From assembly GCA_013298595.1 (NCBI GenBank), contig JAAFIG010000016.1, positions 1-64,000 of the forward strand: a stretch of DNA of 64,000 nucleotides, given 5' to 3'. The translations under genes and the position numbers were made by a program. Under the pieces are notes generated by a model. It worked only from the letters and a program-made list of their open reading frames with translations, was not told the DNA's origin and did no database searches. Below, piece by piece: positions 1 to 64,000 of the stretch. The DNA is from Deinococcales bacterium (GTDB lineage: Bacteria; Deinococcota; Deinococci; Deinococcales; JAAFIG01). Numbering within the stretch: the first letter of the stretch is position 1; the number at the start of each line of letters is the position of its first letter.

Positions 1-233
1 ACTGTGGTTAAGTATGCTCCTTGCAATTCTGAGGTTGCACCACCCAGCTCGAGCACCACTTTAGTACCTGTTTTCTTCTCAAAGCGATCAAAAATCGGTT
101 GCAGCAAATCGGGGCGGAACGTTGAACCAGCAAAGACACGGATGGTACTGTTTTGTGCCCCAACTTGCGTAAAAGCCAACGCACCTGCTGCTAAACCAAT
201 ACTACCGAGCATAACCAATGTTTTTAATTTCAT
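1..233 (-). CDS. Extracellular solute-binding protein, 3' end missing (ABC importer)
   Basis: Only the first 77 residues are present; the gene runs off the left edge. The start is ATG with a GGAGG Shine-Dalgarno nearby. Residues 1-26 form a Sec signal peptide (two Lys, hydrophobic stretch, small residues before Gln-Asn). The mature part begins with a beta strand and the segment VFAGSTFRPDLLQPIFDRF, followed by KKTGTKV, the usual opening of periplasmic binding proteins of the molybdate/sulfate/iron class that mature to about 250-340 residues. The ligand cannot be judged from this fragment. It lies downstream of the succinate-semialdehyde dehydrogenase gene on the same strand, with its own ribosome site. 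Confidence 0.75.
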   Translation of the reverse strand, partial: MKLKTLVMLGSIGLAAGALAFTQVGAQNSTIRVFAGSTFRPDLLQPIFDRFEKKTGTKVVLELGGATSELQGAYLTT

Positions 234-327
234 GGGAATTCCTCCAGAGTTAATTTTGTTGAACTAAGTCAATATACCTTAATCAGCCCAGCCTGAGAAG
301 CTCTTCACGGCTAGGAACTGATAAAAG

Positions 328-1764
328 CTAAGGCAAGGTAATACTGATGTATTTTAGCTCGAGGAACGCTTCGAGTCCCCAGCGCCCACCTTCACGTCCA
401 ACACCTGAGTTTTTCATGCCACCAAAAGGAGCTTGTGGTGCCATGGCACTCGGCACACCATCGTTAACACCAACAATACCGTACTCTAAGGCTTCGGCAA
501 CACGGTAAGCCCGACCAATATCTCGAGTCCAAATATACGCCGCTAAGCCATACTCGGTGTTGTTCGCCCACGCCACAGCATCGGATTCACTCGAGAAATT
601 GACCAGCGGTGCAACAGGTCCAAAGGTTTCTTCTTCGAGTATCCGCATGGTGGTGTTGACACCAGATAAAATAGTGGGTTCAAAGAATAAGCCACCTGTA
701 GCATGTCCACCAGTGACAATTTTTGCCCCTTTGGACACCGCATCTTGCACATGGGCTTGGACTTTCTCGAGGGTAGCTTTGTCTACCAACGGTCCGATGG
801 TGGTATCGGCATCAAGTGGATTGCCTAGCTTAAAACCTTTGGCTTGTGCCGCAAAAGCATCTTCAAAACTCGAGGTGAGGTGATCGTGGACATAGACTCG
901 GTTGCTGGCAACGCATTGCTGCCCAGCATTACGGAATTTAGAATTGGAAACAGTTAAGGCTGCCGCAATCACATCAGCATCTTCAAAAACAATAAACGGA
1001 GCATGTCCACCCAACTCGAGTGACATGCGTTTAAGGGTTGGCGCAGCTTGGGCATACAATAATTTGCCAACTTCGGTACTACCCGTAAACGTAATTTTAC
1101 GCACTCGAGCATCGGACATCAAAACCTTAGAAACAGGCACAGGATCAGCACAAGGCAGCACTTGAAAGGTATCTTTAGGTGCCCCAGCTTCGAGCCAGAG
1201 TTTTGCTAATAACAAAGCAGTTAATGGTGATTGCTCGGCGGGTTTAAGAATCACCACACAACCCGCCGCCAATGCAGGCGCAACTTTACGTGCAATCATT
1301 GCCGCAGGAAAATTCCACGGCGTGACAGCGTAGACCACACCCACAGGTTCAGGACGACTAAATGCCCGTTTTTGCGGAAAACGACTGGGGATAATCTCAC
1401 CAGCAATTCGCTCCGCTTCAGCCGCATACCACTCGATAGCAGTGGCACTGTACCCACTTTCGCCTCGAGACTCGACCATTGGTTTTCCCATCTCGAGGGT
1501 CATGGCAGTAGCAATTTCTTCGGCGTGAACACGAATTAACTGTGCCCATTTTTGCATGATAATACTGCGTTCAAACCCAGAAGTGAGCTTAAAACTCGAG
1601 AAAGCAGTCACTGCTGCCTCGAGTGCTTCTTTAGCCTCGAACACACCACAATCAGCAATTTCGGCTACGGTCGAACCATCAAATGGGTTGATAACAGGAA
1701 AGGTTTTTTCAATGGTTTGCCAACCACCAGCGACAAGGGCTTGACGAGCAACAGTTTGATACAT
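328..1764 (-). CDS. gabD: NAD(P)-dependent succinate-semialdehyde dehydrogenase
   Basis: Aldehyde dehydrogenase superfamily protein of 478 residues, the normal length for the family. It should oxidise succinate semialdehyde to succinate, for example in GABA or polyamine breakdown. Visible motifs are TPWNFP in the cofactor-binding domain, FTGSTEVGK, the general-base glutamate in LELGGHAP, the catalytic cysteine in NAGQQCVASNR, and the conserved ETFGPV and PFGGMKNSG near the C-terminus. The start chosen is the internal ATG preceded by AAGGAG six bases upstream; the longer frame starting nine codons earlier lacks a ribosome site. The family is certain; substrate preference rests on overall similarity to GabD-type enzymes and could extend to other semialdehydes. 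Confidence 0.87.
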   Translation of the reverse strand: MYQTVARQALVAGGWQTIEKTFPVINPFDGSTVAEIADCGVFEAKEALEAAVTAFSSFKLTSGFERSIIMQKWAQLIRVHAEEIATAMTLEMGKPMVESRGESGYSATAIEWYAAEAERIAGEIIPSRFPQKRAFSRPEPVGVVYAVTPWNFPAAMIARKVAPALAAGCVVILKPAEQSPLTALLLAKLWLEAGAPKDTFQVLPCADPVPVSKVLMSDARVRKITFTGSTEVGKLLYAQAAPTLKRMSLELGGHAPFIVFEDADVIAAALTVSNSKFRNAGQQCVASNRVYVHDHLTSSFEDAFAAQAKGFKLGNPLDADTTIGPLVDKATLEKVQAHVQDAVSKGAKIVTGGHATGGLFFEPTILSGVNTTMRILEEETFGPVAPLVNFSSESDAVAWANNTEYGLAAYIWTRDIGRAYRVAEALEYGIVGVNDGVPSAMAPQAPFGGMKNSGVGREGGRWGLEAFLELKYISITLP

Positions 1765-1857
1765 ATTGAACTCCTTAACTTGATACACCAAGTCTACCTT
1801 TTTGTCACATAATTATGCGCTATGGCAATACAGCCATCGAGTTTGACTGGATTACAT

Positions 1858-1863
1858 TAGAAT
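1858..1863 (+). promoter_or_regulatory. -10 box of leaderless aroE
   Basis: TAGAAT ends 7 nt before the aroE ATG at 1871. No Shine-Dalgarno is visible, so transcription should begin at or next to the start codon. Confidence 0.55.
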
Positions 1864-1870
1864 CTCTATC

Positions 1871-2683
1871 ATGTACCCAACTCGAGCATACTTGTTCGCC
1901 CATCCCGCCAAACACAGCCTCTCCCCTACCATGCACAATACCGCCCTCGAGCATTTGGGCATCGCCGCGCAGTACGAAGCCAAAGATGTAGCACCACAAG
2001 ACTTACAAGCCAATCTCGAGGCATTACGAACTTCTGGTGCTTGGGGCGTAAACTTGAGTATCCCACATAAAGAAACTGTGCTCGAGTTTTTAGATAGTAT
2101 TACCCCAGAAGCTCGAGCCATTGGTGCTGTCAATACCATCGTGGTTAAACATAACAAGCTCAAGGGTTTGAACACCGATGCCCCAGGTTTTATGCAGAGT
2201 TTACGCGAAGCTGGCTTAACCGAATTTGCGGATCTCGAGGTGGTTATTCTTGGTGCTGGCGGTGCAGCTCGAGGCATTGTTTATGCTTTACAACAAGCCG
2301 AAGCTCGAGTACAAATTCATAATCGCACATGGAAACGAGCCGAAGTTCTCGCTACAGATTTTGATGCCCAAGCCTTAACCGATTCAGACCTTCGACAAGC
2401 CATAAAAAACTGCGATTTACTGGTCAATACTACCAGTGTCGGACTCGAGAACCCAAACGAAACACCCACCATTTTTCTACCAAAACAAGGTTGGGTATGC
2501 GATATTGTTTATAAACCGCTCGAGACAAAACTATTACGTGATGCTCGAGCCACTGGGTTACATAGCATAGATGGATTAGGAATGCTTGTACACCAAGGCG
2601 CACTTGCTCTCGAGCATTGGATAGGGCAACCTGCACCAATTGAAATCATGCGAAGCGCCGCAATGAAAAAATTAGGGTATTGA
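1871..2683 (+). CDS. aroE: Shikimate dehydrogenase
   Basis: Reduces 3-dehydroshikimate to shikimate with NADPH in aromatic amino acid synthesis. The protein has 270 residues, typical for AroE. The substrate-binding motif HSLSP lies near residue 15, the catalytic pair is Lys67 in SIPHKE and Asp102 in NTDAPG, the Rossmann motif GAGGAARG is near residues 126-133, and the NRT signature follows the next strand. The C-terminal GLGMLVHQGALALE matches the family end. It is monocistronic, with a TAGAAT box 7 nt upstream of the ATG. The gene holds about 13 CTCGAG copies, nearly all as Leu-Glu or x-Arg codons. Confidence 0.95.
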   Translation: MYPTRAYLFAHPAKHSLSPTMHNTALEHLGIAAQYEAKDVAPQDLQANLEALRTSGAWGVNLSIPHKETVLEFLDSITPEARAIGAVNTIVVKHNKLKGLNTDAPGFMQSLREAGLTEFADLEVVILGAGGAARGIVYALQQAEARVQIHNRTWKRAEVLATDFDAQALTDSDLRQAIKNCDLLVNTTSVGLENPNETPTIFLPKQGWVCDIVYKPLETKLLRDARATGLHSIDGLGMLVHQGALALEHWIGQPAPIEIMRSAAMKKLGY

Positions 2684-2684
2684 C

Positions 2685-2707
2685 AAGGCATGCCTCGCCC
2701 CTACGGT
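2685..2707. repeat. Partial copy of the intergenic GC-rich palindrome
   Basis: GGCATGCCTCGCCCCTACG just after aroE matches one arm plus the centre of the perfect palindrome at 35857-35886; the other arm has decayed. Confidence 0.7.
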
Positions 2708-2827
2708 TTACGAACGTCTTTATCGTCACAGGCGACCAAAATCACATACACAGCTCGAGCCTTCATCTTTTATCCTTTAGCATCCCACATCACAGCTTTT
2801 TTATCTCGAGAAGCGCACAATATTGCT

Positions 2828-3109
2828 ATGAAAGCAATTTGGAATGGTGAAGTGATCGCAGAATCCTCGGATACCGTAGTGGTAGAAGGGAATCATTATT
2901 TTCCTGCCGAGAGTGTCAAGGCAGCGTTTTTGCGTGCCTCGAGCACCCATACAACTTGTCCTTGGAAGGGTGTAGCGAGTTACCATTCACTTGAGGTGAA
3001 TGGGCAAATCAATGCGGATGCAGCTTGGTTTTATCCAACCCCCAAGGATGCGGCTAAGCAAATAGCTGGGCGGATTGCGTTTTGGAAAGGTGTACAAGTC
3101 AGCGCATAA
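2828..3109 (+). CDS. DUF427 family protein
   Basis: A 93-residue single-domain protein matching DUF427: it opens with KAIWNGEVIAESSDT, then HYFP, the cysteine/tryptophan segment TTCPWKGVASYHSL, and ends with AAWFYP and IAFWKGVQV. The family folds as a small beta barrel; its biochemical role is unknown. The ATG at 2828 was chosen because the domain starts there and the upstream part of the open frame crosses the decayed palindrome at 2685-2707 and has no family similarity. It is followed after 20 nt by the acyltransferase gene on the same strand, possibly as an operon. Confidence 0.8.
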   Translation: MKAIWNGEVIAESSDTVVVEGNHYFPAESVKAAFLRASSTHTTCPWKGVASYHSLEVNGQINADAAWFYPTPKDAAKQIAGRIAFWKGVQVSA

Positions 3110-3129
3110 TTCGTGTCAGAATAGAAAGT

Positions 3130-3864
3130 GTGATTGTAGCCGAAAAACATCCGTTTTTCACACCGTTCTGGCAATGGTTTATTGAAAGTAGCACTCGGAA
3201 TCATTTCTCGAGTGTGCGTTGTTTGGTTGTGCAACCTGATTCTTTGCCTATCACAACGTTATGGCATGGTACGCATGTTTCTTGGTGGGATGGGTACTTG
3301 GGTTTGCAGTTGGCTCGGCATTTACAACTCGAGTTTCGGGTGATGATGCTTGAGGAGAATTTAAAAAAGTATCGTTTTTTGCGGTTTGCTGGGGCATTTG
3401 GTATTGATCGGGGTCGTTCCAGAGGAGCGCTTGAGAGTTTGCGTTATGCTGTCTCAGAGTTGCAACAACCTATGCCTCGAGCGTTACTGATGTTTCCTAG
3501 TGGTGAGATTGGTAGTCCACATTTGCGTCCAATACCTTTTGAATCTGGGGTGGCAACATTGGCAAATTTGGCAGCTAAAAATCAGGATTTACGGGTGCGT
3601 CCGTTGGCTTTTCGGCTCGAGTATCATAACGAGGCAAAACCAACAGCATATTTGCGATTAGGCGCACCTCGAGTTGTGGCTGTTGGTACAAGTAGTGCAG
3701 CACTGACTGATTTGTTACGCGATGATCTCGAGCAAACTGCTAATGCTTTACATCAGGATTTACTCGAGCAACAACTCGAGGCATATACAGTGTTGCTACG
3801 TGGTGGCTTGGGTATCGCAGAACAATGGGACACTATTCGGCGCAGTTTTGGGGTTAAAGTCTAA
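3130..3864 (+). CDS. PlsC-like lysophospholipid acyltransferase
   Basis: About 244 residues. The acyltransferase motif HX4D appears as HVSWWD in the segment LWHGTHVSWWDG. A second block, FGIDRGRSRGALESL, and FPSGEIG (equivalent of the FPEG/EGTR block) follow at the family spacing. It probably moves an acyl chain to a glycerol or glycosyl acceptor at the membrane; the exact acceptor is unknown, and distant relatives acylate carotenoid glycosides. No strong transmembrane segment is seen. The start GTG at 3130 is chosen because the longer frame overlaps the preceding gene; other starts are possible. Its stop shares the four bases CTAA (3861-3864) with the stop of the convergent amidase gene. Confidence 0.75.
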   Translation: MIVAEKHPFFTPFWQWFIESSTRNHFSSVRCLVVQPDSLPITTLWHGTHVSWWDGYLGLQLARHLQLEFRVMMLEENLKKYRFLRFAGAFGIDRGRSRGALESLRYAVSELQQPMPRALLMFPSGEIGSPHLRPIPFESGVATLANLAAKNQDLRVRPLAFRLEYHNEAKPTAYLRLGAPRVVAVGTSSAALTDLLRDDLEQTANALHQDLLEQQLEAYTVLLRGGLGIAEQWDTIRRSFGVKV

Positions 3865-4790
3865 CAAGTGGGGTTTTGCAAAAAAAGCTCGAGCGCAACC
3901 CGAATGCCTTTAGCTACTGCCACGCGAAATGTTTCATCTTGTAGGGCTTTGCCGTCAATGAAGTTAGTATGAAAACCAACTTCAAGAATCACACTGGGCA
4001 TCAGTGCAAAGCCATTTTCGCCATACTGATTGGATTGGTTTGTACTGGCATCACCCCAGCGCAAATCGGGTCGCTCGAGCCGAATTTGTTTTGGCACAGC
4101 TATTGCCAAGTTTTTCGCAAGACAAGCATTTTTTGCCCCTAAAGTTCTTGGCGCGACTCGTAAAAAACTACGCTCCCCATAAAAAACTTGTGTACCTCGA
4201 GCTAAAGGGTTGCCAGCATTGCTATGCAAACTCAGTAGCAAATCGGTTTGTTCGAGATTAGCGTACAAGGGTCTGGCACGAATATCTTGGGCTAATCGGC
4301 AATCACCTCGCAAAGAATACCCTCGAGAATTCCAAATGCCTTTGTTTACACCTATCCGTGAAAGATGATGTTTACTGGCTTCACGCCAAACAGGTTCGCC
4401 ACTGGCACCTGATTTTGTTGCCTCGAGTTCGCGTGTGGTTAAAACCACTGCGCCTGCTGCTTGCAAAATACGTTTAACAGTCCGAGCCATGCGGATATTT
4501 GAATCATCCTCGAGTACAAAAACGCTGTAACCATTTGGTTTTGGACGCTGAAAACCCCAATTATTTTCTTCGGTGAGGGTAAAACCATGCCCAGGATTAA
4601 GCATGATTCGTGTGCCTGCAAGGGTTTGCGGAGTGGCTCTGGGTAAGGCAAAATTTGGCGTGGGTGTACCTGTGCAACCCACTTCTAAAGCTGGTTCACG
4701 GAACCTTTTGGGTACGAGTACAAACCACGCCAGTATCCCAATCACAATCAGGAGCAGCACAATCCAACCGGGTTTGACTCGAGTCGTCAT
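3861..4790 (-). CDS. N-acetylmuramoyl-L-alanine amidase (Amidase_3), membrane-anchored
   Basis: Cleaves the stem peptide from muramic acid in peptidoglycan. About 309 residues: a basic N-terminus, one transmembrane helix (residues about 9-26, WIVLLLIVIGILAWFVLV), a linker, then the zinc amidase domain. Zinc ligands are visible as the His in MLNPGHG, the Glu in EDDSNIRMART, the His in LLSLHSNAG and the catalytic Glu in VILEVGFHTN. The ATG at 4790 is preferred over the start 38 codons earlier because that extension carries no domain and lies antisense to the 54-aa gene at 4846-5010. The protein should sit in the cell envelope facing the wall. Confidence 0.88.
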   Translation of the reverse strand: MTTRVKPGWIVLLLIVIGILAWFVLVPKRFREPALEVGCTGTPTPNFALPRATPQTLAGTRIMLNPGHGFTLTEENNWGFQRPKPNGYSVFVLEDDSNIRMARTVKRILQAAGAVVLTTRELEATKSGASGEPVWREASKHHLSRIGVNKGIWNSRGYSLRGDCRLAQDIRARPLYANLEQTDLLLSLHSNAGNPLARGTQVFYGERSFLRVAPRTLGAKNACLAKNLAIAVPKQIRLERPDLRWGDASTNQSNQYGENGFALMPSVILEVGFHTNFIDGKALQDETFRVAVAKGIRVALELFLQNPTC

Positions 4791-4832
4791 ACGCGCCTGA
4801 TTCTGACTTGTTGAAAATGAGAAGTCTTGGTG

Positions 4833-4838
4833 TAGGCT
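4833..4838 (+). promoter_or_regulatory. -10 box of the 54-aa gene
   Basis: TAGGCT with a 7-nt gap to the ATG at 4846; this is what lifts the short frame above chance. Confidence 0.5.
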
Positions 4839-4845
4839 GTTTTGC

Positions 4846-5010
4846 ATGGCTAAACCAAGCAAACGCAAGTACTTACAAACCTTTCTCGAGCGCAGTTTAA
4901 GCATTCAAAGCCAGAGTCCACAACCCGAAAGTTTTGCATCTTTGATTCTTTGGTTACAAGACAAACTCGAGCAGAATTCGCAGCGCAAACAGAAAACAAA
5001 GAAACGTTGA
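4846..5010 (+). CDS. Small basic protein, 54 residues, unknown function
   Basis: A short frame encoding MAKPSKRKYLQTFLERSLSI followed by a Ser/Gln/Pro-rich middle, the amphipathic segment FASLILWLQDKLEQ and a strongly basic tail (QRKQKTKKR). Support for a real gene: a TAGGCT -10 box exactly 7 nt before the ATG, two in-frame CTCGAG copies coding Leu-Glu as in neighbouring genes, and position 17 nt ahead of the next gene, which has its own TACACT box. The composition suggests nucleic-acid or ribosome binding, but no family is recognised. It is antisense to the upstream region of the amidase gene. Confidence 0.6.
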   Translation: MAKPSKRKYLQTFLERSLSIQSQSPQPESFASLILWLQDKLEQNSQRKQKTKKR

Positions 5011-5016
5011 AACAAG

Positions 5017-5022
5017 TACACT
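5017..5022 (+). promoter_or_regulatory. -10 box of the MBL-fold gene at 5028
   Basis: TACACT, 5 nt before the ATG at 5028, overlapping the end region of the preceding 54-aa gene. Confidence 0.5.
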
Positions 5023-5027
5023 AAAGT

Positions 5028-5870
5028 ATGTCTTGGGTTCAACACAAAAAAATGGGTATCGCTGATATTTACACCCTCACCGATGGAATGTTTCGCTTAG
5101 ACGGTGGTGCCATGTTTGGTACTGTGCCCAGAGTATTATGGGAGAAAAAATGCCCACCTGATGAAAAAAATCGTATTACCTTACGGATCAATCCGCTGCT
5201 GATTCAATTGCGTGGCAAAAATATCCTGATTGAAACAGGTATGGATGATAAAAGCGGTGAGAAATTCGAGACGATGTTTGCAGTAGACCGCGATGAAACC
5301 ATTTTTTCTTGTTTACGCGAAATCGGACTCGAGCCAGATGATATTGATTTAGTGATTAATACCCATTTGCATTTTGACCATGCAGGGCGAAACACCACAC
5401 CCTTACTCGAGCCAACCTTTAAAAATGCGCGGTATATTGTCTCTCATCAGGAACTCCACGAGGCTACCCACACCCATGAACGCAACCGAGCCAGCTATAA
5501 CGCCCATAACTTCGAGCCTATTCTCGAGGCAAATCTGTTTGATACCTTCGATGGTAGCGCCGAAATTTACCCCGAATTACACCTTGTGCCTGTGCCTGGG
5601 CATAACTTAGGGCAAAATGCTGTGCGTTTTAGTTCCAATGGACAAACCTTGATTTATACTGCTGATTTACTACCAACCACGGCTCATATTGCGTATCCGT
5701 ACATCATGGGTTACGACTTATACCCAGTCACCACGCTCGAGACTCGCAAACGCTTATTCCCAGAATGGTATGCCGAAGCGGCTGTTCTTTGCCCACCACA
5801 CGATCTCAATATTCCGTGGGGGTGGCTCGAGACCAACACCAAAAATGGGTTTGACTTTGAATATCAGTAA
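5028..5870 (+). CDS. Metallo-beta-lactamase-fold hydrolase
   Basis: 280 residues with the diagnostic metal motif THLHFDHAG near residue 115, a further ligand in VPGHNLGQN and an aspartate in YTADLLPTT, and a late histidine in CPPHDLN. The layout resembles quorum-quenching lactonases and related MBL-fold esterases (ETGMDD early, VINTHLHFDHAG in the middle), so hydrolysis of a lactone or ester is plausible, but the substrate is not deducible. No signal peptide is seen, so it should be cytoplasmic. Confidence 0.82.
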   Translation: MSWVQHKKMGIADIYTLTDGMFRLDGGAMFGTVPRVLWEKKCPPDEKNRITLRINPLLIQLRGKNILIETGMDDKSGEKFETMFAVDRDETIFSCLREIGLEPDDIDLVINTHLHFDHAGRNTTPLLEPTFKNARYIVSHQELHEATHTHERNRASYNAHNFEPILEANLFDTFDGSAEIYPELHLVPVPGHNLGQNAVRFSSNGQTLIYTADLLPTTAHIAYPYIMGYDLYPVTTLETRKRLFPEWYAEAAVLCPPHDLNIPWGWLETNTKNGFDFEYQ

Positions 5871-6005
5871 ATAGCTTGCCTGAACCATTTTTGGAGTGCT
5901 TTTCTCGAATTATCATGATATTTTCAACAATTAGCCTGCAAATATGCGAAAAAGACACAATTTTTTCCTCACCAAAAGACTAGCAAAAATACATCAATAT
6001 CGTAC

Positions 6006-6011
6006 TAAAAT
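6006..6011 (+). promoter_or_regulatory. -10 box of the 112-aa gene
   Basis: TAAAAT, then the 6 nt TAGAAC, then the ATG at 6018. The preceding intergenic stretch is AT-rich. Confidence 0.45.
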
Positions 6012-6017
6012 TAGAAC

Positions 6018-6356
6018 ATGATCACAGTTTTTTCAAAAGGGAACACCAATCAGGTGCATCTTGGGCAACCTCAGGTTGAGCAACCAGCAAGTATTCATGG
6101 GCGTTGGCGAGCCATAGATACCAATCAAACATGGCACAGGCTCGAGATTCTTGAAAATTATCAAATTCGTTTACTCACCAATACAGGTGTTATGTTCCAC
6201 GGCAAAATAGAATTGCATAACGATGAAAAATGTACCCTCGTGCTGCTGGATCGGCAAAATGATGCACAACAACTCGAGGGAACTTGGTGCTTATGGTTTG
6301 GCGTTTTAGACCTTTGTTTTCGTGGTGAATACATGATTTTCAGCGTAGCCAACTAG
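6018..6356 (+). CDS. Hypothetical protein, 112 residues
   Basis: No family recognised. The protein is rich in alternating hydrophobic residues (WHRLEILENYQIRLLTN, GVMFHGKIEL, TLVLLDR, GTWCLWFGVLDLCFRGEYM), suggesting a small antiparallel beta barrel or lipocalin-like fold. There is no signal peptide or transmembrane helix. Two CTCGAG copies sit in frame as Arg- or Leu-Glu-type codons, matching the local pattern. Its TAG stop overlaps the stop of the convergent pckA gene in the palindrome CTAG at 6353-6356. Confidence 0.65.
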   Translation: MITVFSKGNTNQVHLGQPQVEQPASIHGRWRAIDTNQTWHRLEILENYQIRLLTNTGVMFHGKIELHNDEKCTLVLLDRQNDAQQLEGTWCLWFGVLDLCFRGEYMIFSVAN

Positions 6357-7951
6357 TTTTTTGGTGCTGAGGCAATCACTTCGGGACTGACAAATTCCTC
6401 AAATTGCTTAAAGTTTTGTGCAAACATACCCGCAAGTTTTTGGGCTTGAACATCGTATTCTTCGCTGTTCGCCCATGAATCTCGAGGATTCAAAACCGAA
6501 TTTGGCACGCCGTTAATCTCGAGTGGCATGGCTAAATTAAAAATGGGATGTTGAATCGTTTGGCTGTGCTCGAGTTGCCCATTTAAAGCTGCTCGAATCA
6601 TTGCCCGAGTGTGTTTGATACTGATGCGGTTGCCAATACCATAAGCACCACCACTCCAACCTGTATTGACAAGCCAAACTTGTGTGCCGTGTTGCTGAAT
6701 TTTTTCGCGCAGCAAATCGGCGTACACATGTGGTTCTCGAGTTAAAAATGGTGCCCCAAAAGCTGTTTCAAATGATGCTTGGGGTTCGGTAATCCCTTTT
6801 TCTGTACCTGCAATTTTAGCAGTGTAACCATTCAGGAAGTAATACATGGCTTGTTCTGGTGTCAGTTTTGAGATTGGTGGTAGAACACCAAAGGCATCGG
6901 CTGCCAAAAAAATAATGTGTTTAGGATGCCCGCCAATACTAGGAATTCGTGCATTTTCGATGTTGGTTAATGGATAAGCTGCCCTAGTATTTTCGGTGAG
7001 TTTATCAGAATTTAAATCCAATTCCCTTGTTTGCAAGTCAAAAACAACATTCTCGAGGACAGTACCAAAAGTACGAGTGGTTTTATAAATTTGTGGTTCG
7101 GCTTCGGGGTTGAGTTTTATTACTTTAGCGTAGCAACCCCCTTCAAAGTTAAAAACGCCATCATCTGACCAGCCGTGTTCGTCATCACCAATTAAATCGC
7201 GTTCTGGGTCTGCCGAAAGTGTGGTTTTGCCGGTGCCACTCATCCCAAAAAATAGGGCAACATCTTCTTGTTTGCCAATATTTGCTGAGCAGTGCATGGG
7301 CATCACATTACCAGCGGGTAACAAATGATTGAGCACCGTAAAAATACTTTTTTTAATTTCACCAGCGTAACTTGTGCCAACAATAATCACCAATTTACGT
7401 TTTAAGGAAATAGCAATTTGGGTTTCTGATCTCGAACCATGACGTTCTGGATTTGCTTTAAAACTTGGGGCACTAATCACCGTAAAATTGGGAGTAAACA
7501 ACGGTGTATCAGCATATGGGCAAGGAATAAATAAATTACGGGCAAAATGATTATGCCAAGCATTCTCGGTAACAACTCGGACATTTAAACGATAACGCAT
7601 ATCCGCACCAGCAAAGCAATCAAGCACAAAGGCTTCTTTGTTGTTGTAATGCTCGAGCACATCTTTGTGCAGCGTCTCGAATTTACTTTCCTCAAGTTCT
7701 TGTTGGTACGGGCTTGCCCACCAAATTTCGTGTCCAAAAATGGGTCCTCGAACCACAAATTTGTCTTTGGCACTGCGTCCTGTGTGTTGTCCTGTATGAG
7801 CAATAAAAGCACCAAATCTCGAGAGCCAGCCTTCGTTGCGGCGCACTGCTTCTTCGATTAAACGCGTAGTTGGTAGGTTGTAATGGATTTGTTTGGTGGT
7901 AAAGCCTTGGGTCTCGAGAGGCGTGGCACGGGTTGAATCGGCTACAAGCAT
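6353..7951 (-). CDS. pckA: Phosphoenolpyruvate carboxykinase (ATP)
   Basis: Converts oxaloacetate and ATP to PEP and CO2, the entry step to gluconeogenesis. 532 residues, the normal size of the ATP-dependent family. Motifs: HTGRSAKDKF near residue 55, the substrate/metal site AGEIKKS with MPMHCSAN, the kinase-1a loop FGMSGTGKTTLSAD, the kinase-2-like GDDEHGWSDDGVFNFEGGCYAK, and LVNTGWSGG plus the C-terminal adenine region RISIKHTRAMI. The start ATG has AGGAGA upstream. Expression is probably under a repressor, since two near-identical 15-bp sites flank the -10 region (7964-8024). Confidence 0.96.
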   Translation of the reverse strand: MLVADSTRATPLETQGFTTKQIHYNLPTTRLIEEAVRRNEGWLSRFGAFIAHTGQHTGRSAKDKFVVRGPIFGHEIWWASPYQQELEESKFETLHKDVLEHYNNKEAFVLDCFAGADMRYRLNVRVVTENAWHNHFARNLFIPCPYADTPLFTPNFTVISAPSFKANPERHGSRSETQIAISLKRKLVIIVGTSYAGEIKKSIFTVLNHLLPAGNVMPMHCSANIGKQEDVALFFGMSGTGKTTLSADPERDLIGDDEHGWSDDGVFNFEGGCYAKVIKLNPEAEPQIYKTTRTFGTVLENVVFDLQTRELDLNSDKLTENTRAAYPLTNIENARIPSIGGHPKHIIFLAADAFGVLPPISKLTPEQAMYYFLNGYTAKIAGTEKGITEPQASFETAFGAPFLTREPHVYADLLREKIQQHGTQVWLVNTGWSGGAYGIGNRISIKHTRAMIRAALNGQLEHSQTIQHPIFNLAMPLEINGVPNSVLNPRDSWANSEEYDVQAQKLAGMFAQNFKQFEEFVSPEVIASAPKN

Positions 7952-7963
7952 GGGTTTCTCCTA

Positions 7964-8024
7964 AAGCGAACGTTTGTTTGGAATACAACTATAAAAAATG
8001 CGTTCTCAGAAACGAACGCTTGTT
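7964..8024 (-). promoter_or_regulatory. pckA promoter with a duplicated operator-like site
   Basis: Two direct copies of a 15-bp element, AAGCGAACGTTTGTT at 7964-7978 and AAACGAACGCTTGTT at 8010-8024 (plus-strand reading), differ at two positions and start 46 bp apart. Between them, on the minus strand, is a -10-like TATAGT (7988-7993). One copy lies upstream of the -10, about where RNA polymerase contacts the -35 region; the other lies between the -10 and the ribosome site. That placement fits repression, for example by a TetR- or LacI-type protein responding to carbon source. The regulator is not in this window as far as can be told. Confidence 0.6.
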
Positions 8025-8203
8025 AGGTAATTGTACTCGTTCAAGACTGAACTCGCAAGCTCAAACTTGTCACTGACTCGAGAACAAAAGACAACAAACT
8101 TATGAATAATAAAATGAGATTCAAGTGCACAAGAACAAGTCCTAGACACCATAAACCTTCAGATTTGTGCAACCATGCTACTGTAGTATTTCGGAGGTTA
8201 ACC

Positions 8204-8914
8204 ATGAATGTTCGTATCCGTGATGTTCTACTCGGTATTGGTTTGACGCTTGCAGGAGTTGCTTTTGCCCAATCTATAACACGCAATTTAAACCTCACTA
8301 TCAATGGAAAACCTGTTAGTAGTAAAGCGGTTGTTATTCAAAACCAAAACTATGTACCCGTCAATGCCTTAACTGCCTTAGGGATCAAAAGTAGTCTCAC
8401 AGGTAATACCTTAGCCCTCTCGAGTGCCGTCGAAGGTGGAGCCAATCAAATCTCGGCACTTGAAGGGTGTCTTGGTGAAACATTGTTTAATGGCATGTTA
8501 AGGGTCAAAATTTCCGAACTCGTTCGCCTCGAAACACTTGGTATAACCCAATGGAATGGTTTCAAGGGCTGGGCTTTGAATGCCGAATTTAAAAATGGCA
8601 CCAACGAACGTCTCAGCCCTTTTGATATGGGTTTGAATGCTGCGCCAACCATCGTCCGAGCCAGCGGTTCATTACTCAGTGCCGACACCACAGGACTTGG
8701 TACTCGAGATTGGAGTAAAGTCCGCGATGTCGCATTACTGCCAGGAGCCAGTGTTGTGCATCAGATTAAATTTATTGATGATGAAAGTGCACCAGAAGCC
8801 TTACCATCAAAACTGATTTTGCAAATAGATACCACCAAAGTCAAACCTAAAATCAATGCGAAATACACCATCAAAGACCCAAGTTTTCGCTTTAACTTAA
8901 CATGTCAAAAATAG
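8204..8914 (+). CDS. Secreted protein with copper-amine-oxidase N-terminal-like domain
   Basis: 236 residues. A signal peptide (MNVRIRDVLLGIGLTLAGVA, cleavage likely after AFA at residue 22) precedes a domain with INGKPVSSKAVVIQNQ, YVPVNALTALG and ALSS. This is the stalk-like repeat annotated as copper amine oxidase N-terminal-like, common in exported proteins of Gram-positives and Deinococcota. The rest (residues about 80-236) has an immunoglobulin-like beta pattern and two Cys. The start was fixed by GGAGG seven bases upstream of the ATG at 8204; the longer open frame has no such site. It is probably on the cell surface or in the periplasm; binding partner unknown. Confidence 0.7.
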   Translation: MNVRIRDVLLGIGLTLAGVAFAQSITRNLNLTINGKPVSSKAVVIQNQNYVPVNALTALGIKSSLTGNTLALSSAVEGGANQISALEGCLGETLFNGMLRVKISELVRLETLGITQWNGFKGWALNAEFKNGTNERLSPFDMGLNAAPTIVRASGSLLSADTTGLGTRDWSKVRDVALLPGASVVHQIKFIDDESAPEALPSKLILQIDTTKVKPKINAKYTIKDPSFRFNLTCQK

Positions 8915-8924
8915 GATACATGGT

Positions 8925-9335
8925 TCACTCGAGGGCTGCACTGGCAAAATTAACCGAGAATGTCGAACACCAAATGACAACACTGTTAAATTTTGAGATA
9001 TCCACGCTGCTAGGCACAACATAATTTTGTGAACCATTGGTACTTTTTAAATCACCCAGATTCACAAACGCATTACTCGAGACAACCGCACTTGAGCTTG
9101 GTTTCACAGCCGCTGACAAATACACCTCGAGTTTAGGTCCGTTCTCGGTTTGGAATTGCTCAAGGCGAACAACATACGAACCATCCAAATTTTTCAGCAA
9201 TTGAGCCGTGCCGCTTCCTGTGTGAACCACATTATAAAACATGCCACTACGCTCGAGCCTACCAATGCTTGGATCGGTAATTTTTTGAGTATTTGTGCAA
9301 GACACAAAAAGCAGTAGAAGGATTAAATATCGCAT
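8925..9335 (-). CDS. DM13-domain lipoprotein
   Basis: 136 residues. A short lipoprotein signal (RYLILLLLFVSC, lipobox FVSC) is followed by a DM13 domain: GRLERSGMFYNVVHTGSGTA, the core DGSYVVRLEQFQTENGPKL, LEVYLS, the LGDLKSTNGSQNY turn and the conserved cysteine in SVVIWCSTFSVNFA. DM13 domains are proposed to take part in redox or hydroxylation reactions; the single conserved Cys is present. The ATG at 9335 puts the signal peptide at the N-terminus and has TATCTT 4 nt upstream. Confidence 0.8.
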   Translation of the reverse strand: MRYLILLLLFVSCTNTQKITDPSIGRLERSGMFYNVVHTGSGTAQLLKNLDGSYVVRLEQFQTENGPKLEVYLSAAVKPSSSAVVSSNAFVNLGDLKSTNGSQNYVVPSSVDISKFNSVVIWCSTFSVNFASAALE

Positions 9336-9379
9336 TTCTAAGATACGTGGCACAGGCGTAGAGAGTTCAATTAGTCAAC

Positions 9380-9421
9380 AAAAAGCCTAACACTCGAGTC
9401 AATAACAACACTCGAGGTTAG
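9380..9421 (-). terminator. Intrinsic terminator of the cupin gene, stem built from two CTCGAG copies
   Basis: Read on the minus strand, CTAACCTCGAG (9421-9411), a 12-nt loop, then CTCGAGTGTTAG (9398-9387) form a stem with one bulged base, followed by a T run (plus-strand A run 9380-9384). It lies 25 bp past the cupin stop codon. Confidence 0.5.
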
Positions 9422-9445
9422 CAACCAAAAATGTTGTTTTAAGCT

Positions 9446-9916
9446 TTACTGAGCATTTTTATCGTAAGGAATAATTTTATCCCACTCGTCGGCAGCACTT
9501 CTCGAGACAACTGCCACAACTTCTTCGCTATCTGATAAATTATAGACTTCGTGTGGCACCCCAGGTTCGATGTAAATAAAATCGCCTGCTTCGTGTTCAA
9601 CACTTTTTGTCAGACCTTCACCGTACAGGTGGCGCAAATGTCCTTGTAGAATATACAGAATCACTTCAAAACCATCATGGATATGTGCATAGGCGATGCC
9701 ACTTGGTGCAATGGTGGCAACATTCATCGATAAGGCTTTGGTACCAGCATTCTTACCACTGATACCTTGTTTATACCGAATACCATTCCAACCACGGTTT
9801 TTACCCCCACCACGCACAGTTTTAATACCACCACCATCTTCAACAAAGCTTGGATCAACCTCTGAACCCACAAGATTGCCACTATCGCCAACACGTCCTT
9901 TATATGTTTCGGTCAT
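9446..9916 (-). CDS. Cupin-domain protein
   Basis: 156 residues, a single RmlC-type cupin. Cupin motif 1 is visible as YAHIHDGFEVILYILQG (ligands His, His, Glu) and motif 2 as GDFIYIEPGVPHEVYN (His). The N-terminal third is Gly-rich and unstructured. Such small cupins act as metal-dependent isomerases, dioxygenases or sensors; the reaction cannot be told. The ATG at 9916 has TAAACT 6 nt upstream, so it is probably leaderless, and a hairpin terminator follows. Confidence 0.82.
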   Translation of the reverse strand: MTETYKGRVGDSGNLVGSEVDPSFVEDGGGIKTVRGGGKNRGWNGIRYKQGISGKNAGTKALSMNVATIAPSGIAYAHIHDGFEVILYILQGHLRHLYGEGLTKSVEHEAGDFIYIEPGVPHEVYNLSDSEEVVAVVSRSAADEWDKIIPYDKNAQ

Positions 9917-9922
9917 GGGCTT

Positions 9923-9928
9923 AGTTTA
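9923..9928 (-). promoter_or_regulatory. -10 box of the cupin gene
   Basis: TAAACT on the minus strand, with the 6-nt gap AAGCCC before the ATG at 9916. It overlaps the last codons of the upstream gene, which ends at 9926. Confidence 0.45.
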
Positions 9929-10885
9929 CAGCGACTCGAGCCGTCGTGTGAACTCTCGAGCCACGGGCACACCAAACATCTGTTCGAGCCAATGGGCAAT
10001 AGTAGCGGCGTTGGCTGTGGCAATATCTGGATATTGCATAGTCATCAGACGCAGGGCAGAATCTCCGATTTCCTCGAGTAGCACAACTGCGGCAATCTGC
10101 CAAGAGTTTGGTTTGGTAACAAAGATTGGCTCAGCAGCAATTTCTGGAAGTTCGGCAACAGCAACTTCTACAGGTTCGGCAATGATCACTTCCGTTGGTT
10201 TAGCAGTATTCACTTGTGCTGGATCAATTTCTACATCACTCGGTTCAACTGCTACAAATTCCATTTCGGTTTGTAAAAAATCTAGTACCTGACTTTTAAC
10301 AAAAACATCTGCGGAAACACTGCCAGTCACCACAATCAAATGCAAATCACCACACTCAAATTGATAAGGCAAATCAGGATTTTCTAAAACCAGACTATCA
10401 ATAAAAAACCAGACTCGAGCTTGGTTCTGGTAATGCCAAACTACAGCTCCAGAAAAAACCGTGTTTTGCAATTGCTCAAACAACAAAGCTGGGTCTATCT
10501 GGGCTGCTAACACAGATTCCCAAATGGGTTGTGTTGGTAATACCATGATTGTTTCTAGCGTTGTCATAGGTAATTTTCGTAATTGGGCTTGACTATGGGC
10601 TAAGCGTACTCTGGCTCGAGATAAACCTCGGCTGCGGGTTTCGATACCCGTTTCGGTTTCGCACCAAGCTTGGGACAGTTTACCTTGCACAAAAAACATC
10701 ACTGCAAAAACCCTATTGGCTTCTCGAACCAAGATACAGCCATTAAAATGCTCGTACTGCAAGCCAGCAATAAATGGTTGCGTAATTTCCGAGCCTTCAA
10801 TCCAAGCTGCACCTTCGACCTGCAAAGCTGCCATGATTTCAGCAAACGCAACAGGCGATAATACCTCGAGCAACCCAACTTCCAT
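9926..10885 (-). CDS. Hypothetical protein, possibly DUF4388-like, 319 residues
   Basis: The N-terminal part (MEVGLLEVLSPVAFAEIM, then GAAWIEGSEI and FIAGLQ, GCILVREANRVFAVMFFVQG) recalls the DUF4388/PATAN-like domain seen in regulatory proteins of Deinococcota and myxobacteria. A middle domain (residues about 130-230) has a similar strand-helix pattern (GAVVWHYQNQARVWFFIDSL), suggesting an internal repeat. A low-complexity acidic Pro/Glu/Ala linker (repeats of AEPVEV type, about residues 245-285) leads to a helical C-terminus. The start ATG follows TACGCT by 7 nt. Function unknown; the domain guess is tentative. Confidence 0.5.
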   Translation of the reverse strand: MEVGLLEVLSPVAFAEIMAALQVEGAAWIEGSEITQPFIAGLQYEHFNGCILVREANRVFAVMFFVQGKLSQAWCETETGIETRSRGLSRARVRLAHSQAQLRKLPMTTLETIMVLPTQPIWESVLAAQIDPALLFEQLQNTVFSGAVVWHYQNQARVWFFIDSLVLENPDLPYQFECGDLHLIVVTGSVSADVFVKSQVLDFLQTEMEFVAVEPSDVEIDPAQVNTAKPTEVIIAEPVEVAVAELPEIAAEPIFVTKPNSWQIAAVVLLEEIGDSALRLMTMQYPDIATANAATIAHWLEQMFGVPVAREFTRRLESL

Positions 10886-10892
10886 ATTGCTA

Positions 10893-10898
10893 AGCGTA
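10893..10898 (-). promoter_or_regulatory. -10 box of the 319-aa gene
   Basis: TACGCT on the minus strand, 7 nt before the ATG at 10885; it decides between this start and the longer frame reaching into the tandem duplication. Confidence 0.4.
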
Positions 10899-10904
10899 AC
10901 ATTT

Positions 10905-10952
10905 ACGACCCTTGCACCTCGAGAAACTACGACCCTTGTACCTCGAGAAACT
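10905..10952. repeat. 24-bp tandem duplication at the 3' end of kptA
   Basis: 10905-10928 and 10929-10952 are identical except for one base (C/T). Each unit contains one CTCGAG. The copy nearer kptA encodes its last residues and stop; the other lies just beyond the stop. Confidence 0.85.
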
Positions 10953-11478
10953 CCGTTGGGACAGCATCTACCAGCCAAACACCATTTTCAGAACAATAAA
11001 ACTGGTGCCCAGCATTGTGCATCTCGAGCGCTCGAATATGCAAAATAACAGGTTTACCATGCCGACTACCAACCCGAAAAGCTGTTTCCAAATCTTTAGA
11101 CAAATGCACATGATGTCGGTTCATACGCTGCAAACCAGTCTCGAGAATAGAAGCAACAGACCCGATGGTTGTGCCATGAAACAATAGCTCTGGTGGCTCG
11201 AGTGGAATTAATGCCAGATCAACCTCTACACTATGTCCCTGATTTGCCCGAATTTTACTGCCACTGGTGTCAAAACTAAAACGCTGCTTATCGTTCAGAC
11301 GTACCACATCATTCAGTTCGGCTCGAGAAATGGTAAAGCCTTTACGATTCAAAGCTGTTAATAAAGCATCTACTGCCACCCAACCAGCCTCCTCGAGTTT
11401 CAAACCCAGACTTTCAGGTTTATGACGCAAGGCTTTGGACATGGTTTTACTTATTTGTACAACACGATTGTTTTCCAT
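10927..11478 (-). CDS. kptA: RNA 2'-phosphotransferase (Tpt1/KptA family)
   Basis: Transfers an internal 2'-phosphate from RNA to NAD, giving ADP-ribose 1'',2''-cyclic phosphate. 183 residues. Family landmarks: SKALRHKPESLGL at the N-terminus (conserved Arg-His), the winged-helix part with GWVAVDALL and the RFSFD strand, IRANQGHSVEVD, LLFHGTT (NAD-binding His-Gly-Thr), the HHVHLS block with DLETAFRVGSRHGKPVIL, and FYCSENGVWL. In eukaryotes it acts in tRNA splicing; in bacteria the substrate is unknown. The ATG at 11478 starts at the domain edge. The gene end is partly duplicated (10905-10952). It diverges from an RNase Z-like gene. Confidence 0.92.
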   Translation of the reverse strand: MENNRVVQISKTMSKALRHKPESLGLKLEEAGWVAVDALLTALNRKGFTISRAELNDVVRLNDKQRFSFDTSGSKIRANQGHSVEVDLALIPLEPPELLFHGTTIGSVASILETGLQRMNRHHVHLSKDLETAFRVGSRHGKPVILHIRALEMHNAGHQFYCSENGVWLVDAVPTEFLEVQGS

Positions 11479-11576
11479 AGGCTCTATTGTGCCGCAAAAC
11501 ACTGGCAATTGACTCTGCGAGATGGCGTAGCCAAATTCTAAGCGCATAGACCAATGGCAAAACCACGGTCATGCGT

Positions 11577-11582
11577 TAAACT
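11577..11582 (+). promoter_or_regulatory. -10 box of the RNase Z-like gene
   Basis: TAAACT followed by the 7 nt CGAGCCT and the ATG at 11590; part of a CTCGAG copy falls in the box-to-start gap. It selects this start over the frame opening at 11554. Confidence 0.5.
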
Positions 11583-11589
11583 CGAGCCT

Positions 11590-12591
11590 ATGTCCATCGA
11601 GCTTTCGGTTCTCGGCAATGCGGGTCAGGATAATGCTGCTTTTGTCAAAATAGACACAGGTCAGGCAATTCATAGATTGCTTTTTGACTGTGGTGAAAAT
11701 ACCATCTCGAGTCTTGAGTATAACGAAATCCTCAGCATAGATCAGGTTTTTTTCTCGCATTTACATATGGATCATATTGCTGGTTTTGATGGTTTTTTTC
11801 GGGGTTTATACGCTCGAGATAGCAAAAAAAATATGATTTGGGGTCCAAACCACACGGCTCGGATTATGCAACACCGATTTTGCGGCACCTTATGGAATTT
11901 ACATCACATTATGAACGCCACTTGGCACGTCCACGACATTCTCGAGGATATGATTCGCCCATACCGTTACGAATTATCAGATGCTTTTGAAAATGCGTAT
12001 CTCGAGCCAAAAAAACCAAATACAGGCGTTGTTCTCAAGCACCCAGATTACAATGTGCAAGCGATTATTCTTGACCATAAAACCCCAAGCATCGCTTATA
12101 TTATTCGTGAGACCGACCATACCAACCTCGAGCCTGAACGTATGAAAGCATTGGGTTTACAACCAGGTGCTTGGGTACGCGATCTGAAAAACCCAAACTT
12201 TGCAGCAGAAATTCTGATGATTGCAGGGAAATCTTATCCAGTCAAAGCGTTACGCGAAGAATTGCTAAGCACTACTCGAGGTGATAGCGTTGCTTACCTA
12301 ACCGATTTTATTCTTAATCAAGAAGCCGTGGATAAACTCCGACCCGCCTTACAGGGTGTGCGTTTAATGCTTTGTGAAAGCCAGTATTTGCACATTGATC
12401 TCGAGATGGCAGAACGCAATTATCACATGACCAACAAACAAGTGGCAGAGTTAGCTGCTAAATCTGGTGTTCAAGAGTTAATGCTCTTTCATATCTCGGA
12501 ACGCTACAACCTCGAGGAACGCCAACAAATGCTTACTGAAACCCAAAAGATATTTGCTAACAGCAAATTTCCAAATCACTGGGAAATCTAA
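11590..12591 (+). CDS. RNase Z-like metallo-beta-lactamase protein
   Basis: 333 residues of the ElaC/RNase Z branch of the MBL superfamily. Motif II is FSHLHMDHIAGFDGFF; later ligands are the His of ILDHKTPSIAY, the Asp of VAYLTDF and the His of LMLFHISERY, with the CESQYL and NYHMTNKQVAELA blocks typical of RNase Z. The spacing is longer than in tRNase Z proper, with an insert (residues about 95-140) rich in His and Trp (WNLHHIMNATWHVHD), so a role in tRNA 3' processing is likely but not certain. It is transcribed away from kptA, itself an RNA-repair enzyme. Confidence 0.75.
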   Translation: MSIELSVLGNAGQDNAAFVKIDTGQAIHRLLFDCGENTISSLEYNEILSIDQVFFSHLHMDHIAGFDGFFRGLYARDSKKNMIWGPNHTARIMQHRFCGTLWNLHHIMNATWHVHDILEDMIRPYRYELSDAFENAYLEPKKPNTGVVLKHPDYNVQAIILDHKTPSIAYIIRETDHTNLEPERMKALGLQPGAWVRDLKNPNFAAEILMIAGKSYPVKALREELLSTTRGDSVAYLTDFILNQEAVDKLRPALQGVRLMLCESQYLHIDLEMAERNYHMTNKQVAELAAKSGVQELMLFHISERYNLEERQQMLTETQKIFANSKFPNHWEI

Positions 12592-12646
12592 AGTATCACT
12601 GTGCAAAATCTCATCAAAAAACAGGGAAAATCATAAAAACCACTAC

Positions 12647-12652
12647 TATGCT
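12647..12652 (+). promoter_or_regulatory. -10 box of the DUF6174 gene
   Basis: TATGCT, then CGAAGT (6 nt), then the ATG at 12659. Confidence 0.4.
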
Positions 12653-12658
12653 CGAAGT

Positions 12659-13093
12659 ATGAAAAAATTTTTGTTTATACTGATACTTGGCACAATGACA
12701 TTAGCTGCACCATTTACACCAAAAGACCAAACCCTTGCCAGCCTAACCAAACTCGAGAATGCTTGGAAAGCCCAGAAAATCAAAAACTATAGTTTCACCC
12801 TCGAGCGATCCTGCTTTTGCGCCCCAAAAAGTGGTTCGATGCAATTTAAAGTCAGTAATGGCACAAGCAAAATCAGTAATGTCAGCAAAGGCTTAAATGC
12901 CAACGATCTGATGGCATTCTCGAGTATCGAAAAGCTGTACTCCAGAATGAAAACTGTCCTGCAAAAAGGTGGACGAGTTGCCTTAGTCATGTACTCACAA
13001 CGTGGTTATCCAACCCAGATTACGCTTGACCAGAACATCAAAACCACCGATGACGAATTGTATTTAACGATTTCAAATTTCAAGACATTTTGA
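12659..13093 (+). CDS. Exported DUF6174-like protein
   Basis: 144 residues with a signal peptide (KKFLFILILGTMTLA, cleavage around residue 17-19). The mature part starts with a helix (TLASLTKLENAWKAQ) and the hallmark KNYSFTLERSCFCAPKSG, where Trp, Tyr and the Cys-x-Cys pair match DUF6174, followed by strands and VMYSQRGYPTQITLD near the end. The family is found as exported small proteins of unknown role. The start is supported by TATGCT 6 nt upstream. Confidence 0.72.
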   Translation: MKKFLFILILGTMTLAAPFTPKDQTLASLTKLENAWKAQKIKNYSFTLERSCFCAPKSGSMQFKVSNGTSKISNVSKGLNANDLMAFSSIEKLYSRMKTVLQKGGRVALVMYSQRGYPTQITLDQNIKTTDDELYLTISNFKTF

Positions 13094-13100
13094 TTATCGT

Positions 13101-13415
13101 TCATGGGATCGATACAACTCTGACAGCTTGACCATGAACTTGCTTGTATGCCTCGAGCACTTCTGTCAGTTCAACATTTTCTTGACGCGCTAATCGTTCA
13201 ATAAAAGGCACAAACCACATCACCCCAGCAATCTCGAGATGATTTTTCCATTGTGGCTCGAGGGCTTGTTGGGCACTAAATCGCCCATAGCCACTGCTGT
13301 GTCCGCTGCCTTCCCAGAAAATAATCGGGTTTTTTTGGTCATCTGGGACAAAATCTACGCCATATGGAAAAGATTGTCTTGTGCCCTGCCCAAGTTCGTA
13401 AATATTTTCTGTCAT
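13101..13415 (-). CDS. Hypothetical protein, 104 residues
   Basis: A soluble single-domain protein with the aromatic-rich centre FVPDDQKNPIIFWEGSGHSS and a helical C-terminal half (FVPFIERLARQENVELTEVL). No family recognised and no signal peptide. The ATG at 13415 has TAGAAT 6 nt upstream, favouring it over the TTG two codons earlier. It ends 7 bp from the convergent DUF6174-like gene. Confidence 0.65.
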   Translation of the reverse strand: MTENIYELGQGTRQSFPYGVDFVPDDQKNPIIFWEGSGHSSGYGRFSAQQALEPQWKNHLEIAGVMWFVPFIERLARQENVELTEVLEAYKQVHGQAVRVVSIP

Positions 13416-13421
13416 ACGCAA

Positions 13422-13427
13422 ATTCTA
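13422..13427 (-). promoter_or_regulatory. -10 box of the 104-aa gene
   Basis: TAGAAT on the minus strand with the 6-nt gap TTGCGT to the ATG at 13415. Confidence 0.5.
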
Positions 13428-13544
13428 ATCTGTTTTCAAATCAGAAATAACGCTCGAGGGAAAAGCGTGGTTGTGCAAAAATCACAGGTACTTCTTGGAT
13501 CTCATGTTAACCTCCTGAGCGTAAAAACTCGAGGAGATTTTTTA

Positions 13545-14075
13545 ATGAATTACATTTTCAAAGCACTATTTATCTTAGCTTTTTTAACTGCTTGTGGACC
13601 ATCTTTATATCCTTCAGGGACTCGTGGTAACCCTGTACCAACTTCCCGAACTGTGGTAGCTAAAGTACAAAGTAATAACGAGACATTTGTACGAGTTGCT
13701 GGTCCAGCAGGTTTACTACCAGCCAGTATTTTTGCCCAAGAAGAATTGAAATTCACCAGTTATAACGAAATCGCTCCTGGTGCAACACGGCGCATTATCG
13801 TTAATTGGATTGAACAAGTTTCAACAAATGCACCAACCAATTGGAAATTAGAAATTGTGCGTCAAGAAGGTGTTGCTACAATTACAGAATCACGATCTAC
13901 TGGTACAGGCATCTCATATAAAGTTTCTTATACACTTGAATTAATTGTCAGTGTCAAAGTTCCAGCAGGTACACCTGCTGGTTCGTATCCAATCACCATG
14001 ACCATTGCAGAAATAGCGCGCAAACAAAATACTGGACCTGTATACCTGAATCTCGAAGTGCCAAAATCTGAGTAA
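13545..14075 (+). CDS. Lipoprotein, 176 residues, unknown function
   Basis: A classic lipoprotein signal (NYIFKALFILAFLTAC, lipobox LTAC at residue 17) is followed by a Pro/Ser-rich linker and one beta-sandwich-like domain with repeated Thr/Val strands (PGATRRIIVNWIEQV, YTLELIVSVKVPAGTPAGSY, PVYLNLEVP). The fold is probably an immunoglobulin-like NEW3-type module. The start has GAGGAG, part of a CTCGAGGAG run, 8 nt upstream. The gene holds no exact CTCGAG, unlike its neighbours, which suggests later arrival or faster change. A strong terminator follows. Confidence 0.65.
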   Translation: MNYIFKALFILAFLTACGPSLYPSGTRGNPVPTSRTVVAKVQSNNETFVRVAGPAGLLPASIFAQEELKFTSYNEIAPGATRRIIVNWIEQVSTNAPTNWKLEIVRQEGVATITESRSTGTGISYKVSYTLELIVSVKVPAGTPAGSYPITMTIAEIARKQNTGPVYLNLEVPKSE

Positions 14076-14085
14076 ACACATTAAC

Positions 14086-14118
14086 AAAAACTGCCGCGCA
14101 AGTTGCGCGGCAGTTTTT
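14086..14118. terminator. Bidirectional intrinsic terminator
   Basis: Perfect inverted repeat with arms AAAAACTGCCGCGCAA and TTGCGCGGCAGTTTTT around a single G (effective loop a few bases), with A and T runs at the ends. It lies between the convergent lipoprotein gene and lepA and can serve both. Confidence 0.92.
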
Positions 14119-14120
14119 AT

Positions 14121-15917
14121 TTATTCGTCACTCGAGAGAACTGCTAAGAAAGCTTCTTGTGGCACTTCGACTGTGCCAATGGATTTCATGCGTTTGCGTC
14201 CTTTTTTCTGCTTATCAAGCAGTTTCTTTTTACGGCTGATATCGCCACCGTAACATTTGGCAAGCACATCTTTGCGGTAGGCTTTAACCGTGGCTCGAGC
14301 AATAATTTTTGCACCAATAGCTGCTTGGATGGGTACTGGGAACATTTGTCTTGGGATGACATCGCTCATTTTGTCGACAATTTTTCTGCCCATAAATTCG
14401 GATTTATCGCGGTGGCAAATAATTGCCAGTGCATCGACAATTTCGTTGTTGACCAGAATACCAACCTTTACCAAATCGTTTTCTTGGTAGCCAATTTGTT
14501 CGTAATCCATACTGGCATAACCTCGAGACAAGCTTTTTAAGCGGTCATGGAAATCGTAGAGCACTTCACCAAAGGGTACTTCGTAGCGTAGTTCGACGCG
14601 TTTACCAACATAAACCATATCTTTCATGTTGCCGCGTTTCTCGACCAGTAATTGCATGGCACTACCAACGTATTCTTCGGGCAATATAACCGACAGTTTA
14701 ATGTATGGCTCTTCGATTTTGTCTACGCGATCTGGGGTTGGTAGTTGCGCTGGGTTTTGCATTTCAAAAACGGTACCATCGGTTTTGGTGACTCGGTAAA
14801 CCACACTTGGAGCTGTGGCAATTAAATCCAAATCAAATTCGCGCTCGAGGCGTTCTTGAACAACTTCGGCGTGAAGTAAGCCCAAAAACCCGCAACGAAA
14901 ACCAAAGCCGAGCGCTTCGGAAGTTTCAGGTTCAAAGTGCAGCGCGGCATCGTTGAGTTGTAATTTCTCGAGGGCTTCGCGCATTCGGGGATAATCCGCT
15001 GTTTCGGTGGGGTATAAACCACTAAAAACCACAGGTTGTGATGGTTTGAATCCGGGGAATGGCTCGAGGGTAGGGCGGGTTGCACCAGTCACGGTATCGC
15101 CCACTTGGGCATCGTGGATGTCTTTGATATTGGCAGTGAACCAACCCACTTCACCTGCGCTGAGGGTATCAGTTTTTTCTAAGGCTGGGCGGAAAACACC
15201 GACTTCATCTACGATGCACTCTTTTTCGGTGTTCCAGAATTTCACTCGGTCACCCGATTTTAAGCCTCCCTCGAGCACTCGGATGAACGGGATCACACCT
15301 TGGTAACTGGTGTAAACACTATCAAAAACAAGGGCTTTGAGTGGATTACTGGCTTCCCCTGCGGGTGCAGGGATACGTTCGATGATTGCCTCGAGAATTT
15401 CGACCACACCTTCGCCTGTTTTACCACTGGCAAATAAGGCGTTCTCGGCAGGAATACCAATCACTTCCTCGAGTTCCATCGCACTTTCCACTGGCATGGC
15501 ACTGGGTAAATCTATTTTATTGACGATTGGCACAATAACTAAGTTACTTTCGACTGCTAAGTACGCATTAACAATGGTTTGGGCTTCGACCCCTTGGCTA
15601 GCATCCACCAGCAACAGCACACCTTCGCAAGCGGCTAGGCTTCTCGAGACTTCATAATTGAAATCCACGTGTCCTGGGGTATCTATCAAGTGAAAAGTGT
15701 AATGTTCACCGTTTTTAGCTAAGTAATCTAAACGCACAGGGGTGGCTTTAATGGTGATACCACGTTCGCGTTCCAAGTCGAGGGTATCGAGGGTTTGTTC
15801 GCGTTTATCACGAGCTGTCATTGCGCCACAAATCTCGAGGATTCGGTCTGCTAAGGTGCTTTTACCATGGTCTACATGGGCAATGATTGAAAAATTTCGG
15901 ATGTTAGTGTTGCTCAC
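14121..15917 (-). CDS. lepA: Elongation factor 4 (LepA), ribosome-associated GTPase
   Basis: 598 residues, full length. G1 is [14 protein letters not shown], switch [14 protein letters not shown]3 DTPGHVDF, G4 NKIDLPSA and G5 ASGKTGEG. Then come the EF-G-like domains II, III and V ([28 protein letters not shown] is LepA-specific) and the basic C-terminal domain ending [20 protein letters not shown]. The start is GTG. It back-translocates or remodels stalled ribosomes and aids translation under ionic or cold stress. The stop lies 3 bp from the shared terminator. Confidence 0.97.
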
Positions 15918-15991
15918 AATAGTTGTTAGTGTATCAGGTGTTCACAGGGGCGTTTGCTGCTTTTGTGAGAAACCAACTCACATATCGGTTT

Positions 15992-15997
15992 TAGCCT
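15992..15997 (+). promoter_or_regulatory. -10 box of the GGR-like gene
   Basis: TAGCCT, then AGGTCT (6 nt), then the ATG at 16004. Confidence 0.45.
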
Positions 15998-16003
15998 AGG
16001 TCT

Positions 16004-17158
16004 ATGGAAATGTTTGATATGGCAGTGATTGGTGCTGGTTTAGCAGGACTCGAGGTTACTCGAGCGCTTAGCCAACGTGGTTTGAGTGTACTTTTGGTGG
16101 ATCGTAAAGCTGATATTGCACGTCATGTACATACCACTGGTATTTTTGTTCGTAAAACTCTCGAGGATTTTGCCATACCCGATTTTTGTCTAGGCGAAGC
16201 TGTTAAACATGTCAATTTGTACTCCCCTGCTCGGCAAGTACTGGCACTCAGCAGCCCTCATGATGAATTCCGAGTTGGGCGTATGGGCAAGTTATATGGG
16301 CATTTACTCGAGCAAGGCTTAAATGCAGGCGCAGTATTTTCCAATGCAACACATTTGCGCGGCATCAGCAAATCCAGCCGAGGCAGTGTTTTACATCTCG
16401 AGCGTCATGGGCAAAGTATGCCAACCCAAGCACGTTTTGTCATTGGGGCTGATGGCGCTGTCTCGAAGGTGGCGCAAGAGTTACGGCTCGAGCAAAATAA
16501 AGAATTTATTATTGGGGTCGAAGATGTGCTAGAAGGCGTGCCACTGGTTGGCGAACCCTGTTTTCATGTGTATATCGAACCCAAACTTGCTCCTGGTTAT
16601 ATTGCATGGGTGGTTCATGATGGCGAACACGTTCATCTGGGTACAGGCGGTTACGCAGCTCAATTCGATGCGGCTCAGGCACTCGAGGTTTTTCGGGCAA
16701 GTGTCAGTACGCAATTTGATTTTTCTAAGGCTAAACGGCTCGAGCGGCGTGGTGGCAGAATTCCTGTGGGTGGAGTTCTAAAAAACATTGTGCATTCCAG
16801 AGGTTTACTGCTTGGTGACGCAGCAGGTGCAGTCAGCCCATTAACCGCTGGTGGGCTTGACCCTGCTATTCGACTTGCCAATTTTGCTGCCCATATTCTC
16901 GAGCGGCACCTTGGTGGTGATGCAACAGCTCTTGAAACATATAACGGCAGCGCTTGGCGAACCCGATTCACTTCTCGGTTATGGATGCGACGCTTGTTAA
17001 GCAGCGTCACACAACCACAATTACTCGAGCTTGGTTTTGCTGCCCTAAAACTCGAGCCTTTTAAATCTGTGGCATGGCATGTGTTTTTTGGACGAGGTGG
17101 CAGTTTCCCTGAACTCGAGCCAAAAACAAATTTAGCTATTGCCCATCAACGCTCTTGA
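16004..17158 (+). CDS. FAD-dependent oxidoreductase of the geranylgeranyl-reductase type
   Basis: 384 residues. The N-terminal dinucleotide fold has AVIGAGLAGLEVTRALSQRG and the Asp/Arg pair VDRK; the second FAD contact is FVIGADGAVSKVA and the third is GLLLGDAAGAVSPLTAGGLDPA, the arrangement of GGR/PHBH-group flavoproteins. Possible roles are saturation of isoprenoid chains (menaquinone or carotenoid side chains) or hydroxylation; the substrate is not fixed. The C-terminal 60 residues are helical and positively charged, possibly membrane-facing. The next gene (PBP2) begins about 35 bp downstream. Confidence 0.8.
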   Translation: MEMFDMAVIGAGLAGLEVTRALSQRGLSVLLVDRKADIARHVHTTGIFVRKTLEDFAIPDFCLGEAVKHVNLYSPARQVLALSSPHDEFRVGRMGKLYGHLLEQGLNAGAVFSNATHLRGISKSSRGSVLHLERHGQSMPTQARFVIGADGAVSKVAQELRLEQNKEFIIGVEDVLEGVPLVGEPCFHVYIEPKLAPGYIAWVVHDGEHVHLGTGGYAAQFDAAQALEVFRASVSTQFDFSKAKRLERRGGRIPVGGVLKNIVHSRGLLLGDAAGAVSPLTAGGLDPAIRLANFAAHILERHLGGDATALETYNGSAWRTRFTSRLWMRRLLSSVTQPQLLELGFAALKLEPFKSVAWHVFFGRGGSFPELEPKTNLAIAHQRS

Positions 17159-17192
17159 CTTCTCATATAGCTCTGTCAAAATACGAGTTGCT

Positions 17193-19007
17193 GTGATTTT
17201 CTTACCGAAACGCGAAAAAACCAAACGCCCGCCCAGCAATCCATTGTATGGCATGGCATTACTTTTTACTGTACTACTTGGTTTATATGCGCTGCGTTTA
17301 CATTACTTACAAATTATAGAGTATCAACGTTACACCACCATGTCCAAAGATAATCGGCTGCAACCACGTTCTTTACGGGCTGTGCGCGGCGAAATCCGAG
17401 CCTCCGATGGAACACTACTGGTCACCAATCGTAATGCTGTTGAACTTGTGTACAAAGGTGGCGAAATAAAACAACTCGAGCGTATTGCCAGATTGGCTGG
17501 TTTTACATTACCAATCGAACAACCAAAAGATGGCGAATACGAAATTGTTGTTAAAAAAGATGTTCCTGAAAGCAATATTCCTGCTCTCGAGGAATGGTTG
17601 GCTGGGCAGCAAGAAGTGCTCGAGTTACGGTACCGAGTGCAACGCACTTATCCGAGTGGTTTAGCTGGCAATTTACTTGGGTATATGGAACCAGCCAATG
17701 CTGATGATCTCGAGTTAAAAGATGCCAATGGTAACCCGCTCTACGACACCGAGGATTTAGTACCAAAAGCGGGTCTGGAAGCGGGCTTAGAGACTTTATT
17801 ACATGGTCAGCATGGCGAAAAACTCGAGGAAGTGGATTCTAAAGGGCGAGTGGTGGTCGGACGTGACCGTGTGGTGCGTGAAGCAGCCCGTGGCAAAACA
17901 ATTACACTCTCATTGATTCCAAAATTACAACGTGCTGCCGAAAAAGCCATTGAAGAAGCCAAAGATGAAATTAATGCAAAAAATCGTCAGCATGGCGTTG
18001 CTTTAATTTCTAAAGCTCGAGGGGCAATCGTGGCTTTAAATCCTAAAACAGGGCAAATTCTGGCATTAGCAGTTGGTCCTAAGTACGATCCAAATTGGTT
18101 TTCAAGTCGTCCTCGAGACAAAAAAGCTGGTGAGGCTTTACTTGATAAATACTTACCCATGTGGAATCGGGCAGTCAAAATATTTGAACCTGGTAGCACA
18201 TTTAAATTAGTCACCAATAGCGCATTACTCGAGGGTGGTGCAGGCAACCCGTATTTTCAATGTATGAGCACATATTACTTGGGTCGGGCGGCGTTTCGCA
18301 ATTGGAATCGGTATCGGAATATGGGTTCTATGAATGCTCAGTTAGCCATTGCCAATTCGTGTAACACATGGTATTTCCAGAGTGCAGTACGTTTTGGCAC
18401 ACGGCGTTTTGCTGAAATGTTAGCCAAACGCGCTCGAGAATTTGGTTTTGGTGAACCAACTGGTATTGAACTGATTGGTGAAACAGGTGGTCTGGTGCCT
18501 AGTCCGACACAAATGGAAGCTGATGGTCGTCGAAAGTGGTATCCAGGCAATAGCCTGAATTATGCGATTGGTCAAGGTGATATGCGTGCCACTCCTTTAC
18601 AGATTGCGCGGATGTTAGCAACCATTGTCAATGATGGTAAACGCCCTGAATTAACTTTGGTCAAAGCAGTAGATGGAAAAATTCAACCACCTAAACCAAT
18701 GGTGCAACTGAGCGGCACACATTGGAGCACTTTAAAACAAGGCATGGAAATTACAGTCACTCGAGGTACAGCTAAAGAAATCCTGCGTGATTTTCCAATC
18801 AGAACTGCTGGTAAAACAGGTACTGCCGAAAACCCTAAAGGTCCGAATCAAGACCATGCTTGGTACATGGGTTATGGTCCAGTGGCAGACCCTAATTTAG
18901 TAGTGGTTGCCTTTTTTGAAAATGGTGTCGAAGGTTCTGGTATTGCTTTGCCAGCCGTCCGAAAAGTCATGGCTGCGTATTGGAATATTCCGCTTACCAA
19001 AAAATAA
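17193..19007 (+). CDS. Penicillin-binding protein 2 (class B transpeptidase)
   Basis: About 604 residues: a short basic cytoplasmic tail, one transmembrane helix (LYGMALLFTVLLGLYALRL), the PBP dimerisation domain (RGEIRASDGTLL, TYPSGLAGNLLGYM, GLEAGLETLLHGQHG), then the transpeptidase. The active site is GSTFK (Ser335, Lys338), the second motif SCN (Ser389-Asn391) and the KTGT box (Lys541). It cross-links peptidoglycan during growth or division. The GTG at 17193 is the first start after the upstream gene ends and keeps the tail short; the alternative ATG at 17139 would overlap that gene. The stop abuts the stop of the convergent helicase gene with no spacing. Confidence 0.92.
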   Translation: MIFLPKREKTKRPPSNPLYGMALLFTVLLGLYALRLHYLQIIEYQRYTTMSKDNRLQPRSLRAVRGEIRASDGTLLVTNRNAVELVYKGGEIKQLERIARLAGFTLPIEQPKDGEYEIVVKKDVPESNIPALEEWLAGQQEVLELRYRVQRTYPSGLAGNLLGYMEPANADDLELKDANGNPLYDTEDLVPKAGLEAGLETLLHGQHGEKLEEVDSKGRVVVGRDRVVREAARGKTITLSLIPKLQRAAEKAIEEAKDEINAKNRQHGVALISKARGAIVALNPKTGQILALAVGPKYDPNWFSSRPRDKKAGEALLDKYLPMWNRAVKIFEPGSTFKLVTNSALLEGGAGNPYFQCMSTYYLGRAAFRNWNRYRNMGSMNAQLAIANSCNTWYFQSAVRFGTRRFAEMLAKRAREFGFGEPTGIELIGETGGLVPSPTQMEADGRRKWYPGNSLNYAIGQGDMRATPLQIARMLATIVNDGKRPELTLVKAVDGKIQPPKPMVQLSGTHWSTLKQGMEITVTRGTAKEILRDFPIRTAGKTGTAENPKGPNQDHAWYMGYGPVADPNLVVVAFFENGVEGSGIALPAVRKVMAAYWNIPLTKK

Positions 19008-21674
19008 TTACAATCTGGTAATGATGGCTTGTAACTCGTCTGTCTCGAGTTGATAGACAATGCCGTGATGTAAAAACGTTAAGCGCACTTCTGGCAGAAT
19101 ATTTCTGGCTTGGCGGATCGCTTCTTGGTAAATGGCGAGTTGGCGATAATACGCTCTGGCACGTTGTGGTAATTGCTCGAGTGGAATATCATCGGTTTTA
19201 TAATCCTCGAGTATCCAAGTACCATCTGGCTGTTGATAAAAACGATCTATGATGCCTTGCCAAGTGGTTTGTTGGTGCACAAAAGCAAATGGCAGTTCGG
19301 CGTTGTCTTCAAAACGGCTGGTACGGTCTGGGTAAAGTGTTTCGTATTGGGTTAAGTACCAAAGTGCTTGCTGCACCATGATGGCACGTTCGGTTTCGGT
19401 GTACGGATGCAGTACGTACTGCGCGGCGAGAATACGTTGATGCTGAACATCTTGGCTCGAGAAATTCTCGGCAATGGCATAATGTGCCAGTGTACCGATA
19501 ACCCGTTCGGCTTCTGGGATACCACTGGGGTCGGCTTCGGGTAAACCTTCGCGCAGTTCGTCTGGTAGGTGTTCTTCGTTGGCTTCGGGCGAGCGAGTTG
19601 GTGCTCGAACACTGGGCTGATGGCGTTTAAACACAGCTTTGGCTAAGGTTTCGTTACGTTCAAGCGGTATAAAAGCCGTACTTTCTGAATTTTGCCCAAG
19701 AGGAGTGCTTTCGTCTTCGTGATAGGTGTTTAACTCGAGGTAAGGTAAGTTTGACCAACCAATTTTCTCAAGGGTCGCTAACCAACCTCGAGCTGTGCCT
19801 GTGCTGGAACCTGTGAGAATTAACACATCTTTGGCTCGAGTTAAGGCAACATATAAAAGCCTATTGGCTTCGCCGTCTCGTCGAGCATTCCAGTGTTTTT
19901 GGATACTAAAATACCGCCCCGTACCACGCCAAGCAATTTCACCATTTGGATGAATAACAATATTCTCACCTGTGTTGCGTTCACCTCGAGCCAAGTCAAA
20001 GACTGCACAAACAGGAAATTCCAAGCCTTTAGAAGCATGAATGGTTAAAATCCGCACCGCATCTTCACCTTCAAGTGGTTCGTCACCTTCGGCTTCGCCT
20101 AGTCTGGCTCGTTCAAGAAAAAGCAGTGCCGCACGTGGGTCTCGTGCACCTCGAGCTGCCAGTTGATACAACAAACCATCTAAATTGGCATAGCTTTGCG
20201 CTTCCTTAGTCAGGTTTGTCCCAAGGTGCATCCAAGCTGCCTCGAGTAAACCTAAGGCATCTGTAGCACTATGAATCACCTCGAGTAACGCGGTTAAAGG
20301 CGCAAAGTCTGGGTTTTGCAAAGCTCGGCGGATATCGCCAGCAAATAATTGTTCGATACTCTCGAGTGATAGATTAATACTTGGTAAACGAGCAAGAGCG
20401 GCTAGAATATCAGGCGCAAAAGGCTGCATCTTGGCACGTAAACACAGCATGGCATCACGGATTTCGCGGCGGTCGTAATAGCGTTGCCCACTGCCAACCA
20501 AAAACGGGATTTGCATGGCACGTAAACTTGGCTCGAGTTGTGCTAACGAACCTCGAGTTCGTAACAGCACTGCCATGTCACGCCAAGCGTATCCTTGACG
20601 ATGCAATGCCGATAATCTTTGTCCAAGAATTCTGGCTTCGGTCGCCCGCCCTAACTCGAGGTTACTGGCTTCGACAAAGTGCATTTCAGCACTTGATGGG
20701 GCTTTTACTCTGCCGCTTTGCACGGCTGCGGGCAAACCTTGCTCGGTAAATTCTGGAAACAACGCTTCAGCTAGGCTCGAGTACAAAGCGGCTAATTGCT
20801 GCCCATGACGATACGTGGTGGTTAACGGCTCGAGTTGCTTAGCTTGGCTGTACATCTGCAAAAATGCACTGACATCAGCATCGCGGAAAGCATAAATACT
20901 TTGTTTGGCATCACCCACAAAGACAATTCGCTCGAGGTTAAGGTTGGTAAAAACTTTGGCTTGTAATGGGTTGACATCCTGGAATTCATCGACCAATAAC
21001 AAGGTAAAACGCTGCTTTACTCGAGACAAAACACTGGGTTGTTGCAGTAAATCCAAAGTGCGAAGTTCGACATCGGTACTCGAGAGTGCCATACCAGCTA
21101 ATCGCGCTTGGTACATGGTCTCGGCAGCCGTAAAAGCTTCAAGCAAAGCTGTATCTTCGCCCGAAAATGGTGCGTAAACCCGTTTTTCAAAAAGCATCTC
21201 GAGGGCTTCAAGGGCTTCTTCCCAGCCGTGTTCAGCTAATAACTTATCGCCTGCACCACTGGTTAAAGCCGCTCGAGCTAACACACTCGAGGCGGCGGCT
21301 TTGAATAAATCCTTAGCTTCGGTTTCGTCTAAATTTGTAAATTCGGGGTCAAGCGCTAAAGCTGGCGCGTTTAATCGTAACAACACCCGAAAAAACCCGT
21401 GAATGGTCGAAATCACACTCGAATCAAGTTCGCGCAACGCCCGTTCAAAAGGCTCTGGGGTGTGCATTACCACATCTAAGTACCGCCCAGTCTCGAGCAA
21501 TTGCAATAGCCCCGCCCGCAAACGCTGACGCAAATCTCGAGCCGAAGCCCGAGTAAAAGTCACTGCTGCAATTCGCCGCGCTGGTATGGTTTTTAATGCC
21601 TCAAGATACAACTGCACTAAACTGGTGGTTTTACCTGTGCCAGCCGAAGCTGCCCGAATCTCGAGTAAACTCAT
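19008..21674 (-). CDS. AddA/RecB-like UvrD-family helicase-nuclease
   Basis: 888 residues. All superfamily 1A helicase motifs are visible: Walker A ASAGTGKTTSLV near the N-terminus, TFTRASARDL (Ia), LLLVDEFQDVNPLQ (II), VFVGDAKQSIYAFRDAD (III), TTYRHGQQ (IV), ILTIHASKGLEFP (V) and LLYVALTRAKDVLIL (VI). The C-terminal PD-(D/E)XK nuclease core is EDYKTDD with the downstream QLAIYQEAI helix. It should unwind and resect double-strand ends with its partner. The ATG at 21674 overlaps the stop of the AddB-like gene in an ATGA, so the two are translationally coupled. It is shorter than Bacillus AddA (about 1,230 residues). Confidence 0.88.
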   Translation of the reverse strand: MSLLEIRAASAGTGKTTSLVQLYLEALKTIPARRIAAVTFTRASARDLRQRLRAGLLQLLETGRYLDVVMHTPEPFERALRELDSSVISTIHGFFRVLLRLNAPALALDPEFTNLDETEAKDLFKAAASSVLARAALTSGAGDKLLAEHGWEEALEALEMLFEKRVYAPFSGEDTALLEAFTAAETMYQARLAGMALSSTDVELRTLDLLQQPSVLSRVKQRFTLLLVDEFQDVNPLQAKVFTNLNLERIVFVGDAKQSIYAFRDADVSAFLQMYSQAKQLEPLTTTYRHGQQLAALYSSLAEALFPEFTEQGLPAAVQSGRVKAPSSAEMHFVEASNLELGRATEARILGQRLSALHRQGYAWRDMAVLLRTRGSLAQLEPSLRAMQIPFLVGSGQRYYDRREIRDAMLCLRAKMQPFAPDILAALARLPSINLSLESIEQLFAGDIRRALQNPDFAPLTALLEVIHSATDALGLLEAAWMHLGTNLTKEAQSYANLDGLLYQLAARGARDPRAALLFLERARLGEAEGDEPLEGEDAVRILTIHASKGLEFPVCAVFDLARGERNTGENIVIHPNGEIAWRGTGRYFSIQKHWNARRDGEANRLLYVALTRAKDVLILTGSSTGTARGWLATLEKIGWSNLPYLELNTYHEDESTPLGQNSESTAFIPLERNETLAKAVFKRHQPSVRAPTRSPEANEEHLPDELREGLPEADPSGIPEAERVIGTLAHYAIAENFSSQDVQHQRILAAQYVLHPYTETERAIMVQQALWYLTQYETLYPDRTSRFEDNAELPFAFVHQQTTWQGIIDRFYQQPDGTWILEDYKTDDIPLEQLPQRARAYYRQLAIYQEAIRQARNILPEVRLTFLHHGIVYQLETDELQAIITRL

Positions 21675-24163
21675 GTTACTTCCCGACATAAATCTTGATA
21701 AGTGCAACTACGACAATAAAAACCTGTTGTGGCTCGCACCACACCCCGCTCGAGGTCGTTGCGACTACGCTCGAGCACAGCCCGAGATTCAAGTAATCGT
21801 TTCTGGCTTTTTTCTGCCCCTGGGTTCATCACATTCTTGGTACGCCCCTCGTTATCTATGGCACAAAAAGCAACACGCAAACCACTTTGCATGGCAATAT
21901 CAGCAAACCACCACTCGCGGTGACGCTCGGAATCACGAAAAGCTTCAAAAGCAGATTCGATATCCTCGAGTTTACGGTAAACCTCGAGTAATTTGGCATT
22001 ACCATTGCTATCATTACGGCGAATCATACCGTCTAAAACAAATTCAATACCCTGCGAAGTGCGCTTAAAAACTTGCATCTCGAGTGGATTACCAGCAGGC
22101 TCAAACGATTCAAGTAACGCCATAAAATTGGGGTCAAAGCGCTCGAGGTTGGCTTGCAAACTTTGTGGAGCACGTTGTAACAATGTTTCTTCGGAAACAC
22201 TGCGGCGCAAATTTTTTAAGGTCAGGCTAGGCAATAAACTATTGGTACTTTCTCGAGGCATAAGCCGTGTTGCCCATGCCCGCAAACCACACCGTGCCAC
22301 AGCCTCGAGTTCAGTTGCAGCAAATGGTGCTGTTCGCGGTTCAACTTTAAAAACAGCACTTTGCACAGGACTCGAACCAAGATTTTGTGTATGGGCTAAC
22401 TCGAGTAAACCAGCCGTTATCCGTAACTCGGGTTCTATTGGCACACCAAGCCGAGCTAACCGAGGATGTGGCGCAAGACTCGAGCCTCGTTCGGCACGTG
22501 GAAAGGAAATAATCAGTTCTTCATCGGCTCGAGTGACAACATCGTACAAAGCAGCATCGGCTAAACCATTCATCCGTAAAGGCAAGGCAGCGGCTGTACC
22601 TTGCAGCACTTGCTCGAGAGCAACCCGATCATCTTCAGGAATAAAAAAATCTTCGGACTCGAGATTCTGATACGCCCCTTCGGTCACACCAAGTACCAAA
22701 ACCTTAGCAAAACGCCGCCCACTGACCTCGGCAGGTGTTAAAACTGCTACCCCTCGAGCAGCATCAGGATGTGGTAATGCAGCTGCTGAAAGTAAGGTTC
22801 TCACCCATTCAGCAAATTGCAAACCACTTGAATCCTGCCCAGAAGCCACCAATAACCGTGCCGCTTCTCGAGCCATCACTCGGGCACTTGGCAACCAAGC
22901 AGCCAGCGGCACAATACGCTCGAGTAAAATTTCAAACCACTGCACCAAAACAGTGGGATCAGCAAATTCAGGTGGTGTACACAAAATCCGCAGATCATCA
23001 AGCACTGCCCAAGCGAACAGTAAATCATCAGTTTCAAGTAGTACACGGTACGCACTCGAACCACCTTGCAAACCACGTTTATCTAAGGCATCAGCAAGGC
23101 GTTCTAAGTCTGGGAACACGGCAGCTAAAACCCGCAATTCAGGTGCAGCAAAATCCCGAGCTGCCACCAATAACGCCGCCTCGAGCACCCGACCCAAAGA
23201 TGATTCCAATAAACCACCAAGCGACTCAGGCGCGAGCGGCACTTGATACTCTCGAGCCAATGCCTCAAGCACTCGTGCCGACACATGATTCGGCACAACC
23301 AACGCCACACTTCGTGCCGAAACACCCTCGAGTAACCAAGCCTTGACCTGCCGCAATGCCGCTCGAGCCTCAGAAACAGGATTGGCACTAGCTCGCACCC
23401 GCACCACACGAGGCAAACCTGCCCACGGCTTGCCCAGACTTGGTAAACGCTCGAGTTTTGCCCCAAGTGCTTTTTGTATCTCGAGCAAATCAGGCACACG
23501 TACCAAATGCGCCCATGATTCCTTGGCGGTATCGGGTGCTCCAGAAGGCAAGGTCAGCAGTGTTGAATCAGCGCAAGTTGCCAATGCCCGAATCGCTGCA
23601 AATTCCGAAGCATTCAAAGACCGATACCCATCCACCACAAAATGCGCTCCTAATGGTAATGGCTGTCGCAACAATAATTCTGCCGCCCGAAGACGTACAT
23701 CATCTAAATCTTGTAAATCCTCAGACTCGAGTAAACCCTGATAAGCCACAAAGACTCGAGCCAGCACATTGCCATACTCATCTGTAAACACCTGAGGCAC
23801 AAACAATGCCCGTTTACACTCCGCAATTGCTTGGGCATACAACCGCGCCTCGCCGACTAGCGCCGCACGTCCTAACACCATCTCAAGCGCTCGAGCTGTC
23901 AAAGCCACCCGACCAGGATTCAGCACCACCGCTTTATTTGACCCCAAACGATCCAACATGCGATACGACAAATTCTGCAAATTTGTCACCTCAACACCCA
24001 AACTAGCACCCAACCCAGCCAAACCCTCGAGCCAAAAACCTCGTTGGCTTGGCAACGTCAGCACAATCACACGTTCAAACAACTCAACTTTCTCGAGCGC
24101 AAAACGCCACGCAGCCCGAGTTTTCCCGCTACGCGCAGCACCCACCAACAACCGCACCGACAT
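21671..24163 (-). CDS. AddB-like nuclease subunit with a predicted iron-sulfur cluster
   Basis: 830 residues. The N-terminus has a P-loop, LLVGAARSGKTRAAW. Most of the protein is divergent helical sequence typical of AddB/RecC-like scaffolds, with weak helicase remnants (VVDGYRSLNASEF, LVLGVTEGAYQN). Near the C-terminus a first cysteine (EAVARCGLRAWA) and a late cluster (GFYCRSCTYQDLC) give the spaced four Cys of AddB 4Fe-4S nuclease domains; LEFVLDGMIRRND could hold the nuclease Asp. It pairs with the downstream helicase-nuclease by a 4-nt ATGA overlap. The ATG at 24163 has TATCGT 7 nt upstream. Confidence 0.78.
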   Translation of the reverse strand: MSVRLLVGAARSGKTRAAWRFALEKVELFERVIVLTLPSQRGFWLEGLAGLGASLGVEVTNLQNLSYRMLDRLGSNKAVVLNPGRVALTARALEMVLGRAALVGEARLYAQAIAECKRALFVPQVFTDEYGNVLARVFVAYQGLLESEDLQDLDDVRLRAAELLLRQPLPLGAHFVVDGYRSLNASEFAAIRALATCADSTLLTLPSGAPDTAKESWAHLVRVPDLLEIQKALGAKLERLPSLGKPWAGLPRVVRVRASANPVSEARAALRQVKAWLLEGVSARSVALVVPNHVSARVLEALAREYQVPLAPESLGGLLESSLGRVLEAALLVAARDFAAPELRVLAAVFPDLERLADALDKRGLQGGSSAYRVLLETDDLLFAWAVLDDLRILCTPPEFADPTVLVQWFEILLERIVPLAAWLPSARVMAREAARLLVASGQDSSGLQFAEWVRTLLSAAALPHPDAARGVAVLTPAEVSGRRFAKVLVLGVTEGAYQNLESEDFFIPEDDRVALEQVLQGTAAALPLRMNGLADAALYDVVTRADEELIISFPRAERGSSLAPHPRLARLGVPIEPELRITAGLLELAHTQNLGSSPVQSAVFKVEPRTAPFAATELEAVARCGLRAWATRLMPRESTNSLLPSLTLKNLRRSVSEETLLQRAPQSLQANLERFDPNFMALLESFEPAGNPLEMQVFKRTSQGIEFVLDGMIRRNDSNGNAKLLEVYRKLEDIESAFEAFRDSERHREWWFADIAMQSGLRVAFCAIDNEGRTKNVMNPGAEKSQKRLLESRAVLERSRNDLERGVVRATTGFYCRSCTYQDLCREVT

Positions 24164-24170
24164 ACGCGAC

Positions 24171-24176
24171 ACGATA
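24171..24176 (-). promoter_or_regulatory. -10 box of the addBA-like operon
   Basis: TATCGT on the minus strand with GTCGCGT (7 nt) before the ATG at 24163; supports this start over the GTG three codons upstream. Confidence 0.4.
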
Positions 24177-24330
24177 ACACTCGAGACCGACTATGGGGTT
24201 GCCTACCTCGAACAAAGCCTTATGGTTTTAGGCACCCATCTCGAGCAAAACTTTACTAATGCTACAAATTAGGGGTTTCAAAAACAATGTTCCAAATCGA
24301 GGGGAATGACACTTTAAAAGCTAACAAATG

Positions 24331-24361
24331 AACCTCAATATACTTTGGTGACATTGAGGTT
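24331..24361. other. Inverted repeat between addB-like and phospholipase genes
   Basis: Arms AACCTCAAT (24331-24339) and ATTGAGGTT (24353-24361) are perfectly complementary with a 13-nt loop, starting to fold 13 bp beyond the phospholipase stop. No clear T run follows, so terminator function is uncertain. Confidence 0.4.
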
Positions 24362-24373
24362 TAAAGAAATTCA

Positions 24374-24989
24374 CTAAAATGTTTGTGTGTTACCGTAAAA
24401 CGCACTCGAGCCAAAGTTACGAACAGCTCCATAAAAAATTAAGGCATCACCTTTGCAAGCCACTTTTAATGGTGCTTGATACCATTTACTCCAACGCCGA
24501 TCACAACGCAAATACATATTCGATAAGAAACGTTCATCTATGCTTTTTCGCACTGTTTCATTCCGACCAGCCGCGTATCTCGAGACATTACGATAGCCAA
24601 AGTCGTGTTGACGGCAAGCAGTGTCATCAAAAATCACAGGTGGTGTTGGACCTGAGCAACCATCATCAGACCAATCTGGACCAGCGGTTTGACGATAATA
24701 ACTCGAGAGATACGTTTCGTAATTAATACTAGTTGCAACAAACAAATGTATCTGCGTAATTAGGGTAACGAATCGTGGTTTGCAATTGCAATTGCGAGGC
24801 TGTTACCTCGAGATTGGCATTAACTTCGGCACCAAGTGCTTCGATTTGTGCTTCTGATAAAGCCTTGATTTGCTCATCACTCAAGTTTGGAATATCCTCG
24901 AGTGATGTATTGATTGGTGCTTGGATACTGGTACAACCAACAAATGCTGTCAGTGCTAATGCCGCAAACCCCGCAATCAATTTTTTCAT
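24374..24989 (-). pseudogene. Phospholipase A2-like lipoprotein split by a 4-bp duplication
   Basis: Two overlapping minus-strand frames make one protein. The first (24729-24989) has a lipoprotein signal (KKLIAGFAALALTAFVGC), a helical linker with NLSDEQIKALSEAQIEAL, and breaks off after YPNYADTFVCCN. The second (from about 24745 to 24374) resumes with FVATSINYETYL and carries a prokaryotic phospholipase A2 domain: DDGCSGP, then the catalytic ACRQHDFGYRN with its His-Asp pair, and later cysteines in MYLRCDRRW and VACKGDAL. The junction contains CAAA twice in tandem (plus strand 24739-24746); removing one copy restores ADTFVATSIN in a single frame of about 200 residues. It is therefore a recent inactivation, a slippage-switched gene, or an assembly error. 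Confidence 0.8.
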
Positions 24990-25031
24990 AATGTATGTTA
25001 CTCGTTTTTGGTCAGGGGTATATCAGGAATT

Positions 25032-25058
25032 AAAAAAACCTGCCCTAAAGCAGGTTTT
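25032..25058 (-). terminator. Intrinsic terminator of tRNA-Pro
   Basis: Stem AAAACCTGC/GCAGGTTTT with a 6-nt loop; on the minus strand it is followed by a T run (plus-strand A run 25032-25038). It lies 4 bp past the tRNA CCA end. Confidence 0.9.
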
Positions 25059-25062
25059 CTTG

Positions 25063-25139
25063 TGGTCGGGGACGAGGGATTTGAACCCCCGACCCTTTGG
25101 TCCCAAACCAAATGCGCTACCAGACTGCGCTAGTCCCCG
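25063..25139 (-). tRNA. tRNA-Pro, anticodon TGG
   Basis: A 77-nt cloverleaf on the minus strand: acceptor arm CGGGGAC pairs with GTCCCCG, followed by discriminator A and an encoded CCA (25065-25063). The D-loop contains GGTAGCGC. The anticodon stem TTTGG/CCAAA holds the loop TTTGGGA, so the anticodon is TGG (reads CCN proline codons). The T-arm contains GGTTCAAAT. A strong hairpin terminator follows at once, so it is probably a single-gene transcript. Confidence 0.97.
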
Positions 25140-25316
25140 AACTGAGTACAACTTGGGATGCCATCTCTGGCGGCGAGGAGTATACACAACCTTTTGCATT
25201 ATGGCAACCCCCAATGAATGTGATTTGTCACATTCGCATTTTTCACCTATTATTTTGATAATTGGTGACTAAAATTATGCGTCTCAAGTTTTACAAGAAA
25301 ATACGCAGAATTTGTT

Positions 25317-25322
25317 TAGAAT
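25317..25322 (+). promoter_or_regulatory. -10 box of the Big_2-like lipoprotein gene
   Basis: TAGAAT, then CCGAA (5 nt), then a TTG start at 25328; this start gives a textbook lipoprotein signal. Confidence 0.4.
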
Positions 25323-25327
25323 CCGAA

Positions 25328-25633
25328 TTGGGATTCCGAAAAGTGTATGTCCTGATTGGATTTATTGTATTAACTTCATGTGATTTTACACCTCGTAGAT
25401 ACCCACCATTTTATGTTATGCCTCAAACAGCAACTATTTTGGTTTCTGAGACACTGACCTTGATTCCTTCCTATTCGATGGATCTCGTAACAGATTGGGT
25501 ATCAGATAATCCAGAGGTTGCAACAGTCAAAAATGGAGTTGTGACAGGAATATCAACTGGGAAAGCTGAAATTCAGGCTTTTATTGGCACAACCTCAACT
25601 AGCCCATCAAAAATCACTGTCTTAGCAAAATGA
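25328..25633 (+). CDS. Lipoprotein with one bacterial Ig-like (Big_2) domain
   Basis: About 101 residues from a TTG start. The signal is GFRKVYVLIGFIVLTSC (lipobox LTSC) and the mature part is a single Big_2-like beta sandwich: the YVMPQTATILVSETLTLIP strands, WVSDNPEVATVKNGVVTGI and STGKAEIQAFI. This module is typical of surface adhesion proteins. An upstream ATG at 25277 would place 17 extra charged residues ahead of the signal and is less likely. There is no exact CTCGAG in the gene, in contrast with its neighbours. Confidence 0.65.
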   Translation: MGFRKVYVLIGFIVLTSCDFTPRRYPPFYVMPQTATILVSETLTLIPSYSMDLVTDWVSDNPEVATVKNGVVTGISTGKAEIQAFIGTTSTSPSKITVLAK

Positions 25634-25665
25634 ATTGGTGATAAATACCCTCATCAATCTCGAGG

Positions 25666-25671
25666 TACACT
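25666..25671 (+). promoter_or_regulatory. -10 box of the FemAB-like gene
   Basis: TACACT, then AAGTTC (6 nt), then the GTG start at 25678. A CTCGAG copy ends 3 bp before the box. Confidence 0.5.
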
Positions 25672-25677
25672 AAGTTC

Positions 25678-26739
25678 GTGAGTTTACGAGTGACCCCTGT
25701 GACCGACCCCCTCGAGTGGGATGCCCTTGTTCAGCGTTTTGCGTTTCATAGTGCATTGCAAGGTTGGGGGTTTGGCGAAGCACGACGTGTCACAGCTTGG
25801 ACTCCGCATCGGCTTAAACTCGAGCGTGACGGTGTGGTCTTTGCAGCTGCCCAAGTTTTACGGCGTTCACAATACGGGCTTGGGTATTTGTACTGCCCTC
25901 GAGGTCCTGCTCTCAATTCACTCGAGGATTTACAAGATGTAGCGACTGCCTTAAAGTCTTGGGCAAAAATCACTGATGTCAGCTTAAAAATCGAACCTTG
26001 TGTCCCTGTTGCCTCGAGCGGCGACCCGAGTGTCATGCCCGAACAACTTGGCGTTTGGACAATTGCTGAAACCATTCAACCCGCTCATACTGTGTTAATT
26101 GATCTCGAGGCAACCGAGGAAACGCGTTTAGCCAGTATGCACCAAATGGCTAAACGCAACACCAAGCAGAGTATCAAAGAAGGTGTGATTGCCGAACCAG
26201 ACGATGATTTCGAGGCATTCTGGGCTTTGTTTAGCGAAACCAATACGCGTTCAAAATTGTTGCAGCGCTCAAGAACCTATTACGAAGCAATGTTCCGCGA
26301 ATGCGCGAAGTACGGCGGTGAAGCCAGAATTATCAATGCACGTTGGAATGGTAAGCCACTAGCAACTTGTTTTGTGATTGGACTTGGTAACGAACTGTGT
26401 TACTTATACGGCGGTAGCATCCGCGCTGAACGCGAAGAAGGTCAACGCGACCCAAAAGCCCCGAACGGTGCCTACTGGGGCATGATTCGATTTGGACTCT
26501 CGAGAAATTATAAAACCTTAGATTTGTACGGCATTCCTAAACGCATAGACGAAAGCACTGCCGAAAAAATTAGCAATGGTGTCTACGAATTTAAAATGCG
26601 GCTCGGTGGTGAAATGGCGTACTTTCCTGCGTATGAAATTGCCCTTAATCCACTCTCGAGTGCAGTTAACACCGCTTTGCGCTGGCGGCGTAAAGCCATG
26701 AATCGCAAAGCTCGAGGTTCGGACGACGATGTTTTATGA
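25678..26739 (+). CDS. FemAB-like peptidoglycan interpeptide-bridge aminoacyltransferase
   Basis: 353 residues with the double-GNAT layout of the FemX/FemAB family. Landmarks are ALQGWGFGEARR near the N-terminus, LGYLYCPRGPAL, the LIDLEATEETRLASMHQMAKRNTKQSIKEGV region (family pattern: Arg-x-x-Ile/Lys-Lys-Ala), RSKLLQRSRTYYEAMF, YGGSIRAEREE and GAYWGMIRFGLSRNYKTLDLYG. It should add an amino acid (glycine in Deinococcus and Thermus walls, which carry Gly bridges on ornithine) to a lipid-linked precursor using aminoacyl-tRNA. The GTG start has TACACT 6 nt upstream. Its 3' end overlaps the convergent PIN gene by 6 bp. Confidence 0.85.
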   Translation: MSLRVTPVTDPLEWDALVQRFAFHSALQGWGFGEARRVTAWTPHRLKLERDGVVFAAAQVLRRSQYGLGYLYCPRGPALNSLEDLQDVATALKSWAKITDVSLKIEPCVPVASSGDPSVMPEQLGVWTIAETIQPAHTVLIDLEATEETRLASMHQMAKRNTKQSIKEGVIAEPDDDFEAFWALFSETNTRSKLLQRSRTYYEAMFRECAKYGGEARIINARWNGKPLATCFVIGLGNELCYLYGGSIRAEREEGQRDPKAPNGAYWGMIRFGLSRNYKTLDLYGIPKRIDESTAEKISNGVYEFKMRLGGEMAYFPAYEIALNPLSSAVNTALRWRRKAMNRKARGSDDDVL

Positions 26740-27228
26740 TTCTGTGGGTGGGAAAGCATCCAAAGTCCCTGAACTTGACCAAGCATGATATTGCACTGGC
26801 ATGATTAACGAATGCTTTGTTTTTACATCTGGGTTGGTACAAATAAATGGACACCCCAATTGCTTTGCTAAAGCTAAATACTCTGAATCAAAAAGGTTTT
26901 GTGTTTCAAACAAGCAATCCAGAATATCGTCTGTGGTTGGGAAATGCCATTCCCACGATGTTGATAGCACTGATTGAGCCAACGCTTTACAATCTGGTAA
27001 ATCAAAAAATCCTTGTTGTTGCAATTGAAAGGCAAACAACGTGATTTCTGAGTAAAACACCATTGGTTGATGAAGTTCTGCACCATGAAATGCTGCACGA
27101 CTCAAGAAAGCATTGCAGGCTGAGGCTTGACTTTGAATTTCTGGCGTTAAAATTTCGGGAGGTAAGGCTCCATATACAGCAACACTTGGAGAAATCACAT
27201 AATGCCGATGGATAAATTCTGGGTTCAT
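26734..27228 (-). CDS. PIN-domain protein, possible VapC-type toxin with altered motif I
   Basis: 164 residues resembling VapC ribonucleases. YVISPSVAVYGALPPE aligns with the usual IDASVAVKW start but has Ser where the first catalytic Asp should be. FYSEITLFAF holds the second acidic position and FDSEYLALAKQLGCPFICTN the YDAxYLALA block with its Asp; NPD follows. Loss of the first acid suggests weak or absent nuclease activity, or a different metal geometry. The ATG overlaps the stop of the 46-aa gene (27225-27228, ATGA), the usual arrangement of toxin-antitoxin pairs. It contains no CTCGAG in 495 bp, unlike its neighbours. Confidence 0.65.
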   Translation of the reverse strand: MNPEFIHRHYVISPSVAVYGALPPEILTPEIQSQASACNAFLSRAAFHGAELHQPMVFYSEITLFAFQLQQQGFFDLPDCKALAQSVLSTSWEWHFPTTDDILDCLFETQNLFDSEYLALAKQLGCPFICTNPDVKTKHSLIMPVQYHAWSSSGTLDAFPPTES

Positions 27229-27365
27229 TTACTTTCACGAATTTGCTTAAATATCTCTTCTGGATTCAATAAACCCACCTTGAGGGGTTTTAATTGTGGG
27301 GGTTTAATACCTGTAAAAACTCGAGGTTTTGGCGATTCTACATTTTGGTTTTTGATGCTGTTCAT
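27225..27365 (-). CDS. 46-residue protein upstream of the PIN gene, candidate antitoxin
   Basis: Encodes MNSIKNQNVESPKPRVFTGI, then KPPQLKPLKVGLLNPEEIFKQIRESK. There is no DNA-binding fold; the first half is Pro/Lys-rich and the last 15 residues form an amphipathic helix that could wrap a PIN partner. It ends in an ATGA overlap with the PIN gene. Transcription probably starts at its own ATG: TTGTCA and TACAAT with a 17-bp spacer lie upstream, and TACAAT is 6 nt from the ATG. No family recognised; the antitoxin role is inferred from position and size only. Confidence 0.6.
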   Translation of the reverse strand: MNSIKNQNVESPKPRVFTGIKPPQLKPLKVGLLNPEEIFKQIRESK

Positions 27366-27371
27366 ATTCAA

Positions 27372-27400
27372 ATTGTAGAACGAGTCGTTGAATTTGACAA
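27372..27400 (-). promoter_or_regulatory. Promoter of the PIN operon
   Basis: On the minus strand, -35 TTGTCA (27400-27395), a 17-bp spacer and -10 TACAAT (27377-27372), then 6 nt to the ATG at 27365. One of the two best -35/-10 pairs in the window. Confidence 0.7.
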
Positions 27401-27438
27401 TCACTGCTGCATCTTGCCTCCAATCAGGTTAAATTCGG

Positions 27439-27444
27439 TAGGCT
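27439..27444 (+). promoter_or_regulatory. -10 box of hemW
   Basis: TAGGCT, then GTACCTT (7 nt), then the GTG start at 27452. Confidence 0.5.
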
Positions 27445-27451
27445 GTACCTT

Positions 27452-28585
27452 GTGAATTCTATTCCGCATTTGTACGTTCATGTACCGTTTTGCCCAACCA
27501 TTTGTCCGTACTGCGATTTTCATGTGCTCGAGCGTCGAGCTGGACTGGTCGAAAGTTACTTAGCTGAACTTGAGCGAGAGGCAAAGCAATTAGTTGCTAA
27601 GCATGGTACTTTTCCACTCGAGACAATCTATATTGGCGGTGGTACACCTTCATTTTTACGTGATGCTGAACTCGAGCAATTGGTGAGCATTATTCGCAAT
27701 AATTTTGGTTGGGCGAGTCTCGAGGCAACCTTAGAGGTCAATCCTGGTACGGTCACATCGGCTCGAGCAAGCCACTGGTTCGATTTGGGGTTCACTCGAG
27801 CTAGTGTTGGAGTACAAAGCACGCAAGATGATGTGTTGCGCTTCCTTGGGCGTACCCATAATACTAAGCAAGCCTTAACTGCCCTCGAGACTTTACAAAG
27901 CACTGGTTTTGCCGTATCTGCCGATCTCATAACCGCTGTGCCAGATCAGAACCTCGAGTTAGATATTCATACTTTAGGCAGATTGGGTTTAACCCATATT
28001 TCTTGTTATACCTTGACCATCGAAGAAGGCACACCATTCCATAAGCAAGGTGTCAAAATACTCGAGGAAGCCGAAGCTCATGCCTTAGAAATCACAGAGC
28101 CACTGCTCGAGACCTATGGCTTACAACGTTATGAAGTTTCAAATCATGCTAAGCAAGGCAAAGAATCTTTGCACAACACAGCGTATTGGCAAAATAAATT
28201 CTTTTATGGGCTTGGTGCTGGTGCAGCAGGGCATTATCCACAAATAACAAACAATCACCAACACACAGCAGATATCATTGCTATGCGGCGCACCAATCCA
28301 CATTTAGCACCTTGGCTCGAGGGGCAACGTGGCACACCCGAAACCATTTCTCGAGCTGAATTTATTACCGATGGTTTATTTAATGGCTTACGTTTACGCG
28401 CTGGAATTGATACATCCGAGCTTTCTCAACGCGCTGGACTAAATGCCCAAGAACATTTTGCTAAAGCTTTCCAGACTTGCTTTGAACGCGGTTGGCTCGA
28501 GCAAAACAAAGACATGATTCGCTGCACCAAAGCAGGTTGGTGGGTGCTGAATAAAGTGGTTTCAGTTTTTCTCGAGCAACAATAA
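27452..28585 (+). CDS. hemW: HemW-like radical SAM protein
   Basis: 377 residues of the HemN/HemW family. The radical SAM cluster motif CPTICPYCDF (CxxxCxxC) is at residues about 14-23, then YIGGGTPSFL, TLEVNPGTVT, GFTRASVGVQS, LGRTHN, SADLITAVPDQ, YTLTIEEGTPF, the RYEVSNHAK block with HNTAYW, YGLGAGAAGH and the C-terminal HemN_C domain. It lacks the N-terminal extension that carries the HemN active-site residues, so it is more likely the haem chaperone HemW than a coproporphyrinogen oxidase. The GTG start has TAGGCT 7 nt upstream. Confidence 0.88.
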   Translation: MNSIPHLYVHVPFCPTICPYCDFHVLERRAGLVESYLAELEREAKQLVAKHGTFPLETIYIGGGTPSFLRDAELEQLVSIIRNNFGWASLEATLEVNPGTVTSARASHWFDLGFTRASVGVQSTQDDVLRFLGRTHNTKQALTALETLQSTGFAVSADLITAVPDQNLELDIHTLGRLGLTHISCYTLTIEEGTPFHKQGVKILEEAEAHALEITEPLLETYGLQRYEVSNHAKQGKESLHNTAYWQNKFFYGLGAGAAGHYPQITNNHQHTADIIAMRRTNPHLAPWLEGQRGTPETISRAEFITDGLFNGLRLRAGIDTSELSQRAGLNAQEHFAKAFQTCFERGWLEQNKDMIRCTKAGWWVLNKVVSVFLEQQ

Positions 28586-28598
28586 AGCCAAAAGTTCT

Positions 28599-29591
28599 TT
28601 ATTCCACTTGTAAGGTTAAGGTTTGTTCTTTGCCACGAATTGTGACTGTGATGATGATGCTCTCCCCTATTTTCTTTTGGCGCATGATTCGGTGGTAATC
28701 ACGTAATGTTTCTACAGGTTTTCCATCTAACTCGAGTAATTGATTTTCTCCGTGAATATCGAGAGTTAAACCCGCTTTAGCAGCAACACTGTTCTTTTCA
28801 ATCAGGTCAATATCAAGTCCTTGAACTCGAGCATTTTGTGATACCCGAATGCCAACACCAGGAAGTTTGAGTTTAGCACCTGTTTTCATTTGCTCAAGCC
28901 ACGGATCTAAACCAAAAAATGGCACAAGAAACGAAACTCGAGCATTTTCATCTTGGGCATAGCCAATACCCATACCGATGATTTTACCCGCGAAATTTAA
29001 GACAGCTCCACCTGAATCCCCTGGGTTAATTGGCACGTTAGAAAGCATCATTCGGGTTGGAATCAGCAATTCTTGTTCTTGGATGTACCCTTGAATTGCA
29101 CCATAACGCGGTTGAATAAAATCTTCGCCACTGTTACCAATTTCAACAATAGGGTCGTTTATTTCTGCAGCTTTATGAAATTCAATTGGTAAAAACTCGA
29201 GCAAGCGATTAGCAGAAACCTGAATCAAGGCTAAATCTCTGGATTCATCCCAACCAATCACTCGAGCAGGGAATAATTCTTGTTTGGTGGTCAGCACCTC
29301 GAGTTTATCAATCCCAATAACTGCATGATACGCGGTTAAAGCATAACCACTGGCTGAAATTAAAAACGCACTTGCCCGCCCAGAACGGCTGTAATAATAC
29401 TGGTCGTCACTCGAGACACTCAGACTTTGTAATTGCAGCATCGCAGGTCTAGCAGCCACAAAAGCACCCTGCATAAGCTGCTCGAGTTCGGCAGTCGGAC
29501 GCGGCTTAAAAACAGGTTCAGCAACTCGAGGTGTGAGCCAATACCCAATCAAAAAAAAGGGAATTAAAAAGAGTAACCAAAATCGGCGCAC
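28599..29591 (-). CDS. HtrA/DegP-like trypsin-type serine protease with one PDZ domain
   Basis: 330 residues: an uncleaved N-terminal membrane anchor (FWLLFLIPFFLIGYWLTP), a S1C protease domain with His in ALTAYHAVIG, Asp in ESRDLALIQV and Ser in INPGDSGGAVLNF, then a C-terminal PDZ (VGIRVSQNARVQGLDI, NSVAAKAGLTLDIHGENQLL, RDYHRIMRQKKIGESI). It should act in envelope protein quality control. The GTG start follows TAAACT by 6 nt. It converges with hemW across 13 bp. Confidence 0.9.
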   Translation of the reverse strand: MRRFWLLFLIPFFLIGYWLTPRVAEPVFKPRPTAELEQLMQGAFVAARPAMLQLQSLSVSSDDQYYYSRSGRASAFLISASGYALTAYHAVIGIDKLEVLTTKQELFPARVIGWDESRDLALIQVSANRLLEFLPIEFHKAAEINDPIVEIGNSGEDFIQPRYGAIQGYIQEQELLIPTRMMLSNVPINPGDSGGAVLNFAGKIIGMGIGYAQDENARVSFLVPFFGLDPWLEQMKTGAKLKLPGVGIRVSQNARVQGLDIDLIEKNSVAAKAGLTLDIHGENQLLELDGKPVETLRDYHRIMRQKKIGESIIITVTIRGKEQTLTLQVE

Positions 29592-29597
29592 AAACCT

Positions 29598-29603
29598 AGT
29601 TTA
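29598..29603 (-). promoter_or_regulatory. -10 box of the HtrA-like gene
   Basis: TAAACT on the minus strand, then AGGTTT (6 nt), then the GTG start at 29591. Confidence 0.5.
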
Positions 29604-29658
29604 CCCGAGTCTGTAGGCAGTGCTTGGTTGTCCTTGGCATAGCATGTCAAAATACATC

Positions 29659-30825
29659 ATGTTCGATTATTTCAAAGCACTGGATTCCTTATCCGAAACC
29701 GAAAAAGACATTCATGCCTTGGCTCGAGAATTTGTGGACAAAGAAATTATTCCCAGCGTTGGTGGATGGTGGGACGAAGGCACACTGCCTCGAGAACTGA
29801 TTTCGAGAATGGGTGAATTGGGTTTTCTTGGACCAACCACACCAGAAGAATACGGTGGTGCTGGTATCTCGAGTACTGCTTATGGACTGATTTGTTACGA
29901 ATTAGAACGCGCCGATTCTGGTGTGCGTTCAAGTGCCAGTGTGCAAGGCAGCCTTGTGATGTACCCAATTTATGCCTATGGCTCTGAGGAACAAAAAAAG
30001 CGATACTTACCCGAATTAGCTTCTGGACGAATGATTGGTTGTTTTGGATTAACCGAAGCCGATGGTGGCTCCGACCCCGGAGCCATGCGAACTCGAGCTG
30101 TCAAAGATGGTAACGGCTATGTTCTGAATGGCTCAAAAATGTGGATCACCAACAGCCCAATTGCCGATATCGCTGTGGTTTGGGCAAAACTCGAGGAAAA
30201 TGGCAAAGACATAATTCGCGGTTTTATCGTACCTCGAGATGCCAAAGGCTTTAGCACACCAAAAATCAAAAATAAACAAAGCCTACGTGCCAGTATCACA
30301 GGCGAAATCGTCCTCGAGGATTGCCGCATTCCATTAGAAAATGTACTACCCAATTCAGGCGGACTTAAATCGCCACTAGGGTGTTTAACCCAAGCTCGCT
30401 ATGGCATTGCATGGGGCGCACTCGGCGCACTCGAAGCGGTTTACACCGAAACCCTCGAGTACACCAAAACCCGCACCACTTTTGGTAAACCAATTGCAGG
30501 GCGGCAACTGGTTCAAGACAAACTCACATGGATGGCAACCCAACACACCCTTGGTTTACTGATGGCAAAACGCCTTGGCGAACACAAAGATGGCGGCACC
30601 ATGAACTACGCCCAAGTCTCCATGGCAAAACGCAACAATGTCCGCGTGGCATTACAAGGCGCACGTTTAGCTCGAGAATTGCACGGTGGCAACGGCATCA
30701 CCACCGAATACCCAATCATTCGTCATATGCTCAACCTCGAGACCGTAGACACCTACGAGGGAACGCACGACATTCACACACTGATTGTTGGGCGGGACTT
30801 AACGGGTTTAAATGCGCTCGAGTAA
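29659..30825 (+). CDS. Acyl-CoA dehydrogenase, glutaryl-CoA dehydrogenase type
   Basis: 388 residues. Family blocks: IHALAREFVDKEIIP, GCFGLTEADGGSDPGAM (substrate/FAD loop), LNGSKMWITNSPIADIAVVWAK, RYGIAWGALGALEAVYTETLEYTK, RTTFGKPIAGRQLVQDKL, then the catalytic Glu in VDTYEGTHDIHTLIVGRDLTG. The last block and the shape of the FAD loop are closest to glutaryl-CoA dehydrogenases, which oxidise and decarboxylate glutaryl-CoA to crotonyl-CoA. The ATG at 29659 gives the usual N-terminus; an ATG five codons upstream is possible. Confidence 0.87.
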   Translation: MFDYFKALDSLSETEKDIHALAREFVDKEIIPSVGGWWDEGTLPRELISRMGELGFLGPTTPEEYGGAGISSTAYGLICYELERADSGVRSSASVQGSLVMYPIYAYGSEEQKKRYLPELASGRMIGCFGLTEADGGSDPGAMRTRAVKDGNGYVLNGSKMWITNSPIADIAVVWAKLEENGKDIIRGFIVPRDAKGFSTPKIKNKQSLRASITGEIVLEDCRIPLENVLPNSGGLKSPLGCLTQARYGIAWGALGALEAVYTETLEYTKTRTTFGKPIAGRQLVQDKLTWMATQHTLGLLMAKRLGEHKDGGTMNYAQVSMAKRNNVRVALQGARLARELHGGNGITTEYPIIRHMLNLETVDTYEGTHDIHTLIVGRDLTGLNALE

Positions 30826-30831
30826 CGATCT

Positions 30832-31044
30832 ATGGGAAAACGTAAAGTACGTTTTGTTATCAAACCAGATGGTCAAGGTTACTGACGCGTTTGGGACAAC
30901 AAATTAGCAAGATGGTGGGGAAATCCATTTGCGGAAATCCCAGAAGCCTTAATTGCTGAACTAAATGGCAAGAAGCAGCCACGTGAATTGGTAAAATTGA
31001 GTAAAACCAAATTGCGCCAATACAAAAAATTAAACCACAGATAA
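30832..31044 (+). pseudogene. Small basic protein gene interrupted by an in-frame TGA
   Basis: The frame opens 6 bp after the acyl-CoA dehydrogenase stop. It reads MGKRKVRFVIKPDGQGY, meets TGA at 30883-30885, then continues without another stop for 52 codons (RVWDNKLARWWGNPF, then EIPEALIAELNGKKQPRELV and a Lys-rich helix) to TAA at 31042. The downstream part keeps protein-like composition, and TGG (Trp) at this codon would give GYWRVWDN, so one point mutation explains the break. No stem-loop typical of a selenocysteine element was spotted after the TGA. No family is recognised. It has no CTCGAG. Confidence 0.55.
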
Positions 31045-31119
31045 GTTATTCACTGAGGTGTGCTGCTCATCGCTCTCGAGAACTTTGCTTAGACCTATCT
31101 TTTGCAATTTGTCAGCCAG

Positions 31120-31125
31120 TACACT
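31120..31125 (+). promoter_or_regulatory. -10 box of the aminopeptidase tandem
   Basis: TACACT, then ATTACT (6 nt), then the GTG start at 31132. Confidence 0.5.
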
Positions 31126-31131
31126 ATTACT

Positions 31132-32382
31132 GTGAACTTTACAGATAAACTCGAGAATCTTGCCATGCTGGTTGTGCAAGTCGGTAATAACATTCAACCC
31201 GGACAACGCTTGGTGATTCGAGCACCGCTCGAGGCAGCACCATTGGTGCGTCTGGTGGCAAGAAAAGCCTATCAAGTTGGAGCGAGTTTAGTGGATGTGC
31301 AATGGTCGGATGATCTGACCACACTCGAGCGTTTACAACATAGCCAAGAAGCGTTTTTATCCGAGATTTCCGAATCGGCTTTTCGGGTTGGGGATGAAAC
31401 TGTCGAACGCGGCGATGCCTTTCTGGCAATTCTGGCTAACGACCCTGCTGTTTATGCCAATGCTGAACCATCTCGAGTGGCAACCATGATAAAAGCCGTT
31501 GGTGCGCGGAGCAAAAAACGCCTCGAGGCATTTGGTGCTGGTATGGTCAATTGGTCGATTGTACCGTATGCCGTGCCAAGTTGGGCTAACAAAGTCTTTC
31601 CTCATGAATCGCCTGAAGTTGCTCTCGAGAAATTATGGAATGCCGTGTTTATGGTGACTCGAGCCGATCAAGCTGACCCTGTGACCGCTTGGAAAACACA
31701 TTTGCACGATCTGGAAGCGCGTCGGGATTTTTTGAATACCCAAAAACTTCGTCGTCTCGAGTTTAGAGCACCCGGTACAGATTTGCAGATCGAATTGCCT
31801 GAATTGCATCGTTGGGAGGGTGGTTCGGGTCGGACAAGCAATCCGCGTCATGGTCAGTCAATCACGTATGTGCCTAATATCCCCACCGAGGAAGTCTTTA
31901 CAATGCCGCATCGTTTTGGAGTCAATGGCACTGTCCGAGCCACCAGATCACTTGGGTATAGCGGTCAGATTATTGATGGGATCGCAATGACTTTTAAGGA
32001 TGGTAAAGCTGTGGCTGCGTCGGCAACCACCAATGAGGCGACGCTGCATCAATTACTGGCTTCCGACGAGGGTGCTAAACACCTTGGCGAAGTGGCATTG
32101 GTGGCAGAATCTTCACCTGTGGCACGTAGCGGATTGCTGTTTCACGAAACGTTATTTGATGAAAATGCTGCTTGTCATATTGCAATGGGCAGAGCTTACG
32201 CTTACACCTTACACAATGGCACCGCCATGAATCCTGCACAACTGCTCGAGAACGGTGCAAACGATTCGCAAGTCCATGTGGACTGGATGATTGGTAGCAA
32301 AGACATGGATGTGGTTGGTATCCGAGCCGATGGGACTAAACTCGAGTTACTCAGTGCTGGACAATGGGCATTTACTGTCTAA
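31132..32382 (+). CDS. M29-family aminopeptidase (thermophilic aminopeptidase T type), copy 1
   Basis: 416 residues, the usual length of AmpS/PepS/aminopeptidase T. It opens NFTDKLENLAMLVVQVGNN and IQPGQRLVIRAPLEAAPLVR. The metal-binding half has NIPTEEVFTMPHRFGVNG (first Glu and nearby residues), VALVAESSPVARSG (Glu), FDENAACHIAMGRAYAYT (His and Tyr) and DSQVHVDWMIG (His, Asp), the co-catalytic metal ligands of the family. It cleaves N-terminal residues from peptides in the cytoplasm. The GTG at 31132 matches the N-terminus of copy 2 and follows TACACT by 6 nt. The second copy begins 14 bp downstream. Confidence 0.94.
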   Translation: MNFTDKLENLAMLVVQVGNNIQPGQRLVIRAPLEAAPLVRLVARKAYQVGASLVDVQWSDDLTTLERLQHSQEAFLSEISESAFRVGDETVERGDAFLAILANDPAVYANAEPSRVATMIKAVGARSKKRLEAFGAGMVNWSIVPYAVPSWANKVFPHESPEVALEKLWNAVFMVTRADQADPVTAWKTHLHDLEARRDFLNTQKLRRLEFRAPGTDLQIELPELHRWEGGSGRTSNPRHGQSITYVPNIPTEEVFTMPHRFGVNGTVRATRSLGYSGQIIDGIAMTFKDGKAVAASATTNEATLHQLLASDEGAKHLGEVALVAESSPVARSGLLFHETLFDENAACHIAMGRAYAYTLHNGTAMNPAQLLENGANDSQVHVDWMIGSKDMDVVGIRADGTKLELLSAGQWAFTV

Positions 32383-32395
32383 GAGGATGTGACCT

Positions 32396-33646
32396 ATGGA
32401 TTTTCAAACGAAACTCGAGCATTTAGCCGAATTAGCCATTCGGGTTGGCACGAATTTGCAGTACGGACAGCGTTTAAACATTTATGCACCGCTCGAGTCG
32501 ATAGAATTGGTGCGTTTGATTACGCGTAAAGCTTATCAAGCGGGTGCCAGTCTGGTGGTGGTTTTTTGGACTGAGGAAGCCATTGGTTTAGAGCGTATTG
32601 TGCACAGCCAAGACGAATTTTTGACCCGCGTTGCCGAAGAACCTTTTCGCAATTACGAAGAATTTACTCAGCGTGGCGATGCTCGTTTACGCATTCGTAT
32701 CAGCAAGCCCGAAGTGTTTGCCAATGCCGATGCTGACCGTATGCAAGTGATTTCTAAAGCCACCAACGCTCGAGCGAAACTCAGCCTTGATAAATTTCAC
32801 TCGAGCATGGTCAATTGGTCTATTGTGCCATTTGCCGTGCCGAATTGGGCAGAAGTGGTTTTTCCCAATGAAGCACCTGATATTGGTTTAGAAAAACTCT
32901 GGGATGCTTTGTTTATGGCAACTCGCGCCGATCAACTCGAGCCTGTGCAAGCTTGGCAGCAGCATTTAACACAATTGGAAGCGCGTCGAGATTTTCTTAA
33001 TCTGCAAAAGCTGCAACGGCTCGAGTTCAAAGCACCAAATACCAATCTGACCATCGAATTGCCTGTATTGCATCGTTGGGAAGGAGGTTCGGCACAAACC
33101 ATCAATCCGAACCATCCGAGTTCAATTCGTTACGTGCCAAATTTACCAACCGAAGAAGTTTTTACTGTGCCACATCGCCTTGGTGTCAATGGCTTGGTAG
33201 CTGCTACCAAGCCATTGCTGGCTCGAGGAAAAATCATTGAAGGTATTGTTATGACCTTTAAGGATGGCAAAGTAACCGAGGCTCGAGCCAGCAAAAACGA
33301 GCAGACTTTGCTGCAAATTCTTGAACTTGACGAAGGCGCAAGTCGGACTGGTGAAGTGGCACTGGTGGCAGAGTCTTCGCCTGTGGCACGCAGTGGTTTG
33401 TTATTCCAAGAAACGTTATTTGATGAAAATGCGGCTTGCCATATCGCCATGGGCAGTGCTTACTCGTACACCATCCAAGGTGGTGACAGCATGACCAACG
33501 AACAACTGCTCGAACATGGTGCCAATAACTCGCAGGTTCATATGGATTGGATGATAGGCAGTTCGCAAATGGATGTGGTTGGCATTCGTGCCGATGGTTC
33601 TAAACTCGAGTTACTGAGTGCTGGACAATGGGCATTTGAAGTTTAG
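32396..33646 (+). CDS. M29-family aminopeptidase, copy 2
   Basis: 416 residues, a tandem paralogue of copy 1 with identical length and long stretches of near identity (LVAESSPVARSGLLF, LELLSAGQWAF at the end) but different surface regions. All metal-ligand blocks are kept: TEEVFTVPHRLGVNG, AESSPVARSG, NAACHIAMGSAYSYT and NSQVHMDWMIG. The start ATG has GAGGATG upstream within the 13-bp spacer, so it is read from the same transcript. Divergence in the substrate-side loops suggests different peptide preferences rather than simple dosage. Confidence 0.94.
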   Translation: MDFQTKLEHLAELAIRVGTNLQYGQRLNIYAPLESIELVRLITRKAYQAGASLVVVFWTEEAIGLERIVHSQDEFLTRVAEEPFRNYEEFTQRGDARLRIRISKPEVFANADADRMQVISKATNARAKLSLDKFHSSMVNWSIVPFAVPNWAEVVFPNEAPDIGLEKLWDALFMATRADQLEPVQAWQQHLTQLEARRDFLNLQKLQRLEFKAPNTNLTIELPVLHRWEGGSAQTINPNHPSSIRYVPNLPTEEVFTVPHRLGVNGLVAATKPLLARGKIIEGIVMTFKDGKVTEARASKNEQTLLQILELDEGASRTGEVALVAESSPVARSGLLFQETLFDENAACHIAMGSAYSYTIQGGDSMTNEQLLEHGANNSQVHMDWMIGSSQMDVVGIRADGSKLELLSAGQWAFEV

Positions 33647-33669
33647 GAATTCTATGACGTGTTGTGTTT

Positions 33670-33703
33670 GGTACAAAGCCACTTTGGTTTTGTACCATTT
33701 TTC
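33670..33703 (+). terminator. Intrinsic terminator after the aminopeptidase tandem
   Basis: Stem GGTACAAAGCC pairs with GGTTTTGTACC (one G-U pair) around the loop ACTTT, followed by ATTTTT. It sits 23 bp past the stop codon of copy 2. Confidence 0.88.
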
Positions 33704-33719
33704 TGGTTGCCAACAGCAT

Positions 33720-33749
33720 TTGACAAATGAAAGCCACAATCCTTAGACT
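33720..33749 (+). promoter_or_regulatory. Promoter of the inositol operon
   Basis: TTGACA (33720-33725), an 18-bp spacer and TAGACT (33744-33749), 35 bp before the first iolG-like start, which has its own GGAG ribosome site. Unlike many genes here, this transcript should carry a leader. Confidence 0.65.
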
Positions 33750-33784
33750 GCCGCTATTCACAACACCTTCTATATTGGAGAAAC

Positions 33785-34792
33785 ATGAAAAGCAGCATTG
33801 GAGTTGCATTTATTGGCGCTGGACGCATGGGCTTAACCCACGCACAAACTCTTGGTAATATTGCTGCCGCTCGAGTTTTGGTGGTTGCAGATGCCAATCT
33901 CGAGGCGGCAGAACGCGGTAAAATCTTGGCTCGAGCCGAACGTGCTACCGCTGATATCGAAGCTGCAATCAATCATCCTGAGGTCGAAGCGGTGATGATT
34001 GTTACACCAACCGATACCCATGCCAACCTCATTCAGATGGCTGCCAAAGCAGGCAAAGCGATTTGGTGCGAAAAACCGATTGCTTTAACCCTCGAGGAAA
34101 CCCAAACGACCCTCGAGATTGTAGAAAAAGCTGGTGTACCATGTCAGATTGGTTTTCAGCGACGTTTCGATCCAGGGTATATGCGGGCTAAAGAGTTAAT
34201 TGAAACTGGCAAACTGGGTAAGCTCGAGTCTTTTCGTTCGCTGGGGCGCGATACGTATTTACCGAATCCTGCGGGGATTCGCCCCGGCGGTGGCACATTT
34301 TTGGATATGACAGTGCATGATTTTGATTTGGCACGGTTTTTGATTGGTGAAGTGGTCGAGGTCAGTGCGTGGGGCGCAGTTTTAGCCCATGAAATGTTTG
34401 CCGAAAATGATGATTGCGATACCGCTGTGTGCATGTTGCGTTTTGCCAATGGTGTGCTTGGTGTGGTCGAAAGCGCAAGGCATTCTAATTGGGGGTACGA
34501 TATTCGCACTGAAGTGGCGGGTTCGGAAGGCAAAGTGGTGATCGAAGCACCACATAAAACACCATTACAGCACTTCACAGGTTTTCAAAACCACACCGAT
34601 GTTTACATTAATTTCCCAGATCGTTTTGCCGATGCTTACCGCCAACAAATGGAAGCATTTTTTGCAGCGCTGCAAAACAACTCAACCCCAAGCCCAGGTC
34701 CAAAAGATGCCCTCGAGACACTACGAATCTGCTTAGCCGCTAAGCAAAGTTGGCAGCAAGGTAAACCCATCAAGGTTCAGGAAGCCAAATGA
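33785..34792 (+). CDS. iolG: Gfo/Idh/MocA dehydrogenase, probable myo-inositol 2-dehydrogenase
   Basis: 335 residues. The Rossmann motif is VAFIGAGRMGLTHAQTL; the catalytic Lys sits in WCEKPIALTLEE; GFQRRFDPGYMRAKE and the DMTVHDFDLARFL block (Asp, His) belong to the IolG group, as does GYDIRTEVAGSEG. It oxidises myo-inositol to scyllo-inosose with NAD. It is the first gene of the iol unit and overlaps the second dehydrogenase by ATGA. The ATG is preceded by GGAG. Confidence 0.88.
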   Translation: MKSSIGVAFIGAGRMGLTHAQTLGNIAAARVLVVADANLEAAERGKILARAERATADIEAAINHPEVEAVMIVTPTDTHANLIQMAAKAGKAIWCEKPIALTLEETQTTLEIVEKAGVPCQIGFQRRFDPGYMRAKELIETGKLGKLESFRSLGRDTYLPNPAGIRPGGGTFLDMTVHDFDLARFLIGEVVEVSAWGAVLAHEMFAENDDCDTAVCMLRFANGVLGVVESARHSNWGYDIRTEVAGSEGKVVIEAPHKTPLQHFTGFQNHTDVYINFPDRFADAYRQQMEAFFAALQNNSTPSPGPKDALETLRICLAAKQSWQQGKPIKVQEAK

Positions 34793-35808
34793 AACCACTG
34801 GGTATTGCCATTGTTGGTGCGGGGAGAATGGGTTGGATTTTTGCTCGAGCCATTGCTGCCCTGCAACCACAAGCTCGAGTGACTTGGGTTGTCAGTCGCA
34901 GCCAAGCCAGTGCCGAAAAAATGGGGCTGCATTTTGCCTGCCAATTTGCTACCACTCTGGAAGATGCCCTCAAAGATTCTGCTGTTGATGCCGTGGTGAT
35001 TGCAGCCGCGACTCCCGCCCATGCCGAGCTTGCAATTCAATGCGCGAAAGCCAAAAAACCATTTTTTATCGAAAAACCAATTGCCGATACCCTCGAGAAT
35101 GGTCGCAAAATCATTCAAGCAGTTAAAGAAAACAATGTCCTCAACATGGTTGGATTTCATCGCCGATTTGACCCTGCGTACAGCCAAGCCAAACAACAAA
35201 TCGAAAAAGGCGAACTTGGTAAACTCGAGATTTTCAGATCTATTTCCCGAGATGCCGATATGGGTTCCTCGAGCCTCGAGTTTCATTTAAGCAGCGGTGG
35301 TTTAATCGTAGACCTTGGTGTTCACGACATGGACTTAGCCCGTTGGTACATGGGTGAAGTGCTCGAGGTACAAGCCCTTGGTGGGGCATTGACCGACCCA
35401 AGTTTAACGCAACACAATTTGCACGATACTGCTGTGGCGATTCTGCGTTTCGCTAGTGGCGCGTTTGGCACCATCGAAATGGCTCGCAGTACGGCTTACG
35501 GACACGAGGTTCGCAGCGAAATCCTTGGTTCCAAAGGCAAATGCAGCATCGAACGCGACCAACGCGGCGACCTAAAAACCTACACCTCGAGCGGCGCACA
35601 CTACGACCGACCTCGAGGTTTTGAAGAACGCTTTGCCGCTGCCTACCAAGCCGAAATGAGTGCTTTTATCCAAGGTGTCTCGAGCCAACAAGCCATGATG
35701 CCTGATGCCACAGATGCGTGGTATTCGTTGCGGTTAGCCATGGCAGCCCAAGAAGCTCTGAGCACAGGAAAAACTGTACAAGTCAATAGCTATGGCGGTA
35801 ATTTATGA
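34789..35808 (+). CDS. Second Gfo/Idh/MocA dehydrogenase of the inositol operon
   Basis: 339 residues, paralogous to the upstream gene: IAIVGAGRMGWIFARAIAAL, FIEKPIADTLENG (catalytic Lys), MVGFHRRFDPAYSQAK and DLGVHDMDLARWYMGE. Conservation of all active-site positions suggests a working enzyme with another inositol stereoisomer (scyllo- or chiro-inositol) or a later keto-inositol as substrate. Start and upstream stop overlap in ATGA, so the two are coupled. The degree of divergence argues for an old duplication. Confidence 0.85.
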   Translation: MKPLGIAIVGAGRMGWIFARAIAALQPQARVTWVVSRSQASAEKMGLHFACQFATTLEDALKDSAVDAVVIAAATPAHAELAIQCAKAKKPFFIEKPIADTLENGRKIIQAVKENNVLNMVGFHRRFDPAYSQAKQQIEKGELGKLEIFRSISRDADMGSSSLEFHLSSGGLIVDLGVHDMDLARWYMGEVLEVQALGGALTDPSLTQHNLHDTAVAILRFASGAFGTIEMARSTAYGHEVRSEILGSKGKCSIERDQRGDLKTYTSSGAHYDRPRGFEERFAAAYQAEMSAFIQGVSSQQAMMPDATDAWYSLRLAMAAQEALSTGKTVQVNSYGGNL

Positions 35809-35856
35809 AGCGATTGCTTGCAGGCATTTTCAGCAATCATCATTTAACAACCATTT

Positions 35857-35886
35857 CGTAGGGGCGAGGCATGCCTCGCCCCTACG
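35857..35886. repeat. Perfect 30-bp intergenic palindrome (type copy of the family)
   Basis: Arms CGTAGGGGCGAGGCA and TGCCTCGCCCCTACG are exact reverse complements with no loop. It lies between the second dehydrogenase and iolD inside the operon. Decayed copies occur at 2685, 37841, 37984, 40008 and 56609. Confidence 0.95.
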
Positions 35887-35956
35887 GTTGCGTCCCACAC
35901 GAAATTTTTTGTACGTTTGTAGTATGTCTCGAGTAACACGTTTTAGGAGGTCATCC

Positions 35957-37834
35957 ATGAAAACAATTCGGTTAACCGTGGCACAAGCTGTTATTAAATT
36001 CCTCGCGGTTCAATTTTCTCAACGCGATGGGAAACAACGGCGTTTGATTGCTGGGGTTTGGGGCATTTTTGGTCATGGCAATGTGGCTGGGTTGGGGCAG
36101 GCTCTCGAGGAATTTGGTGATGATTTAGATTTGCCTACGTACCGCCCGCAAAACGAACAAGCGATGGTGCACACCGCAGCCGCATTTGCAAAGCACACCA
36201 ATCGCTCGAGCACGTTTGCTTGTACCGCTTCGATTGGTCCTGGTTCGACCAATATGCTCACTGCTGCGGCAGGTGCGACCATTAACCGTTTGCCTGTGTT
36301 GTTATTGCCCTCGGATTATTTTGCTAACACCTTACCAAATCCTGTGTTGCAACAACTCGAGCATCCAATTGAACTCGATAGCAGTGTCAATGATGCGTTT
36401 CGTTTGGTCAGTAAATTCTATACGCGCATCACTCGAGCCGAGCAGCTGTTTACTGCGTTACCCGAAGCCATGCGGGTGTTGACCGATCCTGCCGAAACAG
36501 GAGCCGTGACGATTTCTTTACCCGAGGATGTACAAACTGAAGCTTTTGATTTTCCACTCGAGTTTTTCCATAAGCGAGTCTGGCGAATTCGTCGTCCTGT
36601 ACCAGAACCTGAAATGCTCGAGGCAGTGGTGAAGTTACTAAAGAATGCCAAGCGCCCACTGATTATTGCTGGTGGTGGTGTGATGTACTCCGAATCCAAC
36701 GCAGTACTATCCGAATTTGCCAGCAGCTATGGTATTCCTGTTTGTGAATCGCAAGCGGGTAAAGGTGCGATTCCGTGGGATCATGCCATGAACATTGGAG
36801 CGATTGGTTCTTCGGGTGGTTTAGCCGCCAATATCCTAGCTCGAGATGCCGATGTAGTTATTGCCATTGGTACTCGGTTAGCTGATTTTGTAACAGCCTC
36901 GAAAACCGCTTTTCAAAACCCTGATGTTCAATTTATTGGCTTGAATGTGGTACCAATGGATGCTGTCAAATTATCTGGTGTTGCCTTGATCGCCGATGCC
37001 AAACGAGGACTCGAGGCGTTGCAAACAGCGCTGGGGAGCTTCAAAGGCACCAGTGCGAGTTATCGTAAAGAAGTTTCAAAACTCAAACTCGAGTGGGAAA
37101 AAATTGTCACCGAGTACCGCACTCCGAACTCGAGCCAAGGCTTCTTATCGCAAACCGCTGTCATTGGTATGGTCAATAAAGCTGTTGGTGGGCATAGCAG
37201 TGTGATTTGTGCAGCGGGGAGTATGCCAGGCGATTTACTTAAACTCTGGCGACCCACCGACCCAAAAGCCTATCATGTCGAATACGGATTTTCTTGTATG
37301 GGTTACGAAATTCCTGCCGCGCTGGGTATTAAACTCGCCGAAGCCAAACGCGAAGTGGTGGTGTTTATTGGCGATGGCACGTACTTAATGATGAACTCCG
37401 AAATTGTTACCGCTGTTGCCGAAGGACTCGATTTCACCATTATTCTTGTAGACAATAAAGGCTACGGTTCAATTCGCCGTTTACAAATGGAAACTGGTTC
37501 GCCATCATTTAACAACGAACTGCGTTACCGTAACCCAAAAACCAAGCGCACCGATGGCAAACCTGTGATAGTAGATTTTGTCAAACACACCCAAGCAATG
37601 GGGGCAACCTCGTGGTACGCAGATACCTACGCTGCCCTCGAGCAAGCCCTAAAAGCAGCCAGCAAAACAAAAGGGGTCAAAGCCATTGTTGTGCCAGTCA
37701 GTCTCGAGGAAAGTGCTCGAGGTTTTGAGAGTTGGTGGGATGCGCCGATTGCAGCTGTCTCGAGCCAAAGTAACGTGAAAAAAGCCCGTAAGAATTACGA
37801 ATCTAAACTCGAGAAGCAACGTAAATTTATTTAA
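35957..37834 (+). CDS. iolD: 3D-trihydroxycyclohexane-1,2-dione acylhydrolase (ThDP-dependent)
   Basis: Opens the ring of the diketone intermediate of inositol breakdown to 5-deoxy-glucuronate. 625 residues, matching IolD. The N-terminal pyrophosphate-type domain has WGIFGHGNVAGLGQAL and the ThDP-activating Glu in RPQNEQAMVHTA; the middle domain has IIAGGGVMYSE; the ThDP/Mg motif is FIGDGTYLMMNSEIVTA with VDNKGYGSIRRLQ. The ATG at 35957 has TAGGAGG upstream; the longer open frame starts inside the palindromic repeat region and is discarded. Confidence 0.95.
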   Translation: MKTIRLTVAQAVIKFLAVQFSQRDGKQRRLIAGVWGIFGHGNVAGLGQALEEFGDDLDLPTYRPQNEQAMVHTAAAFAKHTNRSSTFACTASIGPGSTNMLTAAAGATINRLPVLLLPSDYFANTLPNPVLQQLEHPIELDSSVNDAFRLVSKFYTRITRAEQLFTALPEAMRVLTDPAETGAVTISLPEDVQTEAFDFPLEFFHKRVWRIRRPVPEPEMLEAVVKLLKNAKRPLIIAGGGVMYSESNAVLSEFASSYGIPVCESQAGKGAIPWDHAMNIGAIGSSGGLAANILARDADVVIAIGTRLADFVTASKTAFQNPDVQFIGLNVVPMDAVKLSGVALIADAKRGLEALQTALGSFKGTSASYRKEVSKLKLEWEKIVTEYRTPNSSQGFLSQTAVIGMVNKAVGGHSSVICAAGSMPGDLLKLWRPTDPKAYHVEYGFSCMGYEIPAALGIKLAEAKREVVVFIGDGTYLMMNSEIVTAVAEGLDFTIILVDNKGYGSIRRLQMETGSPSFNNELRYRNPKTKRTDGKPVIVDFVKHTQAMGATSWYADTYAALEQALKAASKTKGVKAIVVPVSLEESARGFESWWDAPIAAVSSQSNVKKARKNYESKLEKQRKFI

Positions 37835-37840
37835 ACCAGT

Positions 37841-37866
37841 CGTAGGGGCGGGGCTTGCCTCGCCCT
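37841..37866. repeat. Degenerate copy of the intergenic palindrome, after iolD
   Basis: CGTAGGGGCGGGGCTTGCC plus TCGCCC; opposite in orientation to the shorter copy at 37984, with about 117 bp between them. Confidence 0.7.
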
Positions 37867-37983
37867 CGAGCTTCCATCGGACAGAAGAACAAACGAGAAT
37901 TCAATAAAGTTCTTTTGCGGGTTTTGAAACAGCAAGTGCAAACAAATGTGCTTTACAAGCAATAGAATTAAACCTTGCTGGCT

Positions 37984-38003
37984 GGGCGAGGCAAGCCCTA
38001 CGT
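37984..38003. repeat. Degenerate copy of the intergenic palindrome, before iolE
   Basis: GGGCGAGGCAAGCCCTACG is the reverse complement of most of the copy at 37841-37866, so the two ends together form a roughly 160-bp unit with inverted termini. Confidence 0.65.
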
Positions 38004-38022
38004 AAAAAGAATTTGAGGTGTT

Positions 38023-38958
38023 ATGAAAAAAAATATTCAATTAGCCAATGCACCCTGTTCTTGGGGAACAATCGAGGGGTGGGGGCAAAGTATCTCGTAT
38101 TCGCAAATGCTGGATGAATTGGTTGCCACTGGGTACACAGGTACAGAACTTGGTGATTATGGTTTTATGCCCACCGATTCTGCCGCGTTGCGCAAGGCGT
38201 TAATCTCGAGAAACTTAACCATGCTGGGTGCTTACGAAGGTGTGTACTTTCGTGACTCGAGTTGTCATGCACTTGGTTTGGAAAAAATTTTACGCAACGC
38301 CAAATTGCTTAAAAGCGTGGCTGATATTGGTGATGCGAATACCCAACCATTTGTGGTCATTGCTGATGAGCATAGCCGTGATGCACCGCGTTTTGAACGG
38401 GCTGGTCGGATTAGTAAGGATTTAAGTTTATCGGCGGCTGATTGGACAATTTTTGCTCGAGGGGTGGATCAGGCGGCGAAAGCGGTACATGATGAAACTG
38501 GTTTACGCAGTGTGTTCCATCATCATTGTGGTGGGTATGTCGAAGCCCCTTGGGAAATCGAGGAATTGCTGGCTCGTACCGACTCGAGGTATTTGGGTTT
38601 GGTCTTTGACACTGGGCATTTTTTGTATGGCACTGGCATGAACGATGGCGATTTGGTTTTGGCTGCACTCGAGAATTTTCAGAGCCGCTTGTGGTATGTG
38701 CATTTTAAGGATTGCAGTCCAACGGTTGCCACTCATGCTCGAGCGCAGGGTTTGAATTACAAAGAGGCAATTGGACAAGGCGTGTTTTGCGAACTTGGTC
38801 AGGGTAGCGTGGATTTTGCCGCTGTGACCAACAAACTCGAGCAATTGAATTACTCAGGTTGGATTTGTGTTGAACAAGATGTGCTGCCCGGTATGGGCGA
38901 ACCGAAAGTCAGTGCTAAAAATAACCGAGATCATTTGGCGAAAGTAGCGGGAATATGA
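38023..38958 (+). CDS. iolE: 2-keto-myo-inositol dehydratase
   Basis: 311 residues, a TIM-barrel of the xylose-isomerase-like class. It converts scyllo-inosose to the trihydroxy-dione that IolD cleaves. Characteristic: NAPCSWGTIEGWG at the N-terminus, TGYTGTELGDYGFMP, VFHHHCGGYVEAPWEIEELL (metal His cluster), LVFDTGHFLYG, RLWYVHFKDC and ICVEQDVLPGMGEP. Metal ligands are the Glu, Asp-His and His of these blocks. It follows iolD after a stretch holding two copies of the palindromic repeat and precedes iolC by 15 bp. Confidence 0.93.
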   Translation: MKKNIQLANAPCSWGTIEGWGQSISYSQMLDELVATGYTGTELGDYGFMPTDSAALRKALISRNLTMLGAYEGVYFRDSSCHALGLEKILRNAKLLKSVADIGDANTQPFVVIADEHSRDAPRFERAGRISKDLSLSAADWTIFARGVDQAAKAVHDETGLRSVFHHHCGGYVEAPWEIEELLARTDSRYLGLVFDTGHFLYGTGMNDGDLVLAALENFQSRLWYVHFKDCSPTVATHARAQGLNYKEAIGQGVFCELGQGSVDFAAVTNKLEQLNYSGWICVEQDVLPGMGEPKVSAKNNRDHLAKVAGI

Positions 38959-38973
38959 AACTCGAGGTGCAAG

Positions 38974-39975
38974 ATGTTTGATTTGATTACCATGGGGCGT
39001 TCATCGTTGGATTTATATTCAAACGATGTCGGTGCAGCCTTTACCGAAATCAATTCCTTTGGCGCTTCAATTGGTGGTAGCCCGCTGAACATCGCTGTTG
39101 GCTCGAGTCGATTGGGTTTAAAAGTTGCTTTACTGACCGCTGTTGGTGCCGATAAAGTTGGCGAGTTTATTGTTGAGCGCTTAAAAAAAGAAAAAGTCGA
39201 AACCAAATTTATTCCTGTTGTTCGCTCGAGCAAAAGCAGTGCTGTGGTGGTTGGTATCGAACCACCTGATCGTTTCCCGTTAACGTTTTACCGCGATAAC
39301 GCTGCCGACATTCAACTTGGCATTGATGATGTGTTGCGTTTGCCTTTAACTGAAACTCGAGCTGTGCAATTATCTGGGGCTGCTCTTGCCAAAGAACCCA
39401 GCCGAAGTGCGGTATTTTTTCTTGCCGAGCAAGCCAAGGCGCACGGTTTAACCATTTTTCTTGATCTTGATTTTCGTGCCGATCAATGGCACGACCCTCG
39501 AGCCTACGGTGTGCAAATTCGTGCATTGCTACCACTGGTAGATGTTGCCCTTGGCACCGAAGAAGAAATTAATGCTGTTATGCTGAGTCGTATTGAAGAT
39601 TTGCAAATCCACAATTCACAAATCACTGCCCCAGAAATTCAAGGTGATCTCGAGCAAAACATTCAAACCGTTCTTGGCAAAGGTTTAGAAGCTCTGATTG
39701 TTAAACGAGGTGCTCGAGGTTCAGATGCGTACCTCAAAAGCGGTGAGATCATTTCAGCTAAAGGTTTTAAAGTCGAAGTGGTCAGTGTGCTCGGCGCTGG
39801 TGATGCCTTTGCTGCTGGTTTTATTTACGGAAGGTTACAGAACTGGGATTGGTACAAAAGTTGTCGCATGGGCAACGCCTGCGGAGCCATTGTTGTTACC
39901 AGAATAGGTTGCGGAGAATTCACTGCCTACCTCCCTGAAGCCCTCGAGTTCATCGAATCCCAAGGCGGTTTTTAA
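38974..39975 (+). CDS. iolC: 5-dehydro-2-deoxygluconokinase
   Basis: 333 residues, PfkB family. It phosphorylates 2-deoxy-5-keto-gluconate. It opens DLITMGRSSLDLYSNDVGA as in IolC (DLY and the phenyl-containing loop), followed by GGSPLNIAVGSSRLGLK, FLDLDFRADQW and the ATP/anion-hole motif VLGAGDAFAAGFIYGRLQNW. The ribosome site is supplied by a CTCGAGGTG sequence just before the ATG. It is part of the iol unit between iolE and iolB. Confidence 0.94.
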   Translation: MFDLITMGRSSLDLYSNDVGAAFTEINSFGASIGGSPLNIAVGSSRLGLKVALLTAVGADKVGEFIVERLKKEKVETKFIPVVRSSKSSAVVVGIEPPDRFPLTFYRDNAADIQLGIDDVLRLPLTETRAVQLSGAALAKEPSRSAVFFLAEQAKAHGLTIFLDLDFRADQWHDPRAYGVQIRALLPLVDVALGTEEEINAVMLSRIEDLQIHNSQITAPEIQGDLEQNIQTVLGKGLEALIVKRGARGSDAYLKSGEIISAKGFKVEVVSVLGAGDAFAAGFIYGRLQNWDWYKSCRMGNACGAIVVTRIGCGEFTAYLPEALEFIESQGGF

Positions 39976-40007
39976 AAACAGATGAAGGTTGAAGGTCAAA
40001 AGTAAAA

Positions 40008-40034
40008 CCGTAGCGAGGCGTGCATCGCTCTCGC
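40008..40034. repeat. Diverged copy of the intergenic palindrome, between iolC and iolB
   Basis: CCGTAGCGAGGCGTGCATC followed by GCTCTCG; the GCGAGGC core and the start of the outer arm are recognisable, the rest mutated. Confidence 0.5.
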
Positions 40035-40069
40035 TCAGAAACGAAAAGCGAATACCCCTAGGAGTCGAT

Positions 40070-40900
40070 ATGAATTCCCCGAATCAGTTCAAACCCGTTA
40101 ATGGTGTTCTCGAGGTTACGCCGCAGAGTATTGGTTGGCAGTTTTTGTCTTTTAAGACTGTTTTACTTTCTACTGGGCAGCGTTTTTCTGGGCAGACAGG
40201 TGGCGAGGAAGCAGCGCTGGTGCCAATTTCTGGGTCGCTCGAGGTGCATGTGGCTGGTCAGATTGTGGCATTGCAACGCTCGAGTGTATTTGAAGAATTG
40301 CCACATGTGGTTTATATGCCGCCTAAAACAGCTTTCGAGGTGGTGGCTCGAGCAGATTGCCACTTTGCGCTTGGCAGTGCACCTGCAGAGGGTCTGTATC
40401 CTGTTCGGGTATTTGAACCTGTAGAAATGAAAGTTGAAGTGCGTGGTGGGGCGAATGCAACGCGTCAAGTCAATCATATTCTTGGTCCTGATTTACCTGC
40501 CGAGCGCTTAGTGCTGTTCGAGGTCTATACACCTTCTGGGTTTTGGTCTGGTATTCCGCCACATCGTCATGATGGTTTACGCGGCTCGAGATATGTAGAA
40601 GAAACGTATTATTATCGTATCTCGCCACCTGATATTGGTTGGGCTGTGCATCGCAATTACAGCCCCGAGCATGGTTTAGATGAATTGCTACTGATTAAAG
40701 ATGGCGATTTAGTGATTACACCGGCTGGTTTTCATCCTGTTTCTGCGCCGCCGGGTTCTAATGTCTATTTTCTTAATTTCTTAGCTGGCGAACCAACCCT
40801 CGAGGAAAGAGCAGTTGCACCTGTGGATGATGCTAATTGGGCTTGGTTACGGGATGATTGGGCTGGGAAGCCATTAAAAATTCCGTTTGGTCAAAAGTAA
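40070..40900 (+). CDS. iolB: 5-deoxy-glucuronate isomerase
   Basis: 276 residues of the IolB/KduI bicupin family. It isomerises 5-deoxy-glucuronate to 2-deoxy-5-keto-gluconate. The metal ligands are in the second cupin: SGIPPHRHDGL (His, His), RYVEETYYYRI (Glu) and GFHPVSAPPGSNVYFLN (His). The ATG at 40070 follows TAGGAG by 7 nt; the upstream frame crosses a decayed palindrome. It is the last gene of the visible iol unit; iolA and iolJ equivalents and a transporter are not in this window. Confidence 0.93.
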   Translation: MNSPNQFKPVNGVLEVTPQSIGWQFLSFKTVLLSTGQRFSGQTGGEEAALVPISGSLEVHVAGQIVALQRSSVFEELPHVVYMPPKTAFEVVARADCHFALGSAPAEGLYPVRVFEPVEMKVEVRGGANATRQVNHILGPDLPAERLVLFEVYTPSGFWSGIPPHRHDGLRGSRYVEETYYYRISPPDIGWAVHRNYSPEHGLDELLLIKDGDLVITPAGFHPVSAPPGSNVYFLNFLAGEPTLEERAVAPVDDANWAWLRDDWAGKPLKIPFGQK

Positions 40901-40914
40901 CTGGCTCGAGTGTG

Positions 40915-41958
40915 TTAAACACCTGTTAAAATTTGCTCAAGGGGTTGCTCGAGTTGCCGTACTATATGAGTAGCAGCTGCCCAGCCGCTTTCAAAAGCCG
41001 TTTCGATGCGAGCATTACCATTTGGGGCGCACCAATCGCCGCAAAAAACCAGATTTTCTTGGGCTAAGTACGGCGCAGCATGTGGTTGGATTGCTTGGGC
41101 GTAACGCCAGCGATGTACCAAAATTTCTTGTGGCTCAATCCAGTCGCCTAGCACTTCTCTAGCCGCAGCTAACATTGGTTCGGCAATGGTGCTGGCATTG
41201 CTCTCGAGTTGGGCTGTACTCCAAGCTGCATTGGCGTGCAAAACAAGCGTGGCTGGCATGGCTCGTTTACTTTGTTCAAAACTAGCCCATGACAACACGG
41301 GATGGTCGAGTCTCATGGCACTCCAAGGCAATTCTGGCATAGAGGCTAAAGAGACCATCAATGCCCAGCATGGTGCAAATTTGACTCGCTCGAGGGCAAG
41401 GTATGTGCTTGGCTCGAGGGTAGAACGGGTTAAAGCCAAGGCTTGCGGGGCTGGTGCATTGACCAGTACAGCTCTAGCTGTGTGGATGTCACCATTCTCG
41501 AGTACGGCGCGGTAACCAAAGTTATTATGCCAAACGGCGCTGACCAGTGCATTTTGGATAATCTCGAGTGGTTCTTCGTTACTAAAACCATCTCGCAAGG
41601 CTTTGCCAAGGGTGTTCATACCGTGGGTTGCGATGTATCGTGGGTATCCGTCAGGGCTATTTTCGATATGTCCTGCATTCCAATTTGGTAAACCGTATTG
41701 CCAAACCTTAACGATGCCATTGGTTTCAAGTTTTTGCATCAAACGGTGCATTGCATCTGATCGAACAGTAAAGTATGGCGCACCAAAATCCACAATAGCT
41801 CCTGAAGCCAAGCGTTTGGTGGCAGCACGACCCGAAACACCATTGGATTTCTCGAGAATACGCACCGAAAAGCCCGCTCGGACAAGTTCTCGAGCGGCTG
41901 CCAGACCAGCGAGTCCGGCTCCAATAATCAGTACATCTGTTGCTCGAGAGGTTTCCAC
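40915..41958 (-). CDS. Renalase-like FAD-dependent amine oxidase-family protein
   Basis: 347 residues. DVLIIGAGLAGLAAARELV begins the FAD fold, with LEKSNGVSGRAATKR as the second phosphate-binding block, GAIVDFGAPYFTVRS, and a C-terminal LVFCGDWCAPNGNARIETAFESGWAAA that closes the FAD site. The shape matches bacterial renalase-like proteins, which oxidise dihydro-nicotinamide isomers rather than amines. The GTG at 41958 puts the Rossmann strand at the N-terminus; the start is uncertain as two other GTG/TTG codons lie upstream. It diverges from irrE. Confidence 0.78.
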   Translation of the reverse strand: METSRATDVLIIGAGLAGLAAARELVRAGFSVRILEKSNGVSGRAATKRLASGAIVDFGAPYFTVRSDAMHRLMQKLETNGIVKVWQYGLPNWNAGHIENSPDGYPRYIATHGMNTLGKALRDGFSNEEPLEIIQNALVSAVWHNNFGYRAVLENGDIHTARAVLVNAPAPQALALTRSTLEPSTYLALERVKFAPCWALMVSLASMPELPWSAMRLDHPVLSWASFEQSKRAMPATLVLHANAAWSTAQLESNASTIAEPMLAAAREVLGDWIEPQEILVHRWRYAQAIQPHAAPYLAQENLVFCGDWCAPNGNARIETAFESGWAAATHIVRQLEQPLEQILTGV

Positions 41959-42034
41959 AACGCGTATTGTGACAGGTTTTATCAAGTTGCACCGCACTGT
42001 ACGATGCAGTTTTATTGCGTGCAGAAGCGATTTT

Positions 42035-42046
42035 GGAAACGTTTCC
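42035..42046. promoter_or_regulatory. Operator-like palindrome between the renalase-like gene and irrE
   Basis: GGAAACGTTTCC, a perfect 12-bp palindrome within TTGGAAACGTTTCCGCC. Its form recalls LacI-family operators. It sits centrally in the 180-bp divergent region. Confidence 0.45.
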
Positions 42047-42124
42047 GCCGATTATTGCTTATTCAGATTTACAAGTTTACAACCCAAAATACGGCTCATT
42101 ACGCACCTGACCGCAAGCACAAGG

Positions 42125-42130
42125 TAGACT
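42125..42130 (+). promoter_or_regulatory. -10 box of irrE
   Basis: TAGACT, then AGACGACC (8 nt), then the ATG at 42139. Confidence 0.45.
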
Positions 42131-42138
42131 AGACGACC

Positions 42139-42954
42139 ATGTTACACAGCGACCATAAACAAATTGTTAAAAAATTAGCTCAGGATTTCTTCTCGCTCTA
42201 CCAAGCCCGAGAACCACTCGAGTTAGCTGATGCCATTGGTGTGCGTCTCGAGTACGGCGATTTAGGCGATAAAGACGGCGCTTACGACCCTGAACGCAAT
42301 GTGATTTTCTTATCTAAAAAATCCACACCCGAACGTCAGCGTTTTACGATGGCTCACGAAGTTACCCATTTTTTAATCCTTGCCGAAGATGATTTCTTAT
42401 CCGACTTACACGACGCATACGAAGGTGACACACTCGAAGAAAACATCGAAATTCTTTGCAATATTGGTGCGAGTGCTTTGCTTGTACCCGAAGATGAACT
42501 CGAGAAATTATTGCGCCGTTACGGGCAAAGTGCTCGTGCCATACCAAAAATTACCCAGACCTTTGGTATCTCAAGACCTGCTGCTTGTGTCGTACTGGCA
42601 GAGCGCATCACAGACGCAGCCGTGATTGCTGTGTTGCGTGCCAAAGGCAAACATGCCACTCGTCGTGACACTTTGCACGATGGCGAAACACCCGCACGTA
42701 GTCTCGAGGTGAGTTTTGCAGCGAAAACTGACACCCTGAAATACAGTTTAGCCAACAACACCATCATCCCAGCCGACCACCCAGCGTATATTGCCCTCGA
42801 GACAGGTTTACCGATCGAAGAGGACAGTTTTTTACCATTTAAAAGCGGTAAGAAAATGCCAGCTTTAGTAGATGCTCACCCTGATGGCAGCGTAGTCTAT
42901 GTAATTTTCACAACAGCTGCCAGCAAAGATGAAAAAGAAGAAGGCATCATTTAA
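42139..42954 (+). CDS. irrE: IrrE/PprI-type metalloprotease, DNA-damage-response switch
   Basis: 271 residues. The N-terminal zinc peptidase domain has RFTMAHEVTHFLILAEDD, with ligands His73 and His77, catalytic Glu74 and likely third ligand Glu104 in EENIEILCNIGASALLVP, the same spacing as PprI of Deinococcus. A helix-turn-helix-like linker (AIPKITQTFGISRPAACVVLAERI) leads to a C-terminal domain of about 110 residues (GAF-like in relatives). In Deinococcus the protein cleaves the repressor DdrO after radiation, freeing repair genes. DdrO is not in this window. It is shorter than the D. radiodurans protein (about 328 residues). The 3' end overlaps potC in TTAA. Confidence 0.87.
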   Translation: MLHSDHKQIVKKLAQDFFSLYQAREPLELADAIGVRLEYGDLGDKDGAYDPERNVIFLSKKSTPERQRFTMAHEVTHFLILAEDDFLSDLHDAYEGDTLEENIEILCNIGASALLVPEDELEKLLRRYGQSARAIPKITQTFGISRPAACVVLAERITDAAVIAVLRAKGKHATRRDTLHDGETPARSLEVSFAAKTDTLKYSLANNTIIPADHPAYIALETGLPIEEDSFLPFKSGKKMPALVDAHPDGSVVYVIFTTAASKDEKEEGII

Positions 42955-43856
42955 TTTTTCTGATTGCGTTGCAAGATTTGACTGAGGAAAACACCAATCA
43001 TGGTCAGCACCACAATAATAGTCGATAAGGCATTGATATCTGGGGTGATACCGCGCTTAACCGAAGCATAAATCAGAATTGGTAGCGTTTGTGATTCTGG
43101 ACCAGATGTAAAAAAAGAAATCACAAAATCATCTATTGAAAGTGTGAAAGCCAGCAATGCTCCTGCCATCACACCAGGCAAAGCCAATGGGAAAACTACA
43201 TGCTGCACAGTCTCGAGTGGCGAAGCATACAAATCTCGGGCAGCTTCTTCGAGTGCAGGGTCGAGGGTTGCTAAACGGCTACGCACCACAATTGCCACAA
43301 AAGCAATTTGAAAGGTCACATGGGCTATCACCATAGCAGGCATTCCAGGTTCAAAAAAAGGTAAGAAATTGCGTACCACTTGGTACAACAACAATAAACT
43401 AATCGCCATGACAATATCGGGAGTAACCACTGGGATATACATCAGCCAAGCCGTTAATCTCGAGCCAGGAAAGCGATAGCGATGCAAACCATACCCAAGT
43501 AACGCCCCAATAATTGTTGAAATAATTGTACTAATAATTGCCAGTATTAAAGTATTCTGTGTAGCTGATAATAACTGTGCGCCTTCAAGCCCACCGACCA
43601 CCGATTCATCACCAAAAATTTTGGCATACCATTTGGTGGTAAAACCTACCCACTCAAGCTTAAATCTCGAGTTATTAAAACTCATGATTGCCACCACAAG
43701 AATTGGGGCATATAAAAAAGCAAATGCCAAAAAACTGGTGAACGATAAGCCCACACTGGCTTTACGCACTTGCGAACGACGCATGGCAAAAAACCAAACA
43801 GCAAAAAGCAAAGCTGTAACCAGTAAAAAACCAATCCAGAAAGTCGCTAAGCCCAT
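42951..43856 (-). CDS. potC: Spermidine/putrescine-type ABC transporter permease PotC
   Basis: 301 residues, six to seven transmembrane helices (the first near FWIGFLLVTALLFAVWFF, an extra N-terminal helix). The ATPase-coupling EAA loop is LEEAARDLYASPLETVQHVV with the following FPLALPGVMAGALLAF. It forms the channel with PotB. The ATG at 43856 has CTCGAGGTG just upstream; the GTG in that same sequence is the alternative start. Third gene of potABC; no potD follows, since the next gene is convergent irrE. Confidence 0.88.
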   Translation of the reverse strand: MGLATFWIGFLLVTALLFAVWFFAMRRSQVRKASVGLSFTSFLAFAFLYAPILVVAIMSFNNSRFKLEWVGFTTKWYAKIFGDESVVGGLEGAQLLSATQNTLILAIISTIISTIIGALLGYGLHRYRFPGSRLTAWLMYIPVVTPDIVMAISLLLLYQVVRNFLPFFEPGMPAMVIAHVTFQIAFVAIVVRSRLATLDPALEEAARDLYASPLETVQHVVFPLALPGVMAGALLAFTLSIDDFVISFFTSGPESQTLPILIYASVKRGITPDINALSTIIVVLTMIGVFLSQILQRNQKN

Positions 43857-43908
43857 AAGCACCTCGAGGAAGGACGAAGGAAAAAAGAAGCAAGTTGATG
43901 TACAGTAC

Positions 43909-44838
43909 TCATAGTAAATCCCTCATACCTTTCTCGCCAACTCGGCGGGCATACAACCATAAGACCAACAAGGTTAAACCCATGACTAAAAAGCTAATGG
44001 CTGCACCAAAAGGGTAATCTCGAGAGGCACCAAATTGTTGAGCGATACTATTGCCAATTAAAGCAACTTTGGCACCACCTAGTAAATCAGGAATCACAAA
44101 CATACCAAGCGCAGGGATAGCCGTTAAAATAATACCAGCTGTTAAACCAGGTAAAGTTTGTGGTACCAGCACACGAATAAAAGCTTGGGTTTTAGTAGCA
44201 TATAAATCCTGAGCTGCCTCGAGTTGCGACCAATCAATCCGTTCGACAGCACTATACAGTGGCAGCACAATGAATGGTAAGAAAACATTGACCATACCAA
44301 CATAAACAGCAAAATCTGAAGGATACAAACCCTCATTTGGTTGCACAATACCCATACTGGCAGCCAACTGTGTAATCGGACTCGAGGGATTAAACATAAT
44401 CATCCAAGCATAAGTGCGAATCACCAAGTTAACCCAACTTGGCACAATCACAAAAATCATTAACCGATCACGCACTCGAGGTTCGTGACCAGCAATAAAA
44501 AAAGCCAATGGATAAGCAATAATCACACATAACAACGTGGTCACCAACGAAACCAAGATGGTACGCCCAACAATAAAAAGATAGGCTGCATCGTACCCAA
44601 GCACATCCCAACCAGCGAAACGCACATAATTATCAGCTGTGAACGGCGCAGCAGCATTGCCTAGTTCGTCTCGAGATAAGAAACTATAACCAAACAAAAT
44701 CAGCATTGGTAAAACCAAAAATAAAGCAATCCAAACAATCCCAGGTCCTGCCGTCACAGCAGCTCGAGACAACAATTGTATTGGTGTTAGTAACTCGCCA
44801 CCTGCTGCCTCGAGTTTCGGTTTTTTAATTTTGGTCAT
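43909..44838 (-). CDS. potB: Spermidine/putrescine-type ABC transporter permease PotB
   Basis: 309 residues, six transmembrane helices (GPGIVWIALFLVLPMLILFG first). Coupling loop: LEAAQDLYATKTQAFIRVLV and PQTLPGLTAG. DRLMIFVIVPSWVNLVIRTYAWM and FVIPDLLGGAKV are PotB-like signatures. Its start overlaps the potA stop by one base (TGATG), so the two are coupled. Confidence 0.9.
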   Translation of the reverse strand: MTKIKKPKLEAAGGELLTPIQLLSRAAVTAGPGIVWIALFLVLPMLILFGYSFLSRDELGNAAAPFTADNYVRFAGWDVLGYDAAYLFIVGRTILVSLVTTLLCVIIAYPLAFFIAGHEPRVRDRLMIFVIVPSWVNLVIRTYAWMIMFNPSSPITQLAASMGIVQPNEGLYPSDFAVYVGMVNVFLPFIVLPLYSAVERIDWSQLEAAQDLYATKTQAFIRVLVPQTLPGLTAGIILTAIPALGMFVIPDLLGGAKVALIGNSIAQQFGASRDYPFGAAISFLVMGLTLLVLWLYARRVGEKGMRDLL

Positions 44839-45974
44839 CAGTGCACCTCCCCAATCTGATCTAAACGCGTACTACCTGCTAAAACAACAATCAAATTGGC
44901 TGGTAAATGCGCGAATAATTCGTCTTCAATAGCAAAATCAGAATCTTGCACTCCACCATTCATGGTGTTTACCTCGAGTTCAAGTTGACTATTGGTACGA
45001 ACTCGGTACGCACCCGTTGCACCTTGGTAAATATCGTCTGTCACAGAAACAGCTACTGTGTTCTGCTGCGATAACTGGGTTCTGGACAACTGAATTTTCT
45101 CTGGGCGAATGGACAACAAAACATCTTGACCAATCGCTGGTAAAAAATCATTAACCATTAACTCGCCAAGTTGCGTTTTGACTCGAGCCTCACCACACAC
45201 TGTTCCTTCAAGCAAATTACTCGAGCCTAGGAATTTTGCCACAAAAGCATTGGCTGGGCGTTCATACATTTCTTGTACACCACCAAGTTGCTCGATGACA
45301 CCTTTATTCATCACTGCCATGCGATCAGACATAGTGAGTGCCTCCTCTTGATCGTGAGTCACAAAGATAAAGGTTAAACCCAGCCGAGCTTGTAAACGCA
45401 TTAACTCGACTTGCAAATTGACCCGCAACTTTCTGTCTAATGCCGAAAGTGGTTCATCTAATAACAACACTTGTGGCTCATTAACTATTGCCCTTGCCAA
45501 CGCCACCCGCTGCCGCTGCCCACCCGATAATTGGGCTGGACGACGCTCAGCAAACGCCGAAATTTCTACCATCTCGAGCGCATTTTGCACTTTTGTTTTC
45601 ACTTCTGCACTCGGCACTTTCCGCATCCGCAAACCAAATGCCACATTATCCGCCACTGTCATATGCGGAAACAAGGCATAATTCTGAAAAACTGTATTGA
45701 CACTGCGCTGATTTGGCGGCAACGGTGCAACATCCTGCCCACGCAGCAACACCGCACCCGAATCGGCAAATTCAAAACCTGCCAAAATCCGTAGCAAAGT
45801 AGTTTTACCGCACCCCGATGGACCCAGCAAACTAAAAAACTCACCACGCCGAATCTCGAGATTAATACCTTTTAGAACCTCAACATCACCAAAAGCCTTA
45901 CGAATATCTTTGAAATGCACATCAACGCTTTCCTCGAGAACCCGTTTGCGCCGCTGACCAATGTTTAAGTCCAT
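44838..45974 (-). CDS. potA: Polyamine ABC transporter ATPase PotA
   Basis: 378 residues. Walker A is LLGPSGCGKTTLLR, the Q-loop VFQNYALFPHMTV, signature SGGQRQRVALARAIV, Walker B VLLLDEPLSALD, and the H-loop FVTHDQEEAL. The C-terminal TOBE domain (LLSIRPEKIQL) is typical of PotA/MalK-type subunits. It powers the PotB/PotC channel. The ATG follows TATGAT by 5 nt. Upstream is a 12-bp inverted repeat (46014-46066). Confidence 0.95.
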   Translation of the reverse strand: MDLNIGQRRKRVLEESVDVHFKDIRKAFGDVEVLKGINLEIRRGEFFSLLGPSGCGKTTLLRILAGFEFADSGAVLLRGQDVAPLPPNQRSVNTVFQNYALFPHMTVADNVAFGLRMRKVPSAEVKTKVQNALEMVEISAFAERRPAQLSGGQRQRVALARAIVNEPQVLLLDEPLSALDRKLRVNLQVELMRLQARLGLTFIFVTHDQEEALTMSDRMAVMNKGVIEQLGGVQEMYERPANAFVAKFLGSSNLLEGTVCGEARVKTQLGELMVNDFLPAIGQDVLLSIRPEKIQLSRTQLSQQNTVAVSVTDDIYQGATGAYRVRTNSQLELEVNTMNGGVQDSDFAIEDELFAHLPANLIVVLAGSTRLDQIGEVH

Positions 45975-45979
45975 GTACC

Positions 45980-45985
45980 ATCATA
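45980..45985 (-). promoter_or_regulatory. -10 box of the potABC operon
   Basis: TATGAT on the minus strand, then GGTAC (5 nt), then the ATG at 45974. Confidence 0.45.
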
Positions 45986-46013
45986 CATGAGGTGAAAGCT
46001 TGAATGGCAACCC

Positions 46014-46066
46014 AAAAGGCTCGAGGTATATAAAGGTAAACTATCAAGAGTTGACTCGAGCCTTTT
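46014..46066. promoter_or_regulatory. 12-bp inverted repeat upstream of potA
   Basis: AAAAGGCTCGAG (46014-46025) and its exact reverse complement CTCGAGCCTTTT (46055-46066), 29 bp apart. It could be an operator pair or a long-loop hairpin in the region between potA and the divergent 46155 gene. Confidence 0.5.
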
Positions 46067-46154
46067 CTATCCAGTTCTTGAAATGTTAGTTTAGGGCAAT
46101 TCGGTCAAGTATGAACCAGCTTTTATCTATGTCAAAACCCGAGAATGTTACTCA

Positions 46155-46667
46155 ATGAGATGGACTGATTTTGGTATTCAAAATCAGTTATTCGACTTGT
46201 CACATCTTGACCAGTTTGATCATGTGTATTTGCTTTCTGACGGCAGTTCCCATTGTGTCACTATTCGCTTTTCACATCATTGTTTCACTGATCATCCAAG
46301 TCCAACGGATGACCCTGATTCATCGTTTGTGATTGGTAAAGACCGCCGAACCTTTGATGTCCAGCGCTGGCAACTTTCCCAACGTTTACCCCAGATTATT
46401 AAAACCCTCGAGACACGCTATATCTCACACACTGACCACCAAAGTTTTTTCACGGTTGAATTGGTCAATGAGCGGGGGCAGCCACAAGACTATGAGGTGT
46501 ATTTTGAAGTTACCAAGGATACCAAAACCAAGCGTTTGTACCTGACTGTCAAAAGTGCTTATTCTCGAGACCCTAACCGAAACACACAGCGTCCCAAGTC
46601 TCGCAAAATTCGTTTGCTTGTAATTCTGCGAAACGCACAGCAAAACAAACCGATTCGCAGGCAATAG
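46155..46667 (+). CDS. Hypothetical protein, 170 residues
   Basis: A soluble protein rich in His, Asp and Arg. The first half contains LDQFDHVYLLSDGSSHCVTI and SPTDDPDSSFVIGKDRRTFD, then a helix (QRWQLSQRLPQIIKTLETRY); the second half has strands FFTVELVNERG, YEVYFEVTK and KRLYLTVKSAYSRD and a basic C-terminal tail of about 25 residues. The helix-plus-sheet pattern and basic tail suggest nucleic-acid contact, but no family is recognised. It carries two or fewer CTCGAG copies. A hairpin terminator follows directly. Confidence 0.6.
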   Translation: MRWTDFGIQNQLFDLSHLDQFDHVYLLSDGSSHCVTIRFSHHCFTDHPSPTDDPDSSFVIGKDRRTFDVQRWQLSQRLPQIIKTLETRYISHTDHQSFFTVELVNERGQPQDYEVYFEVTKDTKTKRLYLTVKSAYSRDPNRNTQRPKSRKIRLLVILRNAQQNKPIRRQ

Positions 46668-46691
46668 AAAAGCCCGCCGAAACGGGCTTTT
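46668..46691 (+). terminator. Intrinsic terminator of the 170-aa gene
   Basis: Stem AAAAGCCCG/CGGGCTTTT with loop CCGAAA, starting next to the stop codon. The T run is short (TTTT). Confidence 0.8.
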
Positions 46692-47013
46692 ACCTTCCCT
46701 TGTGTCTTGGGATATGACCAGACCAGCTGGAAACCTTTGCAGGCGCACACTAGAACATTCGCAGAACGAACCAGGGGTTACATCCTAGCTTCGCCATATT
46801 ATCATAAATAATAGTTGACAAAATTAGATAATACTGGGTCACTAAAAGTTGTACACGTATGTGAGTGAAAGTAAGCGTTTTGCGTTAGGAAGCATCAAAG
46901 TGGTCATACTTCCCTGTTGCTAACTTTTGCTTTTAGCAAACTGTTTTTCGATATCTAAAATTTTGCTCTGAATCCAATGTATGTTTTGCACTTCAAAAAC
47001 CGTCAACACGCTC
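46692..47013. other. Gene-free stretch of about 320 bp, mostly without CTCGAG
   Basis: No coding frame with protein-like composition on either strand. It contains a short AT-rich palindromic patch (TATTATCATAAATAATA near 46797) and an imperfect inverted repeat pairing GTTAGGAAG with CTTCC and CTAAC (about 46885-46925). There are no tRNA-like, IS or operator signals that can be supported. It may be decayed DNA. Confidence 0.5.
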
Positions 47014-47029
47014 TATATTGTTTTCACTC

Positions 47030-47818
47030 ATGTGTGTTCGTTTAGCGATAATTACCGATTTACACCACGGGCGCGACACTGGAAAAGTGCGTGGTCCTTT
47101 GGCATTGCCTTTACTCAAAGACATTCTTTCCGAGATTCATCAAGCCGAACCTGATGCGGTACTCGAGTTGGGTGATCGGCTAACCGATGAAAATCCCGAG
47201 TTAGATCGGATTCGGTTGCTCGAGTTAGCTTCTGAATTTAAGCGTTTGCCGTATCCGCGTCATCACATTAGTGGTAATCACGATATGTTGCCTAAAGCCG
47301 AGCAGGAAGCGATTCTTGGGGCGAATCTGGGTAATCATAGTGTGGAATTAGATGGTTGGTTGCTGATTTTCCTCGAGTCTTATGATGGCACAACCAGTGG
47401 ATTGGTAACACCTGCTACTGCTTTTTGGCTCAAGGAGACATTGGCAAAAACCGCTTTGCCTTGTGTGGTTTTTTCGCATCAACCTTTGCATGGGCAGTGG
47501 TTAGAAGGTAATCAGTATTTTGAAACCGAGTACCGAGAACATGCTTCTGTCAAAGGTGCGGATGTTATTCGAGGCATTCTCGAGCAAAGTGCTAAGGTGC
47601 GTTTATGCGTTTCGGGGCATTGTCATTGGTTTGATGCTCGTCAGGTTAATGGTATTGATTACCTGACACTCTTAGGACCAACCGAATCGCATTGGACAAA
47701 TGGTGAAGCCAGTGGTGCTTGGACATTACTCGAGTTAAGTGATGTGATTACAGTACAGCAATTTGGGGGCGCTCCAAAGCACATCAGTTTAGCTTCTCGA
47801 GTTAAACTCATGGCATGA
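47030..47818 (+). CDS. Calcineurin-like metallophosphoesterase
   Basis: About 262 residues. The five metallophosphatase motifs are present: IITDLHHGRD (Asp-x-His), AVLELGDRLTD (Gly-Asp), SGNHDML (Gly-Asn-His-Asp), VFSHQPLHG (His) and CVSGHCHW (Gly-His-x-His). This class includes phosphodiesterases and UDP-diacylglucosamine pyrophosphatase-like enzymes. The ATG at 47030 gives the usual first strand; a TATATT lies about 10 nt upstream. Its stop overlaps the next start in ATGA, making an operon with the inositol-phosphatase-family gene. Confidence 0.82.
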   Translation: MCVRLAIITDLHHGRDTGKVRGPLALPLLKDILSEIHQAEPDAVLELGDRLTDENPELDRIRLLELASEFKRLPYPRHHISGNHDMLPKAEQEAILGANLGNHSVELDGWLLIFLESYDGTTSGLVTPATAFWLKETLAKTALPCVVFSHQPLHGQWLEGNQYFETEYREHASVKGADVIRGILEQSAKVRLCVSGHCHWFDARQVNGIDYLTLLGPTESHWTNGEASGAWTLLELSDVITVQQFGGAPKHISLASRVKLMA

Positions 47819-48591
47819 CCGATTTTCTTACCATTGCCATGAAAGCTGCGAGAGCCGCTGGTGCTATTCAACTCGAGTACATTGGTCAGGATTTAAGTAT
47901 TGAAAGTAAAAGCGTGGATTCGGATTTGGTAACCATTGTGGATGCTAAATGCGAAGCCATTATTCGCCAGATCATTCTCAAAGCTTTTCCTGACCATGCC
48001 ATTCTTGGTGAAGAAGGTGGCACAGTTGGTAGTAATGCGTATCAATGGATTGTTGATCCTTTGGATGGCACTGTGAATTACGCGCATGGTTTCCCGTTTT
48101 ACTGTGTTTCAATTGCTCTCGAGCATCATGGGCAGCGTTTGGTTGGTGTGGTTTTTGATCCAAATCGCAACGAATTATTTCATGCCACAAAAGATGGTGG
48201 CGCTTTTTTAAACAACAAAGCAATTCGTGTTTCACAGCAAGCTACTTTGACAGGTCGGGCGATGCTGGCAACAGGTTTTCCTTATGATACCCAAACAGCT
48301 TTAATTGCACTCGAGGTTTTTAAGCGTTTTCTGGCACTTGGTTTACCGATTCGTCGTCCTGGAGCAGCGGCACTGGATTTATGTTATGTGGCTTGTGGGC
48401 GAATAGATGGTTTTTTCGAGTATAAACTCAATGCTTGGGATTGTGCAGCTGGTATTTTAATCATCGAACAAGCGGGTGGTAAAGTCAGTAATTTTATTGG
48501 TGAAACATATGCCTATGCAGATAAGAAAATCGTTGCCAGCAACAATTTGGTGCATCAGGCGATGCTTGAGCGTATTAACACACCTGTATAA
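47815..48591 (+). CDS. Inositol monophosphatase-family phosphatase (SuhB-like)
   Basis: 258 residues. Li-sensitive phosphatase motifs: LGEEGG, the metal site IVDPLDGTVNYAHGFPF, then the second metal site LNAWDCAAGILIIEQAGG. It hydrolyses inositol-1-phosphate, or histidinol- or fructose-type phosphates in close relatives. Besides the ATGA overlap with the upstream gene, a TAAACT lies 6 nt before its ATG, so a second leaderless transcript is possible. Its TAA stop abuts the stop of the convergent glycosyltransferase gene with no gap. Confidence 0.9.
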   Translation: MTDFLTIAMKAARAAGAIQLEYIGQDLSIESKSVDSDLVTIVDAKCEAIIRQIILKAFPDHAILGEEGGTVGSNAYQWIVDPLDGTVNYAHGFPFYCVSIALEHHGQRLVGVVFDPNRNELFHATKDGGAFLNNKAIRVSQQATLTGRAMLATGFPYDTQTALIALEVFKRFLALGLPIRRPGAAALDLCYVACGRIDGFFEYKLNAWDCAAGILIIEQAGGKVSNFIGETYAYADKKIVASNNLVHQAMLERINTPV

Positions 48592-49725
48592 TTACTTATG
48601 AGCATCTTGTAACGAAGTCCAAATATGTTCGGCAATGCGGTACACCGCTTCTGGTTCGGCAAGTTTTTGCACTGCTGCCTGCATTGCCTCAAGTTTACCT
48701 GGAGTACTGAGTACTTGCTCGAGGGTAGCTGCAACTTTTTGTGCCCCTTCGGCATATAAACCAGCGCCTTGTTGAACAACATATTCGGCGTTCGGCGATT
48801 CTTGGTATTTGATTGCACCATTGAGAATCATCGGGGTACCAAGTGCTGCTGCTTCAACAATGGTGGCAGGTCCAGCTTTAGAAATCAGTACATCCGCTGC
48901 CCGTAAAAACAGATCAAAATCGGTAGTGAAACCATAAATGATCGTTTTTTTACGCCATTGTATGGTCTCGAGTGATTCTTTCAAGGCAACGTTTTTACCC
49001 GCCAGTACCACCAGCTGGGCATTGGCTACACTGGCATCAATGGCTTTGGCTGTCTCGAGCATTGGTCCCATGCCGTCGCCACCGCCTGCAAGAATAACAA
49101 TTTTGGCATCCTGATCCCAACCAAGTTTGGCTCGAGCTGCGGCTTGGGTTAAGTGCATTTTAGAAAATCTTGGGTGCATCACAGGACCCGTGAGAATCAG
49201 TTTACTAGCATCTATACCCAGTTCTAATCCTCGAGTTAATGCTGGTGGTACTGGAACCAAGGTTTTATCAGCTCGGTTGTCGTACCATAACGAACTGGGC
49301 TTGGCATAATCGGTAATAACAGTTAAGAAAGGAATTTGCCGTTTTTGTTTACGTAGAGCATCCACACTTGGGCGCACAAATGCGCCATGCACACAAACAA
49401 CAATATCAGCTGGGTGACGCTGGTACAAATACTTAATTTTAGGAAAAACCACTTTTGAATAAACTCGATGCCCTAAACCTTTACGAAAAACTCGGTCGGT
49501 CAACCAGAATTGGGCTTCGTAACTGGCAGGATGGTTGTTGTACCAGATGCCATAGGTTTTCGGTAAGGTATTGAGTGGAAAAGGGGCAAAATCACGAAAC
49601 ATATCAACCAATTCGTACTGTAATTGATTAGGGTATTTTTCATCCAAGGCTGCCGTTATTGCCCGACAAGCTGCCCGATGTCCCCCACCTGTATCGGACA
49701 TCAAGAACAAAACCCGTTTCGCCAT
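48592..49725 (-). CDS. MGDG-synthase-like lipid glycosyltransferase (GT28), copy A
   Basis: 377 residues. The MGDG-synthase N-terminal fold opens FLMSDTGGGHRAACRAI, then a helix-rich acceptor-binding part; the C-terminal GT-B half has ILAGGGDGMGPMLETAK, YGFTTDFDLFLRAADVLISKAG and EAAALGTPMILN, the UDP-sugar site of the GT28/MurG group. It should glycosylate diacylglycerol or a glycolipid at the inner membrane surface. The ATG follows TAAACT by 7 nt. Copy B at 50836-51960 is a close paralogue; long blocks near the C-terminus are identical. Confidence 0.87.
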   Translation of the reverse strand: MAKRVLFLMSDTGGGHRAACRAITAALDEKYPNQLQYELVDMFRDFAPFPLNTLPKTYGIWYNNHPASYEAQFWLTDRVFRKGLGHRVYSKVVFPKIKYLYQRHPADIVVCVHGAFVRPSVDALRKQKRQIPFLTVITDYAKPSSLWYDNRADKTLVPVPPALTRGLELGIDASKLILTGPVMHPRFSKMHLTQAAARAKLGWDQDAKIVILAGGGDGMGPMLETAKAIDASVANAQLVVLAGKNVALKESLETIQWRKKTIIYGFTTDFDLFLRAADVLISKAGPATIVEAAALGTPMILNGAIKYQESPNAEYVVQQGAGLYAEGAQKVAATLEQVLSTPGKLEAMQAAVQKLAEPEAVYRIAEHIWTSLQDAHK

Positions 49726-49732
49726 AGACAGC

Positions 49733-49738
49733 AGTTTA
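49733..49738 (-). promoter_or_regulatory. -10 box of glycosyltransferase copy A
   Basis: TAAACT on the minus strand, then GCTGTCT (7 nt), then the ATG at 49725. Confidence 0.5.
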
Positions 49739-49773
49739 ACCTAAAATGTATTCGGACTCGAGGGCAAAAACAG

Positions 49774-50802
49774 CTATTTTTCTGCTGGTTTTGTCTGATT
49801 TTTTTCTGCCGATGCACGTAGTAACGCCATACCGCCAATTAATGGACCAATGAAAATATAAAAATAAAACGATAAGAAACGCCACATCAACACCAAAGGA
49901 GTACGGGCTTCACTTGAGATACCAACAGCAGCAAAAACCTTCCCAAGGGCAAATTCAAAGTACCCACCACCACCAGGGGTTGGAGCGGCAAAACTCGAGA
50001 AAACCACTAAACTTTGGGCTGCCATGACTGCTACATGATCAAAATTTGGTAAACCAAGCGCCCACGCCACCACATTAAAAGCAGCAAAGTGAAAAATCCA
50101 ACCAAATCCATTCATCACATGTAACAAAATTTGGGTTGGAATAGTCATGCGCCGCAAACTCGAGACTTCTTCTTCCGTACGTTGCACAAAAGCAAAAGCA
50201 CCACGGCGAAAACGTTGTAAAAAGCGAAGACTAAAAATAGACCAAACTATTTTTGATAAAAAAGCTGACCCATAAGCAATACCCCAAGCTACTGCTAACA
50301 TCAAACCAGCACCACCAAAACCCAGTAATGCCACCAACCAGTAACCAATACTGATAATGTGTTTTGCCTCGAGAATAAACAGTGCTACAGGCAACGACCA
50401 AGCATAAAACACCAAATCTAAAACCACGCTATACACAGCAATAGCAGTGGCTTTATTGGCATCCATAAAACGGCTGAGATACCAACCCAACCCAAAGCTT
50501 GCACCCGTGGCAGCAGGTGTAACAGCGGCACTGAATAAACCCAGCAAACTGGCTTGAGTGCCGCGCCAAACCGATATTTTCTTACCTTCTGGAAATTGGG
50601 CTGCTAAAATTTTCACCCGAAAACCCATGCACAACCACCATGCCATAATCACGGGAATCAGGCTGGCAGCACCAATGGGTTGAATCTGAATAGTGGCAGT
50701 AAATTCAGATAAATTGAATTTCTCACCTGTCAGTAGCAGCAATGCCACAGCTGCAATAGAAAAAGCAACAGAAATAAGAATCGTACGAATGGGACTACTC
50801 AC
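49774..50802 (-). CDS. UPF0104/lysylphosphatidylglycerol-synthase-flippase-like membrane protein, copy A
   Basis: 342 residues with about eight transmembrane helices, the layout of the UPF0104 family and of the flippase half of MprF. Typical blocks: WWLCMGFRVKILA, GLFSAAVTPAATGASFGLGWYLSR, VYSVVLDLVFYAWSLPVALF, FGWIFHFAAFNVVAWALG and FAAPTPGGGGYFEFALGKVF. It probably moves a glycolipid or lipid intermediate across the membrane. The GTG start has no clear ribosome site. It lies between the two MGDG-synthase-like genes on the same strand. Confidence 0.82.
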   Translation of the reverse strand: MSSPIRTILISVAFSIAAVALLLLTGEKFNLSEFTATIQIQPIGAASLIPVIMAWWLCMGFRVKILAAQFPEGKKISVWRGTQASLLGLFSAAVTPAATGASFGLGWYLSRFMDANKATAIAVYSVVLDLVFYAWSLPVALFILEAKHIISIGYWLVALLGFGGAGLMLAVAWGIAYGSAFLSKIVWSIFSLRFLQRFRRGAFAFVQRTEEEVSSLRRMTIPTQILLHVMNGFGWIFHFAAFNVVAWALGLPNFDHVAVMAAQSLVVFSSFAAPTPGGGGYFEFALGKVFAAVGISSEARTPLVLMWRFLSFYFYIFIGPLIGGMALLRASAEKNQTKPAEK

Positions 50803-50835
50803 ACATACCAGTCTGCCACATCTCGAGCTTAGAAG

Positions 50836-51960
50836 TCACGGGGTTAAACTCCTCATGATTTCATCAGCAATTCGGTATACAGCATCAGGCACTGCTAGTT
50901 TTTTGACTGCAACCTCTAAAGCCTCGAGTTTACCTGGGGTACTAAGCACTTGCTGGAGCGCATCTGCCACATTCTCTGCACCTTCGGCATACAAACCAGC
51001 GCCTTGTTGAACAACATATTCGGCGTTCGGCGATTCTTGGTATTTGATTGCACCGTTAAGAATCATCGGGGTACCAAGGGCTGCTGCTTCAGTAATCGTG
51101 GCAGGTCCAGCTTTAGAAATCAGTACATCCGCTGCCCGTAAAAACAAATCAAAATCTGGAGTGAAACCATACACCAACGTTTTTTTACGCCATTGCACCG
51201 CCTCGAGCGAAGCTTGCAGAGCCACATTCTTACCCGCTAAAACAACCAATTGCGCGTTAGGAACACCAGCATCAATAGCGATAGCTGTCTCGAGAATCGG
51301 ACCCATGCCATCGCCACCACCAACCAAGACAGCAATTTTTGCCTCCTGATCCCAACCAAGTTGTGCTCGGGCTTGGTGTTTTGTCATCGTCATCTTAGAA
51401 AATCTGGGGTGCATGACTGGACCTGTCAGAATCAGTTTAGCTGGGTCTATGCCTAACTCAAGTCCGCGTTGATAGGCTGGTTCAACTGGCACTAAGGTTT
51501 TATCAGCTTTGCTTGCATACCAAAGAGACGTTGGTAAAGCGTAATCTGTGACCACCGTAATAAATGGTATTTGTTGTTCTTGTTGTCGTAAAACTTCGAC
51601 ACTTGGACGAACAAATACACTGTGTACACAGACTACTATATCTGCTTGGTGTTGCTGATAAAGATGTTTAATTTTTTGAAATAAATACTTTGAGTAAAAA
51701 CGATCTCCAATTCCTGAACGAAATACTCGATCAGTAATCCAAAATTGGGCAGCGTAACTCCACGGATAACGATTAACCCAAGTACCATAGGTATGTGGCA
51801 AAGTACTAAAAGGGTATGGGGTGTAATGCTGCCACATATCTACCAGTTCGGCTTCAAAAACCCCTGGATAGCACTCATCCAGTGCTGCCATTATGGCAGT
51901 ACAAGCCGCCCGATGCCCGCCACCTGTATCGGACATCAAAAACAGCAAGCGCTTCGCCAT
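50836..51960 (-). CDS. MGDG-synthase-like lipid glycosyltransferase (GT28), copy B
   Basis: 374 residues, the same domain order as copy A: FLMSDTGGGHRAACTAI, the acceptor half, VLVGGGDGMGPILETAI and YGFTPDFDLFLRAADVLISKAG. It differs from copy A mainly in the N-terminal acceptor region (WQHYTPYPFSTLPHTYGTW against FRDFAPFPLNTLPKTYGIW), which suggests a different lipid acceptor or sequential sugar transfer. The ATG follows TAGAAT by 6 nt. It diverges from the third GT28 gene. Confidence 0.87.
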   Translation of the reverse strand: MAKRLLFLMSDTGGGHRAACTAIMAALDECYPGVFEAELVDMWQHYTPYPFSTLPHTYGTWVNRYPWSYAAQFWITDRVFRSGIGDRFYSKYLFQKIKHLYQQHQADIVVCVHSVFVRPSVEVLRQQEQQIPFITVVTDYALPTSLWYASKADKTLVPVEPAYQRGLELGIDPAKLILTGPVMHPRFSKMTMTKHQARAQLGWDQEAKIAVLVGGGDGMGPILETAIAIDAGVPNAQLVVLAGKNVALQASLEAVQWRKKTLVYGFTPDFDLFLRAADVLISKAGPATITEAAALGTPMILNGAIKYQESPNAEYVVQQGAGLYAEGAENVADALQQVLSTPGKLEALEVAVKKLAVPDAVYRIADEIMRSLTP

Positions 51961-51966
51961 AATTTA

Positions 51967-51972
51967 ATTCTA
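51967..51972 (-). promoter_or_regulatory. -10 box of glycosyltransferase copy B
   Basis: TAGAAT on the minus strand, then TAAATT (6 nt), then the ATG at 51960. Confidence 0.5.
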
Positions 51973-52030
51973 CCCTTAAACACGTCTTGCAAGTGCATTG
52001 TATTTTGCTGTGCGAATTGATTGTCCCATG

Positions 52031-52036
52031 TATACT
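52031..52036 (+). promoter_or_regulatory. -10 box of the third GT28 gene
   Basis: TATACT, then GGTCATC (7 nt), then the GTG start at 52044. Confidence 0.55.
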
Positions 52037-52043
52037 GGTCATC

Positions 52044-53198
52044 GTGGCTAAACCGCGTATTCTCTTGGCAATGATTACCGTAGGCAATGGGCATAAAGCT
52101 CCTGCCGACGCAATAAAATCAGGTCTCGAGCGGTTATATCCGAATCAATTTGAAATAGATGTGCTCGATTTTACGGCGGCTGTCGGCGATTTAGCTTTTG
52201 ATAAACGCCACAAAGATTCGTGGAATTGGATGCTCAAATACCCAAGTTTTGCTTATTGGGGTCAAGTGATCATGGATTCAATTGTGCCTGTTAAATTTAC
52301 ACGCTTTGTACAAAAAAAAATGTTACGCCAACATGCAGCACACGCCACCACTTTTATCAAAGAAAAACAATACGCACTTGTGGTAGCTACCCATTTTTTT
52401 ACCATCCAAGCCATCGCTTTAGCCAAAGACGAATTTGACTTAAAAATACCATTGGTTGGTTTTGATGCAGACCCTTTTGATGCCCATGCAATGTGGGTTG
52501 AACCAAGTGCCGATGAGATCATTGTTGCCAGTCAGCAAGCCAAAGAAAAATTGATTCAAAAAACCATGCCAGCCAACAAAATCAGTGTTTATAATTACCC
52601 TTTTGCCACACAATTTACCGAAAACCTGCCAAGCCAAGCAGCAGCTCGAGCCGAATTAAACCTCGAAAATACCATGCTTACTATTTTACAATCCGCTGGC
52701 GGCGAAGGTATTGGTGGGCAACTCGAGCAATCAGTTGAATCTGTTTTTCAAGCCAATTTACCAGTGCAATACATCGTCATTTGTGGGCGAAATACCGAGT
52801 TACTCGAGCGTTTAGAGGGTATGGCTGCACGCTTTCCCAATTCAAAAGTTCGTTTTGTAGTCAAAGGATTTATCGAAAATATGCCAACTTGGATCATTGC
52901 AAGCGATTTAATTCTTGGTAAAGCTGGAGCTGCGAGTACCATGGAAGCTCTGATCCTTGGAAAACCCATTTTCCATGTTAGTTACGTTGCTTATAACGAT
53001 CGTGCCAATATGGAATGGTGTGTCAAGCAAGGTGTTAGCGAATTTATCCCAAAACCAGAGCAATTACTCGAAGTTTTACAAAGATTTCTCAAGCATCCAG
53101 AGCAATTAACAATGTTACACGCTCGAGTACGTGAATTAAATATTCAATCTGGAACCCTTGATATTGCTAAGCATTTGGTCGAGAGGTATTTGCAATAA
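52044..53198 (+). CDS. Third MGDG-synthase-like glycosyltransferase (GT28)
   Basis: 384 residues, clearly diverged from copies A and B. It opens ILLAMITVGNGHKAPADAI, has a lipid-contacting region (WNWMLKYPSFAYWGQVIMD) and a C-terminal donor half: ILQSAGGEGIGGQLEQS, FVVKGFIENMPTWIIASDLILGKAG and EALILGKPIFHV. In this superfamily the last block binds the nucleotide sugar. The GTG at 52044 has TATACT 7 nt upstream; the longer open frame starts with hydrophobic residues unlike family members. Its stop overlaps the next start (TAATG), so it is coupled to a GT2 gene. Confidence 0.82.
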   Translation: MAKPRILLAMITVGNGHKAPADAIKSGLERLYPNQFEIDVLDFTAAVGDLAFDKRHKDSWNWMLKYPSFAYWGQVIMDSIVPVKFTRFVQKKMLRQHAAHATTFIKEKQYALVVATHFFTIQAIALAKDEFDLKIPLVGFDADPFDAHAMWVEPSADEIIVASQQAKEKLIQKTMPANKISVYNYPFATQFTENLPSQAAARAELNLENTMLTILQSAGGEGIGGQLEQSVESVFQANLPVQYIVICGRNTELLERLEGMAARFPNSKVRFVVKGFIENMPTWIIASDLILGKAGAASTMEALILGKPIFHVSYVAYNDRANMEWCVKQGVSEFIPKPEQLLEVLQRFLKHPEQLTMLHARVRELNIQSGTLDIAKHLVERYLQ

Positions 53199-54304
53199 TG
53201 GTGTGGTTTCTGACATTACCTTGGTTGCTGCTGAGTGTTCATACATTAATAAATGCCGTACTCTTCAAGCGCTTAGCTTCATTTCCGCGAGCAAAAAAAC
53301 AGCCTTTGGTTACGATTTTAGTACCCGCTCGTAATGAAGAAATTTCTTTACCTGTGCTGTTACCAACATTATTAGCGCAAAATTACCCACAACTCGAGAT
53401 TATTATCTTAAATGACCACTCAACTGATGGTACACAAACCATTCTCGAGTCCATTTCTGATAGGCGTTTGCGGGTGATACAGGGTGGCGAATTACAAGCA
53501 GGATGGCGCGGCAAAGCCAATGCTTGCGATCAACTTGCCAAAGTTGCCACTGGCGAGATTCTCATTTTTACTGATGCTGATACGATATGGCATCCTGATG
53601 CCACCCAACACATTGTAGCTGCTTTTGAGCACAGCCAAGCCGAGGTACTTTCGGCTTGGTCAGAACAAATCCTGACCAGTCGTTTCTCGAGATGGTTACA
53701 GCCGTTTATCGCTTGGTCAACAGTTGCCCTGATGCCAATGCCACTAGCTGCTGATTCAAGATTCCCTGATATCGTTTCGGCGAATGGGCAATTATTTGCG
53801 TATACCAAAGCAGCGTACAATAAATTTGGTGGTTTTGCCCGAGTAAAATCTTCGGTACTCGAGGATATAGATTGTGCTAAATTACTCAAAAAAGAAGGCT
53901 ATAACTACCGTTTCTTCAATGCCTTAGGGTCAATCAAATGCAAAATGTACAACAACGATGCCGAAGTTATAGATGGGTTTTCTCGAGGTTCATTTGCAGT
54001 ACTCAACTACCAACCAGTATCTGTTGTTGGAACAGCGATTTTATTTTTATGGTTATTTATTGCACCAATCATTTGGTTTTTACTGGCATTGCTTAGTGGT
54101 GCCGATATTGGGCTACCAGCCCTCACCGTAGCCTTGATGATTATTAGCCGAGCAAGAACCGATCTCGAGTTTGGTTTCCCAATTCAATTATCGTTGACAA
54201 CACCAATATCAGCAATCTGCTGGACGTATATCGCTTTTTTGTCATGGTATCGCTATGCCACTGGGAGAATCAGTTGGAAGGGACGAACTTACGATATGCG
54301 TTAA
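53198..54304 (+). CDS. Family 2 glycosyltransferase, membrane-bound, copy 1
   Basis: 368 residues. An N-terminal helix (FLTLPWLLLSVHTLINAVLF) precedes the GT-A domain: VTILVPARNEEISLPVLLP, IIILNDHSTDGT, AGWRGKANACDQLA, FTDADTIWHPDA (DxD), SANGQLFAYTKAAYNKFGG and SVLEDIDCAKLLKKEG. Two or three transmembrane helices follow, and the end is WKGRTYDMR. The shape is that of glycosyltransferases acting on carotenoids, hopanoids or glycerolipids. It is coupled to the GT28 gene upstream. The stop shares TTAA with the convergent UPF0104 gene. Confidence 0.85.
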   Translation: MVWFLTLPWLLLSVHTLINAVLFKRLASFPRAKKQPLVTILVPARNEEISLPVLLPTLLAQNYPQLEIIILNDHSTDGTQTILESISDRRLRVIQGGELQAGWRGKANACDQLAKVATGEILIFTDADTIWHPDATQHIVAAFEHSQAEVLSAWSEQILTSRFSRWLQPFIAWSTVALMPMPLAADSRFPDIVSANGQLFAYTKAAYNKFGGFARVKSSVLEDIDCAKLLKKEGYNYRFFNALGSIKCKMYNNDAEVIDGFSRGSFAVLNYQPVSVVGTAILFLWLFIAPIIWFLLALLSGADIGLPALTVALMIISRARTDLEFGFPIQLSLTTPISAICWTYIAFLSWYRYATGRISWKGRTYDMR

Positions 54305-55320
54305 GCTTTTTTTTCGGCTGCACGCAATAATGCTGCCCCACCGATAAATGGACCAATGATGATATACAAAAAATATGATAAAAAACGCCACATCAATGCC
54401 AATGGCACTCGAGCTTCGGCTGGAATATCAAGTAACCCAAAGAGTTTTGGTAATGCTACTTCAAAATACCCTGTACCACCTGGTGTTGGCACTAACATCG
54501 AAACAGATACGACTAAGCTTTGAAAAGCCAGAATCGCACCATGATCAAAGTTTGGAATGCCTAATGCCCAGCCCAGCACATTAAAAGCACCAAAATGGAA
54601 GAGGAAATTGAGGAAATTAACAAAGTGAATCAGCAATTGCCGTTGCCACGGTAAATCGCGTAAGGCGGCAATAACATTACCTGTGCGTTGTACAAAAGCA
54701 TAGGCTCGAGCGCGGCGAGCCTTTAAAAAGCCTAAACTAAAGATATTCCACACCAGCTTTGCTAGTAAATCCACCCGAAACGACAACATCCATGCTGCTG
54801 TTAATAAGATGCCACTCAGCACATAAACTAGGTAATCCAGTGCTGGGATACCAATCAAAGTGCCAACATCTATACCTAACGCAAACCGCAACACCAAAAA
54901 TGAAGCAGGTAAAGACCAAGCATAAAACACTAAATCGAGCACTAAGCTATACACTGCAATAGCTGTTGCTGATTTTGCTTCTAAATAGCGACTCAAGTAC
55001 CAGCCAAGCCCAAAACTCATACCCGTTGCTGATGGTGTAACAGCGGCTGAGAACAGCGCAAGTAGCGATGCCATAATGCCACGACCAACTGTTATCTGAT
55101 CACCATTTGGCATGGTAGTTGCCAAGAGTCGAATCCGAATACCCAGCAAAATCCACCAAGCAACCAAAGATGCTAGTAAAATTGGTATTTTCCACCAATC
55201 AATTTTTGTTAATTGTGCAAAAGCAACAAAATCAATTTTTTCGCCTGTGAGAAGTAAAACACCAAGCGCCACTGCTAAAAAAAATATGGAAATACCAACT
55301 ATCCGAATCGCACTGTTCAC
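54301..55320 (-). CDS. UPF0104/flippase-like membrane protein, copy B
   Basis: 339 residues with about eight transmembrane helices, a paralogue of the protein at 49774-50802. Shared blocks: WWILLGIRIRLLA, LALFSAAVTPSATGMSFGLGWYLSR, VYSLVLDLVFYAWSLPASFL, FLFHFGAFNVLGWALGIPNFDHG and VPTPGGTGYFEVALPKLFG. Again it sits among lipid glycosyltransferases, so each pathway branch seems to have its own transporter-like partner. The GTG at 55320 has GAGG 7 nt upstream; another GTG two codons earlier is too close to that site. Confidence 0.82.
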   Translation of the reverse strand: MNSAIRIVGISIFFLAVALGVLLLTGEKIDFVAFAQLTKIDWWKIPILLASLVAWWILLGIRIRLLATTMPNGDQITVGRGIMASLLALFSAAVTPSATGMSFGLGWYLSRYLEAKSATAIAVYSLVLDLVFYAWSLPASFLVLRFALGIDVGTLIGIPALDYLVYVLSGILLTAAWMLSFRVDLLAKLVWNIFSLGFLKARRARAYAFVQRTGNVIAALRDLPWQRQLLIHFVNFLNFLFHFGAFNVLGWALGIPNFDHGAILAFQSLVVSVSMLVPTPGGTGYFEVALPKLFGLLDIPAEARVPLALMWRFLSYFLYIIIGPFIGGAALLRAAEKKA

Positions 55321-55445
55321 ACGCACACCTCTGCAAGGGAAATCTGCCTACGCCAAGGCATGATACCCTGTTTTATGCCAATCAATCTCGAGATGGTCGT
55401 CAGCAAAGCCACATGGTTTTCACGTACAATTCAACTTACTTCACA

Positions 55446-56576
55446 ATGATACTTTTCTTAACGCTGACTTTACCGTGGCTACTTTTATGCTTGCACACGT
55501 GGTTAAACGCATTGTTGTTTCAGCGTTTAGCCCATTTCAAAAAACCCGCTCCACATCAACCAAAAGTTTCATTACTCGTGCCAGCCCGTAACGAAGAAAA
55601 AACTTTGCCACTGCTGATGCCTTCGCTGTTAGCACAAAACTATCCAAATCTCGAAATTTTAGTCTTAAACGATAATTCCGAAGATGCCACCCAAAGTATT
55701 CTCGAGGGTTTTAGCGACCCCCGTTTGAAATTAATGATGGGTGGACCACTACCTGAAGGTTGGCGCGGTAAACCAAACGCTTGTGAACAACTAGCACATG
55801 CCTCGAGTGGCGAGATTTTGTTATTCACCGATGCTGATACCGTCTGGCACAAGGATGCCACGCAACTGATGGTCAATGCCTTACATCATCATCGGGCAGA
55901 CGCAGTTTCAACCTGGCCTGAACAAATTCTGGTCGGTCGAATTTCGCATTTGATCCAACCCTTTTTGGCTTGGTCTATTCTGGCGTTAATGCCAATGGTG
56001 ATGATTAACTCGCGGCGCTTTCCGAATATGAACCCAGCTTCAGGGCAATTATTTGCTTACAAGCGCGAATCGTATTTTAAATTTGGTGGATTTGCTCGAG
56101 TCAAAACCTCGATTCTCGAGGATATGGAATGCGCTAAATTACTGAAAAAAGATGGTTTTCGTTATAAATTCTTAAATGGTCTTGGTGTGGTGCAATGCAA
56201 AATGTACAACAACGACCAAGAAGTGTTAGATGGTTTCTCGAGGAATTTTTTTGCTGTAGTGAATTACCAGATTTTGCCATTTATTGCAGCCGCACTCGGG
56301 TTTTTCTGGGTTTTTGTTTTTCCGATTATTTGGTTTGTACTGGCTTTATTTGGTGTTCCTATTTTCGGCGAAGCCAATTGGCAATTAGCGCTGCTAACCA
56401 TTGTTCTGATGCTTTTATCTACGGCTCGTTCGTATGCCGAATTTGGTAATCCAATAGCTCTGGCTTTGTTGGTACCACTTTCGGCTTTAACATGGATTCG
56501 CATTGCCGCTTTATCGTGGTACCGATTTGTCAAAGGGCAAGTGACGTGGAAAGGCAGAACCTATAATTTACGTTAA
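55446..56576 (+). CDS. Family 2 glycosyltransferase, membrane-bound, copy 2
   Basis: 376 residues, paralogous to copy 1: an N-terminal helix (LTLTLPWLLLCLHTWLNALLF), then VSLLVPARNEEKTLPLLMP, ILVLNDNSEDAT, EGWRGKPNACEQLA, FTDADTVWHKDA (DxD), SGQLFAYKRESYFKFGG, ILEDMECAKLLKKDG, C-terminal helices and the end WKGRTYNLR. The ATG at 55446 aligns its N-terminus with copy 1. It diverges from the UPF0104 copy B gene, sharing a 125-bp upstream region. Confidence 0.85.
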   Translation: MILFLTLTLPWLLLCLHTWLNALLFQRLAHFKKPAPHQPKVSLLVPARNEEKTLPLLMPSLLAQNYPNLEILVLNDNSEDATQSILEGFSDPRLKLMMGGPLPEGWRGKPNACEQLAHASSGEILLFTDADTVWHKDATQLMVNALHHHRADAVSTWPEQILVGRISHLIQPFLAWSILALMPMVMINSRRFPNMNPASGQLFAYKRESYFKFGGFARVKTSILEDMECAKLLKKDGFRYKFLNGLGVVQCKMYNNDQEVLDGFSRNFFAVVNYQILPFIAAALGFFWVFVFPIIWFVLALFGVPIFGEANWQLALLTIVLMLLSTARSYAEFGNPIALALLVPLSALTWIRIAALSWYRFVKGQVTWKGRTYNLR

Positions 56577-56608
56577 GGGTGAAGGCAAGTTAGCGTTTTG
56601 TCAATTGA

Positions 56609-56627
56609 GCGAGGCATGTCTCTACGG
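56609..56627. repeat. Degenerate copy of the intergenic palindrome, after GT2 copy 2
   Basis: GCGAGGCATGTCTCTACGG keeps one arm and the centre of the type copy at 35857 with a few changes. Confidence 0.6.
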
Positions 56628-56651
56628 ATAACGGGATAAATGCACCCACTT

Positions 56652-58487
56652 CTATGAATTTAGCGCAAAATGAGCCTTAATCACTTTGGCAAAATTGCCA
56701 CCAATCCCGGGCACACCCGCAATTTGCTCGAGACTTGCAGCTCGAATTTCCTCAAGGCTGGTGAAATGCTCGAGTAAAGCTTCTTTGCGTTTGTCGCCAA
56801 TACCGGGTACATCGTCAAACACCGATTTCATCATCGCTTCTGCGCGAAGCTTTCGATGGTAGGTAATGGCATAATGATGTACTTCGTCACGCACAGCAAT
56901 CATCATCCGTAAAGCTGGGTGTGTCTCGAGTAAGCGCACTTCGCGGTTTTTACCAATTTCAGAACCTGTGGTCAGCCACCATTGTGCGCCATACATACTT
57001 GGCAGGATCAGGGTTTCTTCGCGTTTGGCGAGTCCCACCACAGGCACTTGTACCCCAGCTTCGCGTAGCGCATCCAATGCCGCATTGACTTGTCCCCGTC
57101 CACCATCAATCATCAGTAAATCTGGCATGGGTAACTTCTCGGATAAACTGCCTGTGAAACGCCGCAGCACGGTTTGGCGCATACTGGCATAATCATCAGG
57201 GTGATCTAAACCTTTAACCTTAAACCGCCGATACTCGCCTTTTCGTGCCCGTCCACCTTCAAACACCACCATCCCCGAGACAATATGGGTGCCAAATAAA
57301 TTGCTGTTATCGTAACCTTCGATGCGCCACGGACGCTCTGGAAGCGCTAGAACTTCTTTTAATGCTTCGAGTCCAGGGTTTTCACCTCGTTTCTCGAGTA
57401 AAGCAAGTTCGGATTCCAAACCTGTTAAAGCATTACGGGTTGCCATCTCGAGCAAATCCACTTTTTCACCACGTTGCGGGTGGCGTAATTCGACTTTGCG
57501 GTTAGCCCGAGTGGACATAAATTCTTGCCAGACTGCAGCATCTTCAAATTCAACTGGCACCAATACTAACGGCGGAATTTGCATGGCAACACCGTAGTAA
57601 TCCTGCATAAAGGCTTTAAGGATTTCTTCGCTACTGCTCTCCTCTGCCCCAGTAAGAAAGCGTTTATCGCGCCCAATCACCCGCCCAGCCCGCATTTGAA
57701 AGTGTTGCACCATGGCAAACTCGCCGGCTTGGGCAACCCCAAGAAAATCCATATCCTCGAGACCCGTATTTAAAGCCACTTGTTGATCGGAACCAAAAAG
57801 TTTTTCGACTGCTTGCACCCGATCCCTTATACCTGCGGCTAATTCAAATTCTCGGTTTTGCGCTGCTTCACGCATGGCATCGCGCAATTTCTCGAGCACA
57901 TCATTGGCTTTACCCTCGAGTACCCCTGTCACATCTGCCACAGCTTCGGCGTAATCTTCAGGGGTAGCATAACCGACACAAGGCGCGAGACAGCGCTTCA
58001 TATGAAAATTCAGGCATGGGCGTTTTTTGGTTTGAAACGGAATTCCCGAGTTTTTGCGTAATGGAAACGTCGTATCTATCAAGTTTTTAGCCCGCCAAAC
58101 CGCTCTCGAGTCTGGGTAAGGACCATAGTATTTTCCACCGTCCTTTATCACTTTACGAGTCACCACCAGCATCGGGTATAACTCTTTGGTCAGTTTCAAA
58201 AACGGATAATGCTTATCATCTTTAAGCAGCACATTGTAACGCGGACGATGCTGCTTAATCAGATTCGCCTCGAGCACCAGAGCTTCCACTTCGTTGGTTG
58301 TCACGATCGTCTCGAGCGAACCCGCATCTCGAGTAATCCGACTTGACTTACCAGCACTCTTAAAATGCTGCCCTATACGGGTTTTAATGTTATTGGCTTT
58401 ACCAACATAAATGACCCTACCAGCAGGAGTACGAAAAATGTACACACCAGACTGCGTTGGTAAAACTGGAACTTCTTCAAAGGTCAC
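56652..58487 (-). CDS. uvrC: Excinuclease ABC subunit C
   Basis: 611 residues, full length. N-terminal GIY-YIG nuclease ([19 protein letters not shown]) for the 3' cut, the cysteine-containing block [18 protein letters not shown], the UVR motif region ([27 protein letters not shown]), the RNase H-like half for the 5' cut ([46 protein letters not shown]) and a C-terminal helix-hairpin-helix pair ([25 protein letters not shown]). It acts with UvrAB in nucleotide excision repair. The GTG start follows TACAAT by 6 nt. Confidence 0.97.
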
Positions 58488-58493
58488 AAGGGT

Positions 58494-58499
58494 ATTGTA
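58494..58499 (-). promoter_or_regulatory. -10 box of uvrC
   Basis: TACAAT on the minus strand, then ACCCTT (6 nt), then the GTG start at 58487. Confidence 0.55.
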
Positions 58500-58579
58500 C
58501 TATTATGCTCAGGGCAAAACAAATCAAGCTCAGCCTCGAGCATGCAGTAGTAGCGTTCGTCCCTCGAGATTACACAAAT

Positions 58580-58608
58580 TTACAAGCTACCAATATCTGA
58601 ACTATATT
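58580..58608 (+). promoter_or_regulatory. Promoter of the 248-aa gene
   Basis: -35 TTACAA (58580-58585), a 17-bp spacer, -10 TATATT (58603-58608), then CTTTCT (6 nt) and the ATG at 58615. It decides the start against the much longer frame from 58411. Confidence 0.6.
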
Positions 58609-58614
58609 CTTTCT

Positions 58615-59361
58615 ATGAATCTCCAATTGACACCAGAACGTAAACAGATCATCCAAAATCTGAATGCAACAGGTATTCCTTACCTGATTCGAGAAGAATA
58701 CCGTGATTTGATTTCATCTTGGGGCGCAAACAACGAAAATTTACTTTTTATTTGGGTGCAATATCCACAACAACCAGAAGACATCAGCGCCATTAGCAAA
58801 GCTGTTCTAGGAAAAGTAGAAAATAATTTTCAAGGATATAGCAGTTACCTAGGCATATTTGGTTTAAGTTTTTGTCCACCACAGTCTCGAGAAGATTTTT
58901 TTAGTCAGTATCAACAACGAGTGATTGTTAACCACCAAGGTTTAGCCTTAAATTTTGCCAAATCCGAATCTGTGCTTGGTGATGTGTCAACAAAAACAGA
59001 AATACAGCTTCAAATAGATGATTTTCTTTCTGATATTGAAAGCTTAAACTTATTTGCTGTTCAGTACTTAGTTGTTGATGAATATCCGCAACAGTTTACT
59101 TCTACAACTCTTGGAACAAATACCATGATTCTTTGGTTGGGTATTTCTGAGGAAAACGAGAAACGCATTCGTAAAGCCAATGCGTTCATCACGGGCAATC
59201 CTCCAAAACGCGGGGAAATGCTCAAGCCACGAAAGTTTCAGCAAGGTGGAATTATCTGGCAGAACTATTATGACAATCTTGATTTTGAGGAATGCTATCA
59301 GCAACGTGACATTCTTAATATCCAAGGTATCACCGTGAATTTCTTGAAAAGACCGACTTGA
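58615..59361 (+). CDS. Hypothetical protein, 248 residues
   Basis: A soluble protein with mixed helix and strand. Blocks include RKQIIQNLNATGIPYLI, LLFIWVQYPQQPEDIS, YLGIFGLSFCPPQSRED, a helical middle (EIQLQIDDFLSDIESL) and aromatic strands near the end (GIIWQNYYDNLDFEECYQQRD). There is no signal peptide and no recognised family. It has one CTCGAG in 747 bp, far fewer than average here, so it may be newly acquired. The start is fixed by a good -35/-10 pair. Confidence 0.65.
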   Translation: MNLQLTPERKQIIQNLNATGIPYLIREEYRDLISSWGANNENLLFIWVQYPQQPEDISAISKAVLGKVENNFQGYSSYLGIFGLSFCPPQSREDFFSQYQQRVIVNHQGLALNFAKSESVLGDVSTKTEIQLQIDDFLSDIESLNLFAVQYLVVDEYPQQFTSTTLGTNTMILWLGISEENEKRIRKANAFITGNPPKRGEMLKPRKFQQGGIIWQNYYDNLDFEECYQQRDILNIQGITVNFLKRPT

Positions 59362-59378
59362 GTAAAAATTGTTCAAAC

Positions 59379-60038
59379 CTAAGACACGAAATGAGAAATT
59401 TTGAACTTCTCGAGAACACGTACCTGATGCAAAAAAACTTGTGGAACGCTCACCTCGAGTCCAGCAAAATCTGTGGCAACTCGAGAAAATAATGCAGCAG
59501 CAATATCTGGTTTTCCTGCCCACCATCCACTGACTGCGCCTTGGGTTTGGCTCGAGAACAGTTGTTGTTGGTGCCAGCAACCGCTGAATGGCATGGCGAG
59601 TATCATACTGATGGGTTTGTCTTGCTCAAAAGCAACATAGGCTATTAAATCTTTGTGGGCTTGCATGGCTTTGGTTATCTCGAGCGTGACCAGTTCTTGC
59701 CACTCGAGGGCATTATGCTGTTTGCACCATACAACTGCCAGTTGTTTAGCTTGAGTCCATGACACTTGTTCAATATAAATATCTGGGTTTTGTGTACCGT
59801 TCCACTCGAGAATCAGACCTTGGTACTCAGGCTTGCCAAGTGATTCTGGATTAACAATAAATACTGGGCGTTGCAATCTTTCTAACTCGAGCTTGAGAAC
59901 ATCTAACGACTCGAGTTTTTTGAGATACCCAGCATTGACCTCGAGAATTGGTAAATTTGCATTCTGCAAAATCAAAAAATCAGTTGACTCGAGTTTCTGC
60001 TTGGCAAATAATGCCCAGTAATCCTCGAGCCAGCTCAT
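59379..60038 (-). CDS. Hypothetical protein, weakly GNAT-like, 219 residues
   Basis: Last gene of a three-gene unit; its ATG lies one base after the acylphosphatase stop. The second half (LIAYVAFEQDKPISMILAMP, then GAVSGWWAGKPDIAAALFSRV) has the strand-strand-helix order of GNAT acetyltransferases but lacks a clear acetyl-CoA pyrophosphate loop, so the assignment is tentative. The first half is rich in Leu and Glu, many from CTCGAG codons (LESLDVLKLELERL). It may be a degenerate paralogue of the GNAT gene at 60318. Confidence 0.5.
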   Translation of the reverse strand: MSWLEDYWALFAKQKLESTDFLILQNANLPILEVNAGYLKKLESLDVLKLELERLQRPVFIVNPESLGKPEYQGLILEWNGTQNPDIYIEQVSWTQAKQLAVVWCKQHNALEWQELVTLEITKAMQAHKDLIAYVAFEQDKPISMILAMPFSGCWHQQQLFSSQTQGAVSGWWAGKPDIAAALFSRVATDFAGLEVSVPQVFLHQVRVLEKFKISHFVS

Positions 60039-60039
60039 G

Positions 60040-60318
60040 TTAATAACTAAAAAAACCTGTTAAACCTGTAGCTTCTGCCCATTGAACCTCGAGGGAACTA
60101 ACCACTGCATGGGTTGAACCTTTTTTCAGGTGATGCAGTAATTGCTCGAGATCAGGTTTTTCACCTTCGGCAATCACTTCAACACGTCCATCGGCAAGGT
60201 TTTCGGTGTACCCCGTTAAGCGCAGAATTTCAGCTTGGCGTTGTACAAAACGCCTATAGCCAACGCCTTGGACTTGACCAGATACCAAAACTGTTAAACG
60301 CAATGGTTTCTCGAGCAT
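60040..60318 (-). CDS. acyP: Acylphosphatase
   Basis: 92 residues, the normal size. It hydrolyses carboxyl-phosphate bonds such as acetyl phosphate. The active site is in [20 protein letters not shown] (Arg in GYRR and the substrate loop); the catalytic Asn is in [16 protein letters not shown]. The start overlaps the stop of the upstream GNAT gene (TAATG), and the next gene follows after one base. Confidence 0.94.
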
Positions 60319-60749
60319 TAGAGGGTTTGGCGTAATAACGCCACCACAGGTTCAAAACCAACTTTACGAGCTAAAGAAATGCTGGCTTCGTTTTCGGGAT
60401 GGGTTTTGATTAAGCTACTACGAGCACCTCGGGATTTGGCTTCTCCTAAACCAGCCTCAAGTAATTGCGTGGCAACGCCTTTATTACGTGCATCTGGTTC
60501 GACAAAGTACGCGACAGACATTTCATCTGGGTTTTCTGGTGTCCACCATGAAACCCCAAGTTTCTGACCGTTTTCTTCGGCAATATGAGCGAAACCTTCG
60601 GCGGAAACCATTTCCAGAACTCTTTCCACAGCCAGCTCGAGTGAGCCGTTGCCTTTGGCAATCAAGCGAGGATACTCGTGGTATGCCGCTTGAATTGAGT
60701 TCTTGAGGTAAGTTTCGTCGTTGTTGGAAGCTAAGCGAATCTGATTCAT
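60318..60749 (-). CDS. GNAT-family N-acetyltransferase
   Basis: 143 residues. [19 protein letters not shown] begins the fold; [19 protein letters not shown] and [25 protein letters not shown] give strand 4 and the acetyl-CoA loop (Arg-Asn-Lys-Gly-Val-Ala), and [16 protein letters not shown] is the closing helix. The substrate is unknown. The ATG at 60749 was chosen at the domain edge; TACAAT lies 10 nt upstream. First gene of the acyP unit. Confidence 0.85.
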
Positions 60750-60832
60750 TCCAAAAGCTATTGTACACCCCCAAATTGCTTTGTGGTGTGATAAGTGACC
60801 ATTTGTGTCGAACAACCTACAGATTCTTCGGG

Positions 60833-60838
60833 TAAACT
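60833..60838 (+). promoter_or_regulatory. -10 box of the nucleoside hydrolase gene
   Basis: TAAACT, then ATGCAGTA (8 nt), then the ATG at 60847. The shorter gap to the ATG at 60839 is out of frame. Confidence 0.45.
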
Positions 60839-60846
60839 ATGCAGTA

Positions 60847-61770
60847 ATGAAAATGATTTTAGATTGCGACCCTGGTCATGATGATGCCATTGCGATGATG
60901 TTGGCATTTGCCAGCCCTGAACTCGAGGTTCTTGGTGTCACTGTTTCGTATGGCAATGTTGGACTCGAGAATACATTGCGTAATGCTTTGAAAATTCGTG
61001 AACTGTGCGGCTCGGACGTGCCTGTGTTTGCTGGTGTGCCACAACCTTTGGTGTCTACACGAATCTCTGCCGAGTTTGTTCATGGTCGCAGTGGCTTAGA
61101 TGGTCCTGTACTTCCAGAACCCATTAGGGGGGCAGAATCTACTCGAGCCATCGATTTTATAATTGATTCGATTCTGGCACATCCGCGTGAAATCACGCTT
61201 TGCCCAATTGGTCCAATGACCAATTTAGCGATGGCAATGCGACTCGAGCCAAAAATTGTGCCACTGATTAAACAAATTGTCTTGATGGGAGGCAGCACAG
61301 GACTTGGTAATTGGTCTCCTGCAGCAGAATTTAATATTCTTTGCGACCCTCACGCGGCAAAAATTTTATTTGAAAGTGGTGTACCAATCACGATGTTTGG
61401 TTTGAATGTCACCCATCAAGCCTTGGCATTACCACAACATATTGCAGCCATTCGTGGCAACGGCAATAAAACCAGTGTAGTAGCAGCCGAGTTACTCGAG
61501 TTTTTCAAATTGTCTTATCAAAAACGCTATGGTTACGCAGGTCCTGCACTACACGACCCTTGTGTGATTGCGTATTTACTGAAACCAGATTTGTTTAAAC
61601 TCGAGAAGCTTAATGTTGTTGTGGACGACTCAAGCGGAGCTTCTTTTGGGCGGACTGTGGTGGATGTTTATCATGTGCTTGATAAACCAGCCAATGCCAA
61701 TGTTGCCCTTGAAGTAGATGCTGATGGTTTTTTTGCACTGATTGCTGAGCGCTTAGCAACCTTGCCTTAA
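60847..61770 (+). CDS. Inosine-uridine-preferring nucleoside hydrolase family protein
   Basis: 307 residues. The Ca-binding motif DCDPGHDDA is at residues about 6-14; other family blocks are VTVSYGNVGLENT, VFAGVPQPL, EFVHGRSGLDG, ITLCPIGPMTNLAMAM, VLMGGSTGLGNWSPAAEFNI, MFGLNVTHQALAL and the catalytic-pocket GPALHDPCVIAYLL. It splits ribonucleosides into base and ribose in purine or pyrimidine salvage. The ATG at 60847 matches the family N-terminus. Confidence 0.93.
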   Translation: MKMILDCDPGHDDAIAMMLAFASPELEVLGVTVSYGNVGLENTLRNALKIRELCGSDVPVFAGVPQPLVSTRISAEFVHGRSGLDGPVLPEPIRGAESTRAIDFIIDSILAHPREITLCPIGPMTNLAMAMRLEPKIVPLIKQIVLMGGSTGLGNWSPAAEFNILCDPHAAKILFESGVPITMFGLNVTHQALALPQHIAAIRGNGNKTSVVAAELLEFFKLSYQKRYGYAGPALHDPCVIAYLLKPDLFKLEKLNVVVDDSSGASFGRTVVDVYHVLDKPANANVALEVDADGFFALIAERLATLP

Positions 61771-61826
61771 CAGCCAAATTCAATTTCAGCACGGGAGGGG
61801 AAAGGACTTTCGCAGGAATTCTATTT

Positions 61827-62951
61827 CTAAGATGCGCGTTTGCGTCCGCGTTTCTTGGGTTCTTCTGTTATTTCAGGACTCGGAGCGGGTTTGGCAGCCA
61901 CTACAGCAGGTTTGACTGCTGGACTTGGTGCTTTTACAGCTTCGACGGGTTTGGGTAGGTCTTTTGGTTTAACTCGTTTACCAGAGCGTGTTTGCTTAGC
62001 AATTACTCGAGCTGCCCGAGTTGCTTCTTCTTGTTCTAATCGTTCAAAAATATCATTATGGGTTAAAGCTGTGCCTTGTGCACCAACCACCATTGCAGCC
62101 AATGCTCCTGCGACATTGGCATAAGCAACTGCTCGAGCACTGGTAAAACCCGACATAATGGCATGGGCAAAAGCTGCAGTAAAAGCATCGCCTGCGCCTG
62201 TGGTATCAGCAACGCTGGCAATGGCGTACCCCTCGAGTAATTCGGATTCTTTCGGAGTCCACAGCAGCGCGCCATGTGCGCCAACTTTAACCACAACGGT
62301 TTGTAAACCCAATGCGCCAAGATGCCCAACTGCTTCGGAAATACTGTCTTTACCTGTGATCCGAAATAACTCGAGTTGGTTCATCAATAAATAATCGGCG
62401 CTTTTCACCATCCCGAGTAATTCTGTACCTGCATCGTTAACTGCGCCAGTACCAAGGTCTATAAAGACAGGAATCTTTTTTTGTTTGGCTAAACCAATGG
62501 CTGTTTGGGTGTACTCGCGTTGTGCACCGCCAATTAAAGCATATGCACTGATTATCAGCGCATCGTTATTCTCGAGGGTTTTGGCATTAAACGCAGCTAC
62601 TTCCAATAACCGATTTGCTCCACTTGCCGAGATCATGGTGCGTTCGGCATTGGGTGTGACCAAAATTGTGACAGTACTGGTCATGATGTGTTCGTCGAAC
62701 TGAATAGCTTCTAAATTGACCTTAGCACGCCGTAAATTCTGCAATGCCACTTTTTCAAATGGATCAGCCCCAACTCGAGCAGCCAATGTCACTTCGTGCC
62801 CTAAACAAGCAGCATGAAACGCCATTGTCCCCCCTGCTCCTCCGGGCAATAACACTGTACTGGTTGGTGTGATATCTTCACCCGCGACAGGGATATGTTC
62901 AAGAAAGTGCATATGATCCACAGTGACATCGCCAATAACGTAAAACTTCAA
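61827..62951 (-). CDS. PfkB-family sugar or nucleoside kinase with a basic C-terminal tail
   Basis: 374 residues. The first 300 form a ribokinase-like fold: YVIGDVTVDHMHFLE, LLPGGAGGTMAFHAACLGHE, FIDLGTGAV, LLMNQLEL, and the anion-hole/catalytic motif VADTTGAGDAFTAAFAHAI with its Asp. The last 70 residues are unusual for the family: Arg/Lys-rich (KQTRSGKRVKPKD), then Pro/Ala/Val low complexity, ending KKRGRKRAS, an AT-hook-like pattern. A TTG start is supported by GAGGTG upstream. Standing opposite a nucleoside hydrolase it may handle ribose or nucleosides, but the substrate is not provable. Confidence 0.8.
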   Translation of the reverse strand: MKFYVIGDVTVDHMHFLEHIPVAGEDITPTSTVLLPGGAGGTMAFHAACLGHEVTLAARVGADPFEKVALQNLRRAKVNLEAIQFDEHIMTSTVTILVTPNAERTMISASGANRLLEVAAFNAKTLENNDALIISAYALIGGAQREYTQTAIGLAKQKKIPVFIDLGTGAVNDAGTELLGMVKSADYLLMNQLELFRITGKDSISEAVGHLGALGLQTVVVKVGAHGALLWTPKESELLEGYAIASVADTTGAGDAFTAAFAHAIMSGFTSARAVAYANVAGALAAMVVGAQGTALTHNDIFERLEQEEATRAARVIAKQTRSGKRVKPKDLPKPVEAVKAPSPAVKPAVVAAKPAPSPEITEEPKKRGRKRAS

Positions 62952-63016
62952 GGTTCACCTCTAAACGACTAGAATATCAGCAGTATAACGGTTTCTCGAG
63001 TCTTACGTTAGGGTGC

Positions 63017-63022
63017 TAGAAT
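63017..63022 (+). promoter_or_regulatory. -10 box of the SCP2-like gene
   Basis: TAGAAT, then CTGGT (5 nt), then the ATG at 63028. Confidence 0.5.
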
Positions 63023-63027
63023 CTGGT

Positions 63028-63453
63028 ATGGAAAAACTTTTATTGTTTAGTCCCGAATGGGCTGAACGCACTGCCAGCATTATTGCTGCCAGTACTGGTT
63101 ATCAAAAAGCCGCTGCCACATGGGAAGGTGCCATGATTTTTACCCTACAAGCCGATAGTGGCTTAGGTATCCCCGAGAATCGCTCGGTTTTTTTTGATTT
63201 ACATCGAGGTGAATGTCGTGCTGGGCGGGTTGCTAGTCCTGCTGATCTCGAGCAAGCCACCTATATTGTCAGTGCTGATGCGTTTACTTGGCAACAAGTG
63301 ATGACAGGTAAGCTCGAACCAATTGCTGGTTTATTACGCGGCAAACTCAAACTGGCTCGAGGCAATATGGCAGTCTTAGCGCGGTATGTTTTAGCCGCCA
63401 AAGAATTAGTCAAATGCGCTGGTGATGTGCCAACCATTTTTCCTGGTGAATGA
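63028..63453 (+). CDS. SCP2-like sterol/lipid-carrier domain protein
   Basis: 141 residues. The SCP2 fold pattern is visible: a helix near the N-terminus, strands TWEGAMIFTLQ, SVFFDLHRGECR and YIVSADAFTWQQVMTGKLEPIAGLLRGKLKLARGNMAVLA (the family's gate helix and GKLK-GN signature). It binds hydrophobic ligands such as acyl-CoA. The ATG at 63028 follows TAGAAT by 5 nt; a GTG five codons earlier lies before the box. The stop overlaps the start of the downstream alcohol dehydrogenase. Confidence 0.8.
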   Translation: MEKLLLFSPEWAERTASIIAASTGYQKAAATWEGAMIFTLQADSGLGIPENRSVFFDLHRGECRAGRVASPADLEQATYIVSADAFTWQQVMTGKLEPIAGLLRGKLKLARGNMAVLARYVLAAKELVKCAGDVPTIFPGE

Positions 63454-64000
63454 TGAAAGCCGTTACTTTCCAAGATATTGGTAGTGTGGCTGTGCTCGAG
63501 ACTCCAGAGCCGACTTTAGAATTGCCATCTGATGTGATTGTTCGTGTGACACGTTGCGCTATTTGTGGTTCGGATTTACATTTGTACCACGGCGAAATCC
63601 CAATGATGCCAGGCGATACTTGTGGGCATGAATTCACAGGTATCATCGAAGATACTGGCTCGAGTGTTGGTAAATTCAAACGTGGTGACCGAGTAGTTGG
63701 CACTTTTCATACCGCTTGTGGTTCGTGCAATGCCTGTCAACGCGGCGAGTACCATTTATGCGCCAGTGCAGCTGTTTATGGCTTTGGACCAATTTATGGT
63801 GCACTTAATGGTTCGCAAGCCGAATATGCCCGAGTACCTTTTGCCGATATCAATTTACGCCACATCCCAGACAAACTTGAGGATGAAGCTGCCTTATTTG
63901 CTGGTGACATCCTAACAACTGCTTACGGTGCAGCTCGTAATGCCAATATCAGCGCAGGCAGCAGCGTTGCCATTATTGGTTGTGGACCCGTTGGTATCAT
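63453..64000 (+). CDS. Zinc-dependent alcohol dehydrogenase-family protein, 3' end missing
   Basis: The first 182 residues are visible. MDR-family signatures: catalytic-zinc Cys in CAICGSDLHLYHG, the GHEFTG (His, Glu), the structural-zinc loop CGSCNACQRGEYHLC (four Cys), and the start of the cofactor domain SVAIIGCGPVGI. It should oxidise an alcohol or polyol with NAD(P). The start is ATG at 63453 or the adjacent in-frame ATG at 63450, both overlapping the SCP2-like stop. The gene continues past the right edge. Confidence 0.88.
   Translation, partial: MKAVTFQDIGSVAVLETPEPTLELPSDVIVRVTRCAICGSDLHLYHGEIPMMPGDTCGHEFTGIIEDTGSSVGKFKRGDRVVGTFHTACGSCNACQRGEYHLCASAAVYGFGPIYGALNGSQAEYARVPFADINLRHIPDKLEDEAALFAGDILTTAYGAARNANISAGSSVAIIGCGPVGI

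Follow-up and report, generated by a model that had tools for sequence, protein, structure and literature searches.

CTCGAG is a highly iterated palindrome (HIP) near saturation in the genome of a bacterium from the order Deinococcales, where a force on DNA acts at the level of the word, with one genome-wide strength and on each site independently. The window, i.e., the whole 64,000-bp stretch of DNA that was analyzed (positions 1–64000), contains 437 copies at a mean spacing of 146 bp, compared to 12.9 predicted from base composition and 6.7 expected from dinucleotide-preserving shuffles (maximum of 12 in 100 shuffles). The original prediction had described an excess that started with 14 copies within the first 2,000 bases (positions 48–1951), continued through most of the window, and affected genes of every kind. 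The count of 14 is exact, the density is kept in every 4-kb block (15–43 copies, with no block lacking the word), and the excess proved to be real and larger than claimed. Copies are located both in genes, including approximately ten in the LepA-like GTPase gene (positions 14121–15917, reverse strand) that was the best-conserved gene in the orthologue comparison, and between genes, as exemplified by a close pair of intergenic copies 18 bp apart (positions 9393–9416). The longest CTCGAG-free stretch spans 836 bp from copy to neighboring copy (positions 51289–52125), and a tRNA-Pro gene (positions 25063–25139, reverse strand) lies in the next longest one (24897 to 25659).

The same pattern extends to the whole genome (4,582,226 bases in 68 contigs), in which 27,159 copies were counted, or one per 169 bp, compared to 15 copies of the control GAGCTC, which has the letters of CTCGAG reversed. 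In a 464-kb genome sample, CTCGAG exceeds the prediction of a motif-masked order-2 Markov model 72-fold (2,719 copies observed versus 38 expected). The runner-up among over-represented palindromic hexamers in this sample reaches only 1.7-fold, and each of the remaining palindromic hexamers has at most 47 copies in the window. A count close to the Markov expectation, which the original prediction had named as a refuting outcome, was thus not obtained, and the proposed comparison with other hexamers also favored the claimed excess. The bases flanking CTCGAG in the sample are almost unconstrained, indicating that the word consists here of six bases; the longer CCTCGAGG is avoided (0.29 of expectation in the 464-kb sample).

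Codon-pair or amino acid bias, by which Leu-Glu would simply be spelled with favored codons, could draw on the observation that 58% of coding copies in the sample (1,378 of 2,394) are in frame as Leu-Glu. However, CTCGAG accounts for 1,375 of the 2,072 Leu-Glu pairs (66%), where codon use elsewhere predicts approximately 31, and the synonymous TTAGAA, for which such a bias should produce an equal excess, is depleted fourfold (140 versus 588 expected). Moreover, filling extends to the remaining two frames, in which 62% of [SPTA]R[VADEG] sites and 36% of xS[SR] sites read CTCGAG, and the intergenic density matches the overall density (6.2 and 5.9 copies per kb, respectively). The Leu-Glu, frame, and intergenic counts refute this explanation, which had been the second refuting condition of the original prediction and retains a negligible probability.

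To compare contexts, the strength of the force was expressed as the log-odds shift from the neutral codon or base expectation for Leu-Glu, frame 1, frame 2, and intergenic sites. In that order, the values are 4.8, 3.7, 3.8, and 3.9 for the window's genome; 4.0, 3.9, 3.4, and 4.0 for genome G003; and 3.0, 4.0, 3.0, and 3.9 for genome G002. Weaker but roughly uniform values were obtained for G008 (2.6, 2.4, 1.6, and 2.3) and for G025 from the Thermaceae (1.9, 2.7, 1.6, and 2.0), and values of about zero for G004 (−0.4, 0.5, −1.9, and 0.8). The similarity of the log odds in all four contexts indicates that the force reads DNA and not codons, and the lineages differ mainly in its strength (approximately 4 in the window's family, 2 in G008 and G025, and 0 in G004).

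Neighboring copies have little influence on each other at longer range. Beyond 60 bp, the three coding classes of the window's genome have slopes of −0.11 ± 0.14, −0.08 ± 0.19, and −0.11 ± 0.16 for fill as a function of how far away the next copy lies; the slopes are equally flat in two relatives, and all nine tests fall within one standard error of zero. Hence, there is no sign of a preferred density or spacing, and regular spacing, which might be needed for the nucleoid packing that the original prediction had offered as an example, was not found. In a same-genus comparison restricted to conserved amino acids, Leu-Glu (frame 0) copies were kept in 83% of cases versus 30% for control hexamers, so that the proposed check on synonymous sites of orthologues showed retention above that of other words. 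The 83% differs little from the fill rate of the respective species and hence gives no evidence of site-specific constraint. A 2 × 2 test at conserved Leu-Glu pairs within the genus detected site memory (odds ratio, 4.3; p = 0.01), while memory relative to the window's genome was undetectable with approximately 45 Leu-Glu pairs each in G002 (odds ratio, 2.1; p = 0.35) and G003 (odds ratio, 0.33; p = 0.41). In these small samples beyond the genus, the state of a site is close to independent once the protein is given. Taken together, the uniform strength, lack of neighbor dependence, and scarcity of site memory indicate a pressure on DNA that acts on each site separately. TTR-GAR states are far less depleted in G002 than in the other genomes, which suggests that G002 is not at the same equilibrium.

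The iteration of CTCGAG is reflected in proteins and mRNAs. Leu-Glu is over-represented 2.28-fold in the proteins of the window's genome, versus 0.98 for Glu-Leu; in G004, which has no CTCGAG excess, the respective values are 1.10 and 1.13. Fill declines within approximately 45 bp of another copy, to one third at the closest range. Genic pair density is 0.20–0.32 of expectation at 6–18 bp (G000 and G003), whereas pooled intergenic pair density is 0.7 of expectation at 6–12 bp, 1.0 at 12–18 bp, and 0.9 and 1.2 thereafter. A protein footprint or steric exclusion was dismissed as the cause because the drop is confined to genes. Since, in addition, two copies of the palindrome can pair, avoidance of mRNA hairpins is the better reading of the close-pair deficit; the predicted CUCGAG-loop-CUCGAG hairpin with a 6-bp stem has an energy of −7.4 kcal/mol at loop 6 and −3.9 kcal/mol at loop 84.

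All four genomes from the window's family (f1) contain 26,619–28,178 copies, and two genomes from family f2 equal or exceed them in density (21,868 copies in 3.5 Mb and 14,690 copies in 1.9 Mb). Family f2 also includes G008, with an intermediate level, and G004, which either lost the excess or never had it. Calidithermus chliarophilus, with 16,080 copies in 4.7 Mb, falls in family f5, which identifies this family as the Thermaceae. Most other families of the order have a roughly 2- to 10-fold excess in 20-kb samples, with 36-fold in G070, and all 20 of the 20 copies in the 20-kb sample of G007 (probably Thermus) read CCTCGAGG. Five genomes of Natrialbaceae archaea contain 13,652–17,165 copies each, possibly an independent case, with fill figures that are biased upward because the loci were picked for dense CTCGAG. 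The survey of other bacteria provides a lower bound, its carriers being those known among the matches listed. Virus contigs dense in CTCGAG were set aside, as they mostly represent high-GC, local or repeat-rich clusters with no link to this lineage. The earlier statement that no CTCGAG system has been described in this lineage agrees with a literature search, which turned up no account of iterated CTCGAG or CCTCGAGG words for Thermus, Meiothermus, or Deinococcus; the lineage, however, was drawn too narrowly, as weaker forms occur through the order and the Natrialbaceae are rich in the word as well.

Near variants of the word are retained in a graded manner. In the 464-kb sample, the YYYRRR-preserving transition variants (CTTGAG, CTCGAA, and CCCGAG) occur at 2.0–2.6 times the masked-background expectation, versus 0.5–1.3 times for transversion variants. 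Within Leu-Glu pairs, CTTGAG is at 2.2 times and CTCGAA at 1.0 times expectation (464-kb sample), and transversion variants together with most distant states are at 0.1–0.3 times. The ratchet proposed by Elhai (2015; PMC4390886), in which one-step variants are drained into the motif, is therefore not what was observed, the transition variants being retained. Other palindromic hexamers are avoided in family f1 (0.31–0.48 of expectation, versus 1.00 in G004), and the CTCGAG excess tracks this avoidance across 23 genomes (Spearman coefficient, −0.68; p = 0.0004; uncorrected for relatedness and including several samples of 10–30 kb). In the window's genome, CGATCG is avoided (11 versus 104 expected in 464 kb), and GGCC is nearly gone, with 16 copies in 464 kb (0.01 of expectation) and a single copy in the window. 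Such word avoidance is usually caused by restriction pressure, and the size of the GGCC and palindrome avoidance indicates that short words in this genome are subject to pressures of comparable magnitude.

For a matching methyltransferase, which the original prediction had named as a possible cause, candidates from Pfam families PF07669, PF01555, PF00145, PF02086, and PF02384 were extracted from 22 genomes and compared. None from these five families, with specificities not assigned and assemblies 91–94% complete, occurs in all four genomes of f1, leaving the proposed enzyme unsupported. The XhoI nuclease family PF04555 had no match in 29 genomes, nor in control genomes. Several methyltransferases of the window's genome appear to belong to restriction-modification units: one adjoins a NotI-like nuclease, another directly follows a 307-aa frame, and a third, 1,241 aa in length, immediately follows a further large frame. 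The most widely shared enzyme, a C5 (m5C) methylase (L120) resembling M.HhaI and M.HaeIII, is present only in G000, G001, G012, and G062, and not in G002 or G003. Also rejected were the approximately 500-aa N6 methylases of G002, G003, G015, and G059, which adjoin frames judged by eye to resemble type I specificity subunits, and weak PF01555 matches, which are unrelated proteins. Any responsible enzyme may be divergent or uncatalogued, or it may be missing from the incomplete assemblies. Restriction-modification and other probably foreign genes carry CTCGAG at a reduced density of 1.2 to 5.8 per kb; that genes of foreign type already carry the word was counted on the side of biased repair or conversion.

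The claim that such a palindrome implies active spread or strong selection is borne out genome-wide, and the combination of uniform strength, site independence, little memory, and costs that are nevertheless paid points to a word-specific bias in fixation. Sequence-biased DNA repair or gene conversion is tentatively favored as its source, at slightly below even chances. A CTCGAG-specific factor, such as a modification, nicking, or mismatch-processing protein, would encounter a one-step variant and tilt fixation toward the intact palindrome, so that the copies would be side products of a DNA transaction and would not require any function of their own. Set against biased repair or conversion are the lack of a candidate enzyme in the search and the depletion of variants that a one-step ratchet predicts, in place of which CTTGAG and CTCGAA are retained; to save the ratchet, graded recognition or a mutational feed must account for them. 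Also entered on that side are the approximately 45 Leu-Glu pairs on which each independence test in G002 and G003 rests and the TTR-GAR states of G002 with the different equilibrium that they suggest. A more specific version is a rather speculative possibility: a methylation-independent, previously undescribed motif drive, in which a repair or recombination factor of the order would impose a fixation bias of approximately 4 everywhere, rewriting synonymous codons, intergenic DNA, and approximately 1% of protein residue pairs, possibly with a separate origin in the Natrialbaceae.

The main rival to biased repair or conversion, conceivable but on the unlikely side, is additive selection, whereby an abundant nucleoid, replication, or repair protein would bind CTCGAG, with each site adding fitness and near-cognates contributing in part. 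Graded affinity of this kind predicts the retention of transition over transversion variants, and the near-absence of GGCC shows that pressures of similar size do act on short words; a chromosome-structure role was reportedly also proposed for HIP1 by Xu, Lawrence, and Durand in 2018. In contrast, the benefit shows no saturation with local density beyond 60 bp, the short-range exclusion occurs in genes only (0.2–0.3, versus 0.7 and 1.0 in intergenic DNA) and thus resembles hairpins and not a footprint, and site-specific conservation beyond the genus is scant. Because biased conversion and uniform (additive) selection share one equilibrium, the present data cannot separate them. Biased uptake or recombination is also able to propagate a motif across a genome, proteins included, but a DNA uptake or Chi-like signal is very improbable here: such signals act per kilobase-scale fragment, so that the gain from an extra copy should drop at one copy per 169 bp, and no drop was seen; to our knowledge, no known uptake or Chi motif is palindromic. 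A solitary CTCGAG methyltransferase that makes and maintains sites together with methyl-directed mismatch repair, as in the model of Elhai, appears improbable, though less so. This explanation has precedents in the alternative HIPs of cyanobacteria, which go with a matching methyltransferase (PMC4390886), and in Nocardia, which has a solitary methyltransferase for CTCGAG (PMC4752239). Yet the model saturates near one site per 1,000 nucleotides (PMC4390886, section 3.4), far below the density observed here. The absence of a shared enzyme from the five Pfam families, the restriction-modification character that several methyltransferases appear to have, and the undepleted one-transition variants likewise argue against it.

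HIP1 has remained without explanation for decades. The CTCGAG case is denser, comes from another phylum, and includes relatives at strengths of approximately 4, 2, and 0; since the weaker carriers in the Thermaceae include cultured species, the question becomes testable through differences among strong, weak, and noncarriers. If biased repair is the cause, short words can saturate a genome without a function of their own, and a bias at the DNA level sets part of the proteome. If selection is the cause, the protein that uses these tens of thousands of sites in each genome awaits discovery.

Among known systems, very-short-patch repair and CCWGG enrichment in Escherichia coli illustrate how a repair enzyme can shift short-word frequencies genome-wide. 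Similar repair does not fit CTCGAG, as it would make CTTGAG, the C-to-T variant, rarer, and CTTGAG is instead in excess. The DNA uptake sequences of Neisseria and Pasteurellaceae are also spread motifs that reach into proteins, but they are longer, not palindromic, and present at approximately one per kb, and the flat fill curve found here is unlike a per-fragment signal. The solitary methyltransferase of Nocardia (Blow et al. 2016; PMC4752239) recognizes the same word and has no partner nuclease; its motif is clustered near dnaA, whereas CTCGAG is distributed genome-wide here, where no such enzyme was found. HIP1 of cyanobacteria, GCGATCGC, occurs at 300–2,700 copies per Mb (Elhai 2015; PMC4390886). 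HIP1 and the alternative HIPs resemble the present case as GC-rich palindromes in many-fold genome-wide excess, located within and between genes without a codon-bias cause, retained at synonymous positions above other words, shared with related species (here, four f1 and two equally dense f2 genomes), lost in some relatives, and part of longer words in others. The differences are a six-base core, CTCGAG instead of GCGATCGC, a host from the Deinococcales and hence another phylum, approximately 5,900 copies per Mb, far above one per kb, undepleted one-transition variants, and no matching methyltransferase found. Thus, the original description of a HIP1-like iterated palindrome with a different core holds: HIP1 is the closest known kind, and CTCGAG is a denser, six-base variant of it in another phylum.

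A general avoidance of palindromic hexamers except CTCGAG emerges from samples of the window's genome, of the three other genomes of its family f1 (G001, G002, and G003), of the f2 relatives G004 (no CTCGAG excess, and such hexamers at 1.00 of expectation) and G008 (intermediate), and of G025, a weaker carrier from the Thermaceae; examples are TTCGAA (3 versus 200) and TGGCCA (2 versus 270). Across 23 genomes, CTCGAG excess tracks palindromic-hexamer avoidance, with a Spearman coefficient of -0.68 that is uncorrected for relatedness. The tetramer GGCC is nearly gone from the 64-kb window, where a single copy occurs at position 55915, and numbers 16 in the 464 kb sampled from the same genome, an observed/expected ratio (o/e) of 0.01. 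The ratio is likewise 0.01 in G001 and G003, and stands at 0.51 in G002, 0.81 in the further relative G012, and 1.12 in G004. In the window's genome, avoidance extends to CCGG (0.12). This genome encodes a restriction-modification pair, in which a NotI-like nuclease (PF12183) adjoins an N6/N4 methylase (L105:1399-3245, contig C34).

Within the family, G002 departs from the remaining genomes in its much weaker depletion of TTG/TTA-Glu pairs; most of its CTN-Glu pairs are depleted, and its CTCGAG density between genes, 11 per kb, is above the genic density (samples L506-L515, L141, and L469). Perhaps G002 represents a younger or differently balanced state.

CTCGAG also forms the outer arms of two intergenic hairpins in the window's genome, both copies of CTCGAGCCTCCCAAAAGGAGGCTCGAG (L487:272-298 and L487:1019-1045), which are apparently terminators or a small motif-based repeat.

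Separately, judged by eye, window positions 48592-56576 hold repeated paralogues laid out as a duplicated block. Three of them are MurG/MGDG-synthase-like glycosyltransferases, two of which are near-identical; membrane proteins resembling flippases and family-2 glycosyltransferases are present as two each.

Beyond these relatives, all 20 CTCGAG copies in a 20-kb sample (L146) of G007, probably a Thermus, lie within CCTCGAGG, where 1.5 would be expected; the window's genome avoids this context (0.29). Five archaeal genomes of the Natrialbaceae (L182, L250, L257, L276, and L184) carry 13,652 to 17,165 CTCGAG copies each, or 3 to 4.4 per kb, and are poor in the control word GAGCTC, possibly reflecting an independent archaeal iterated palindrome.
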